From Utricularia gibba (taxonomy: Eukaryota > Streptophyta > Magnoliopsida > Lamiales > Lentibulariaceae): DNA of 64,000 nucleotides. Where the stretch lies: the NCBI GenBank assembly GCA_002189035.1, contig NEEC01000004.1, forward strand, positions 5,084,001-5,148,000, given 5' to 3'. The notes beneath the pieces were generated by a model. It was not told the origin of the DNA. It did not search any database and saw only the letters and a list, made by a program, of their open reading frames with translations. Below, one piece after another: positions 1 through 64,000 of this stretch. Position numbers and translations under genes: made by a program. Position 1 is the stretch's first letter. Each line of letters starts with the position of its first letter.

Positions 1-886
1 AAGAACTGAGAAATTCTGCTGGTGGATAATTTCAGCAGAGACTTTGAGCACATCATTAAGAGGGCGGGGTGTCTCCTCAGACTTGGAAGCAAGAAACAGT
101 ACTGCAGTAGCAATCACCTGCAGAAATTATGTTTATACTAAGAGAAAGATAACATTTGAAAAGATAATTCAAAAGTGACATGATCTACACCAACAAGTGT
201 AATTCCAAAAAAACAATGCACAGAACAAAAAATCTTACATATCTATCATGACAAGCATGTGAGCGGCGAAAGAAAAATCGATGGCATAAAACCATGGCAG
301 TCCCAATTGTGGTTTGTGGCCTGGAAATGCGTCAGAACACAACAATAGCATTACACAAACAATATATGGGAAGTATAAAAATGATCCACAATCTCCAGTA
401 ACCAATGCATACGAATAAAACTTACAGATCAAGTCTAAAACCAAGGTGGTGAAGGAAGGCACAATAAGAGTATCTCAGTTGTGTTTCCTGCAGTGGACTG
501 ATGCCATCTTTCCTTGATGGAGACGATTGCTCTATCTCGTCTCTTGTCATAAAAGACATATTGAGATCCTCAGACGTCAATAGGTCATGCTTTGAACTTG
601 AGGTTGCAGGAACAACAGCAGAGGCGTTGCAGACTAAACTTGTACGTTGGATATTGTATGGGTGTTCATTCTGGGAAGGTATGGAAATGATTTCAGAAGA
701 ACATGTTGAGATTTTTCTCCGCTTTGAAGATGATTGGGTGTCATTCTGGAAATTGCTACTATATACTTCAGAGAACGGGTGGTTATGGAATAGATAATGG
801 CTCATTGCAGTAGGCTGTCTGTGATCGAAGGTGCTAGAACATTTGTATTTGTAGTTGGCAGAAGCATTAGACGCCACCAAAGCCAT
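1..886 (-). CDS. CYCT1: Cyclin T (CYCT1-like), 5' part, cut by the window edge
   Basis: Cyclin T partners CDK9/CDKC kinases to phosphorylate the RNA polymerase II C-terminal domain. Three exons are visible on the minus strand: 886-426, 320-239 and 117-1, the last running off the window. They join in phase (donor GTAAG at 425-421, acceptor CAG at 323-321, donor GTAAGA at 238-233, acceptor CAG at 120-118). The joined frame reads [16 protein letters not shown], then [36 protein letters not shown] and [20 protein letters not shown], which is the start of the cyclin box of plant T-type cyclins. The N-terminal ~100 residues before the cyclin box are poorly conserved. The start at 886 (MALVASN) is a guess; in-frame ATGs at 964 and 930 are alternatives. 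The box continues beyond position 1. Confidence 0.85.
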
Positions 887-2744
887 GTTTTGATGACTTC
901 CATTGAGATGACCACGCCGAACAAGGGCCATAACGCCTGTCCAAGCATTCAATTTTAGTCGCAAGACGTGTGATTAGCAAAACTACCAAACTAAAAAATT
1001 TAATCTAAACGAAAAAAAAAAAAACACAAATTTTCAACATATACAAAACCTAAATCATCAGCTCAAAGACAAAGGCACTCTCCGAATCTGTTGATCAAAA
1101 ACAACATTGACTGAAAAAGAAACGAATTTGAATAAGTTGATTAACTACATCTATGAGCTACGACAACAAAAATCCATCTTTTAAGACGCGAAAAAAAAAA
1201 GATTCTTTACACAGAAAAAAAACCCAATCCCCCCACCCCCCTTCCAAAAAAAACTCTTCCCACACACAACACGGTTAAGAATCAAGGATTTAGAAAAGAT
1301 TATCAGATCATCAATAGACCAGTATTAACCACATAGATGGACAAAATTGAACAAAAAAAAGCCAGAAACCTGAATCTCCGTAAAAAAGACCAACACGCCA
1401 GTCTCCTGAGAACTTCGATCTCAAAATTCGCCAGAAGAAATCTAATCCGCTGCCAGGAAACGACAGATCGGAAGGCTAGTAACGTGAATAATCGGCAAAC
1501 TGAAACAGCCCTTCAAGGAAAGGATCGAATTTTAGGGTTGGAAAATCGCCTTTTTCCAATTCAACGAGGTAAGAAACTACTACTAGTTGGTTGCGGTTTT
1601 TCCTGGTATCCATTTGCCTTTTTGCTCTTCCAAACAATTAAAATACTTTCTTATTTTAATTATAAATTAAAATTAAAGAATAAATTCGACACAAAAGTGA
1701 TTCATTCCCGTGTACTTCAACTCAATTTTCAAGTATGATTTTGGGTTGAATTTTTTAATTAGATTCAAATTAATGTAAAAATATAACGAAAATAAAAACA
1801 ATTATTTATATTTAATATTTCAAAATTTCAACAAAATATTTTTTTATATCAAAATAATTGAATCGAATCTAAAAAAAAAAATCATGAGTTCGTATTCAAC
1901 TGAATCTAATCTCGAATTCATCCCCGAATTTTAAAACAATGTTTTGATCGATATGAAACCAAGCCCCTACCCAATTCCGTTCCAAATTGCATTAAAACAT
2001 TGAACCCTAGGGCTAGTAATTAATTAGTATTTATGTAACTACCATCGGTGTGTTCTTTAATTTTAATTTTTGCTTCAAATTGCGTAAAATATAAATAGTT
2101 TTCAGATGTAGTGAATAGAAATAATTTAAAATTGTACAACTGTTGTATGTAATATCATAAAAATATATTATTAAATTTAATAAAATAAAATTTTAAAAAT
2201 TCAATAATTTAAAATTTTAATTATAAAATCTAAAATTCTGATTTTAATCATTAAAGATTAAAATTTTTAAAAATATTGGTGAACGGTCTCTGTCTATGTT
2301 CCCTTTCCACCTACTATCATTATTGATGGTATCTGAATTTTTGTATTAAAATAAGTATTTTTAATTCTATTATTTAGAAAAAAAATATGATCCGTCCATG
2401 ATGCCATGAAATAAACATTCTCGTGATTTGGTGTCTGTTTCAGAGATTGATAATTGTGATATGATTTAAAAATTAGGTTATTTTGTTATATATGCGTGAA
2501 AAAAATCATCATTTTTTAAAAACAGATTATAATAAGTATACAACATTTTGTAAATCGATTGAATCTAATATTTTTTAATATAATTTTAATTTTATGAGTA
2601 AATATTTTTTAGTTTAAATATAGTACCATAATATTTATCTTAGAGTACGCCTTGTTGGATAAATCGGTGGTATATTTATTCAGGTGAGGTGCAGTGCAAG
2701 TACCTAGGAATTACAAACAGGGGAGGGCACTGTACATGAAAGGG
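887..2744. other. Cyclin T upstream region and AT-rich intergenic DNA
   Basis: About 1.8 kb without a supported gene. The first ~650 bases (to about 1560) are A-rich on the plus strand and probably hold the cyclin T 5' leader, perhaps with a leader intron, and its promoter. From 1620 to 2680 the DNA is extremely AT-rich with many stop codons in all frames. A plus-strand open frame at 1337-1738 shows no recognisable domain and lies antisense to the likely leader, so it is not called. Confidence 0.5.
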
Positions 2745-3735
2745 TCAGCGGATGAATAGAGCCATTTTTTTGATGAGGATCTTGGAATTTGTAGCTTGGG
2801 GATCAAGGGCTTGGAAGCAGTGCTCTTCCCCCTTGATCTCCACCGTCTCCAGGTGCCCCCTCCACCCGCTTTCCTTCACCTTCTCGGCGTAGGCCGCCGC
2901 CCTGGGGTGAACATGTCCTTCTCCGCCATGGTGACCAGCAACTTGGAGCACCCCAGTTGGGATAGGCTCGGGGCTGCGGCGGATATGGGGTTGATCAGCG
3001 GGCAGTCTATCCCGCCGGGGGCGTTGGGGAAGCACAGGTTCCAGACTCTGCAGGCCAATCTGTGGGGGTCTTTGTCGAATTCCCGCTCGATTTCGATGGA
3101 GCCCCAGAAATAAGGCTGAGAAATGATGGTCCCTGTGATTTTGAGGTTTCCTGGTAAGGGATTGGAGCCGACGCGCATGGTGAGATTGTGGGCGATGTTA
3201 GCTCCGGCGCTATCGCCGGCGATGTAGAGTCGGTTGAAGTCGCCGTGAGTGGATATCGAGGGGTCTTTTGCGATGTCGGTGTCGTCTAGAGCGTGGGAGC
3301 AGAGCCATTCCAGTGCAGCCCATGAATCCTCGTACGCAGCCGGGAGACGGTGCTCGGGGACGAGGCGGTATTCGACAGCCACGATGAGTGACCTAGATTC
3401 CGCTGTAAGAGCGTTCATGTACCGGCAATCTATCTCAGAAAAGACCGATCCAACGATGAACGCGCCGCCGTGGAAGTACAGCACGATCGGGACTTTTTCA
3501 GCGGGATCCGTCATTTCAGGGAGGAAGATCCTCGCCGGCGACATGGTGGTCCTGATGTCCTTAGACGACACCCCGGTTTCAGGATCCCTCACAGCGGGAG
3601 GAACATTCCGCGAAACCCCACCCCGCTCGAAAGTCCCGTCACTGTAGAGCTTGATGAACGGCGACAGGTCGTCGATCAGCTTCCTCGACTCCGCCCCCCG
3701 ACGCGCTCCCCGTTCACAGTTGCGGCGGCGACCAT
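2745..3735 (-). CDS. Carboxylesterase (CXE family) copy 1, two frameshifts
   Basis: A plant class I carboxylesterase of the alpha/beta-hydrolase-3 fold, the HSR203J/CXE group that hydrolyses small esters and includes 2-hydroxyisoflavanone dehydratase-like members. Single exon. The oxyanion-hole motif FHGGAF, the nucleophile motif GDSAGAN, the Asp of AEKDMF and the His of EEHCF are all present, so the catalytic triad is intact. Compared with copy 2 at 9432-10409, the frame breaks twice. One break follows the N-terminal MVAAATVNGERVGG, at a six-C plus-strand run (3694-3699). The other follows AEKDMFTP, at a four-G run (2904-2907). Adding one base at each restores alignment to the end (ILIKKMALFIR, stop at 2745). 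Either a recent pseudogene or two consensus errors. The start at 3735 is chosen because it matches the start of copy 2. Confidence 0.8.
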
Positions 3736-3777
3736 GGCGACTTCTGCTCCTCCTACCACACCCACATACTGGTTTAC

Positions 3778-3787
3778 CTTTATAGAG
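3778..3787 (-). promoter_or_regulatory. Candidate TATA box of carboxylesterase copy 1
   Basis: Reads CTCTATAAAG on the minus strand, 43 bases upstream of the chosen ATG at 3735. The spacing implies a very short 5' leader. The left end of the Harbinger element lies only about 160 bases further upstream, so the promoter beyond this box has been replaced by transposon DNA. Confidence 0.45.
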
Positions 3788-3945
3788 AGGGAATTCCTTC
3801 CAGCTTCCTGACCACATTTCCCGTACCTACCCCCAAAAGTATGCGGAACTGGGACCCACCTTACTGCATTGGTTACGTGTCTAAATAACCTCCTCATTCA
3901 TATTTTTTATTAATAAAAAAAACAGTTACTCAACTACCTCTTATC

Positions 3946-3962
3946 ATTGAGGGTGTTTTACA
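3946..3962 (+). repeat. Harbinger left end: target duplication ATT plus inverted repeat
   Basis: ATT at 3946-3948 is followed by GAGGGTGTTTTACA. It pairs with the reverse complement of the right end. The boundary is inferred from the joint match of the inverted repeat and the flanking triplet. Confidence 0.7.
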
Positions 3963-4409
3963 TTACTTATGATAAATTAACTTATAAGTAAGATTAAGTA
4001 GAAGTTAATTTAAAGTAAAAAATAAGTAGGAGTTGTTTGTTTTAACTTATTTATAAAATTCATAAGTAAAAGTTAATAGTGTTTGATATAACTTTCATAA
4101 TTTGTAAATAAAAGTCTAAAATACCCATATATTCATTTAAATGTTTTTAATAATATAATTTATATTTATTATTTTTGTATAATTATAAATCAATGTTTTA
4201 AAGTTATGTAACAAATTAATAATTAATTTTTTTTCATATTTTAATGTATTTATTAATATTTGTATAGTTATATGAATTGTAATATGTAATAAAAAATATT
4301 AACACAAATCTCATTCAATCGTAATAACATGCATAATAAACGATAGATTGAGTTATATAAACTCTGAAAACAACAATAGATAAACTAGACTTGATATTAT
4401 GAGACATTT

Positions 4410-5628
4410 TTAATTTATTCTACTAATTGATGCACATATTGCATTACGTAAAGCAGTTATATATCCATCTTGAGTTGATGATGCAAAAGCTTTTGCTACT
4501 GGTAGAGCTGTTTGAGGATTATATGGTGGAGTCCAATTATCAACTTCAAAACGTAAGAAATCCGGATCATTTGCATCAATTCTCTTGATAAAATTGCAAA
4601 TTGCCATAGTTGCTGGTACAATAAGTACTTGATCTTGCCATGAAAATCCCCAAGGAAGTCTATTAACCATGTCAAATTTTGCCTTCCATACTCCAAAACA
4701 TCGTTCAATTACAGAACGTAGCGAAGAGTGTCGATAATTATACATCTCTGTAGGATTTCTAACCCGTGGATTATCACGAAACTCTTCCAAGTGGTACCTT
4801 TGACCTCTATATGGTGTCAAAAAAAATGTAGTATTCATATACCCAGAATCAGCAAGGTAATACTTACCTGGTTGTGGCAATGGAAAATTATTTTCGGGTG
4901 AATGCATAACCCGTGATAATATTGAACTATCATGCATTTATCCTTCATATCCTGAAGCTACAGACATGAACAGCATATTGAAGTCGCATATTGTCAAAAT
5001 ATTCTGTGTGGCTTCACGGTATCGACCAAAAAAGGACGTCTATCTTCTTTTCTAATTCTCGCAGGAATATGAGTACCATCAATGGCACCAACCACATCTT
5101 GAAAATGAGGCCAAAATCGAGAATCATTTCTTATTTTTGCAGGGGGAGTCAACATATCACTCGTTGGAACTATAAATTCAGAAGCCATATTTGCACAAGC
5201 ATCAAGAACTGCACGAAAACTTTGACTTACAGTATATCCAGAACGTTGGAACCATTCTTGAAGCAAACGGTTACTACATTTTAGACCCATTGCCAAGAGA
5301 AACGTTGCCACTTGTTCCTCAACAGAGACTGTGCGTGTGGCTATTAAACCATAGCGTTCATATAGACCACTACATAACCTATGAAATGTTTCTCGTTCCA
5401 TTCGAAATAGTTGATATGACGAATCCAATGGCCTTCCAGTATACCCTTTAACCATGCAGCTCCAGATAACTCTCTATCTCGATAAGGCATTCTTACAAAA
5501 TCACATTGGTAAAATTCAAGAATGGATTGCGCTAGTGTCGCTATAACAGAGACTATTTCAGCATTTGGAGTCTCACCTTCATCTTGAGAATTATCGGTAC
5601 GTGGGGAAGAGTTGCTGGAAGAAGACAT
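4410..5628 (-). pseudogene. Harbinger transposase (DDE_Tnp_4, HARBI1-like), degenerate
   Basis: Encodes the nuclease of the Harbinger element. The N-terminus MSSSSNSSPRTDNSQDEGE starts at 5628. The protein then crosses frames near 5440 (between GAAWLKG and YTGRPLDSSYQLF) and near 5028-5033, a run of six A on the plus strand (between RKEDRRPF and GRYREATQNIL). An in-frame TAA lies near 4940 where the family has a Ser or Ala before HDS. The catalytic residues can be followed: first Asp in GAIDGTHIPA (codon at about 5080), second Asp in MHDSSIL, Glu in VIERCFGVWK. The three lesions make this copy inactive unless some are sequence errors. Confidence 0.85.
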
Positions 5629-5701
5629 GGATGCGTTGTGTTTGAAAATGATACATAGCCTTGATTTTATAGATGAAAAAGGTGGAATCTTAGTAAGAAA
5701 T

Positions 5702-5841
5702 CACATGCAATTGTCGTTGAAAAGCAAATACAGCTAATAAAGTATATGGAATTGATGCAGAAAACACATGCAATTGTCGTTGAAAAGCAAATACAGCTAA
5801 TAAAGTATATGGAATTGATTCAGAAAACACATGGAATTGTT
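5702..5841. repeat. 63-bp tandem repeat, two copies plus a partial third
   Basis: The unit starts CACATGCAATTGTCGTTG. Copies begin at 5702 and 5765 and are nearly identical (GATGCAG in the first against GATTCAG in the second), followed by a truncated copy from 5828. It lies between the two transposon genes, just upstream of the transposase start. It looks like an internal replication-slippage product. Confidence 0.85.
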
Positions 5842-5945
5842 ACGTAAAATCACATTCAGTCAGACATCCACATGAAATGGTTCAACTTTAAAGAAATCAA
5901 TGTTCTTACTATATTTCAAATTCACCTACTAATATTAAAAGAAAA

Positions 5946-7063
5946 CTACTTTAGATTAGCACTCTTATATGCTCTGATAAATGCCAACCTCTCTTCATTA
6001 CTTGTCATACTCATAAAAGCTTCACGATAAACAGTCTTGCCGAACGCCAATGCAGTAGCTCCAAACACACTTGGATCCTCTTGTGCTTCTGGAATTCCCC
6101 TCACTATATCTAAGCATTCTGCAATCGAGGGTACCTTTTGTCTTTGAGGCACAGATGAATAAGATCCACTCTTTAACTGATTTGTTAAAGCAGCAACTGA
6201 CTTAGCCAACTTTTCTCCTGTTTCTTTAATAGTTCTTCTTTGACGTTTGTTTCTCACATTAGCACTGCTCGCACCAACTTCCACACTTCCCTAAACATTA
6301 ACAGATTAGAAGTAAATTTATATAATAGTAAATTTATATAATATAGTAAAATAATTTAGATAGTAACATACCTGTTGTGGACTATCATAAAATGATGGTT
6401 GTTCATTCATTCCAATATCAATATTATTGAAAAAGTCATCATCTTGGATGTTTATGCTATCTAAGTCAACAGATGCATCACCATCATTAGTAGAGCTATC
6501 AACCCCTGTCGACATACGATAAGGCGCTCGTGGAGGGACCTTGCCATTTCCAGTATTCCATGCCGAATCAGCTATTGATGTCACTGGTGTGAAGATAACA
6601 TTTTGCAATTCAGAATAAATAGGTGGAGTGGTCTTGAATTTTTTGCATCCTGGCATCTCCTAGAAAATACAAAATAATTGAGTCATAATGTATTTATCAT
6701 TTATATATAAGTACAAATACAAAAAAAAATCACCTTAATCATTCTTGACCACCATTCATCTGTTCCGGTTATAACTCCCAAGTTGTCATCTCATCCACTT
6801 CCAGTTGTCTTTTGAAGCCTAATCCATATGGACCAATCTTTTTTCATTGAGTTGAATTTATTTTTCAACTGTTTCATCACATAACGACGCCCCGTCCTTT
6901 CATTAAACTCTTTCAAAATCCCATGCCACCCCTGAGAATTAAAACATGTTCCAAGCATATTATTTGCATAAACTTGATGTGCACAAGCTTCCAAAAATAT
7001 GTGAGTAGCATTTTCGTCCCAAGCAGCACTAGAAGTAGACGAAGATGGTACTTGTTTATCCAT
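5946..7063 (-). pseudogene. Harbinger Myb/SANT-like DNA-binding protein, nonsense mutation
   Basis: The second gene of the element; such proteins bind subterminal DNA and help recruit the transposase. Exon 1 starts at 7063 (MDKQVPSSS) and carries a Myb/SANT-like domain: WDENATHIFLEACAHQV, later GWHGILKEFNERTGRRY and QLKNKFNSMKKDW. A TGA at 6793-6791 replaces an expected Trp in GSG-W-DDNLGVITGTDEWW, after which the frame continues to a donor near 6733. Exon 2 (about 6662-6371) starts EMPGCKKFKTTPP. Exon 3 (about 6290-5946) carries the basic stretch RNKRQRRTIKE and ends SANLK. Apart from the one stop, the gene is well preserved. Confidence 0.75.
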
Positions 7064-7659
7064 GTGTTCCCTGCAAAAGCAACAAAACACTAAATTGCAG
7101 CAGCAAAATTAAAAAAAAAATAAATACTAAGGGATTGTAAAGCTATGCCTCAAGCCAAATCTATCTAACTGAAGAAGCAAACTGTAAAGAAATTTTGCTA
7201 GAATCCCATAAAATCTAAAAAGTGCTTTCTGCTTCCCTCCGCAGAACAGGAAGCGACACAGTCTTGTGTGACTGAAGAAAAACGAAAAAACAAAAGGCAA
7301 CAAAAAAATAAAATCTTGAAAACGAAAAAATGGGGTGGAGAGCAACAAATCTGGAACTTCGGAGGAGCTGGATTTGGGGAATTCCGTCCGCAAGGTTTTG
7401 AATCAAAAATAGAGAAAGCACACCCAACCCAATACACGTAGATTAAGGTGAGAAGTAAATTTTTTATCATTTTATATTTTAATATAAAGGCATATAAGTA
7501 ATTTCACAGTATTTTTTTTATTTAAGTTACAATTAAGTAACTATATACCTACTTTTAAAATACAACTTATAAACAATTTATAAATTATAACATATAAGTT
7601 AAAAAAACATAAATCTAATAAGTTGCTACTTATAATTTAGTTAAGTTATTTATAAGTTG

Positions 7660-7676
7660 TATAAAACACCCCCATT
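7660..7676 (+). repeat. Harbinger right end: inverted repeat plus target duplication ATT
   Basis: TATAAAACACCCCC is followed by ATT at 7674-7676, mirroring the left end at 3946-3962. Confidence 0.7.
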
Positions 7677-9431
7677 ATATGCCAACTGTTTTCAACAACA
7701 AAATTTTGAATCGATTGCTCTAACCGTTCCTAATTCAAATCAATTTCGTGATTAAATTCAATTTAATCCAAATCCTATAATGAACGATTCATTACACTTA
7801 GAAGTTACAACGTTTGGAACATATCTAGTAATGAGATGATTTTAATTGAATTTCATATTTAGTTACAGATAAATAATATATATATATATTATCTAATTTT
7901 TTATAAAGTATTTTTCTCGAAAAAATAAAACATAATGCCATGATAATTAGCTATCATATAAGAAAATATTGATTCACTATATTTAATGTCATAGCCAAAT
8001 CCATACTTTGTAAACAATCATGGGACAAACATCAATGAGGATGCTTAATTTTTAAGAAGTGGCGATACGTATTAAGAAAAATAGAAATTTTTTTCCTTAA
8101 AATAAAATAACATAAAATCATGAAAATTACATATCCATAACGCATAATATTATATGAATAAATTATAGATGGCCGCTCCTATCTGATCTTTGACAGATAT
8201 CAGTCTATCAATTGACGACAGCCTGCCAGAATACATTTTGGGCTCATTTTCAAAGACTGACTTACCATATTTGATTTTTACCCCATCAATATCAATATTA
8301 ATGTAATGAGATTCGAAAACCTCTTCAAGGAGTGTCCTCATAGTAAATTGGAGTTCAATCACGGTTTTTGAAACACCATATTTCTCATTTCCCATTATTC
8401 ATGTTTTGATGACGTGCACGTCATGACTATAAGAAGATGAAATTAAATATGATTATGGACAGAATTTAATTTAATAAATTAAAAAGATTGAGAGGACACG
8501 GTTCTTCACGCATGGTAATGACTCACATCAAGGGTTCCATGTACCGACACCTAATAGCTTGCGTGTTAACTTCCTATTGGTTGACAATACTCCCTGCGAC
8601 TTTTGTCGTTTTCGTCGCCCTTACGTTAGTACAACAGAATTAATATTTATTTTATTTATACTCGGTATTATTAACTAAAGTATCATTGCGCTTAATCGTC
8701 ACATGCCCAATAAGTTACGTCACATTTTTTAATGTCACGACCTACATTATTTTTGTAGTATATTGCTCGTTTTGAGTATTTAACACTCACATTTTTATGT
8801 TTTTATTTTTTGAAAAACAATCTTATACAAATTATAAATATATTTTTATTTAAATACGTATTTTTTTACTATTCATAACTAATGTTATATATCGTTATTA
8901 AATCCCTTATATTCTACAACTTTTAGACACTCTTATGCTCATTGTTTCCATATCCCACCATTCGCATGCTTATTGATTTAGTTATGATATTAAATATCAT
9001 GATTCATACTATTTATTATATTATTTACTTCAAAAATACGAATATCAAGATTTCATGTTCTTCATTTTTTGAAAAAAACCTTATATAAAATTAAAAGAAT
9101 CTTTCTATTTTAATGTATCATTTCCTTATTCATAATTAATATAGAATATTTTTATCAGTTTCATCCCCTTAATTTTAATTATTTCCAATCGTGACATTTT
9201 TTTTCACTTTTCAAACAGATTTGACTATATTTTATCTAATAAATGTATTTAAATAAATGTAAAGCATAATAAAACAAAATACAATTGAATAAAAATATTT
9301 TTTTAAAAAAAAAAACCACCATGAATAAAAAAAGGATTTTCTTTTTTAATATATTTTTGGATGAAAGAATTCAAAAGAAGATAAATATAAAAAGGATTTT
9401 TATTTCTTTTAAAATAGGTGCTTATTGTCTG
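7677..9431. other. AT-rich intergenic DNA between transposon and carboxylesterase copy 2
   Basis: About 1.75 kb, dominated by A/T runs. A minus-strand open frame at 8150-8395 (81 codons, starting MGNEKYGVSKT) has no domain I recognise and no neighbouring exon signals; it may be chance or a relic. A perfect 16-base palindrome lies at 8409-8424 and is listed separately. The last ~100 bases are the likely 3' flank of carboxylesterase copy 2. Confidence 0.5.
8409..8424. promoter_or_regulatory. 16-bp palindrome with ACGT core (bZIP-type site)
   Basis: ATGACGTGCACGTCAT is a perfect inverted repeat containing two TGACGTG half-sites, the type bound by plant bZIP factors (TGA, C-box and G-box binders). 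No gene start is nearby: it lies about 1 kb beyond the 3' end of carboxylesterase copy 2. Function is inferred from motif similarity only. Confidence 0.35.
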
Positions 9432-10409
9432 CTACAGAGAGTTGATGAAGGAAGCCATTTTGTTGATCAGGAACTTGGAGTTTGTGGTTTGAGGATTCAC
9501 AATTTGGAAGCAATGGTCCTCGTCCTTGATCTCCACCAACTCCAACTTTCCGTTCCACCCACTCTGCTTCACCTTCTGGGCGTACGCCGCCGCTCTCGCC
9601 GTGAACTTATCCTTCTCCGCCACGACAACCATCAGTTTTAAGCAGCCCAACTGGGATAAACTTGGAGCTCCGGCGGCAATGGGGTTGATCATGGGGCAAT
9701 CGATCCCGCCGGGGGCATCTGGGTAACACAAATGCCAAACTTTATGGCCATGCTTTTCCAAGTCTTTTTGGAATTCTCCTCCGATTTCGACGGAGCCACA
9801 GAAGTACGGCTGAGAAACGATGGCCCCAGTGATTTTGAGGTTTCCCGGTAAGGGACTGGAACCAGTTCGCATCGCTATGTTGTGGGCAATGTTCCCGCCG
9901 GCGCTATCGCCGGCAATGTAGATTTTGTCGAAATCGCCGTGATTTGATATCCATGGATCTTTTGCGATATGGGTACTGTCGACGGCGTGGGAACAGAGCC
10001 ATTCGAGGGCAGCCCATGAATCCTCGTAAGCAGCCGGGAGACGGTGCTCGGGGACGAGACGGTACCCGACGGCGACGATGAGGGATTTCGATTCCGATGA
10101 AAGAGCGGCCACGTATCGGTGGTCTACCTCGGAGAAGACAGATCCGGTGATGAATCCACCCCCGTGAAAATAGAGGACTATCGGGAATTTTTCTTCTGGA
10201 ACGGTGATTTTTGGGAGGAAGATTCTCGCCGGTGGCGTGGTGTTGGTGACGTCTTTGGAGGAGACGCCGGTGGTGGGGTCATTGAGAGCGGGCGGAACAT
10301 AGGGTGACTCGGTAATGCGGTCGAAAGTACCGTCGGCGTAGAGCTTAATGAATGGTGACAGGTCATCCAAGAGTTCTCTAGGTGCGGCGGCGGCGGCGGC
10401 TGTTACCAT
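9432..10409 (-). CDS. Carboxylesterase (CXE family) copy 2, intact
   Basis: Intact single-exon carboxylesterase of 325 residues, the normal size for this plant family. The frame holds the oxyanion-hole motif FHGGGF (about residues 81-86), GDSAGGN with the nucleophilic Ser (about 169), the acidic triad residue in AEKDKF (about 267) and the His in DEDHCF (about 299). It is a tandem paralogue of 2745-3735 in the same orientation, sharing long identical blocks such as YRLVPEHRLPAAYEDSWAAL. The frame could extend upstream to an ATG at 10472, but the ATG at 10409 (MVTAAAAAAPRELL) matches copy 1 and gives the usual length. A TATTTAAG element on the minus strand near 10480 could be its TATA box. The natural substrate is unknown. 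Confidence 0.9.
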   Translation of the reverse strand: MVTAAAAAAPRELLDDLSPFIKLYADGTFDRITESPYVPPALNDPTTGVSSKDVTNTTPPARIFLPKITVPEEKFPIVLYFHGGGFITGSVFSEVDHRYVAALSSESKSLIVAVGYRLVPEHRLPAAYEDSWAALEWLCSHAVDSTHIAKDPWISNHGDFDKIYIAGDSAGGNIAHNIAMRTGSSPLPGNLKITGAIVSQPYFCGSVEIGGEFQKDLEKHGHKVWHLCYPDAPGGIDCPMINPIAAGAPSLSQLGCLKLMVVVAEKDKFTARAAAYAQKVKQSGWNGKLELVEIKDEDHCFQIVNPQTTNSKFLINKMASFINSL

Positions 10410-10680
10410 GGCTATCTCCGCTACTGGCTGGTGAGTAACCCCAAATCGTCGCCTTCCATACCTCCATTTCACGACACTTAAATACTAAGAAGTTGCCGCC
10501 ACTTGTCTGGTTTCCATTTTCTGTTCAATTTTTTATCGGCCGGGAACTTGCTTCGTCACCGGACTCCATCTGCGAAGCTGCCACTTGCATCTTTTGTCTT
10601 GTTTGTCAGGCAGACGGATTGATACAAAGATGCCACGTTATTGTTCTATTTCCAACAGTTGCCAGCCTTACACCAAGTCC

Positions 10681-13600
10681 TCAGAGGGTCGGCTTCGTGT
10701 AGTTCTTGAGCAAAAGGGAACTACAGATCACGGTAATGGAGGAAGCGGCCATGGCTCCGCCGGCAAGCCACGGCGGAAGACGGAACCTGGCGACCGGATA
10801 AAGCGCGCCCGCTGCTATGGGAATGCTGAAGCAGTTGTAGCTGAATGACCATAAGTAATTCAACCTGATTCTGTAGAAGGTCTTCCTTGACAAGTCCACA
10901 GCCGTTATCACATCCTCCAAGTTGCTCCTCATCAGAACTATGTCTGCCGCTTCATTAGCGATGTCCGTACCTGCGCCGATCGCAATCCCCACATCCGCCG
11001 CAACCAGTGCCGGCGCGTCGTTTATCCCATCACCGACCATGCAAACCACGTCCCCATTTGCCTGAATTACAACCCCAATTCATTACACATCATTCAGGAA
11101 GACTTGAGCTTTTAGAAAACACTAACCTGTAGCTCCTTCACTTTCTCTGCTTTCTGCTCGGGCTTAGCCTCTGCAATGACTGAATTTATGCCAACCTCTT
11201 TGGCTATGGCTAGTGCAGTGCCACGGTTATCGCCTGTCAGTATAATGCTACTGATTCCCATGGAGCTGAGAATCGACACAACACGTCGAGCCTCAGGTCT
11301 TACAGGGTCTGATACAGAGAGGATCCCATGAAGCTCCTTGTTGATCGACACCAGGATGCATGTTTGAGCCCGAGTTTCCACTTCTGCTAGCTTTTCCTCA
11401 GCGTTTGTTGGAATAGTGACACAGTGAAAATCCATCAAACTCCTGTTTCCTACCAGTACTTCTTTGCCTTCGACTACTGCTCTCACTCCATGCCCAGGGA
11501 AAGACTCGAAGTCACTCGTTCCTGGCCAGACTGGGTTGTCTTCTTTGGGTCTAAACGTTTCTGCATATTCAACTATTGACTTTGCCAATGGATGCTCACT
11601 GTTTACCTGATAGACAGCGCATGTGGTGGATTCAATGAACATTCAGTATCCGATGAAACATACCATGGAAAAAAAGAGGAGCAAATGTAATAATACCTCA
11701 GCAGCAGCAATCAGTGAAGTGAATTCCTGCAGGCCTGTTTCTCGCAAAAGGTGGCAACTGACTACCACTGGCTTGCCGATGGTTAGAGTTCCAGTTTTGT
11801 CGAAGATGATGCGGTTTACCTGATAAGCATCTCAGCTTTAGATTTTAGTTTCAAATTTCAACTCAAACAGACAAAGCAGGAGAGGGTATAATCCGAGCAC
11901 CTTGTGAGTGATTTCTAATGCCCGGCCACCTTTAATCAACACCCCTTGAGAAGCACCGACTCCGGTACCAACCATGACTGCTGTTGGGGTGGCCAGCCCG
12001 AGTGCACACGGGCAAGCTATCACCATGACTGAAATGCCAAACTGAAGAGCAAGCTCGAAGGCATCCATGGAAGCTGGGATCCAGGATTTCGGGTATCCGT
12101 TCAGTTTTCCAGCGAAAAACCAGGCAAGCCAGGTGCAGAATGACATAAATATGACCTGAGAGTTGCATAAAAAATAAGCACCAGCCTCGAAACTCAAGCC
12201 AAGGAATGGATTAGTTTAGTCTAGAAAAGAGGACTGTGTTTTACCAAAGGGACAAAAAATTTGGATACATGATCTGCAAATTTCTGGACAGGAGCTTTGA
12301 CAAGCTGTGCACGCTCAACAATTCGAACAATTCTTGAAAGAGCGCTCTCTGAGCCTACTGCTGTTGCCTTAACATGGAGTAAACCGTTTCCATTGACAGT
12401 TCCTCCAATAACAGAGTCGCCAATGCCTTTCATCACTGGCTTGGATTCACCTGTGATCATGCTTTCGTTGACATCGCTGTGACCCCATAAAACAACCCCA
12501 TCACAAGGCACTTTTGTGCCAGGAACAACTTTCAATACATCGTTCTTTTTTACCAACTGATTATCTATTTCTTCCTCCTCAATCACATTTCCTTCCCTGT
12601 CCAATAGTAACAAAATTGACTTATTAGAAGACAAGGCCAATAGCTTTTCTATGGAATTAGAAGTCCTTCCCTTTGCCACAACCTCCAGATACTTCCCTAG
12701 AAGAATGAAAGAAATGAGCGTTGAGCTCGTTTCAAAGAAATCCATGGACTCAAATCTTGAAGATGTTGCCGCCCTCACAGCCGAGTACACTGAATAGAAG
12801 TAAGCTGCATTTGTTCCTAAGGCAATCAAGACATCCATGTTTGCTGATCCACGGCATATTGCTTTGTAAGAAGCAATGTAGAATCGTCTTCCAATGATGA
12901 ATTGAACCGGTGTTGACAATATCCACTTTAGAACCATCCCAACAGTGAGCGCATTCACTATCCTCGTCTCCAGTGCATCATTAAGCACAGGTACGTACAT
13001 GAAAACCATGGATATCAGAAACACTGGCAAGCTGAAGGCAAGACTCCAGAGGAATGAGATAAGGTATTCTCGTCTTTCTTTCTTTCTAAGGTCCTCCCTT
13101 TCCCCTCTTTCTGGATACATCTTCGCAGTCAAAGTCCCAAATTCAGAGTTCTCAATGGATTTTATAAAATCTCTAGGCCCTACTAAATCGGGTTCATAGA
13201 CAACTGAGAGTTTCTTTATCCCAGGTTCAAACTTCACCTCCTCAACGCCAGGCATTTCCATGAGAGACTTTTTGATCACGTGGAACAGGTTTTCAGTATG
13301 CAGACCATCAACAAGGAGATGTACAGTGGCACTCTCCTTGCCAACACTAACAACAGTACCACGAATTCCCCTGTGTTCCAGGGCTTCCAAGATTGCAACA
13401 TGCGTTATAATACTCGGATCAAAATGGACTTCAAGTTGCTCGTTGGGTACAGAAACCAGAACTTTATTCACTCCACGCAAAGCTCCAACATAGCTTTCCA
13501 TTTCACGAGAAATGGAGTTCATGCCCTTGAGATCAATCCTGCAAACTTGTGTACACCACTCACCTGTCTCTTCTGACATCAGTTCAGCCTCAAAGCCTGT

Positions 13601-14262
13601 ATCCTCAATAGCCACGCGGATTGTTTCCTCCTGTACATAGTGATATAAGATATGAAGAATGCCAATCCCATGTCAAATATCGAAGTAAAAACAAGGAATT
13701 CGTTGTTTGGGTCAGTTGAATCTCGTAGAAAAACTCTACTGAGAATATTATACTATCAGTAAATGTATACACTCCCTTAGGGAAGCACAGTTCATTGTTC
13801 AAACTGTATACACGAAACCACAAAAAAACATCACAGCACAAAAAAACATTTCTTTTTGTTTTGGTGAATGGAATACCACATAAAAATCAGAGATTGATGA
13901 ACACTTAATCCAAGAAACCAAATCCTTAGGTAGTATCATGATCACCGGTTCAATTAAGAAGGTTGAAATGGACTCACATCGGAGAACTCCGGGAAATACA
14001 CGACCTGGACACGATTGTTCAACGCGTCAATTACCGCCTCCTTAATCCCAGGAAGACGTTTAACGGCCTTCTCCACCGAAGCGGTGCATGCCGAACACGT
14101 CATCCCTGTAACGGTGTACACGGCCGTCGCTTCTGGCACCAACAAACCCGTCTCCTCGTCGGAAGCCTCCGCCACCGCATTGGCGTATCTTGAGAACTTA
14201 GGCATCCACGTGTAACTCGATAATCCTCCGTTCCCTCTTCTACTCACAGCTTTCGCGGCCAT
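10681..14262 (-). CDS. HMA5: Copper-transporting P1B-type ATPase, HMA5-like
   Basis: Six in-phase exons: 14262-13978, 13630-12245, 12155-11901, 11819-11697, 11606-11127 and 11061-10681, giving about 969 residues. HMA5-type pumps move Cu(I) across membranes and contribute to copper efflux and detoxification in roots. The first HMA domain has its metal site (GMTCSAC). The second has lost it: GMNSIS stands where the family has GMTCxxC. The catalytic core is complete: actuator and TGES loop ([11 protein letters not shown]), CPC transmembrane metal motif (VIACPCALG), phosphorylation site DKTGTLT, SEHPLAK and [10 protein letters not shown]. The C-terminus stops soon after SLLLKNY, shorter than Arabidopsis HMA5. 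An in-frame ATG at 14343 exists, but MAAKAV at 14262 resembles the family start MATK/MAAK. Confidence 0.92.
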
Positions 14263-15484
14263 AAGCAGCGACAGAAAACACCAGATGTGACCCCAAAATC
14301 TCAACCTTCTTCCTTTATTCTGTATAGCCGGTGGCGTCGTCAACTATGAACTCAAAACCGTCACGGCAGCCCGTGGTGGGCGGTCCACCCAAACTCAGGC
14401 ACCCACAGTGGACTTTCGCTTTTAAAAAAGAGAGCGAATTGGGATTTTACTTTTTTTTTATATTTTTTTTGAAAAAAATGAACAAAATTATAAATTTTTA
14501 GGGTCTATTTCACCAAGAATACGGAAGGAGCCGGAAATCTCTCATCTTGAGAACAAAAAACCCAATTTACCGCGATTCGAAAATTTTCCGTTTCTTGCCC
14601 AGGTGATTTTCGAAAAAAATCCATCTTTTAGGGGTTTTAGGGCTTCTGTTCTTGCTTGATATACGCTTAACGCACAGGTTTTGAATTCTTTCCGGGGTGT
14701 TTGCGTTTTTGTGGATTCGGGCGTTTGGGAAAGGGGAAGTGGAGAAACTATAAAAGGGATTATTTTGTTTCTGTAGTTTTGCTTCGAAACGTGTCTGTAA
14801 ATTCAAACCTGCTTCATTCTAGTTGGGCGGGCTTTTGGGAAGAGAGTAGAAAACAAAAGGCGATATTCTTTTTTTTTTTTGAAATTATTACCAGCTCTGT
14901 GGTCTTTCTTTGAAATGCTTTTAAAAGTTTCATCCTTGTTCATTTTTTATACGCATTTGGCCATCCCCCCTCAAGATATTATAATGATGTCTTGTTCAAT
15001 TTGTTGTATTTTCTAGTAGTACCGCTATCAGGTTTTTTTTTTTTGGTGCTTTTAGTAATGGAGCCTTTTAATGGTGAAGATTGCGTGTCCATTCTTATTG
15101 TATGTGGTTTTAGTGTGAATGCTAATGATGGTCCATATGACCTGCGCTCGCGTTTTGCTCTGTGTTAGGTTTTTATGAATAGAATTGCTTATTCGATGAT
15201 GCAAGATCTGCTCCTTTATTTAATTTAATGGATTCTTCTAAATAAGCTCTCGATCTCTCATGCCATTGTAATGGATTGCACTCATTAGAAATGGAAACCA
15301 ATGCTGTCTTTTCGGTTGTTGCTATGTCACATATTAGTCACTTTTGGTTCAAAGTAATGAGTTGGGCTTTGTTTAGTGTTTTTTTTGGGTGTATTCAAGA
15401 GCTTTTTTTGAAGTTTGATTTCAATCATTTTCATGTTCTGTGTATAGTGTGCTAAATATCAATCATTCTTTCAGGGTAAGCTTC
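14263..15484. other. Divergent upstream region of HMA5-like and RanGAP genes; RanGAP leader
   Basis: The two genes point away from each other here. The first ~200 bases are the HMA5-side promoter and leader. From about 14560 the plus strand becomes T-rich with leader-intron character, ending in a TTTCAG acceptor at 15469-15474, ten bases before the RanGAP ATG. This suggests a RanGAP 5'-UTR intron of several hundred bases; its donor cannot be fixed by eye. No coding region is supported. Confidence 0.5.
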
Positions 15485-17095
15485 ATGGATGCAAAAACAC
15501 AAAATGGTGAACGCCGGCATACTACAATTAAACTCTGGCCACCAACCGAGAATACAAGGCGGATGCTTATTGAGAGAATGAAAAATAATCTGTCAGCTCC
15601 AACTATTTTTACCCAGAAGTATGGCAGTATCACGATTGGCGAAGCCACAAAGCATGCCAAGAGAATTGAGGAGTCAGCATATACCATGGCAAGTCAACAC
15701 TATGAACGAGAGCCAGATGGTGATGGAACTTCAGCTGTTCAGTTGTATGCCAGTGAATGCAGCAAGGCAATGCTGGATGTTCTCAAGGGAGGTTCTGTAG
15801 CCAAGGAGAAAGAGTTATCTACATCTGAAGTTAGTCCCACTTCGAGTGAAACATTCTTTGATATTTCCAAGGGCCAAAGAGCATTTATAGAAGAAGATGA
15901 AGCTCAGGTGCTTTTAAGCCCCTTAAAGGAACCTGGGAATTTTTACACTAAGATCTGTTTTAGCAATCGAAGCTTTGGTCATGGAGCAGCTCGTGTTGCT
16001 GGGCCTATCCTAGCGTCCATAAAGAATCAACTTAAAGAGGTTGATTTGTCAGATTTTGTCGCTGGAAGATCCGAGGCTGAAGCCCTTGAAGTTATGAAAA
16101 TCTTTTCAGAAGCTCTTGAAGGTTCTTCACTGAGGTATCTAAACATCTCTGACAATGCGTTAGGGGAGAAAGGAGTGAGAGCATTTGCGGCCCTATTGCA
16201 GTCTCAGACTTGCTTGGAGGAACTATATCTGATGAATGATGGAATATCCCAAGAAGCTGCTCGTGCTGTTTGTGAGTTGGTTTCTTCCACAAAGAACCTC
16301 CGAATCCTGCACTTCCATAATAATATGACTGGGGATGAAGGGGCTCTGGCCATTTCCGACATACTCAAACGGTGTCCTTTACTAGAGGATTTCCGCTGCT
16401 CATCAACTCGTGTTGGCACTGAAGGTGGTGTTGCCTTGACTGAAGCACTTGCAGAATGTGCAAGTCTCAAGAAACTTGATGTCCGTGACAATATGTATGG
16501 TGTTGACGCTGGCATCAAGCTGAGTAAAGCAATTTACAATCACAAGCTCCTATCTGAAATCTATTTGAGCTACCTAAACCTCGAGGATGATGGAGCAAGT
16601 GCGATAGCTAATGCTCTCAAGGAATCTGCTCCTCTTCTAACCGTCTTGGACATGGCTGGAAATGATATTACTGCCGAAGCTGCCCCAAGTCTAGCTGCTT
16701 GCCTTTTGCGGAAGAAGTCTCTGCTGAAATTGAACCTGTCAGAGAATGATCTCAAAGATGAAGGCGCGATTCAGATTAGCAAAGCACTAGAAGATCATCA
16801 TGAGCTGAAGGAAGTTGATATTAGCCAGAACTCTCTCAGAAGAGCTGGAAGTAGAGCTGTGGCTCAGGCTCTCATCCCTTTGGCCGCATTTGAACTCTTG
16901 AACATTAACGGAAATTTCATTTCTGAAGAAGGAATTGATGAATTGACCAGCATGTTCAAAGGGTTTCCGAGTAAACTTGGCCCGCTGGACGAGAACGACC
17001 CTGAAGGAGAAGACTTCGATAACAACGAGGATGAAGATGAATACGATGGTCAGGATGAATTGGAAGCTAAACTCAAGAATCTTGATGTCAACTAA
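15485..17095 (+). CDS. RANGAP1: Ran GTPase-activating protein (RanGAP), WPP-domain type
   Basis: Single-exon, 536 residues, as in Arabidopsis RanGAP1 (535). It stimulates GTP hydrolysis by Ran, maintaining the gradient for nucleocytoplasmic transport and spindle and cell-plate events. Residues 1-115 form the plant-specific WPP domain (LWPPTENTRRMLIERM) that targets the nuclear envelope through WIP/WIT partners. An insert with SRAFIEEE-like sequence (QRAFIEEDEAQ) follows. Leucine-rich repeats then run from about 190 to 480, with repeats such as LRYLNISDNALGEKG and LLKLNLSENDLKDEG. The C-terminus is the usual acidic tail (DPEGEDFDNNEDEDE). The ATG at 15485 (MDAKTQNG) was chosen over an in-frame ATG at 15440, which lies upstream of the leader intron acceptor. 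No breaks seen. Confidence 0.95.
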   Translation: MDAKTQNGERRHTTIKLWPPTENTRRMLIERMKNNLSAPTIFTQKYGSITIGEATKHAKRIEESAYTMASQHYEREPDGDGTSAVQLYASECSKAMLDVLKGGSVAKEKELSTSEVSPTSSETFFDISKGQRAFIEEDEAQVLLSPLKEPGNFYTKICFSNRSFGHGAARVAGPILASIKNQLKEVDLSDFVAGRSEAEALEVMKIFSEALEGSSLRYLNISDNALGEKGVRAFAALLQSQTCLEELYLMNDGISQEAARAVCELVSSTKNLRILHFHNNMTGDEGALAISDILKRCPLLEDFRCSSTRVGTEGGVALTEALAECASLKKLDVRDNMYGVDAGIKLSKAIYNHKLLSEIYLSYLNLEDDGASAIANALKESAPLLTVLDMAGNDITAEAAPSLAACLLRKKSLLKLNLSENDLKDEGAIQISKALEDHHELKEVDISQNSLRRAGSRAVAQALIPLAAFELLNINGNFISEEGIDELTSMFKGFPSKLGPLDENDPEGEDFDNNEDEDEYDGQDELEAKLKNLDVN

Positions 17096-17777
17096 GAAGG
17101 GTAGTTGCTTTCTTCTTCCATCTCCCTTCAGCAGCGGAGGTTGCTCTGCATCAGCATGTTGGTTTCTCTGCAACTGCTGATTACTTTCTTTCTGTTATGT
17201 ACTTTTCTTAGGAGAAAGAAACTGCTCTGTTTTCTTTTCTCATCAATCATTTTGACTGATGGCTGGTCGTTTTCATTACAAATGGTTGCCTTTTAAAGCT
17301 TGCTTACCATGTCAACGAACACAAGGTGTCGTAAGTTCAAACCAACACTGCAACTACAAGTCAAGCTGATAGTACAGTTTCAATGCACGCAAGAACGAAG
17401 ACCCATTCTCTGGGGTCAGCAAGGAGAACCGGGCCACAGGGGGGCCCATTCAGGATTCCTGCTCATCCGGAATCAGAGCACAGCGGCCACATTCCACTCA
17501 CATTTTCCAGTGAGATTTGATCTCGGTGAACGGAATCAGAAACATTGATCTTGCTGCCGGTGCTTCACGGAATCCCGAGCTGTTTGTGGCGCTTTCGATT
17601 TTTTAAAGGGGGGAGGGGGGTGTCTTTGATTTGGGTTTTCTGCTCTATGAATTCACTTTCTATCAGAGGAAACATTCATTAGACAGATGCATACCAACAC
17701 TGCTTCATACGAATCTTTCCTGCACGAAGAATATCGTTTTATTGTTACAAACAGATCACTTTCCCTGGCCACAGCAA
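17096..17777. other. RanGAP 3' region and intergenic DNA
   Basis: The first ~200 T-rich bases are the probable RanGAP 3' UTR. The open frame at 17300-17548 has no recognisable domain. The unknown gene at 17778-18290 converges on this region from the other side, so its 3' UTR also lies here. A GGGGGGAGGGGGG tract occurs near 17608-17620. Confidence 0.5.
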
Positions 17778-18290
17778 TCATAGTCTTGTGAAGTTGCAGG
17801 AATGTTGCTGATCTTGAGATGGAGTGATGTTGTTGCTGTACTGCATACGGGGAGGGACCCCCGGAATATGATGATCAAATGTTCTTCGTTCCCTTCTTGT
17901 TCCTTGTCTCATATTCTTCCTTGTTGGATGGGGGATGAAGACTCCTGTTCCTTTGCTCCCTCTTTTGATCGTTTGCTGAAATGATTCTTTTGTCGCAGGA
18001 TGGATAACCCCAGAATAAGCCTGAAAACAGAGCAAAACCTTAGAGCAGTGAAGGTTTGCTGATACCATTTGCATAAGAGGAGGAGGTAAAAAAACCTGTA
18101 GAGTTAGAGAAGGACAATGAGACAATTCGTCATCTTCAAGGAGAAGAGAAAGTTGCTTGCTCAAGTCCGCAAAGAAGACATCATCATCTTCAAACTCCAC
18201 AGCACCTTCCATGTATGAAATTTGCGTGCTCTTGTCTTTCAAGTAACCGATCTCCAACATATTCTCTTTTAAATAAAGAGAGAAAGGCAT
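17778..18290 (-). CDS. Conserved plant protein of unknown function, two exons
   Basis: Two exons: 18290-18096 and 18020-17778, joined in phase (TLQ|AYSG), about 145 residues. The first half starts MPFSLYLKENMLEIGYLKD and is acidic (GAVEFEDDDVFFADLSKQLS). The second is basic and carries FQQTIKRGSKGTGVFIPHP; a (K/R)xxGTGVF(I/L)P segment occurs in several uncharacterised plant proteins, which is my reason for thinking it real. There is no signal peptide or membrane segment. It ends with a Gln/His/Asn-rich tail. The gene converges on RanGAP. I do not recognise a function. Confidence 0.6.
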   Translation of the reverse strand: MPFSLYLKENMLEIGYLKDKSTQISYMEGAVEFEDDDVFFADLSKQLSLLLEDDELSHCPSLTLQVFLPPPLMQMVSANLHCSKVLLCFQAYSGVIHPATKESFQQTIKRGSKGTGVFIPHPTRKNMRQGTRRERRTFDHHIPGVPPRMQYSNNITPSQDQQHSCNFTRL

Positions 18291-19222
18291 TGTTAGTGGA
18301 TCCACATGAAGTAAGCATGTGGGATGGTGGGGTATTGGAAGTCAGCAAACCATGCTGTCACACGCCCACAGAAAACGTGAAATACAGCCCTGTTTTCTGT
18401 GTTTCTTGGTGAAATCTTTGACCCCACAGCTTCCATTACAAGATGAGGAGATAAGATTACTTCATCATCTTCATCTGCCTACACACCTCTGGATTCTCTT
18501 CCCATGGCTTATCTCTGCCTTTACCTCCAGGAGATAAGATCTCTGTGTGATTGTATCGCAGTTAAAAGCCATGGTGGTTGAACCACTGAACCCCATTGGA
18601 GGTTTGGGTGGCTCTTTAATGGTCAATGCCTCAAGTGCGCCATGGTCCTAAGAGATAGCAGGGATTCCTTGAGCCATGGCACATTTGGAAAGGCTGCTGC
18701 ATCTCTCTCTGTGTAGAAGTATACCAATGGCGTTTGTGGAAATTGGCCCATCAAAATCCGAATCTTAAACGCCATAAATGCTGGCTGTGACCACACTCTC
18801 TAGACCATTATTTGCTTGGCAACAGAGGCACATGGTGAGCCTGAGCTATTCTAACCAATATTCCTTTTTTGTGAACTGTATTCGTGTAGGGACTCACATT
18901 TTCCTTGTTATATTCTTCTAGCGAACATGCTTTTATCGGCTTCGTATCCAGATTTGGGATTTGCCGAGAAGCCAAAGCGAGGCTTCACGTTCACGGCGGC
19001 TCTGAACCCGGACCGGATACTTGGCCGGCCGGTGGACTCAGTGCCTGTCAATTTGATCTGAACTTGAAGTAAACTGCATCAATTTCACAATAACTGGTTA
19101 GGCTAATAATTTACAAGATTGGAAGAGGTTTAACAGTATGACAAAAACCAAAAGTGATGAGAGAACTGCAGCAGTTGAATTATTATCACACAAACAGGGG
19201 TTCTGTGACCACAGCCACCAGT
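18291..19222. other. Region between the unknown gene and NF-YC
   Basis: About 0.9 kb. It must hold the promoter of the unknown minus-strand gene and the 3' UTR of NF-YC. It also holds a small GC-richer open frame at 18927-19061, listed separately. Nothing else is supported. Confidence 0.45.
18927..19061 (+). CDS. Possible short ORF or terminal exon, 44 codons, unrecognised
   Basis: A GC-richer island in AT-rich DNA encodes 44 residues (starting MLLSASYPDLGFAEK, ending VDSVPVNLI). A TTCTTCTAG acceptor-like sequence lies just before it. The composition suggests coding origin, but I see no upstream exon and no family match. It could be a gene relic, a last exon of an unrecognised gene, or chance. 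Confidence 0.2.
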   Translation: MLLSASYPDLGFAEKPKRGFTFTAALNPDRILGRPVDSVPVNLI

Positions 19223-20001
19223 TCAAGAGTCCGAAGTGGGATGTGGTGGCTGCTGAGCCTGAGGAGGCCACATTTGCTGAGTTATGAAGGGGCGCGGCTG
19301 CTGGGCATAAAGAGCTGGATCAATAGGCTTCCCGACAAACATGCTCGGAACTCCAACTGAGGATGGGGGAGGCTGAGGAGGCATGTAATAGTAAGGAAGT
19401 CCTTCAGTTGGAGTACCCAAGGGAAGAGGTCCTCTTGGAATTGGAGCAAGCACCTCGTCCTTCAGGTCCTCCCTCGGCACGATGTCCACCAAGAAATCAA
19501 ATATGTCGGTCCTTGTAATGGCGGCGGCGATGTCATTTTTCTGAAGAGTCCTTCTTTTGCTCTCCTCGGTGTGATTCCATGCTCGTAAAGTCAGCTCAAG
19601 AATGAACATTTCGCAGGCTCGAGCGAAGATGACAGGGCTTCAGCGGATATCATTCTCACGTCTTCATCAGCTTTCATTATCTTCTTGATCCTTGCCAACG
19701 GCAAGCTGTGGTTCTTAAAGTCTGTGACGCGATCGATTTCTTCATACTGGTTAGCCCAAAACTGCTGGAGCTGTAGCTGCAATTGCTGCTGCTGCTGTTG
19801 GTGCACTTGTTGGTAAGCGAGTTGATGTTGTGCCATCTGAACAGCAGATGGGGCAGGAAGACCGGGGGCATGAGGAGATTGTGCTGAAGCCCCAGATACA
19901 GCCCGAGGGGCTCCTGTAACTAGGTTAGTTTGATACGGATTCATACTGAACAGAGCCTGGTTGGAGCTGCCTGGAACCTGTCCATTTTCCTGATGCTCCA
20001 T
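19223..20001 (-). CDS. NF-YC: Nuclear transcription factor Y subunit C (NF-YC9-like), one frameshift
   Basis: NF-YC pairs with NF-YB through a histone fold and then binds NF-YA or CONSTANS-type factors at CCAAT boxes. The coding region is intronless, as usual. The N-terminus ([15 protein letters not shown]) has a Gln-rich stretch, then the histone-fold core [19 protein letters not shown]. The frame breaks inside the fold at a three-G run on the plus strand (19635-19637). As written it reads SAEALSSS, whereas the family has [15 protein letters not shown]. One added base gives [12 protein letters not shown] and the frame then runs through [18 protein letters not shown] to the Pro/Gln-rich C-terminus ending HPTSDS. 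Everything outside that base looks functional, so an assembly error is likely. Confidence 0.9.
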
Positions 20002-20903
20002 TTTTAGTTCTTAGCCGACCTACAATGTTCCAGCGTTCAAACAAGCATTGTACAAGATCTGAAAATGCATGCACAAACGATCATCTTAAACAGAAAGACT
20101 AGAAACAATAAAATCATGACAAGTTTAACATGCTCTGTTTCTATGAAAGGACCTTTCCAAAACTCCCGCTAACTTGAAGCTAACCAACCAAGAAACGTTT
20201 TCGCCAAAAAAAAATAAAGAGCCATGTCCAAGCACTCGTCCATACCATCAGATTTCGGACACTCCATAACGCCCTACAAGAAGGTTTCCAAAGGTTTTGT
20301 TGACACACATCAGCAAGACCATTCAGCTATTCTGTTGTTAATGTGACACGCACATCAACAACAGCAACTTTCAACTTCCCGTTACCAAAACCAACCTTCA
20401 CTCTAGTACTAAATCATGCCAAGCTTTGCTACTTAATCCATGAATCAATCAAGATAATTCCATCTTTTAATCAAACCTCAGGCCTAAGCAGACATGCGAA
20501 CTAGCTACTATATTCCTCAAGTGAACCCACCAACTCCCATATGCCCCACAAAAAGTATACACGGAACAAACACGACGCACACACAAATCGAAACTAAGAC
20601 CCCTATCGCGGCGAGCCCCATACATGCAACAACCTATCATTTCCGCGATCAACAAAGCCTCGTAAAGTTTCCTAAAACAAATCCAATCCGCTGAAATCGA
20701 GGAATGAATCGAATACACACACAAACCCCTGTACCTGGCGATTGGAGCCAACGAAGCTTGAAGCTGAAAAACGATTACCAAACCCCCTGGTTAGGGTTTC
20801 CCCGAAAAACAAGTAGCGATTTAGAATCGAATCCACGACAACAAAAACCGCTTTCAGTATTCCGCGGGCAGTTTGTTGAAGCATGACGATTGACGACTAC
20901 ACT
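20002..20903 (-). other. NF-YC 5' leader with intron
   Basis: The minus strand has an acceptor TTTTCAG at 20065-20059 shortly before the ATG, and a donor CAG|GTACAG at 20735/20734. Together they outline a 5'-UTR intron of about 675 bases, a common feature of NF-YC genes. The distal leader exon would run from about 20735 to about 20880. Positions are inferred from splice consensus only. Confidence 0.5.
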
Positions 20904-20915
20904 CCTATATATATA
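20904..20915 (-). promoter_or_regulatory. TATA box of NF-YC
   Basis: CTATATATATAG lies upstream of the probable distal leader exon. It is the only strong TATA sequence in the 200 bases before it. Confidence 0.5.
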
Positions 20916-21574
20916 GGGTGCGTCAACATGTATGTGCGCCACCCACCCAGTGGCAATAAAATAATAATAATTATTAATTCAATGAACTAATTTCCAATAT
21001 TATATTCGGAAACAAAATATGCCGAATAATTCACCAATTCCCAAATCATGGCTTCAGACAGCGTGAACCCTAGCGCTGAAATTATGGCATGCAGTACAAT
21101 GATCTTGTCCAGTGATTAGACATGCAAATAGGTTTAGGGCAGTTGTCTTCTGCGCATTTGCCAATTTGGGATTCAATGATTTAGTTAAAATTTGGTAAGG
21201 ATTCGTTCTGTGCACATAGAAGAAGCTTTCTGGTTTATTAGCTTTTGTACAAGAGACAGGAAAGGTAAAGCAGAGGAGTTACAAAGGAAAGCATAGAGAA
21301 GCTATGAACCCGGTTCTTGTTCTTCCCTTCCAGGCAGCCAGGCAGTCTCAGGATCCTGTACAGGCTCACCTCTTGGTGTACATTCCGGGATGGTAATGAT
21401 GGGCGCGCCTATTTTCCTATTGAGATCATGCTTGGCCCTTCAACCTGCCATAACATGCACTGACTCAGGGAGGTGTTGTGGTTGGATCAATGCATATCAT
21501 GACAGAAGTGTGGTTATGTGGTGTGTGAGGGCTGCTGCAAGTGGGGAGATGAATGGATGTTTGTTTAGAGAGAT
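20916..21574. other. Intergenic region, NF-YC promoter and TSJT1-like 3' end
   Basis: About 650 bases holding the distal NF-YC promoter and the 3' UTR of the DUF3700 gene. Short open frames here show no recognisable family. Confidence 0.45.
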
Positions 21575-22610
21575 TCATTTTACCATGAACTTGGCTCCCC
21601 AGATTTCTTCCTCTTGGGCAAAGACAGCAGTGATCTTGTTTTTGGGATTCTCATAGCATCTGATTTCCCCAAACTCTGTGGAGAAGAAGCACCCTGTACA
21701 CAAAGGTGATGATGATGAGATCTTGAGGATCATCGAAGAAATCCGGAGTTTCATACTTGAATTTATAGCGCTCTACCTTGAGGGAATGTAGCAAGGGACT
21801 TCCCACAAGCGCCCTTGAGCAAATTGGCATCATTTCCGAAAGCAACATAGCCATCTGCGGTGATTCCCCAATACAGAGGAACCTTATTTTCTTGATCCTG
21901 AAAAGGGTTGCACCTCATTTGTCAGGAGGGAATCTAATGGCAGTCAAGTTGTATGAGGGTCACTCACTGTAGCAACGAATAAGGTAGAAGTGGACTTGTC
22001 AAAGATGATGAAAGAAAATCTCCCATCCAAATGGCCAACCATGTGGCTGGCTGGATAAGGAGCACGATCACGAAGCGCCTTGTAGGCTTCAATCACTAGA
22101 AGAACTTCGTTTGCTGATTTTGCTAAACCGTATTGCTGTTTCAAGCTCCCCAAATTGTCGAGAGCTCCTTCGAATAAACAGAATATGTCATCCTTCACAG
22201 CAAACGACCTGCAGATAACATTCCACAAGAATTGATCCAGAGAAATGCATCAGGGGAGTCTCAATTGTTACTTATCCACTATTCAGATGACAAATCTAGT
22301 CTAAACCCACAAAAAGAGTCCACAGAAACTGCTTAATTCAACTGGATCTGGAGACAACATGGGCAAATTCTTACGAAAATCACGACACGCGAAAAGAAAG
22401 AACATGCCTTGGCCGTAAAATGGACTCGTTCGAGTGGGTGTAAGCTAAGTTGACTTCACTGCCGATCTGCATAGAAATCGCCGACGAATTCACATCCAAA
22501 AAGCGAGCCAAAAGTTTATCCGCCGAGGCCTTGGGTGACGGAGTCTTGCTCCCCGCCGTCACCAGCTCCTCCGGCGGCGATACTATCGAGCTGCTGAAGA
22601 TTCCCAACAT
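21575..22610 (-). CDS. Stem-specific TSJT1-like protein (DUF3700, YGL/LRDR motifs)
   Basis: Four exons: 22610-22408, 22208-21968, 21897-21777 and 21693-21575, totalling 227 codons plus stop, all in phase. The family (aluminium-, auxin- or sugar-responsive proteins) has a glutamine-amidotransferase-like N-terminal-nucleophile fold and no established enzymatic role. Both signature motifs are present: KQQYGLAKSANE and ALRDRAPYP. Other conserved blocks are DDIFCLFEGALDNL, LDGRFSFIIFDK and VPLYWGITADG. The start MLGIFSSS at 22610 is the family start; the upstream frame only adds a Leu-rich run. The first intron uses a GC donor (CCAAG|GCATGTT at 22408/22407), required by reading phase. Confidence 0.88.
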
Positions 22611-22760
22611 CTTTTTCTTTATGATATATGGCAACAACAGCAACAACAACTGAGATTCCACACCGAACTACACAGAAACCCAAAACACGTTCACAGCTAC
22701 TGAGAGAGAAACAATGGCCAGAGGTGGAATGCAGGAGGAAGAGCTGCCCGACGGAGATCC

Positions 22761-22770
22761 CCTTTATAGC
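22761..22770 (-). promoter_or_regulatory. Candidate TATA box of the TSJT1-like gene
   Basis: GCTATAAAGG on the minus strand, about 150 bases upstream of the ATG. The spacing fits a 5' UTR of roughly 120 bases. Confidence 0.45.
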
Positions 22771-25225
22771 GGTGACGGGGGCTGACTTTTGGAATTTCAC
22801 TAAATTACCGGGTCGAATGACATAATCACAAAAATATCGGTGAAGTTGCATAAATATCTTCGGAAATGGGACCCATATACGTGCCATCCTTTCCGGTGTG
22901 CTCACACTGTGATGGCATGGACCAACCGGGGGCGCGGGTCCCACCTTTAATTTCCATAGAATAAAATAAAGTCAATTTAAAACACACAAACCTCCCACTC
23001 AATTATTTGGAACAATACTAGAGAATAAAAAATATTATTATTTTGTGGACGACAATATTTTGTAGCAATATATTTTTCATTGCAAAAAGAAAAAAAATCA
23101 TTTACATTATTTCAAAAATCAAAATATTAGTGCCCTTTTTATCTTTGTAATAAAATTCATCATGCAAAATGGGATCCATTTTATTGCACATAAAAATTGA
23201 GTGGCAACCAGAGGGGTTCAACAAGTTACCATGACTATGTTACCAAGCTTGCTTCATGACCATCTTAATACATTAATAAATCGAATATTCTATTTAAATA
23301 ATAATCTTAAAAATATAATTAAAATTTATTTAATTCGATTCAATATATTATAGAAAAGATTTTTAGTTAGTTTAGAAATTTTTTTTTAAAAATATCATTT
23401 ATGGGGAGATAAATAAATCGAGGAGGGGTCAAGAAGAAGGAGCGGGGCCCACCCAGTTTTTTCACTTTCAAAACCATGGTCCACGACCCTAGTTTTGTGG
23501 CGTATGAAAACCACGGGTGGAGCCACCCACCCAACAAAACTAGGGGCGGAGCTGAACCAGCCCCTCCACTATCTAATTTTGGTAATGAGTTTTTATCAAA
23601 AAAAGGGCGAGGTGTTGCAATGAAAAGACATTATAAATCTAAATTCACAAAATATAGTAATGTTTTTTAAAATTTTTGAAATTTGTATTTATTTTTTAAA
23701 ATTATTTTATAAAAAAGAAATAAAAATTAAAAGTAAACAATTTCTTATTTTTTCAAAAATAAATTTTATAGTATAATTTTAAAAATGTTTTTAATAAAAT
23801 TATTTTTATAATTAAAAATATTCTAAAATAAAAATATTTTTTATTTTTGAAAAATATAGATAGATTTTAAAAATTTTCCAAAATATTACTTATGTTTTCT
23901 ATTATGACTTGCATTAATTCTACGATATTATTCGCTTAAAACATTTAAATTTCATAATTTTATGCTTTCTAGTACAAAAAAAGACCTATTACAATAAGGT
24001 TTTTTTTATTTAAATAGATAGACTTTCATAATTTTATACGTGCTGACATTTTATTATCTTAAACCGTCAAAACGTGTGATGAATCCAATCCATGTATGTG
24101 TTGTCCTAACACGAAGGGGGTAGAAGTAAATGATGTGAGCATTTATTTAAAAGACTTAGAAATTTTTTGTCAAGATTAACAACGATCGATCGGGGGAGGC
24201 TGGATCCGGGCACGGGGGGCTACTAGGGGAGCCTAGTTGATTACCTCCTTTTTGGGGATCCTAATCTTTAGAAAATGGAAGTTGGGCCGTTTTTTATTCA
24301 AAAAAACACAACACGTCCCCTCCCCTATTTCTAGCCTACTCCACACCTAGGTGTTACCTACAATGATTCTAATATATATTTTTTATTTATTTATAAAGAA
24401 TAATATTGTTGAGGACGAAAATCACCACTGAAGTTAAAACCGACTTTAGGATTATGGGGTTCGCCAGATATGTCGAATCCAGGTATGGATTTGGTATTTT
24501 GTTTGGTGCGGTTAATGAAAATAAAGAAAGACAGATTTTTTATGTGAAAATTATCGGAAAACGGAAAAACCACGGAGTTGTCGAAATTCAACGTAAAATA
24601 TCTTCACTAGGTGGAAGTGGAGAAAATACAGGTTGGAGGGCTTCGGGTTGAACTCGTTTCTCTTCAGAATTTCTTTTACTTATAGAAGAGGTCGATCTGA
24701 CCGAATTCTAAATTCTGTAGATGTCAGTTGCTTTTTGTGACTGTATTGTGATCATACTTTTTAGATAATCATCGTCTGTTCTACTGTAATTCGACTACTT
24801 TTAAGACGGTATCATATGGCTGTCGCTGTCAAATTTATAACATATATCGATTTGTCAACCAACGCTATCTTATCATAGATACTTTTGGCATCTTTTCTGA
24901 GGGCGATTAACCGCCCCGATTTGTACCCCATCAAATATAATATTTTCTAATTCTTGAAAAGTATTATTTGGAAATTAAGTTTCAAAAAGCTATACCTAAT
25001 AAAGATTTAATAAGCATGGTCCTTGGCCGAAACAATGGTTCTATTTCGAGTAATTGAGTAATTAATGGTTGTATTTGGTAAGGAAATGAGGTCGATCGTT
25101 TTGGATAACGTGGCCTGCCTACCTGCTTAGTGGACCCCACCATAAAGACACGTACTTGGGACACGTCATCGCGGCATTTTTTTTACTGTTTGTGAGGCTG
25201 GTGATATTTGACTTTGGAAGATGGG
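22771..25225. other. Long intergenic region, AT-rich with small repeat structures
   Basis: About 2.4 kb without a supported gene. From 22960 to 23460 and from 23600 to 24170 it is A/T-dominated. A nested inverted repeat occurs at 23487-23545 (listed separately). The stretch 24180-24350 is GC-richer but shows no coding signal. A short segment near 24400-24650 is open on both strands and may be a repeat relic; I could not assign it. Confidence 0.4.
23487..23545. repeat. Short foldback (inverted repeat with nested stem)
   Basis: CCCTAGTTTTGT (23487-23498) is perfectly complementary to ACAAAACTAGGG (23534-23545). The intervening 35 bases contain GGGTGG followed by CCACCC, a possible second stem. 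It could be a foldback or MITE remnant. No target duplication was identified. Confidence 0.5.
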
Positions 25226-26265
25226 TTAATGGGGCGAATTACAAGACCACCCCTGGGGACGTAATATCCGGTAGGCGGAAACACCGCCGACGGCTCCTAC
25301 TACGGGGGCAGAAATGTAAATCCATAAGCGGTCGAATCTCCAGGAGACGAGCGCTGGTCCCAGAGACCTTGCGGGATTCATCGACCCCCGGAAACAGGCC
25401 TGTGAATGAGATTCCAGTTCAGGTCTCCGGCAGTTTTCGACTGTCGGAATCGGAGAATTTTACCCGGAGATCAAAACGCCGAGCCCGATTGCGATTCCGA
25501 CGATCAACCCAGATAACCGCCCCAGCTGCAGTTGAACACATTTTGTTCACGTTGAGAAAAAATAATTGACTTTTTGGGGGCGTGGTAATGGCTTACGTTT
25601 TCGAATTCACTGTACAAGGATGTGATCAGGAACAGGACGATGAAGGTTGCAATGAGCTCCACCTCGAAGGCTGCGGCGCTTCCCTGTAACGGCCTTGTCA
25701 CCATCATCTTCTCCGGTGGGACACCGTAAACTTGCTTCCCGACTAAAGTAGACACCACTGCTCCACAAACTTGTGCAGTGACATACAGGGGAACCTTCAG
25801 GGATACAAAAGGAAGCGTGTAATGAATTCGTCTTGTCACCGAATAGGAGCTTTGGAGATGGAGACTTTTACATGACGCCATGGAAACGGGCCGACGAGGG
25901 CAAAAGCGAAGGTGACTGCAGGATTAACATGAGCTCCGGAAATGGAGCCAATGGAGAAGACGATAACTGTAACTGTTAACCCGGATGTTGCTGCGTACTC
26001 CAATAGCCCTGTTTCGACTCCATGAATCGCATGTTCGCCATGATCCCGTAGATGCAGAACATAAGAATGAATGATCCCAATGCTTCTGCCAGTACCTGAG
26101 ATTGTGTTTTCAGTTTCATCAGTTTGCTTACAGGTTTTCCCTCCTCATTTCATCCATATCGCTCACCTTTTTCCAAAGGCTCGAACTTGCAGAGATGTGC
26201 ACCGTCCCAGAGTCCGATTCCTCATCGTTTCTGGCTATGGAGGATTTAGAAGCAGGGAGATCCAT
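25226..26265 (-). CDS. NIP7-1: NIP7;1-like aquaporin (boric acid/metalloid channel), two frameshifts
   Basis: Five exons: 26265-26167, 26095-25872, 25794-25597, 25525-25464 and 25399-25226. NIP7;1 is a nodulin-26-like channel, associated with boron supply to anthers in Arabidopsis. Both pore motifs are present (SGAHVNPAVT and SMNPARSLGP), as are VPLYVTAQVCG, FEVELIATFIVLFL and LWIYISAPVVGAV. Two single-base gaps break the frame. One is near 26024-26030 (IMANMR then IHGVETGLLEYAATSG). The other is at the plus-strand CCCCC run 25385-25389 (PVSGG then SMNP). With one base added at each, exon phases close and total 759 bases (252 residues). The short N-terminus before the first membrane helix is poorly conserved, so the start is less certain. 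Confidence 0.82.
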
Positions 26266-27601
26266 TCTTAAAGATGAACAAGACTGTAAGAGTGAAGGGA
26301 ATATAAGAAACCAGAAATCAGGCAGTTTTTGGTTCAACATACGATACTTGTTGTGCTTCTCCCGTCTGATACTACAAGTGGCTCACACATTCTATATGAT
26401 TAGATCTTCTCCCGAAACACCTAACCTGCGAGTTACAAACTGTCAGGGTGCATCCCAAAACAAGAGCTGCCTGATTCTTGCAGAACTTAACTCGTTAAAG
26501 AATCGTAGAGCTATCTCATCTTCATTCATTTCCGTAGATGCAGAAAACCAGAAGCAGCATTATCCGCTGTTGAACTTACGCAATCGAAACCAAGAAACCT
26601 GCAGCTTCTCACGCCGTATCCCATGGCGCATTTAAGAGAGCACCCTTCAACTGAGAAGATCTTCCCTGAAAATAAACAAATGGGGCGGTTAAATCAAGCA
26701 CAAGCTTCAAAATCGTCACGAGTTTTACTCAAAAAAACCAGTTGAGGCATCTTTAGCCACCTGAACCAACGCATTTTGAAGAACATAACTTCAACTACAA
26801 GGAGAAACCAAACAAATGGAGTTTTTGAATCAAGCACAACCTTCAAAAGGTCGCGAGTTTTACCCAAGAAAAGCATTAGCTACATAATGACGAGTTGAAG
26901 CACCTTTAGTAACCAGGATCAACGCAGCTTCCGGCAGAAAGCATTTTGAAGAACAGAACTTCAACTACTGGTTACAAGAAGAATCAAAACAAGAGTCCAC
27001 CAGGAAACAACCCAACTCCATAGTCTCTGCCCAAATATGCTCCGTTTCATTCATTGGGAATAAGATACATTTGCATAAATACAAAATGAAAAAGCTTTCG
27101 ATAAATGCGCCCCCGTCATACCTTCATTTCCGGCAACGCGATAGGATCGGCGGCAAGGATGACGAAGACCAAATCAAAACTTCATTCCATGGTTCTTGTA
27201 TGAGTTTTCTTGTAAACCATATCTTATTTAAAAATATATATATTAAAATTGTAATTAGTGAACCGGTCGAATCCTAAACCGGATTCCAAGTTTATTCTCC
27301 TTCTATGGCAGATTCCCAGTTTATTCCTTGTTCGCGTTCCAGAGTGTATTGAAGATCATTATATCAGGCCTCTAGGGATAACTTCCCCTCCTGAAATTTC
27401 AGTTTCCTGTTCGTGGATTGGTTTTTTTTTCTTGAATTTATTGGGTTGTTCTTTCTTAAAAAGGAAACATTTAGGTTGAAAAAGTGCGTTTGCATCTTTT
27501 CTGAATCGAATTCATTCTTTTATGCTTCTTGCTTATGTGCTGACTCCCTAATGGTTTTAAATGCGATCCCAATGCTGCAGAATTGGTGTTAATTGATTGA
27601 T
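26266..27601. other. Intergenic region between NIP7;1-like and phosphatase genes
   Basis: The two genes diverge from here, so both promoters lie within. It contains a diverged direct duplication (26692-26968). A T-rich leader precedes the phosphatase ATG, with possible leader-intron sequence from about 27480 to 27590. The overlapping open frames at 26102-26635 have no recognisable domain. Confidence 0.45.
26692..26968. repeat. Diverged direct duplication (two copies)
   Basis: Copy A (26692-26798) and copy B (26828-26968) both start AATCAAGCACAA and end GAAGAACA(T/G)AACTTCAACTA. Shared internal blocks include CGAGTTTTAC and GCATTTTGAAGAA. Copy B has extra sequence in the middle. No coding function seen. 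Confidence 0.7.
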
Positions 27602-28518
27602 ATGGAGGGTAATGCTTTGGGGGAGCGTGTGGCTGCATTGCTGAACATTATTCATGCGAAACAATTCGTTGAAGGCGATGATGTTCCATGCGAAATTGAG
27701 AAGGTACGCAATATTCATGCTTTTGATGCTCTGTGATTTTTGTTGTTTCACCTTGATTACTATTGCTTTCTTGTGTTCCCAGGGCCTTTACCTTGGCTCA
27801 GTGGGCGCTGCTGAGAATTGGTTTGCTCTCAAGAAAGGCAATATTACACATGTATTGACTGTGGCCAATTGTTTCCCCCCTGTCTACCCTGATAACTTTA
27901 CTTATAAAACTGTTTCAGGCGAGGTGTTCTGAACTTGATCTTTGGTTTTCCTGTCTTTATCTATTTTACTAGCAATGAATTGAGATTTGATGCTGGTTTT
28001 TTGTTGCATGGGACAGTGGCTGATAGGGAATATGTGAAGATTTCTGAGTTTTTCAATGAATGCTTTGCTTTCATAGATGAAGCCAGAGAAAGGGGAGGTG
28101 GTGTCCTTGTCCACTGCTTTGCTGGAATATCAAGAAGGTTTCAAGCCTTCCTTGTTCTCAGCACTGAGTTATGTTTACCTGAAACTCATCCAAGTCAGTG
28201 ATCTGCCAATGCAGCGCAACTGTCATACTTGCTTATCTGATGTTCAAGAATGGGATGAGCTTATCTGATGCTCTGGCTCATGTGAAGAAGAAAAGGCCTG
28301 TTGTCTCTCCCAACATTGGCTTCATGCGCCAACTTCGAGCATACGAGATGACCCTTCGAGGTAACAGAACTGAAACAACTCAAATCACCCATTTTTATGC
28401 CACGCATATGCCACCCCTCCACCCTCAAATTCTACCTTCTTCTTCTTTGACTTCTAACTCTCATCTGGCTCATTCTTCACATCCAGGAACAGGCGAGGAG
28501 CCTCATCGTTCCACGTAG
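27602..28518 (+). CDS. Dual-specificity protein phosphatase (DsPTP1/DSP1-like)
   Basis: Exons 27602-27703, 27783-27918, 28017-28137 and 28215-28518; a further small intron near the 3' end (GTAACAG at about 28361) is possible because both readings stay in frame. The family dephosphorylates pTyr and pThr of MAP kinases. The domain reads GLYLGSVGAAENWFALK, ITHVLTVAN, then the catalytic loop VLVHCFAGISRS (HCxxGxSR; split by intron 3) and AYLMFKNGMSLSDALAHVK, KKRPVVSPNIGFMRQL. The general-acid Asp lies in the VADREY region after the second intron. The second intron needs a GC donor (TTTCAG|GCGAGG at 27918/27919) to keep phase and match YKxVxVxDxE in relatives. Confidence 0.85.
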
Positions 28519-29029
28519 GTCTCGACTGGATGCTTGCTTCCTGCCGGAAAATTTCCGGTCTTGTTGTTTCATGTTGGTGTCTATAGTCAGAATAAAAAAT
28601 TGTCATTGGATTCCGAAACGCATTCAAAGTGACGGTCGGGACCGGGCCAGCGCGATAGTAATTGGCCGCCACGTCGCACAGCCAACCGCCGTCCGATCTG
28701 CCGGAGCTCCTCCCACGTAATTAATGTATTATAACTAATTATTCAATAAAACGCAGTCCTTGCCGCATGTATTGGGAAATGCTACTCTCTTATGGAGGCG
28801 CGCGCCCCTTGGTTTTTATAGACTGGGTCCCACGCATGTCACATGGGCATCATAACTAATTACCGGTATTGTATTAATTAGCATAGTAATATGGGATTAA
28901 GGAGCTTTAACAGCACATCAAGCATCGTTTCAAAGGTATATATATTTATAAGATGGTATGTTGAATGATCATACCATGCCATCCATGCCATGCCATCATC
29001 CGCATGTAGTGGACCCATGATGGCATGGG
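28519..29029. other. Convergent intergenic region
   Basis: About 500 bases between two converging genes, holding the 3' UTRs of the phosphatase and the HIPP gene. It includes an AT-rich tract with a TATATATTTATA run near 28937. No gene seen. Confidence 0.5.
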
Positions 29030-30538
29030 TCACATGATGCTGCAGCTCTGAGTGTTTTCGTCGCTGAACATTGAGTAGTCGTCGCCCCGATCGTCCGGCC
29101 GGGGCGGCGGGTAGTAGTACATGTGAGGATGAGGCATGTAGTTGATTGCCGGCGGCGCCCGGGCGTAGACCATCGGCTGGAACCTCTCGTTGCCGGTGGC
29201 GCGTTGGGCATTCATCATCATCGCCGCGTATTGTTGCGGCTGGTGGTATGGGTTGCCGGTCATCGGATCGCCGGCGGAGGGGGCGGAAAGGATGGGAGGT
29301 TTGGGATTCGGTTCATTAGGGGATGGGCCATGGCCATGTTCCCCATGCCAGAGGATGCATTCATGGGCATTATGTTTGGCATGCCATGGGGTCCATCAAT
29401 CATGCCCTTCTTTGACCCATTATTACCTAAGAAAATGGGAGCCCCACCGCCGGCAGGGGCGCCGTGCTTGCCCGGGAACCCATCGCCATTTTTGCTCTGC
29501 GGCGGCGGACCGCCGCCGTCTTTCCCACCCTTGCCCTGGTTCTGATTCCCCCCACCAGCGCCTTTCTTGTCGTCCCCGCCGCGGAAATTGATGGGAGCAG
29601 GGAAGTTGGCTCCTTTCTTGGGAGGATTCAACATGTTCTTCATCATCATCTGGGGAGCATTGCTCGCTAATGGCTTCATTTTAGGTTCAATCTCATCCTC
29701 ATCCTCGAGATCATCATCGTCCTCATCGTCATAGTCATCGAATTCATCATCAGATTCAAGCTCATCATCGCTAAAATCTTCCTCCTCTGGCAACATGAAC
29801 TTCACAGACTTCTGATCTTTGCATTTCCAGGAAGTTTCAACTGGGGCATCTGGTTCTTTGGATCTTGAATTCCCTTAACCTGTTGAGGATTGATTAGTCC
29901 CTTTGGAGGCTGATTCTTGTTGTTCCCACCACCGCCATTTTTCCCATTTCCATTTCCAATTTGCAGATTCTTCATCTGGTTCATGTTATCAGCACTGCTG
30001 GGCTTAGCTGCACCCCAAATCTCTGCGAACTTCCCATTCTTGTTGAGCTTCTTAATAAGTGTAGCTGGATCAACATTACCCGAAACTGTAACCTTCCCCA
30101 GCTCTGCATCTATGGTAGTGGTATACACACCTATCACAAAACGATGACAAGTGTGAAAAAAGGGGTATAAAGATCTCTTTTTTGACCAGTCCATTTTTCT
30201 CATCACAGCGATTAATTACAAAAATAAATCAAGATAAAGCATTTATAATCCTTACCCTCAATCTTGTGCAAGGTTTTCTTCACTTTTTGTTTACAGCCTT
30301 CGCAGTGAATATTGACTTTGAGTACACATGTCTGCAGTACGAGCAAAGCCAGAAGAAGATGTAAAAGCTTTACGTTTTAGGCACTCAACAGCATGAGAGA
30401 CGAAGCTACCAGCAGAAATAAAAAAATGACCAACGGCAGACACATTTTGCAGATAAGATTCAAGAAAAACATAAAGGACAGAGAAGAAGCAGAAGAAGAA
30501 GCTCTCACCTGGATCTTCAAGAACTCTTCTTTACTCAT
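29030..30538 (-). CDS. Heavy metal-associated isoprenylated plant protein (HIPP), two frameshifts
   Basis: Three exons: 30538-30509 ([10 protein letters not shown]), 30331-30256 and 30130-29030. HIPPs carry an HMA metal-binding domain and a C-terminal prenylation box. Here the HMA fold reads [17 protein letters not shown] (CxxC site) to [19 protein letters not shown]. Then come Asn/Gly- and Lys-rich linkers, a strongly acidic block ([20 protein letters not shown]), Gly/Met-rich segments and the end QSCSIM, a CaaX farnesylation site. Two single-base gaps interrupt exon 3: at TTT 29818-29820 (GNAK then [10 protein letters not shown]) and at GGGGG 29279-29283 (FPPP then [10 protein letters not shown]). 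Both are mononucleotide runs, and one added base restores the frame at each. The gene is otherwise normal. Confidence 0.88.
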
Positions 30539-33230
30539 TTTTAAGGCTTTTACAACGAACCCAGTGATGAGAAATCAAATGGGACAGATCTGAAACATTG
30601 GACATTTCAAGAAAAAAAAAGGGTCATCTTCCCAGAAAACGAAAACGCATTGAGAGCAAGAAAGAGACTCTGAGACTGGTTGTTGAGCAGCATTAAAAAC
30701 TCCTCTATTTCAGAGAAAGGAAACCGAGATATTTGTGAAAGAAGAGTACCTTAAAAACACACAAATCGCAGAGTGGCACAGCGAAGAAGAAGCAGAAGAA
30801 ATGACCAGCAATGGAGAGCTTCTCTCACTCGGGCTCCTCTATATCTCCTCCCCAAATCCTTTATAACACACCATTGTCATTTGTTCCCCGAAGTTCCTTA
30901 ACAGATTGAAGACGAAATGAAAGATACTTCCTCCATGACTCAAACCTCCCCAGTTTGTTCCTTTGCAAAACTGTCAGTGGCCGGGATTGGTCAGTGGCTT
31001 AACCATGGTTAAGGGCTTAGTTAGTCATTTCAGATAACCACAGTTAGCAAAGCTCCGAAATCTGTTCCATTTATTGCCTGCCAACACTGACAGATGGTCA
31101 CCACTCACCCTAGTTTCTTTGTCAATTCCATAAAAAAAAAATCAAATTATTACAATAGTATGGTGCATGTGGATCAATGTTGTCCAAATATGATTCATAA
31201 AATGTGACCCTACAATATTGATAAAGTGTTTTAAAAAAATATTAAATTCATTCTTCTGTTTAATTATAAATTTCAGTTAAACTATTTTTATAATAAATTA
31301 TATCATTTTCAATAATTTTTTAATAATATTTTAAAATATTTACAAAAACAAATATTATTCTTTAATTCGATTTAATTCACTTTCCAATCTTAGTTGGGAA
31401 AGACAGGTTTCAATTTTAAATTTATAGAGGATTATGAAAAAAAATAATTAAAATCATATATGATGTAATAAAAAATATTCCAACGTGTAAAATTGTATAT
31501 TTTTAGTTTTTTTATGAATAATGTTTAACGAGTCCCCCATCAACATCAACTTCCCGAAATAGATGTAGGTATTTATCAGGTACTGACACTCGGTTTGATA
31601 TTTATTGGGGAATTTACCAATTTCCATAATAGATTTAATTTACTTTCGGTGGAATAAGAAATGGTGGATTAGGTTTTTCTCTTCTACGCAGCTCCAAGCG
31701 TTTAATTACGATATTGCCCTTTGTCCTTTTCCTTTACAAGACTCATAATTGGTAAATTTGCCTCAACGCGTTCGGAAGGGGCGCAGGGGAGCCATCGTGA
31801 GCTCCCCCGCACACGATTACTGTGTCCCAATTATTTTGGGAAATGGTTAATTGATAATAATCATAGATTATATTTTATTATTTAAATATCTTTTTCAATT
31901 TTTTCACATGGTGTGTTAAAAAAATTATGTTTAAAATATTTTGGAAAATTATTATTGCAGGCGGCCCATGTGATGTATCCGGCCCAAGTCCGGCCCCACT
32001 GCCCCATCAGAGAGATGGGCATCTGTCAACAACTAATTATATACATTGTTTTATTTGCTGGATTTGTAGCGGGTAGTCTAATCTCCTTTCACGTGGCGAG
32101 TAGAAGGAAACTAGGGAAGCCAGAAATGAGTTGGCAGTTTTGTCCTTGTGATGGTCAACGAGTGTTGTTGTCTGAAGCTCCCAAAATTGTCCTTTTTACT
32201 CTTGCTTCTTGTCCCTTTTTCCTACGAACATGATTTCTGTGTGCTCCACCACACCTTCAAGTTTCACCGCAAGGGGAAAGAAAGAGAGCTGCGAAGATGG
32301 ACATGGAAAACTGTAAGAGGGGGAGAGTAAGGAAGATCCCAACTGTTGTCTGTGAGCTCACATTCTGATACTACGAATGGATAATGGAACCTTAACTGTT
32401 GTCTGTGTTCAGACACACACAACACAAACTATCATGTGACGAAGAAGCGGCCAAGAGGGGCTCTGGAGTTGGATCGTTGCGTGCTGCTGCTGCTGGTGCT
32501 TGGGTCTGCACTGCACTGCGGTGCAGCAAATGTTTCGAGGATGGGACCAGAGCGAGCGACGTCACACTGGGAGGAGGAGGAGGAGGAGGAGGAGGAGGAG
32601 GGAGGGAAGGTGGGCCCCACTTTTAGTGGACTGACATATTTACCCTCAGATCTTGGGCCGGTCGCCGCGGTACAGACCTGCAACCACTTGGGCCTGTTGG
32701 GTCGATTTGTTATTGGGCTTGAATTTCCATATTTTTAAATAATAATATTTAAGGTAATTTGAAAGTGAGGTCTGTAGTGTGTTATGGCCGAGGGGAGCGC
32801 AGTTCGTTGGCAGTTGAAGGGGAAATCAGTAAAAAAGGTGAAATTTCGCTTGTTCCGGAAGCTTCTTCTCTCTGAAACCTCTGCTAGTTCCTTTGTTTTT
32901 CCATTTTTTGGTTTTTTTTTTCCTGTTGAATGTTTTGTCCTCTCTCAAGTTGACGTCGCCACTAGAAAAGCTTTTGTAGTCATTACGGTTCGATTTTATC
33001 CGCTAGAGAATCGTTTCTCGGGGAATACTGCTTGCCTCGTCCAACCCATTTTGATTCTCCATCAAAGTATTTGGCTTTCCACAATCTGTTGATTTTTAGT
33101 TTTGTTTTTTTATGTTATGGCGAAAATGGAGCTTCTGGTCTTGGTTAAAGGGCAAGCTCTTATGGGTTCGATTCTTCCTGGCTGTTAGTGTTGAGCTGCC
33201 GTGATTGTTTTGGAGCTTTGGGGGTTATAT
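30539..33230. other. Divergent intergenic region between HIPP and MPK16-like genes
   Basis: About 2.7 kb. The first ~300 bases are HIPP leader and promoter (a GATATAGAGG sequence on the minus strand near 30840 may be its TATA). From 31130 to 31930 the DNA is AT-rich. A (GGA)n microsatellite occurs around 32569-32606. From about 32780 the T-rich plus strand looks like the 5' UTR and leader introns of the kinase gene. Open frames at 31913-32233 and 32399-33092 have no recognisable domain. Confidence 0.45.
32569..32606. repeat. (GGA)n microsatellite
   Basis: About ten tandem GGA/GAG units in the region upstream of the kinase gene, followed by an imperfect GGGAGGGAAGG extension. Confidence 0.8.
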
Positions 33231-35908
<2,678 letters not shown>

Positions 35909-36865
35909 CATAGAGAAGCTTCTGCACATTTCTCATCTTCTTACAAAAAGATGCACATGTAAGAAGAAAGCCCTCCAACTGTCTTCTTCTGTTCCATTGA
36001 AAGCTTCTCCACTATCCCATGTCCATTGAAATCAACTAGTCTTGCAGATGAACCAATATTTCAATGAGAGAAATTTTTGAAAATATTTTACTTTAAAATA
36101 AATTGAAATTTAATGAAATATTAATAAGATTTATTTGAAAAAATGGAGAAAAATAGGGTTTGTAGCACGTTTGATTTCAGAAGCGGTCGTCGGGGTTCAA
36201 GTTGTGGTGGTGTGATGGAAGCTCTTCGTCGTCCGGAGAGTGACGTGCGGGTGTGTTTTTGTGCGTAGAAGATGTGCATATTATTTATTGGCAATTAATT
36301 AGAATAAATAATCGGGTTTTTGGGTCGGAATTCTTTTCTTAGCTGAGTCTTCTTCTTCTTCTTCTCCGTGGATTTGAGAGAATAAGCTTTGTTTTTTAGG
36401 TTTGCATTTCATTCTCCTCTCACACGGAAACGGCGCTTTATTCCATGTTCGTTTTGGGGAAGGGCGTCGAAGGGAAAGAATTCGTTTTGTTGTTTCATGA
36501 AAGATGGGTGATGTGATTAGGGTTTGATCAGGTTGATTTGGTGTTTCTTTTCGATTTGTTTTGTTGTGGGCGCTGCTGATTGGGGAGTGTGTGTGTTTTG
36601 GAGATATTTGGAATTTTTGTAGTTTGGATTCAGGCAAGAAAGCCCACATCGAAGGGTTTCTTTCTGGTTCGTCGTATTGGGAAAAAACCCCTTTGTGACC
36701 TGAAGAAGCCATCTTGGGTGGATGGGTATATTCTGTAGGAAGTAGCTCCGATACGTGATCTTGTTAGTGGTTCTTTTCATGGCTAAGTGTTTTTCAGGAC
36801 TTCGGGCTACCCATCGGTGTGGAAAATTTAATATTTTCCCCAAGTCGTTCAGATTCAGCTCGATG
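35909..36865. other. Kinase 3' region and PP2C promoter and leader
   Basis: Holds the MPK16-like 3' UTR, then AT-rich DNA. From about 36200 comes the PP2C promoter and a 5' leader with a CTT-repeat tract (about 36347-36365), typical of plant leaders. The PP2C frame is open upstream to 36755, but no conserved residues precede MGCFHSK. Confidence 0.5.
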
Positions 36866-38039
36866 ATGGGCTGTTTTCACAGCAAATGCTGTAGAAGATA
36901 CCCTCCATCTTCAGATGATGATAACAAGGAAGAATTGGGTGTACATCCTGACGCGACTATTTCTGCTGGTGAAAACACGGCCCTTGAGTTTGTAGATGTT
37001 CCATCCTGTAATTTCAGGTTATCTTTTTGTGTGCTTAGCCAGACTGGACATTACCCTGATTCTCCGGATAAGGAAAATCAAGATAGTTATTGCATCAGAA
37101 CTAATCTTCAGGGAAATCCAAATGTGCATTTCTTTGGTGTGTTTGATGGGCATGGTGCTACAGGCACGCAGTGCTCAAACTTTGCTAAGCATAGGCTTGT
37201 TGAGATCTTAGAGAATGACAAGGCATTGTTGGATGATCCTGTGAAGGCATATAGTTCTGCATTTGTGGTAGCGAATGACGAGCTTCACAATAACACTGAC
37301 ATAGATGATTCAATGAGTGGGACAACGGCTATTACGGCACTTATCGTTGGGGACAGGCTTTATGTTGCAAATGTTGGAGATTCAAGGGCAGTCATGGCTG
37401 TTAAGGATAAGGATGGGGTGCGAGCACAAGACTTGTCATGTGATCAGACACCATTCAGGAAGGATGAATGTGAAAGAGTTAAGCTTTCCGGTGCAAGAGT
37501 TTTGAGTGTTGATCAAGTGGAAGGGAATAAGGACCCAAATATTCAGTACTGGGGTGATGAGGAGGCCGATGGAAGCGACCCTCCAAGGTTGTGGTTACAA
37601 AATGCGATGTATCCCGGAACTGCGTTCACAAGAAGTATTGGTGATAGCCTCGCTGAGTCGATTGGTGTCATTGCTGATCCCGAAGTGTCAATGGTACAGC
37701 TGACATCCAACCATGCGTTCTTCGCCGTTGCAAGTGATGGGGTTTTTGAGTTCCTATCCAGCCAAGCGGTTGTCGACATGGTACGTGTCACTAATCAAAC
37801 TCGAAACCTTCACTGCTTGTTGCATGTAAAACGGCTGCCTTTTGTTTGTAGCTCCACTCATATGGAATGATAACTGTTATTTTTTTTCTGGATTCTTCCA
37901 GGTAAACAAACACTCGGACCCAAGGGATGCCTGTTCAGCTATTGCGCAAGAGTCATACAAACTGTGGTTTCAGAATGATAACAGGACAGATGATATGACA
38001 ATCATCCTCGTACACATTAAACATCTAGATGTTGGGTAG
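36866..38039 (+). CDS. Protein phosphatase 2C (PP2C35-like)
   Basis: Two exons, 36866-37780 and 37902-38039, 350 residues, no breaks. The Mn/Mg-dependent Ser/Thr phosphatase signature is complete: [10 protein letters not shown] (about 91-100), [41 protein letters not shown] and the terminal [12 protein letters not shown]. The N-terminus MGCFHSKCC fits N-myristoylation at Gly2 with nearby Cys for palmitoylation, suggesting membrane attachment. The catalytic sequence resembles the PP2C half of the plant PP2C/cyclic-nucleotide-binding/kinase fusion protein, but this gene stops right after the phosphatase domain. The start at 36866 is preferred over in-frame ATGs at 36755 and 36863 because MGC is conserved. 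Confidence 0.9.
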
Positions 38040-38313
38040 TTCCACGGGCTTTTGTATTTTAGCATTAGCCTACTAGCAGAAATGTTAAATTTGTGTTTCT
38101 CGCTTCAATCCAAATGGATGTATTAATCACGCTTGTTCTGTTGGATGTTCCTTTGTATATTTTTCCGCAGAGATAGAATCTATGGAAGTGCAGTAAAAAA
38201 TCGGTCAAACTGCTGTAAAAGTGAGATAAAAACCTCACAATGTTAATGCTGTAAAATAGCAAGCTTCATGTTTAACACAGATTGGCGTTCTAAACACAGA
38301 ACAGAGACAAACA

Positions 38314-41300
38314 TCAAAAATATATAGACAAGATCTTGTCAATCCTGCTCTGCACAACGTTACACCTATTCAACACTTCATTTAACCTGTCATCCTCTTT
38401 ACTGTGTCGCATCCTCCTCTCATTGTAGGTTTCTTGTGCAACTGAGTTGTCCGTACTTGTTGAGACTATGTGCCTCTCTTCATCCCTCATCAAGAAGTTG
38501 TCTTGTAAAGTTGCAGAATGAAAATGATCGGGGGCAGGGGCTGATGAGGGCCTATGAGCTTGGCCCTCGTCGAGATGATCTGTTGAAAACCCACAGGCAA
38601 CAAGTTGAATCTGTTCATCCAGCGATGGATGAGCAACATGAGATATCCGTGAAACAGCTTCTTCCTCTGAGATACCCTGTGATGAATCACAACTTTGGGC
38701 TAGGATGTATGTCGACAATCCCGCACTTGAAAGATTTGTTAGCCGCCAATTGTATAGCCTCCGGAAAATCAGTGGCCACTCTGGAATAATATAATACTTG
38801 TTGTTATGAAGCTCCAGCCTGGTGAACCTTTGAACAAGCATTCCTGACTCAATTCTGGCAAAACTAACGTCAATCATCCTGCTGGTTTCTGTTAAATAGC
38901 GGGATATGCAACCTTCCAGACGCTGTTTCTGGCTCTCAAAATCATCTCCGGTGTCTGCACCCTTAGCTAACCAAGACAAGTCATCTAACAGGATTGGAAG
39001 CTTAGAACTGCTAAATGCATGTTTCAGTTGTTCAGTTTGTGAGAAGGAGCTCCACCCCACGCTTGGCAGGAACCATGATGCATATTTGTACTCTTTACTG
39101 GACTCATCAAGGAGCTTGATTTCAGGGCTTGGCCAGCCTGTGGGGTTTGCTTGAGCCGCAGCAGATACATCCTCCATCGATAGATCCAAAGCCTTATTAA
39201 AGGCTGATATGCAGTGGTTGGGGCTCGCCTTATGGTAATCAACCTCAACAAGAGTTTTCAGGGTTACGGAGTTCAGATGGGAAAGCGCTAAATCACGTGC
39301 CTTTGTTTCCGAGAGAACAATTTGTAGAGGTGACTCATTAGCCAGCCATTTCAGCCCTTCTCTAAGGCATTTGTCGCTGAAAAATTCATTCCACTTCTCC
39401 ATCCTGTTGTCTCTGACAAAGGCTATGTGAACCTTAGCTACCCTTGATTCCTTGATCTCATAGAGCGCTAGAGCCTGAGCTAGGGTGGAAGAATTCAAAT
39501 TATATGCCTTGGAGTCGCTCAGGATTAGAAGGGGCAAATTCGAACCCGAAGGCAGTGACATAATAAGCGCATGGAGCTGTTTCTTCTGGAACTCCAAGGG
39601 GACATCTTCTGCAGAAAGGAACAGAACAGCACTTGCCCCTGTATTTACATTGTCCAAACCTTCCGATGTACATTGCCGCACAGCTGATATGCAACAGGTT
39701 TCCTCATGATCATTTTCCACAGAAATCCAGCTTCTCCATATTGCCACGCCTGGGAATGATACAAGAAGATCTCTCTCATCATCGTTGTTATCAGGAAGAA
39801 GCTTCTTCTTTAGCCATGCACATGAAGCTGGGACTGTATTCTGAAACCCAGTATGGAATCCATACGAAACATCTGGAGTGCACAACAGCAACTTCCAGCA
39901 AAGGCATTTAGATCCCGGATTCTTCACAAGAAGTTCTGATGCTATCAAATCAGCAGGATTCAAAACAGACATTGATCGTTCCTGAATTTCATGTCTCTTG
40001 ATCATGCAATGATCAATGTCAAATGAACCAGCACCGGAGGGTTGCTTTAGGGAGAAGATTTGGAAGGCAAAAAAAAAGGTGAGGTTAAATCATAGTAGCT
40101 AAAATATGTAGAAAAAAAGGAGTCATTAACAGACAGCTCCTAAAAAATTCCAAAGCTGTATAATCGATAGCTTCCAGGGAACTCACATTTTCAAATGTCC
40201 AGATAGGTGGCCCAAGTGACAGCAGCTCCAAGGCAGAATTTGCAGCCAACAGCTTACGCTGGCGCAACTCTCTTCTGTGTTCTGCATGGCGCTTCCATCT
40301 CCTGGATGATGAAATTAGCACATTCAAGAAAATTTTAATCACTAAAAAAGATAGGAGAGGAAAAAATCAATACCTTAGAGTTAGCTTAAGTTTAGCTTCT
40401 TTAATTTCATCACATGAACGTCTTGCCTCTGTATCAGATGTATCTTCCTCTTCTATGTTCGTGGCTTGTTCTACATCTTCTATAACATCATGTTTATCCA
40501 AAAATGATGGCGCCACAGGTTCCACAATACCAATCGGGAGAGTTGAATATTTTCTTTCATATTCCACTCCATGTGCGCCAGGTGCTCTGACTTCCACCTC
40601 GGGTAGAGTTGATCTACTAAAAGAATTCCTAAACATAGGATTGTACTCAGGTTGCCCGTATGAATCCCTTCCTCGTGGTTCAGTGGTGATGACACCAGAG
40701 GTATCCAAACTAGGAGAACCTGATACAACTATTGGAACACCTCCCCAATTTCCGCATCTTGCCTCGGGAGAGCAGAATTTGTCCCAAGTGCTAATTTATT
40801 AGGGCTGCTCTTAGGGGAGACAATGCTTGAAAAATCCAGCATTTCCTCGTCTTGGACTGGAGTAGAGTTCACAGATTTAGCAGAACTTGGGATTTTGGAA
40901 ATCATGACATGAGCTTTCCTTTGCTTGATTTCTTTGACTTCTTTGGGTTGGGGCTCATTCAGTGAAGAATATAAGACATCGGTTACCATATCACTTGACC
41001 TTTTTCTTTCAACAAGTTTAGAACGTTTGACAGGAATTTCATAATCAAGATCAACATACGCATTTTCTTTCACCAAGTATGGTTCTTCAAAGTCCCTCAC
41101 CGAAAATCCAGAACATCCCATAATCTCTCCTATATCCTCCTCTTCCTTTTAAAAGAAAAAAGCACCAGCTTGAGAAACTTCTGAATATTCCCTATACAGA
41201 GAGAAAAGAATATGAAATCACATATGTACCTCTATTCCAAGCCATTTAGAAACATGGCTGATTGGAATTCCCTGGTTCATTTGGAGACCACTGTGCAAGG

Positions 41301-44300
41301 AAAAAAGTGCCTGGATACGTAACTGGATGAAAGAGCAGAACATAAAAGTAAAGTTCATGAGATAACAAGCAAACAAAAAAAGCATCCGTAGATAAATGAT
41401 CTAAACCAAATACCTTAGAGAAATGAGCGTGCATTAGGCATGCCTGAAGGTAAGTAGCTCTGCTTGCAAGTCTAAAGAAAGCAATAAAATTGGATGCTCT
41501 GCATGCCCTGAAGGTAGGTACGATATAAAGTCTTTTAGAGGGAGTATAGTACTTTCCACTGAAAAAAAGAGGAGAACAGGAGACAGGTTTCAGCAAACCT
41601 TGCTACATCACGAGCAAATAATACTTCAGGTGTTTGTCTCATCTCTGGAGTCATCTTAGCCAGATCAAGAGATAGCTCTGCAGGTTCGACCTGGTAAGTT
41701 GCTCTTGTTGAGTGCAAATTGGTTAATATAGAAAACTGTTTTAATACCAGGTGGGTGGCTTACTTTATAGCCTGGATGTTTGTCAAGCTTGAGGAGCGCA
41801 TAATAACCTCTAAACTCTTTCTCTGATGGTACAGAAATCCCTTTTTTTCTATGATCATCATACAGCTGAAATAACTCAACAGAAGTTTTGTTCATCTGCT
41901 CAATATTAAGATGTGCATCAAATCCCTCCGAGAATCCCTCTCCCTTCATGTGTTCGCATAATTCATGCATAGCTATTATGTGAAGACGTATCTGCAAGGG
42001 CAATAAGAAAATTCCAACGTGTAAAGTGCAACTAAAAAATAGAAGAGTAAGAAGTCAAGATAACAGGAGAAAAAAAAGTACCATTTGCTCCAGCATTTTG
42101 ATGGCCTGCATGTTAAAAATATGCTGCATCCTCAAATCCATTCGGATGGCACGCATTCTATCCCAGAGAAAGTTGTACAACCCAAGAAAACTATGATCAT
42201 ATGGCTTGCGCAGCAAGCTAAGAAGATAGTTCATTGTCTTTTGCAAAACTGGCATTGGCCGGATAAGCCCTGCTTCTCTCTCAGCAGTCCTATTATACTG
42301 ATGAATCATAAAATGATTTAAATTGAAATCAAAATGGGTTGAAAATTATTTGGAATAGCAAAACACTAAGGTTTAACCTTTTTCACAGCCAGAAATTCAT
42401 TGGTCAGATTCCGATCCCCATCTTGGCGCTCATATTGATCAAGATCACCTTTTCTTTCACGCTCAGCTCTCTCAGATTCTGTAAACAATACCAAATGAAA
42501 GTAACTCAAGGCATGTTAGACCAAAGGTATCCCAAGTAAACATTATACAACTGAGCAGGTGAAGAGACGAAGGATTGATGTATCATTTCATGCAGAAGTG
42601 AGAGCAGCACAACACCGTTAAAGCCCTTCTAGGGAGAAAACTAATCTGCGAACTTCACTAAGTGACAACAATATAACAAATGCATATGATACATGGTAGT
42701 AAAGCTTTTCACAAAAAATCATAAAAATCCCCCAAAATACGAATAATCATTCAATTATGGCTAAAAAGCCTATGCATGTGATACATGTTAGTCAGAAGAT
42801 ACCAGGACACATATCTGGACATGATCCAATTATGCTACTTGGTGCGACCACTCTCTCAGATTCAGCTGAACCATCACCATGCACGGAATCTCCTATTATA
42901 TTAACAGTGGGATCTACAATAAACTTTTTCTCGGTAGGCATAAGCTGGTGCTGAGCCTTGGCTGGAAATTTTTTGTTTCTCATAGATGGACTCGGTTCTG
43001 GGTTAGTGAGTTCGTCTCTGAAGCGCGCCAAACGTTTTGCCTTAGCATCCAATTCTCTGTCCAAGAAATGCAGTTAAATAACACTTCTCCCAACTCCCAA
43101 CTTCAAAATGGTCATGTCACTTACAGATCAGCCTCCTCCAAATTATCAGAGTGTACTTGAGAATCATGGTCAGATGATGGCAAAAGTGGTGTACCCGGCT
43201 TGCTAGTTGCTGCAAACTGCAAACTCTTGTCCATTCCACTTATATTTCCAGTTTGCCAAGAATTTGGAGAGGGGCTTACACTTTGATGAGCAGGAGATCT
43301 GGAAAAAACACTTACATCTGAATCATAAAGAATCAATGAAAGTAATCATAGAAACACTTACATCTGAATCATAAAGAATCAATGAAATGCATTATAATAA
43401 AGAATCGTAGAAAGTAGAAAAACATTAGCAGGTCAAACAGAGAAGTACAAAAACATCTTGCCATATCATCAAAATCTCAGTATACATAATCTACTTCACG
43501 GAAGAATTGACTCACTACATTATGTGATTGGCATTCTCCGACTATTCAAATATGCCACATTATTTAAAACTTGTCAAAATATCAGGTGTGGAAAGAAACT
43601 GGCGATAAAATAGTTAAAAGTAAGCCTAATGTCTAGTTCTCCACCACACTGATAACTGGGAAAACCAGGTTGAATACAGAGGAATTGCAAGTCAGGAAAA
43701 AAAAAAAAGTAAACACAAGAAAGCACACTAAAAGAGGGAATAAAAGTTAATCATTGTACAGGACAGCTTCATAAGCAATAACGACTCTATTCACAAATGG
43801 GGATGTCATGAAACAAGCAGAACATACAAAACTAAAGATACCATATTCTGAACCTTCTGTCATAAAATCTTCGTTCACCCAAGGAAACAGCACTGGGTAA
43901 TGTTGGAGATCTTGTCCCTTTCAATAATGAAGCATCTTCATTCTTTGAATTTCTTTCATAAGGATAATTTCGATTATTTGATGACACAGATGACAGGCCT
44001 TCTTGAACAAGCATTGGATACGAGTGAAAACTCCTACAATAATCAATTCGAGCATGACACATGAATTCAGGGCAGAGAGGCAGCGATTTCAAAAACATAG
44101 CTGAAGCATAGGATCTTAAATATGTTTCCCAGTTCGACTGGAATGAACTGCCTTTCTTTTCATTTATCTCTGATCAGACTAAAAGTTCAAAGGTTCATGA
44201 TATACACTTTTGTCTCATCTACCAATCATCTACTAAAGGAAACGAAGCTTACTACCTAAGAACTTAGAATAGGAAAAAAGAGTAAACGGAACATTCATTT

Positions 44301-46138
44301 GAACCAACCAGCTCAGACTGGTGCCTGATGTTAGTTCCTGAAAAAACTGCAAAGTCTGGTAGCAATGAAAATAAAATGGGATTATCAAATGGGTGCACAT
44401 TCTAACATTCTACGAACTGAATTAAAAAATTGGTTGAGTACTTTTCATTTCCTCCAGACGCAGCTGGAGATTTCCCATAAGAAGAGCTGTTTCCAGAAGC
44501 TAACACTGGTGAATCCCCTGAATGAGGATCATCAAGGTCTCTGTAATCAATTAAATATCTGGAAGGACTGGCAAGAACCACGAAAAATTTAGAATCTCAA
44601 ATAAACAAAAAAAGTAAAATAATGAGAACAAAAAAAATAAAAAGAAGCAACACTTATCATTACTATCATACAGACATGATGCAATACAGCCCAAACTTAT
44701 ATACTTAGGATGCCAATTTTAAGAAATACCTTGTACTTCCATAGGGGGTAGAAACTGTAGCATGCGTTGAAGTAGAGGAAAAAATCTTCTGCTGGGAAAA
44801 AATATCTGCATTCTTTGTATTAAATATTTGTCTAGACTGTGCTATGGTAGTAGGGGAAATTACTCCTTGAGCTGGAATATTAGCATCATGAGTTGATGAC
44901 GGTGTTCTATTATTCCAGGTTGAGGATGGATATTGTAGCCTGTGCACACCCATATTCACACGTACAGAGTTAATTCTCGAGCCATATACAGATGGAGAAT
45001 ACCAATTCCAATATTCTATATTTGCGGCAAGAAAGTCTATGGAAAAAAGAATCTAGTATTCAGAACGGTTTCTAGAGGTAGAGTAGAAAAAATACAGTCA
45101 GGTCTCGTTAAAATTCTCTATCAGAGTCATAAGGAGCAAGTATTGCAAAACAACAAGGATACCAACAAAGAAGTTAAATCAGTAATTGCTTTAGAAGCTA
45201 GCTATGCAGAGAACTATCATTAATTTTCACTTACTGCTGAGAAACGATTGTATGAGGTTGCTGGCCACCAACATAGAGATTTTTCTGAATAACCTTAGGA
45301 GGTGACCTTGCTTGGTTAGGTCTTACATAACTTTTATCAGCGGAAATCACACTTGTAAAAATGCTGCAACAAGCACATTCAGAGGAAGTGAAACGGAGTA
45401 AACTTTAACGAAGATCTGCGAATAATAAAAGAATATATTGCCCTTAATGAATTTTTCAACTCCAAAAAACTTCTACATTCAGTTTTCAGAAAAAGAGATA
45501 ATTACAGCCAGATATGAGAGTGCGCCAACATCACATTTCATGCCAAGAAATTGATTTTATCAACAAGAGATTCATCATGTGAAAAAAAAAAATGCAAGAG
45601 AGAGACTTATGTAAACCCCATAAAATTCAGATGCAAAATTTAAGCGTAGTGATAAGTAAGTAAACTTGGAAAGCCATAAGGCAAGAAATCTTACGTATCC
45701 GCAGAACCTCTGGACTTTTTCAAAATTTCATCCGGGGATGAAAAATAAGGGGGATTGGTCCTTTTGGATGGATGAGAACCAGCATTTGCAGAGGCTCTGT
45801 TACTAAGCTTGCTTAAACCAATATTTGGTAAAACCGCAGCAGGTTGGTGCTGCATCCTGGCACCACCATCTTGAAATGAACCTGCTCTCCCATCATCCCA
45901 CCTCACAGTTGATTCCTCCGCTCTGGGCCAAAAAAGCCAATGAATAAGCTACAATCGCCTCATTTTACACATAGTCAGGAAACCACAACCATCACCACTA
46001 GAAGATTGCCGGAAACCCATCCACCCCCAGCCCGAAAAAAGAAATCCGCTTTAACGCATACCGTGGAAAAGAAGGAGGTATCAGATTAACTTGTGAAGCC
46101 TTCGGACCAGAGTCCTTCCCAAAACTATTAAACGACAT
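38314..46138 (-). CDS. SAC3B: SAC3 family protein B (TREX-2 mRNA export scaffold), one frameshift
   Basis: A long many-exon gene. SAC3 is the scaffold of the TREX-2 complex at the nuclear pore, needed for mRNA export. The first coding exon is 46138-46062 (MSFNSFGKDSG). Low-complexity N-terminal exons follow (45922-45695, 45363-45235, 45015-44730, about 44572-44440, 44040-43850 and 43300-43121). Next is the conserved block with IGSCPDMCP (about 43064-42800), RAERERKGDLDQYERQDGD, VLQKTMNYLLSLLRKPYDHSFLGLYNFLWDRMRAIRMDLRMQ (in pieces) and the SAC3/PCI region through MLMAHF-like QACLMHAHFSK and ISHVSKWLGIEE (to about 41230). The exon at about 41150-40370 breaks at CCCC 40743-40746; one added base joins AEIGGG to VPIVVSGSPSLDTSG. 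The last exon is 40044-38314, ending RIDKILSIYF. Phase between the exons at 45235 and 45015 did not close by hand, so a small exon may be missing. Confidence 0.88.
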
Positions 46139-46527
46139 TTTCCTTGTCAATCGGCGAGTGCAATTCTGTTTGAGAAAATAAGGAACCGGAATTATAACCG
46201 TTTCCACAGATATCGTCCCCTTCTCCACAATCCCAGTCCCCTATATTAGCCAGACAGAGCAAGGGAAGCCAGAGAAGCGTAGCAGATGCCGGAGAACGCC
46301 ATGAAAGCTTCAAATGATTTCAGCGCGCCTATTACTTCCCACGAGATGCAAAACTGCAAGGGGTTAGGGTTCGTGAGTATATTGAGACTAAATTTTTTAA
46401 TGAAAAATACAAACATAAGTAAAGAACGTCATATTTTTTTTCGGTGAGAAAAACAGCATCCTAGGGTTAGGCATCTGGGAAGAAGGTGCAAAATACGATT
46501 CACGGCGGCGCGTGGTTATTCAACTCA
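46139..46527. promoter_or_regulatory. Bidirectional promoter between SAC3B and eIF2B-epsilon, telo-box motifs
   Basis: Only 389 bases separate the two ATGs. TTAGGGTT (telo box) occurs at 46364-46371, and TAGGGTTA at about 46462-46469. Such motifs are common upstream of plant genes for ribosome and translation components, fitting eIF2B. Part of the interval must be 5' leader of both genes. Confidence 0.6.
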
Positions 46528-48696
46528 ATGGTGGCGAAGAAAGGGCCCAGAGGTGGGATAGTTGCGGAGGATGCGGACGAAGAGCGTAGTCGCGTCCCGT
46601 TGCAAGCCGTTCTTCTCGCTGACAGCTTTGCCACTCTCTTTCGCCCGATCACGCTTGAGCGCCCCAAGGTATTGTTGCCACTGGTTAATGCTCGAATGAT
46701 TGATTATACCTTGGCATGGCTCGAATCTTCTGGGGTTGAAGAGGTTTATGTCTTTTGCTGTGCGCATTCTAAACAATTGATTGAATACCTGGAAAGGTCA
46801 AAGTGGTTTGGGCGATCCAATTTTTTGGTGACTACTATAGTATCCAACAATGCAACTAGTGCTGGTGAAGCTTTAAGGGTGATATACGAAAGGGGTGTGA
46901 TTTGTGGAGATTTTGTTCTGGTCTCTGGAGATACAGTGAGCAATATGCCACTTACTCAAATGCTAGCAGAACATAAGGAAAGGAGAAAAAGAGACAGCTA
47001 TGCTGTAATGACCATGGCTATTCAACGATCAAAACCTTCTGCGATTACTCATCAATCTCGTCTTGGAACAGATGAGTTGTTTATCGCTATCGACCCTGAA
47101 ACGAATCAGCTTCTTTATTACGAGGATAAAGGTGATACTTCAAAGGGGTTTTTCTCTTTGGACAAGGCATTGCTGACTGCGAACTCTTCCATATGTGTTC
47201 ATAATGATAGACAGGATTGCTTCATAGATATATGCGCCCCAGAGGTTCTCAGTCATTTCATAGAAAATGTTGACTACCAGCATCTGCGTGCCCATTTTGT
47301 TAAAGGGTTACTTGATGATGATGGGATTAGTGGTTACAAAGTTTTTATCCATGATATTCTTTCAAGTTACGCAGCTAGAATTGACAATTTACGGAGCTAT
47401 GACACCATTAGCAAGGATATCATTCAACGGTGGACTTATCCTTTCGTGCCTGACACTCAGTTTGCTGCCAAGTCTGCCGTAAAGCTTGGAAGACAAGGAA
47501 ATTATCGAGCATCAGGATCTAAAATATCACCATCAGCAACAATTGGCCCATGTACAGTTATTGGTAATGGTACAACAATAGGGAGCTGTTCAGACGTAGC
47601 AAATACAGTTGTTGGAGAAGGATGTGTTATTGGGTCAAATGTTTCAATTGAAGGTTGTTATATCTGGGATAAGGTTACGATAGAGGATGGATGTATACTT
47701 AAGCATGCCATACTGTGCGATGGGGTGATTGTGAGATCAGGTGCCATACTAGAACCAGGTGTTGTTTTGTCTTTTAATGTCATTGTTGGAAAAAATTTTA
47801 GACTGCCTTCTTACTCAAAGGTTTCTCTATTCAAACGTCCTATCAAACAAGATAGTGATGAGGAGCTGGAGTATGTGGATGATGGTTATGGAACAGTTGA
47901 AATTTCATCTAGTCCTAATTCACCAGAGAGAATGGAGGAGTTGAGGGCAGATTATTCCGACGTTGGTGATGGTGGGGCTGGTTGTATTTGGTTGGTCGGT
48001 GATGGGGAACGGGAGGAAGAGTGGCTGCACTCTATAGCACCTGTTTCAAAAGATCAACTCTCCGAGATTCTGCAAAACCGAAATAATGAAATTGTGAACT
48101 CCAATGAAGATGGCACTATTTTACCACAATCTCAGGATCTTGAACTTGGCTCTAGTGACAATTCTGATGAAGATGTCACAGATGATCCCCTCCATTTCCA
48201 GAATGAGATTGAAGCAACCTTTCTAAGGGCCGTAAATGAGAATGTTAAAGAAGATAATCTGATTTTTGAAGTAAATGCACTGAAGGCCATGCACAACTGT
48301 GAACTGATCGATTGTGCTGGTGCATTGTTTTATTCTATGATGAAGCTGGCTTTGGAAACTCCACATGCCTCATCCAGTGAACTTGTCAAGAACGTAGCTG
48401 AAATGATCACAAAGTGGAAGAAGCTCCTGAAGTGTTATCTTAAAACCATAGATGAAGAGATTGAGGTCATCTTGAAGTTCGAGGAAATGTGTCTAGAGTT
48501 CGCCACAGAATACATCGCAGTCTTTCCCCAGATCCTGCATATCATGTATGACAAAGACATATTGCAAGAAGACGCTATACTGAAATGGGCAGCTGAGAAA
48601 GAAGAGGCCGATGAGTCTGATAAGGTTCTGCTGAGGCAGTCCGAGAAACTTATTCAGTGGCTGAGAGAAGCATCTGAGGAAGATGACGACGAGTGA
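46528..48696 (+). CDS. Translation initiation factor eIF2B subunit epsilon
   Basis: Single uninterrupted frame of 722 residues. eIF2B-epsilon is the catalytic subunit of the guanine-nucleotide exchange factor that recharges eIF2 with GTP. The N-terminal nucleotidyltransferase-like domain starts PLQAVLLADSFATLFRPIT and has RPKVLLPLVNARMIDYTLAWL. Left-handed beta-helix hexapeptides follow (ASGSKISPSATIGPCTVIG, NTVVGEGCVIGSNVSIEG). An acidic linker (DSDEELEYVDDG) leads to a C-terminal W2/HEAT domain with the catalytic acidic and aromatic ends (ILKWAAEKEEADES, IQWLREASEEDDDE). The start MVAKKGPRG at 46528 is used; the same frame is open upstream to 46486 but begins with GTG. Confidence 0.93.
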   Translation: MVAKKGPRGGIVAEDADEERSRVPLQAVLLADSFATLFRPITLERPKVLLPLVNARMIDYTLAWLESSGVEEVYVFCCAHSKQLIEYLERSKWFGRSNFLVTTIVSNNATSAGEALRVIYERGVICGDFVLVSGDTVSNMPLTQMLAEHKERRKRDSYAVMTMAIQRSKPSAITHQSRLGTDELFIAIDPETNQLLYYEDKGDTSKGFFSLDKALLTANSSICVHNDRQDCFIDICAPEVLSHFIENVDYQHLRAHFVKGLLDDDGISGYKVFIHDILSSYAARIDNLRSYDTISKDIIQRWTYPFVPDTQFAAKSAVKLGRQGNYRASGSKISPSATIGPCTVIGNGTTIGSCSDVANTVVGEGCVIGSNVSIEGCYIWDKVTIEDGCILKHAILCDGVIVRSGAILEPGVVLSFNVIVGKNFRLPSYSKVSLFKRPIKQDSDEELEYVDDGYGTVEISSSPNSPERMEELRADYSDVGDGGAGCIWLVGDGEREEEWLHSIAPVSKDQLSEILQNRNNEIVNSNEDGTILPQSQDLELGSSDNSDEDVTDDPLHFQNEIEATFLRAVNENVKEDNLIFEVNALKAMHNCELIDCAGALFYSMMKLALETPHASSSELVKNVAEMITKWKKLLKCYLKTIDEEIEVILKFEEMCLEFATEYIAVFPQILHIMYDKDILQEDAILKWAAEKEEADESDKVLLRQSEKLIQWLREASEEDDDE

Positions 48697-49704
48697 GCGA
48701 TGCTGCTGATATGTTTCAAAAACATGCTCTTTTACTCCTTGAATAAACAGTGAATTTCAATTCTGAAACCATTCGGCAAACACAATACATCCTGAAGTTG
48801 AGCTAAAATATGTCTCCAGGCTTCAAAAATTCCAATTCGATCCGGCAAAGAACAAACTGAACATCACTATTGTTATTAAAAAAAAACAAACTCTACACAT
48901 CACTATTGTCACAAAAAAACAAACTCTACACATCACCAGGTGCAACACCAATTGGACCTTGACAATGATTGCTCCTCATCAAAGGGGCCAAGATTTACAC
49001 ATCATCCCCAAGCAGAGTGTACAGGATGCTATGCAACCAAGAGGAACCTTGGTAGCTTCCATTGAGCAGATGGAGAATAATTGTAGCTTAGATGGTTCAC
49101 AATTGTGGGGTTTTGATCTGAATAATAGAAACACGCATATTCATCAAAGGGGACCAAGCTTTACAGATCATAATAGGGCACACATCATCCCCAAGCAGAG
49201 TATACAGGATGCTATGCAACCATGAGGAACCTTGGTATTTTCCATTGAGCAGGTGGAGAATAGCTGTAGCTTGGATGGTTCACAATAGTGAGGTTTTGAT
49301 CTGAATAATAGAAAAACAGATACTCATGTGCAGCCCAAATAAAGCAGTAACGAATAGTTATTCATTACGCTGAAACTTCTTTACAGAAACACCAGGTTAC
49401 ATCAACTTGATACAAATACAAACAGTCCTACAATCAACAAGTTTTGTGCTCCTCATCGAAGCTTTCATCACAAACATCATGAAAGAGAGATAAAGTAAAC
49501 TGAAAATCCATTATTATTACTTCTGTGCAGAAACACAGCAGCCATAGGGAACCAGCGAGTCTTGGGTGCTTCTCAATTTGTGATCTTTTCTACCGGGTAT
49601 CCGTAATTCCAATCCCATATTGGGAAAAAATATCTATGGGTGGAATTTCGGGTCGCCGGAAAATAGGGTCCACAGAAACTGATCGGCAAAAGGGATCATC
49701 CTTC
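48697..49704. other. Convergent 3' region with tandem duplication
   Basis: Contains the eIF2B-epsilon 3' UTR, a duplicated segment (48977-49316) and the 3' side of the small gene at 49705-50220. The short open frame at 48959-49225 is created by the duplication and has no recognisable domain. Confidence 0.5.
48977..49316. repeat. Diverged tandem duplication, about 165-bp unit
   Basis: CATCAAAGGGG starts at 48977 and again at 49142. Both copies carry CATCATCCCCAAGCAGAGT, ACAGGATGCTATGCAACCA, GAGGAACCTTGGTA, TCCATTGAGCAG and GATCTGAATAATAGAAA. Copy 2 has a small insertion near its start. Confidence 0.85.
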
Positions 49705-50220
49705 TCACTCAAGGCGAAGCAATCGCCTCAGATCTTCCGTTGCTGAATCAGCCAACGGCTTCTCTTGATGCTTTTTCTGGTTAAAAAAAGAAGGAAGAGG
49801 AAGCGATCTAGGAGATGGCGATGAATAAAACGCCGATCCGGCGTACATGTCAGACATCGGCGGCAGAGAAAGACGGATCTGCTTCAGAAGAATCTCCGGA
49901 TCCGAAACCGTCTCAACAGGTTTAGGTTGCGGCGATTTTATAACCTTGGACGCTACCGAATCCAACGTTTCCCCTCTCCTAAGCAAAGTAACATTACCCA
50001 TCTGAAGATTCTGAGCGCCCCCGTCCTCCTTACCAACAAAACCATTTTTTGCCTTCTTCCTCGCGGCGGCGTTCTCCAGCGAGAAATTGACTTTTTTCTT
50101 GTCAGGCTTGGAGGCGGCCTTATTACCAAACCCTCCGTTGTTAGAAACCCTCTGCCGTCGTAACACCGGAGGGAACCTATCCACCAACACATCCTGGGGC
50201 CGCAAGACTTCCGTAGCCAT
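49705..50220 (-). CDS. Small plant protein of unknown function with SLPLP motif
   Basis: Intronless, 171 residues, start MATEVLRPQDVLVDR at 50220. The N-terminus is basic (PPVLRRQRVSNNGGF, DKKKVNFSLENAAARKKAK). The C-terminal half has MYAGSAFYSSPSPRSLPLPSFF, a short Pro-containing motif like those of plant PNRC-type proteins, and ends in an amphipathic TEDLRRLLRLE. There is no signal peptide or membrane segment. The open frame continues upstream to 50259, but MATEVL is the natural start. The likeness to PNRC proteins, which bind mRNA-decapping factors in animals, is weak and only suggestive. Confidence 0.7.
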   Translation of the reverse strand: MATEVLRPQDVLVDRFPPVLRRQRVSNNGGFGNKAASKPDKKKVNFSLENAAARKKAKNGFVGKEDGGAQNLQMGNVTLLRRGETLDSVASKVIKSPQPKPVETVSDPEILLKQIRLSLPPMSDMYAGSAFYSSPSPRSLPLPSFFNQKKHQEKPLADSATEDLRRLLRLE

Positions 50221-51277
50221 CCAGACAGAAAAAGGAAAAAGAAAAACTACACACGACACAAACGATTAAGGTTGATCTGGAAATTCTTCGTTGGATCGAA
50301 TATATACAAGTGGAGGACCGGCCGTGAGGGGGATTCCGACCGACCTTCCTTCAGCCGCGTGAATTAAAGGCGAAAGAAAACAAACAATAAAAAAAGAAAT
50401 GGCCGCCGAGTTTGATTGGCATTGCCTTATTTTAGTTTAAAGGCATTAGGACACGGACACGTGGGGCCCCACCACTGACCCCTGTTGACGGATTCCACAC
50501 GCCGTCCATTTTCTTTTTTTTTTATTTTCTTATAAAATATTTTCAAATTACAAATTCGGGTATGAGAAATTTCCACTATATCATGTTTAATAATTTTTTT
50601 CCAAATAATTACAATAGTTAACCAGTCAATTAACGACGTAGGACACGCGTCGCCCTAATAAATATTTATGCGCACGGGTTATAATTCATATGGGGTCCAC
50701 TCGCTGAGTTGGTTCCAGCTGTATTTTTAGTGGGGGTACTTTTGGAAGAACGGCCACGTGGCTACAATGTTGGGCCTGGCATCGTTATCCAATCCGAGAA
50801 AGACCAATTTCTCTTGATGGACAGTGCGGCCCATTATGAGTTTAAACTGGACTTTCGTTAATGACGATAATTGTAATCAGGATTACATGAAATCATTGCA
50901 ACTATTAATTAGGATTATTTTTTCAAAATGATGCACTTGAAGATTGGGTTCTTATTTAGAATCTTGTTACTAAAATAGTTTTGTTATAAAATACGAACTA
51001 TTTATGTTTTAAAAAATTAAATAAATTATAATTATTTTTTTATTTTTAATAAGTTATAAAAAAAATCATATTCTATTTTTGACCGTCAATTTTCAAAAAA
51101 ATATTTTCGAGATATTATACGCCACAACAGAACTACTGCAGCAACGAAAAAGTTATTCTTATTGGGTGAGGAGCTTTTGCTTTGCGTTTTGCCTCTCGAG
51201 ATCCACGAAAACTGTTTTAACCTAAAGGGGTTTCCATCCCGTTGTTAGATAACCGGAAGGGGAGAAAAGGAAAAGCA
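50221..51277. other. Divergent intergenic region
   Basis: About 1 kb between two genes that diverge. The first ~100 bases are the likely leader of the small minus-strand gene. AT-rich DNA follows from 50520 to 51110, then the AHP leader. No gene seen. Confidence 0.5.
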
Positions 51278-52242
51278 ATGGAGGAAGTGGGGCAGTTGCA
51301 GAAGAAGTTCCTGGAATACATTACTGCTTTACTTGACGAGGTGTGTACACTCACTCACTCACTCACTGACATCTGAGAAATGTTGACAACTCTGTATCGA
51401 TTTCAAGTGGGTATTGTTGGTGTTTTGGGCAGGGGATTTTAGACAGCCAATTTGGTCAGCTCCAGTTGCTTCAAGACGAGAGCAATCCTGATTTTGTTGC
51501 GGAAGTTGTTACCCTTTTCTTTCAGGATTCCGAGAGGCTTCTCAATGATCTATCCCTAGCTTTGTAAAAAACTTTGTGTTTTTTTTCTTTTCCTGTTTTT
51601 GCAGTGGTTTTCGGTTGGGAACTAACCCAGGATTGTGCAGGTATCAGCAGAATGTGGATTTCAGGAAAATTGATGCTCATGTTCACCAAATGAAAGGGAG
51701 TAGCTCCAGGTACTGGAAAGTTTGCAGTGTGTTGTGTTATTTTAGATACTAAGATTCACAAGTTCTGGAAGAAGGGGAAGAGCATTCATTTGGTGTTCAT
51801 ATTAGCAGCATAGGGGCTCGGAGAATCAGAAATGTCTGTATTCATTTCCGCACTTTGTGCAGGGAGCAAAACGTTGACAAGTAAGGGTTGGATTATGAGC
51901 ATTCTTTCATGCTTGTTACATTCATTTGGAGTGATGGTAGAAATCCTAATGAATCTTGCTCTGTTTTTTTCTTAAACAAAAGGTGTCTTGAGTGCTTGGA
52001 ACAAGTTAGGCAAGAGTATCTGCTGGTCAAGGCCAAGCTTGAAAGGCTGCTTCAGGTTTGTTACAATATTGCAATCTTACCCTTGTTGGATGCTGCTTGA
52101 TATGTACAAAACTTAGATGGATTTGTCAGACTGAAACATGCGAATTTTGTTTCAGTTGGAGAGGCAGATAGTAGCCGCTGGTGGGGTGATTCCTGTATTG
52201 ACACAGTTCTATGAACCAAACTCAAATTCGCACACACACTAA
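51278..52242 (+). CDS. AHP: Histidine-containing phosphotransfer protein (AHP-like)
   Basis: Six exons: 51278-51340, 51433-51563, 51641-51709, 51809-51880, 51983-52055 and 52156-52242, all in phase, 164 residues. AHPs relay phosphate from cytokinin receptor kinases to response regulators and shuttle between cytosol and nucleus. The start MEEVGQLQKKFLEYI is typical. The active-site motif HQMKGSSSSIGARRI is complete, with the phospho-accepting His at about residue 80. The helical bundle continues with CLEQVRQEYLLVKAKLERL and LERQIVAAGG. The C-terminus (VIPVLTQFYEPNSNSHTH) is slightly longer than in several Arabidopsis members. An ACTC microsatellite lies in the first intron just after the donor. 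Confidence 0.93.
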
Positions 52243-52919
52243 CCCTCTTAATGCCGTTTCTCTAGATGATTTGAGGTATCATTCAGCTTGAGATTACTCT
52301 TATGTAAAAAGTGGTATCTAGTATCTTCATGTAATGACAAGGTTTCCTCTGAATGCTGATTTGCTATATCGTAAGCGACTGAGATTAGGACAAGTAAAGC
52401 TCATCATTGCATCATTGCCTGTTCTTCCTTTTTCTACATCTCTTTCTACAATGACTTGCTCCCAAAGTGCAGCATTTATGCCTGTTAAGAAATCTACCGT
52501 AAGTTCTCATAAAGGATAAACTTTCATACGCAGCCAAGAAAGCCTAGAGCGCATTAGCCTATTTTCTGTGCAAGATTTGATCATTTACCATGTTTTTGCG
52601 GGGAGGAAGCAGAATCTCTTTGCTTATGGCAGTGTCATTATGAGCTTCTTTTGCAGTTAAGGTCTCAACAGAAACTCCACTAGTACGTTCCTGTGCTAGA
52701 CACTAGTGTGTGTCAGCATGCAGCTCTATGCACCTAGCACTATGCTTTTTTACTCCTCCAATAAATGTCTTTCATCAAATGGAGGCTTGACCAAAGACAT
52801 TTAAGAGTAAATGGTCATAAATGATGCAATTCTCAAGTGCTTGTTTTTAGGGAAGAACTGGATTTCTTTTGCACAATGTAATGGGATATGATTCAAATAA
52901 GAGAGACCATTGTGTATGA
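52243..52919. other. Convergent 3' intergenic region
   Basis: Holds the 3' UTRs of the AHP gene and of the sugar transporter. The open frame at 52334-52519 has no recognisable domain. Confidence 0.5.
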
Positions 52920-55900
52920 TTAATAACAAAATTCCCTCTTCATGGCCATGGATGCTTGGATTTCTTCAAGGGTTTTCCCCTTCGTCTCCGGCACAACCAT
53001 CGCCACAAACACCACCGTCGCTCCGCAAAACCCGGCGAACATTAAGAATGTGCCTGAATGAAACTCATCAACACCAACCACACACACAAAAGGTTCATAA
53101 TCAAGGTATAAAAGATTACCAGTAGAGCTCCAGTCCATTAGGAAGTTGAAGGTGAAGGAGACCACCCAAGCTCCCAGCCAGTTCACCAGCACAACCATGC
53201 TCCCTGCCACGCCCTTCAAGTCGATCGGAAAAATCTACAACAACAATATAAGGTGAACTTCCTAACACAACATGAGGTACTGCAGATATGAGCCAAGTCT
53301 CATGTTTGGTACAACTTTTGAAAACAAGCAACACTAATAATCGAGCAGTGACAAGTTACCTCGGACATTATCACCCATGGCACAGCTCCCATGCCGATGG
53401 AGAAGGATGCGATGTACACCAGAACTCCTGAAACTCCCATCATGGGAGCAGCCCATTCAAGGCTCGAACTTCCATCCTAGTAATAACAATGACAACAAAA
53501 AGTTCTAATGGTGGAAGATTAAAAAATTATATTATAAAACTGGGAGATCGTCTGAGAGTTACCCTAAGGTAAAAAGAAGCCCCAGCCATTGCACATCCAA
53601 TGCATGTTCCAGTAGCTGATACCTGAGGTGGTCGATTGTTATATGCTTCAGATATTATCTTCATCTTTGGATTCTGAATTTTAAAACACTCCCTTAAACA
53701 TATACTCACCATGAGAAGAGGCCTCCTTCCACATTTATCCATCAGCATTGCTCCAACTATAGTTATGGGCACCTGCGTTTAATCCAGAAGACAAGAAATT
53801 CATTTTTCTACTTTAATTCTCATTCACAGCACAGCAAACATGCATCTAAAGCCATTGAGATCAACCTGAATTGTTGCATAAAGAATGGTACCGATTTTCG
53901 CCACAGAAGTAGATCCTACAAAATCAGTTCTTGAGTTGAAGTAGAACATAGTCATGTCGAACCATTTGAGTTACCAGCTTGGGTGAAGATCTGAGTAGAA
54001 TAGAACCCGATCCCATTTATCCCCCCAGTTGCTGTAAAACCATCAGCCCCACACCAATCTGCCATGAAGAAACAGTGTGTATGAATCATGTATCATAAAC
54101 CAAAACACCTACATCCGGAAAAGGAGCAAGGTAAGGAAGTTGGTTTATGGGGTATATCCATTTCAGTTTAAAACTCGGATACAACAAGGTGAACGAGCTC
54201 TTACAACCAGAGGACGAATATTCCTGGCACTGAAGAGGTCTACAACCCGAGTTCGTGGGATCTCCTTCAGAAAATCTACGCTGGACTGGATAACATGCCA
54301 CCAACAAAACAATAAAAAAAAATGTTGATAAACAGTTTATATTTACATTTCTCCCCACCTGAATTTCAGCAGCTTCTGAAGAAATATCAGCATCCTTTCC
54401 TCGAAGCCTCTGGAGAGCAGTTCCAAATTCCTTCTCTCGCCCCACCTTCGCCTACATCAAGAAAAGCACACACATGCAGACATATTTTTCGGATTTCTAA
54501 TTTAATAAAATAAATATCATGATCGGAGCGTGGAGAAAAACTCACCAGCCACCTTGGAGATTCCGGGATAAAAAACAGACCTAACAGAAGCAGAACGCAA
54601 GGCACCAGCCCTTCCATTCCAAAAAATAAAAAAAAATCAAATTAAAATCTTATTTAATTTATTTTTTAATTTAATCGAAATATGTCATCCAAATTAGGAC
54701 TCACCGGTTAATGCCAACATTCTCCATGTAACGAATGTTCCCAGTACATACGCAACCGATGATCCACAAACAATCATAAGCTGTGGAAATTAAATTCACG
54801 TGATTATATTTTAAAAATATTTATATAATTATATTTTTTAAAAACTTTTATTTCACGTAATTTTTCAAAAACATATCTAAAAAGCAATAATGTTTTAAAT
54901 TATAACTATATAATATGTATTTACTTATATTTAAATAGGTTACACTTAAAAAAAAGGTTATAGAATCAATTTAAACTAATCTCACATTGATTATAAATAA
55001 AAAAAAGAAAAAATTAAGTAAATAATCATATAAATCTTGTATATAAACATCAAATATATTATAATTTTAAACATGAACCCACATCAAATTTATAATAATA
55101 AAATAGTTAAAAATTGTACCTGATTGAGAGTTGTGAGCCCACCCGAAGGTGCTTAGGTGCTATTTCTGATATAAATACCGGGACCTGTCACGTTTGTTAG
55201 TTATGGGAAAAAAACATTAGGATGATTATTTAATAACCAAATGCTATCATTAATAACAGCGGGCCCCATTTAGGCAAATTCCGCTGTCAACCAGCTGGAA
55301 ATTGTAATAAATAAATAAGTATATAAAGTAAAATATATTTTTTACCACATAGGAGAATATTCCTATTCCATATCCCGCAGAGAATCTCCCCAAGTCGAGT
55401 GCCCGAGCTCCCTTCATGAATCAAACTGTGAATTTTATAAGATTCACCCGATACTTTTTACCTTTTCTTTTTCACCATTTACCTTGGCGAAATAGACTGA
55501 AAGCCAACCTATTATGCAGAAAACAGCGGATAGCCGCATCGCCTGCTCCCAGGTGAAAAAACAACGTTAGTCACTGCCTCCAATCAGATGAAATGGATGT
55601 CTTTTTTACCCTCTTGCGACCGGTGAAATCTGAGATTTTCCCACTCGAGACTGCGCCGAGCATAGCTCCGATGGTGAGTATGGATCCAAACATTGAGAAC
55701 TAAGAGCAGAGAGGGCAACAGTCACCCCATGTTGGAGTCTGCGCTACTGCTTTTTCACGAATCCTGGGCTGAAAAAAAACAGATACCTCGGATACCGATA
55801 AGCTGAAATCCCGAATGATGGCGTACTGGGTCGGAGAGGAGTAGCCGACCTGCAAGGAAGAGTGAAAAAGGCTCACAGTTGGAGGAAGAAGAAAGGGGTG

Positions 55901-56050
55901 TCGTGCTGCGATTCGATGCAGTGAAACTTACGCATGATCCGAATTGGAAAGATCCGCAGACCGCGACGAGAGTGCTCAGCAGAACAATGGATATGGAGCC
56001 ATTGCTGTGGCCCCGAGAATGGGCCTCTGCAGATCATCCTCATGAGCCAT
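52920..56050 (-). CDS. ERD6-like sugar transporter (MFS), three frameshifts
   Basis: About 17 short exons from 56050 ([12 protein letters not shown]) to the stop at 52920, the exon-rich structure of the ERD6-like group. These are mostly tonoplast monosaccharide transporters exporting sugar from the vacuole. Recognisable blocks in order: [67 protein letters not shown] (in two exons), [62 protein letters not shown] and [13 protein letters not shown]. Single-base gaps occur at TT 56002-56003 (GATA then NGSISIVLL), CCC 55142-55144 (HLRG then GLTTLNQ) and CCCCCC 54021-54026 (LQQLGG then INGIG). All are in mononucleotide runs, and all splice sites look good. Confidence 0.9.
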
Positions 56051-58270
56051 ACCGTCAGTCGTTGAGGAGAGAGGATGAGCTTCTTCTTCTTATTTTTGTT
56101 CTTCTTTTTGTGCAGTGCAGATTAGTTCTGCCATGGCAGAGATTATATAATGAAAGTTCCATGAAGGCCCCACTTGAGATATGAATTAAGAATCTTCTGT
56201 AGATATTTTTAGAAAATTCATTATCTTATACCAGCGGCGAACGCCCAAAATATTTTACAGAAATATCTGCCCACTTTTTTCGTTGTCATTAGTGTCCAAA
56301 TGAAACAAAAAAACATTTCTAATAAATTTCAATATTGTTGAATATCTGAAAATTAATATATTTTAAATTAATTTTCATTTAAATAAATTATTAAAAATTT
56401 TATTATTTAATTTTATAAGAAATAGACGTTTGATATATGTGTTTCAAAATAATAATTTATAAATAAATCAATCAATCGAGATTTTTATGCAAATTTTAAA
56501 AAATTCATTTGTTTCTCAAAATTTCTTAAAATTCTAGATTTTACCCTTTCAACTTACCTATTAAACTTGAAATTAAAAAGTAATATTAATCCTTTCTTCC
56601 ACAATGGACATTTATTTCACTATTTAATTGAAAAAAAACAAAATACTTCGAAATCAGGAAAATGAGATGTGGTTAGGTGAGGATGAGCTGGTGCCATGTG
56701 GAATCAAAACAGCATTCCCGAAAAACACCTCCAGTTCCAAGTGAACGACACTTTTGTAAGATAGAGACAAGGCATGTGAGGGGAGGTATCCACATCAATA
56801 GAGCGTCAGGTGCAAACTGGAGAGGAGTAAGAAGAAGAATAAGAATAACCATCCACATGTTCCCACAAAAACGCAAGATGTAAATAAAATAAGATGATAA
56901 TTTTTTTTCTATATTTCTTATATATTTAAATTTCACGTATATTTATTCGATTCATCTTATTCTTAATTTCACCAATCATGTAAACCTGATGTGTAACTGT
57001 CAGAGCTTTGAGGGAGATCCTCAGCCATCTTCGACGAGCATGCTCATCCCCTATACCAGAAAACCCCATCTAGTTCCATCGGACCGGCCGGCGCCCGAAA
57101 AAAAAAAAGAAACCGCATCTGGGATGGATTAATATTATTTTTCAATAATTTTTTATCGGGCCGAAGCGGCCCAGACCCGCCAACAGAACGGGCGAACGGC
57201 CCATCAGTGTCTGGATTGGCCTCCCTCTCTTCATCCGTTAAATTTGGGCCCCAATTATGCATTTAATTGGGCCGATGTATAATTTCAGCCCAATAATACG
57301 GCCCAAGAGGAAGAAAATAATATTTGGAATATTTTAATTAGAAGTAAAAATCACTGTCGCAAAAGGTGTTTAATTGCCTGTTGCACCAACCGTCAACATG
57401 TTCTTTCGGTGCAGCTGCTCCACAGCGACCCACCCAACGCCATTAACGAATGATGTGAAATATCTTACGAGGAAAGATATCCTAAAAAAAATAGGCTATT
57501 AAAAATAGAAATTACAACTTGCTTACTAAATTTAAATATTTTGAAATATATTTTAAAAAATTATTTAATCCATAACTAAAATGGATGAATGTCTCCATTT
57601 TATAATTTATTAATTTGTGTAGAAGTTGTTGGATTAAAAAATATTAAATGGGAGAGAATATTTGACCATTTTCAACTACTTGAGTAGTTACCTTTTGATT
57701 TGGATCGCTTGTGTTCCTCTGTAAAAAAGGAACCGACATTTTTGGCGATCGAGATTCTCGCTTCTCTTTGTGATCGGTTTCACTTTTACCTTTTGGAAGG
57801 TCGTAGCTGCGAAATTCGGGCTCTGCGGATCGCGGAATTTTTTTTTTAATAATTCTCAGGTTTCTTCTTCTGCAGTCGCCGACTCGCTGTAAGTTACTGG
57901 AGTTTGATTTGACCATTGCATTTGCGGGCGCAAATTTTGTGATTCTGCTGATTAGTGTTACTGAGCATCGTTTGATACTCGAGTGTGGGTAACGGAAGGA
58001 AAATGAATGGTCTTATTTAATGATCTTGGTTTTTGTTATCGTAAATTGCGGTTGGAGCCAATTGTGTGCTTTTACTGAATAGATTTACTGTTTTTTTCTG
58101 GACTCGTTTATTAAGGGATGAACGTGATAGTAGCATTAAAGTAACTTCTGGATCATGATAATTTGTGTGTGATATGATTTTTCATTCAGAAAAAAAGGTT
58201 TTATTTTTGCTCTGATATTTGGATTTGCGTTTCAGCGAATCGTTTACAATTTGGCACTTACTCTGGAATC
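56051..58270. other. Divergent intergenic region and VAP27 leader
   Basis: About 2.2 kb. The ERD6-like promoter and leader lie near 56050-56170, followed by AT-rich DNA. From about 57700 to 58240 the T-rich plus strand looks like the VAP27 5' UTR with a leader intron. Open frames at 56673-56936, 57044-57262 and 57644-57916 show no recognisable domain. Confidence 0.45.
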
Positions 58271-60273
58271 ATGGATACTCAGCTGCTGGAGATCCATCCA
58301 CGTGAACTCAAGTTCTTATGTGAGCAACTTGCTATTTAGAAAACAAAATGATTGCAACCACATTTTTTTATGCATAATTACTTTCTTTTTTGGGTTTCCC
58401 TAGTTGAGTTGAAGAAACAAAGTTCGTGTGCTGTTCATCTCACTAATCTTACGGATCAGTATGTAGCTTTCAAGGTTCGGAATACTCTGACTTGTATATA
58501 TATTTTTTAAGCATGTAATGCTTGTGATGTAAATAGACTGTCCCTCAAATATTCTTTAGATTAACAAAGTGTTTGTACAACTCCAGGTAAAGACTACGTC
58601 ACCAAAGAAGTATTGTGTCAGGCCTAACGTCGGTATAATCAACCCAAAGGCAATATGCGATTTTACAGGTGCTTGGATTGAGCCATTGTTCAGCACTCAG
58701 TTCATTCTTTTTGCCTTTTTGGGGGCTTGGAAGAGATTTTTCTAAATCTTAGCATATATGTTGGTGTCTTGTATGTTTTTAATAAAGCAAATGAGAAGGA
58801 TGTTACCGCACCCAAATGCTAGATGTACTAATTTCTGTATTTCTGGATTATGGAAATTAGATTTCTTACTTACAGGTTTCATGTTTACTTACCAGATATC
58901 TGTTTGATATTGTTCCTAGATGACTTATTTTGTAGATACAAGTATCTGTTTTAGGACATCTTTTGCATTTGAAAAAGTTTCTATCGGATCTTTTAGGAGT
59001 GGATCTTTTACTTAACAATCTTGCTGCTGACAATGGTATGAAAGAATTGCTGACTTGAATCCTTTTACACAGTCACCATGCAAGCACAGAAATCAACTAT
59101 GCTGGAGTGCAAGGACAAATTCTTGATTCAAAGCACAGTGGTGCCATATGGCACAAACGAAGAGGATATTACATCGAGCATGGTTGGAATTTTCGCTGCA
59201 GTGCACTGCTGCTGAAATTGATTTTCGTTTTTTTTTAATTTCTCCTTTTTTTTTTTGGCTTCTGGTAGTTTTCCAAAGAAAGTCGAAAGTATGTTGAAGA
59301 GACTAAGCTGCGGGTGGTTCTTGCAAGTGAACCTAACTCTCCCTCAATGCCACCAGCTGAGACTGTCGTGAACGAAGAGTCTGTTTATGAAAATCTGAAA
59401 CCGAAAGAACATTCACCTGTTAATGGAGTTAATAAGCAAGAGCCATCATATGAAACAGTGAAGCCGAAGGATAAATTGCAGAATGGAGCTGAAAACTTCC
59501 CTCCGGATATGGTATTTAAAATCTTACGTAGTTCTACATATGTTTTGGTGAATAGGTGACAAGATCAACGTTTCTTGTAACTGATAATGATATGCTTTAA
59601 TTTTCTCTCTCTCTTTCTGGATGCAGCTGCTTACAAAAGTAGAGGAACCTATAAATGACGAGAACAAGGAGGAGCCCAAATCGGTAAATGACATCGACTG
59701 TAAGAAGTTGGTGCCTGCTGATAGTGAGGAGCTTCACCGTGACCATGGAGTAAGACAACTAAGTGATGCAGCAGAAACCAAATCAGAGCTAACAATTGAT
59801 GCTGAAGAACTGAGATCAACCATTACCACATTGACATCCAAGCTATTAGAGGTCAGCTGTGTGTAAACCTGTGCATTTGACACTTCTGCAAATGCTTTTG
59901 TTTCATCATCCCCCCCCCCCCCCCCCCCCCCCGATGTCTTCTGTGTTAATTTTCTCCCTCCTACACAGGCTGAAAACATGATCTTGAGGGTGAAAGAAGA
60001 GAAGATCAGCACCTTAAATCAGAACAAAGCACTCCAACAAGAGTTGGTGAGTTAGTCTTCGTACGGTCCTCAATATGTCTGTCCAATCTGTTTCCCGAAT
60101 CCTGCCCTTGAGACTTCGCTATTATTCTCACACAGGAAACCGTGGCTGGAAGGATCAAACAGGAAACTACAAACGAAAGGAGAGTTGCACGAACAGTTCA
60201 AGTTGGTTTCCCGCCCTTGTTCGTCTGCATGGTTGCACTCATCTGCTTTTTCATGGGCGCCTACATGTTCTAA
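58271..60273 (+). CDS. VAP27-type vesicle-associated protein (MSP domain)
   Basis: Eight exons: 58271-58319, 58404-58474, 58587-58668, 59073-59182, 59269-59511, 59627-59851, 59969-60046 and 60136-60273, in phase, 331 residues. VAP27 proteins are tail-anchored in the endoplasmic reticulum and tether it to the plasma membrane and cytoskeleton by binding FFAT motifs. The N-terminal MSP domain reads LLEIHPRELKFLFELKKQ, VAFKVKTTSPKKYCVRPNVG and FLIQSTVVPYGTNEED. A long acidic linker has repeated ENLKPKE/ETVKPKD units. A coiled coil follows (DAEELRSTITTLTSKLLEAEN...). The C-terminal anchor is FPPLFVCMVALICFFMGAYMF without a lumenal tail. The linker length points to the VAP2 subgroup. Confidence 0.92.
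59910..59932 (+). repeat. Run of 23 C in a VAP27 intron
   Basis: Lies in the intron between exons 59627-59851 and 59969-60046, about 36 bases before the acceptor. Confidence 0.85.
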
Positions 60274-60613
60274 TCCTAAGGTACTGGGCTAAAGACTTAC
60301 CATTCGATAATCCAGGGATGCTTTTATACATGCCAGACTATTTAAAGGTCGCTTTGGTTAGGATTAGCCATCCTGTGCAGTGTGATGCTTCTTTACTGCA
60401 AACCCGTCAGATAATCGTATGTAACACAACTCATTTTAACCAATAAATGGAAATGGAACTTTCACATCACTATGCTGTATGTGTATTTATGTACATTACT
60501 TTATTACACCAAGCTGCTCGATTACAATACCATACGTATGTGCACAACATAGATACTGACCGTGCATAGTTTTTGGATGGCTCTAGTGCGTGGAAAGTGT
60601 AGGCCTGTCTTGT
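60274..60613. other. Convergent 3' intergenic region
   Basis: About 340 bases between the VAP27 stop and the NHX stop. It holds both 3' UTRs. No gene seen. Confidence 0.5.
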
Positions 60614-63509
60614 TCAAGTTGGCTCCTCTTCTTCTTCCGGAAGATGAGGCAAGCTCTGTTCAGTTGGCGAACCGGGTACATATGGAACGAAGCCACGGCC
60701 ACCAAAAACCGGCCGCATGATTGCATTATCGAACTTTCTCCAGTAGTAGTGGACCGTTTTAGAAGGCTTGGTTAGGAGCATTCTCAAACTGTGTGGCCGG
60801 ATTATGCTGCGAACGCCGTCGGAATTGATGCCGTTGTCATTGAAAAGCTCTGCTACGGAGTCCTGGCCTTCACCCAGAAGTGGCACGACGAAGGATTTTG
60901 GGGTGTCTGGGTCTGCAGAGAGCATTCTGTTCAGATGTTTAGATGGAGGAATCAAGAACATTATCATAGGTTTCGTCAGCAATCCGAACACCTGCAGCAA
61001 CAGAGGTATATCAACATAATAACGAGATCCGAAGAGGATGGGTGGAGGGAAAGATTTCTAAAAAAAAGCACAATGTCTCACCACTGTGCTGAAGAGAACA
61101 ACCGTTATGGTACTAGTGATCATGATAGCGCTCCCCTGTTGCTGAGTATGTCCTCCTGTAGTGAACTGTATCACCAGAAGAGTGGAGAAGTTGGTTTTTT
61201 CTGTCAAGAAGATGACCCATATTTGCTGAACACATGTGCAATTGGAAACGAAATTTTACCTGGTTGTACGCCAGAGCCATTGAGACGGCGCCTCTCATGA
61301 GCCCAGCCCACCATATAATGACCTGAAGTTTTTAGGACAATTCACTAACTATCCCAACTTACAGTTAGAATCCTACGGAAACCAGGATCTTACTTGCTGT
61401 CTGAGTGAGACTTTCTCAGACTGCTTCTTCTTAGTCAAGTTTGACAGGAATGACAATGGGAAAACGAAGGCAGCCCTGCCTAACAAAACTAGTCCCAGGA
61501 GAGTTGCACTTGTCACAGCCATGGTACTCAAGCTTTTACTGACGACACTCCATTTCTCAATATCTAAAGCATCCATCCCAACATAGAGAAATATGAAGAT
61601 CTCAGCAAGAAATGACAATGTTGCAAATGTGTGCCTGCATCATGTTGATTTGACTATTAGCAAGATGTCAGATTTCATATGCAACACTGGACTAGATTCC
61701 ACGGTCATCTTACTTGGTCGTAATTCTTGAATTTTCAGTGACATTATGCCAGGTATAATGGGACATTACGATGCCACAGAAGAAAACCGTTAAGATACTG
61801 CTCAAATTTGAAAGCTGCAGGAAAACTCAGATTAGAACCGTTAAAAGCCGCATACGTGTTATCAAGGAGCTTACCTCAGCCAACATGTATGAAAGGTAAG
61901 CCATAAGCATCATGAAGGCTACCTCAGGATCAGTGGAGTGCCTGCAGCTCATCCAAAAAGTTCAATATAATAATATCTAAACAAGTGCTGATCTTAAGAT
62001 CTAAACTCAAAACAAAACTGGGGGCAACAACGGAAATAAATCTCATACGATCATAAAAACAGGGCAACAAGGCCACCAACCTTCCAAAATAAAGTGTCTT
62101 GATAACGTAGGCGCTAAGCAGTCCAGCCTAAGATAAGAGAAAACAGTCAGGAAGAACCTAAATTGGGCAGCCCTCACAGAAAGACGAGAGAGAAAAGAAC
62201 TCACAGCAACCCCAAAACTGTGCTGGTCGCAAACAGGTAGAAAAAATTTCCAACTAGCTTGAAGGCAATTTCGGTATTGATGTGAGAGAGGTCAAAATTA
62301 TGGACAGCATTGAAGAGCACCACAGATGTTGCGTCATTTACAACACCTTCTCCGAATACTAGACTGTATAGCAATGGTGTTTCGTCTTGACTGAGAACCT
62401 ACAGAATTAAAATCTCAAGTAAAAAATTTAAACGTCAAAATTAAAAGAGATAAAGTTACCTGCAACGTGCAGACTGAATCTGTGGCAGCAAAAATTGTTC
62501 CAATGGCTGAAATGAAAAAAGTTCAGGAGATGATATGATGCGTTTCAACTTGAGAGATGTGCGACAGTGAAGTATATCATACCAAGATAGTCTCCAATAG
62601 ATAAACCAAGATCCATTTTCCCGAAGATGGCAATGGATCCTAAGAAATGGATTTGAAATTTCAGAAACCAATACTTTGTAGAGATCAAATGAAAGAACAC
62701 AAAAACCATGGAACATTATAGTTTCCATACCCAGGGATATCACTATGAAAGATATCAACGTCCCAACTGCACCATAGAGCATTATAGTTGAGAAGTTGCG
62801 GAAAAAATGTTTCTTCTTAACCTGGAACCTGATCAAAGATTGACCCAAACAAAAGAAGTTAAATTAACCACAATGTCATGATAGAAGAAAATGCGAACAC
62901 TCTAAAACAGTGATATACGATAACTCTGAATGTTGAACAACAAGAATGTGGAAAACGTCTGGGATATTTCCAACTAATTTCAAATGATGAAACGGGATGA
63001 TTTTCAGTGCACATGAAAGAATGTAAGCATGAAATTATATTATAATGGAAGAAGGTAATACAAAGGGAAAACCAAGCAGCTGTATCGTAAAGCATATGCA
63101 GTGTCTGAGCTACGAAAAATTACCCCGCATTAAAAATGATAGGCGGTAGCAAGTAAATGAAGAAAAGGTCCTCGCTGAATACCAAGAGGTGCGAGCTTTT
63201 CCCGCCACTTATCAACAGAATAACAACTCCTGTTCCTACACCCTTTTTGGTAAAAAGCAGTGGTCATTTGTAGTTGGCGAGAAAAATATACTAAAAGATA
63301 CAAGTCTGTGCGTGCACAAAAGCTTGGCAGCATACCACTATGAGAGCTGTTATAGATTCATTTAACCATCGATGTTCTTCAAGTAGATGACCAATGACAA
63401 TACATCCAGAAAGAAGAGTGATAAATAAGGTTATCGACACCACTGAAGCATAATCAGATGTTGACACAGCATTCATCATCTCAAGCATTGATCCCGAGGT
63501 GAACCCCAT
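60614..63509 (-). CDS. NHX: Vacuolar Na+(K+)/H+ antiporter (NHX1/NHX2-like), one frameshift
   Basis: Thirteen exons from 63509 (MGFTSGSMLEMMNAV) to 60614. NHX1/2-type antiporters load K+ and Na+ into the vacuole in exchange for protons, controlling pH, turgor and salt tolerance. The amiloride-site segment LFFIYLLPPIIFNAG, VKKKHFFRNF, the ion-site region FAATDSVCTLQVLSQDETP and FGEGVVNDATSVVLFNA, then FFCGIVMSHYTWHNVTENS and LMRGAVSMALAYN are all present. So is the cytosolic tail with VHYYWRKFDNAIMRPVFGGRGF, ending LPEEEEEPT. At CCCC 62210-62213 a single base is missing (TVLG then VAAGLLSAYVIK); with it, the exon ends at a good GTGAGT donor. The start codon is the ATG at 63509; the frame upstream has only non-ATG codons. 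Resembles class I vacuolar NHX. Confidence 0.93.
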
Positions 63510-64000
63510 GCCATCCACCAACTTAAACAGGAAATTTTGCAGATCTCAGCAGTAAAAGACTCTTCCTGAAAAATACGATAAAATCACCTTAAAAGACAGG
63601 GAATTCAACACCCCCCCTGTTTCAACTCAAACATCCCATACATAGACGCAGTTCCAAAACACACAAAAAAAGCCTTTACCCATTTATATATAGCAACTCA
63701 TATTACATCTATCTCAACTTTCTATAAATGACAAGGAAAATTCATTATATGAAGGGGCGAGTGGTATCATCTTAGATCAGTTTAATTGTTCCATTTCCGT
63801 AAATTCACATGAGCTACCGGTTATCTACCGGATCACGCGTTTACAAAAGGCGAGATTAGAACGCAAGAAAGCTTAAGTTCACATCGCCGAAAACATTGAA
63901 GAACTAAAAAACCTCCAACTCCCAGAATCTCATCTCACCAGCGACCGCAAAACAAACAAGCGAAGGACGTCTGCCCCTTCCACCAACACAATACAAATTC
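63510..64000. other. NHX 5' leader region
   Basis: Upstream of the NHX start on the minus strand, probably 5' UTR and possibly a leader intron. No coding region is supported before the window ends. Confidence 0.45.

Follow-up and report, generated by a model that had tools for sequence, protein, structure and literature searches.

A 64-kb stretch of the Utricularia gibba genome (C413:5084001-5148000, hereafter the window) contains seven genes whose reading frames break and resume if single bases are added, which raises the question of whether these genes are damaged in the plant or in the assembly. The first-pass annotation had listed twelve such one-base shortfalls and had read them as consensus errors. 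On re-analysis, all twelve were of the -1 class and nine were recovered by alignment to plant relatives: the carboxylesterase copy 1 (CXE1) C-terminus, NF-YC, both HIPP sites, both NIP7;1-like sites, two ERD6-like sites and NHX (Table 1). Protein alignment gave only -1 class shifts in the seven named genes.

The assembly totals 100.09 Mb in 516 contigs. Proteins were aligned to DNA using a purpose-written aligner that permitted GT/GC-AG introns and changes of frame and penalised stops. Protein searches with the window genes listed plant relatives, with Lamiales frequent; among the 120 matches listed per search, none was a near-identical relative. The names SAC3B, MAP kinase, PP2C and TSJT1 and the CCT subunit identities are presumed or were assigned by eye, and the remaining gene names were taken from those of the matched proteins. 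P0007 was excluded as a reference because it appears to skip exons; it had placed a +2 at 62503. For NHX, reference P0013 gave an additional -1 at 62500, beside an intron that P0013 places differently. Each HIPP site was aligned as -1 with some references and as +2 with others, which is the identical frame class.

Table 1. Frameshifts in the window, with the sequence or interval that fits each and the position at which protein alignment placed it
Feature	Position	Strand	Sequence and basis	Aligned at
CXE1, -1 near C-terminus	2904..2907	-	GGGG on + strand; 2 of 2 protein references	2905-2914
CXE1, inferred -1 near N-terminus	3694..3699	-	CCCCCC on + strand; start codon basis only	
NF-YC, -1	19635..19637	-	GGG on + strand; reference P0002 (1 of 1)	19638
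NIP7;1-like aquaporin, -1	25385..25389	-	CCCCC on + strand; P0121, single reference (1 of 1)	25383
NIP7;1-like aquaporin, -1	26020..26035	-	Interval; best fit CC 26020-26021; P0121, single reference (1 of 1)	26035
HIPP (HMA-domain protein), -1	29268..29295	-	Best fit GGGGG 29279-29283 or adjoining base; 5 of 5 references	29268-29295
HIPP, -1 at G-C step	29821..29822	-	5 of 5 references and one-base gap relative to C4 copy	about 29822-29831
MAP kinase gene (presumed), +4	35019..35026	+	TTGATTGA; alignment to paralogue L088 and translations	
SAC3B-like gene (presumed), inferred -1	40743..40746	-	CCCC on + strand; two successive open frames	
ERD6-like sugar transporter, -1	54021..54028	-	CCCCCC 54021-54026; 6 of 6 references	54025-54028
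ERD6-like sugar transporter, -1	55142..55145	-	CCC 55142-55144; 6 of 6 references	55145
ERD6-like, inferred N-terminal -1	56002..56048	-	Best fit CCCC 56011-56014; ATG off-frame relative to aligned exon	
NHX sodium/proton exchanger, -1	62210..62213	-	CCCC on + strand; 4 of 4 references	62206 or next exon edge 62126

The shifts might be no shifts at all, if introns, alternative starts or alignment slips mimicked them. Three of the twelve sites (the CXE1 N-terminus, the ERD6-like N-terminus and SAC3B) were placed from start codons or open frames and are weaker than the other nine. At the CXE1 N-terminus, the fitting ATG, common to the tandem copy CXE2, sits in a different frame. SAC3B contains a 779-base stretch with 139 open codons in one frame followed by 142 in a second frame; any frame was open for 139 codons in 5 of 2000 shuffles. 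The NHX site adjoins a splice site, and the first version of the aligner did not recover its shift. Against this reading, the nine aligned sites recurred with the references tried, and four sites (NF-YC, NHX and both in HIPP) were one-base gaps relative to close copies in DNA alignments. Mimicry of this kind is extremely unlikely, and at the NF-YC, NHX and HIPP sites the DNA alignments contradict it.

The close copies lie at C4:3448182-3477960, where DNA searches found parts of the window duplicated in order. This block matches the right part of the window (NF-YC, a TSJT1-like gene, HIPP, PP2C, a VAP27-like gene and NHX), and at the four sites its copies are one base longer, with GGGG for the GGG of the window in NF-YC, CCCCC for CCCC in NHX, and one additional base at each of the two HIPP sites. 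Similarly, the C-terminal site of CXE1 was a one-base gap in DNA alignment to CXE2, its undamaged neighbour, which was shift-free with both of 2 references. No one-base gap was found in PP2C (aligned to L089) or in the TSJT1-like gene (aligned to L093). The window also holds two elements (about 23630-23905 and about 24405-24937) that occur in many copies across the genome, at about 72-88% identity.

Comparison with the copies and references also changed some placements. Three sites fitted better elsewhere than had been proposed. In HIPP, a site assigned to TTT at 29818-29820 proved, relative to the C4 copy, to be a gap at the adjacent G-C step; the NIP7;1-like site put "near 26027" fits a CC instead; and the ERD6-like site put at TT (56002-56003) fits a CCCC better. 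For the NIP7;1-like and ERD6-like sites only the interval is fixed. Both sites that had been assigned to T runs thus had a better fit at G/C positions, and all twelve shifts are compatible with the loss of a G or a C, some of these placements being intervals only. This restriction to G/C is an addition to the first-pass annotation.

The exons examined contain 175 G/C runs and 180 A/T runs of three or more bases. Of the twelve shifts, nine fell within G/C runs three to six bases long, whereas A/T runs held none. Runs of at least three make up 16.8% of the exonic sequence examined, which gives nine of twelve a nominal p of 1.4e-5, and placement of twelve of twelve at G/C had a nominal p of 2.2e-4; both values overstate the significance, since within its interval a shift is free to move towards a run. 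The window also contains poly-C tracts of 20 bases (35857-35876) and 23 bases (59910-59932), and no other G/C run in it exceeds 7. Poly-C tracts of at least 18 bases (575 overlapping matches genome-wide) were considered as a separate class of artefact and rejected, as runs of exactly 13 bases are also common (129).

One-base losses at G/C runs were also found outside the window. As a control, 16 alpha- and beta-tubulin genes (20,484 coding bases, identity at least 0.89 to references that had been made from two of the genes) were aligned. They were taken from 21 tubulin-family loci; four poorly aligned loci (L056, L058, L060 and L061) and a pseudogene (L065) were left out of the rate. Twelve of the 16 genes were shift-free. 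The remainder gave four shifts, on C412, C255, C1 and C414, every one a -1 that fits a C or G run, for a rate of 0.20 per kb. The excluded locus L056 has a -1 as well. In a second control, 20 regions were fetched, of which 19 were CCT-family chaperonin genes, and 10 of these, forming five close pairs, were compared; outside the pairs and the comparison lay L085, which covers a match with 542 codons in one open frame, and eight other loci. The twentieth region was a tubulin-like pseudogene, L086. The ten copies contained three -1 shifts at G runs (on C321, C328 and C413) and one -2. The rate of -1 shifts, about 0.30 per kb, is rough because its denominator, 9,933 bases, comprises family-match bases only. 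Shifts of the error type were thus spread across contigs and across genes of unrelated function. The rate in the window (12 in 15.6 or 25.5 kb, the coding length being estimated) exceeded the control rates two- to threefold, with a nominal p of 0.013 to 0.17, and is to be read with the fact that the window was chosen for its shifts.

We read the broken genes as sequencing mistakes because the same type of gap recurs outside the window, in genes for tubulins and chaperonins, which supports the earlier interpretation. Judged from sequence, the twelve -1 shifts taken together almost certainly represent consensus errors of long-read assembly, in which short G/C runs would have been called one base short; each single site is a probable case. 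Noisy single-molecule reads would be reduced to a consensus, and during this step short runs of G or C would lose one base. The genes themselves would be whole in the plant, and the reads would be expected to show the longer runs.

Two further lesions do not fit this reading. The first-pass annotation had described the shifts as running in one direction throughout, which was correct for its twelve sites and incorrect for the window as a whole: an eighth shifted gene, the presumed MAP kinase, had been missed. Relative to its paralogue, this gene carries a four-base tandem duplication (TTGA) that shifts the frame, in the sense opposite to the twelve, and involves no homopolymer. The duplication does not represent a run-length error, and may be a genuine mutation. 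The second case is a CCT-family copy on C321 (L079), which has one -1 and one -2. The -2 is not a run-length error, and L079 may be a duplicate undergoing decay instead of an error.

Real decay of this sort could in principle account for the twelve shifts also, if redundant genes in the window had died recently by frameshift after whole-genome duplication. The duplicated block on C4 would fit such a history, and true pseudogenes are present in the genome. One is the alpha-tubulin pseudogene L065 (C413:5267839-5268186 region), 120 kb from the window. Another tubulin-like pseudogene (L086, C1:5059605-5059932) has a stop and a frame change. The window genes resemble decayed copies such as L065 in that their frames are broken. 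They differ in the kind of lesion: L065, at 79% identity, has seven shifts of mixed class (-1, -2, -1, -1, -2, +1, +1), whereas the twelve in the window are uniformly -1. When 19 -1 shifts and 2 others were compared with the 3 and 4 of L065, Fisher's test gave p = 0.02. In addition, no duplicates of ERD6, NIP or SAC3B were found among the matches listed in DNA searches, the C4 block included, which also speaks against this reading.

Coding constraint bears on the same question. Across six of the affected genes, 2,111 codons were aligned and contained no in-frame stop, a count made with an aligner that penalises stops. Differences in NF-YC, counted at first, second and third codon positions in the family frame, were 1/3/15 before the shift and 0/0/8 after it, and those between CXE1 and CXE2 were 49/38/111 before and 10/4/16 after. 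The bias towards third positions therefore persists past the shift in both genes, which argues that they are still constrained. In HIPP the bias was weaker (12/11/25, 22/24/37 and 15/10/19), a point in favour of decay, and the HIPP copy on C4 has exonic gaps of its own, of one and two bases. Because of the weak bias and these gaps, HIPP, alone among the genes, could be decaying. For the twelve shifts together, recent pseudogenization is very improbable, and consensus error remains the preferred reading.

Constraint downstream of a shift would also be expected if the short runs were real and expression restored the frame at G/C runs, through RNA editing or ribosomal frameshifting. The uniform sign and the single base class of the shifts would agree with this. 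On the other side, the runs are longer at the matching positions of copies in this genome, and no shift is needed for 12 of the 16 tubulins. The present case further differs from programmed frameshifting in that the shift site is not conserved: the references read through it, and the C4 copies of NF-YC, NHX and HIPP have no shift at these sites. We know of no system that restores frame at G/C runs in plant nuclear genes. Restoration in expression is accordingly hardly credible, and we give scarcely any weight to a broader form of the idea, in which G/C runs would have contracted throughout the genome of the plant and been tolerated through frame restoration at the level of RNA or the ribosome.

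Losses of this kind have been described in a bacterial genome. A review table (PMC5793159) lists a PacBio assembly of U. gibba made with HGAP (88x coverage, contig N50 3.4 Mb); the assembly studied agrees with it in size and contig number and is probably the same. For Enterococcus faecium ATCC 700221, sequenced by PacBio and assembled with HGAP, a passage of PMC4888979 gives 561 single-base homopolymer deletions left after three Quiver corrections; division by about 3.2 Mb yields 0.18 per kb. Both assemblies lack single bases in runs, and at a similar rate (0.18 per kb there and 0.20 per kb in the tubulins here). They differ in evidence, since the deletions in E. faecium were shown by Illumina reads, according to that passage, and those in U. 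gibba are inferred from homology. The same passage of PMC4888979 states no preference for G/C, and the fit to G/C is a feature of the present shifts; in the literature searched for it, such a preference of these deletions was not found stated. The twelve shifts are very probably a familiar type of artefact, and one whose signature is useful.

The published truncation of U. gibba DCL3 was considered as a further instance of the same artefact. This was not supported: in PMC8333044 the truncation is reported to be backed by RACE and transcripts. In the assembly, C213:2761967-2762970 encodes an RNase III pair with no Dicer_dimer match nearby, in agreement with the truncated DCL3 described there.

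With some 0.2 shifts in each kb of coding sequence, about one gene in five would be truncated in automatic annotation, as extrapolated from 16 tubulins and 10 CCT copies. A simple filter follows from the signature: a single -1 that falls in a G/C run, within a frame that is otherwise constrained, is suspect, and mixed lesions are not. Claims of gene loss, truncation or pseudogenization for this compact genome that are made from the assembly alone would need reads or cDNA.
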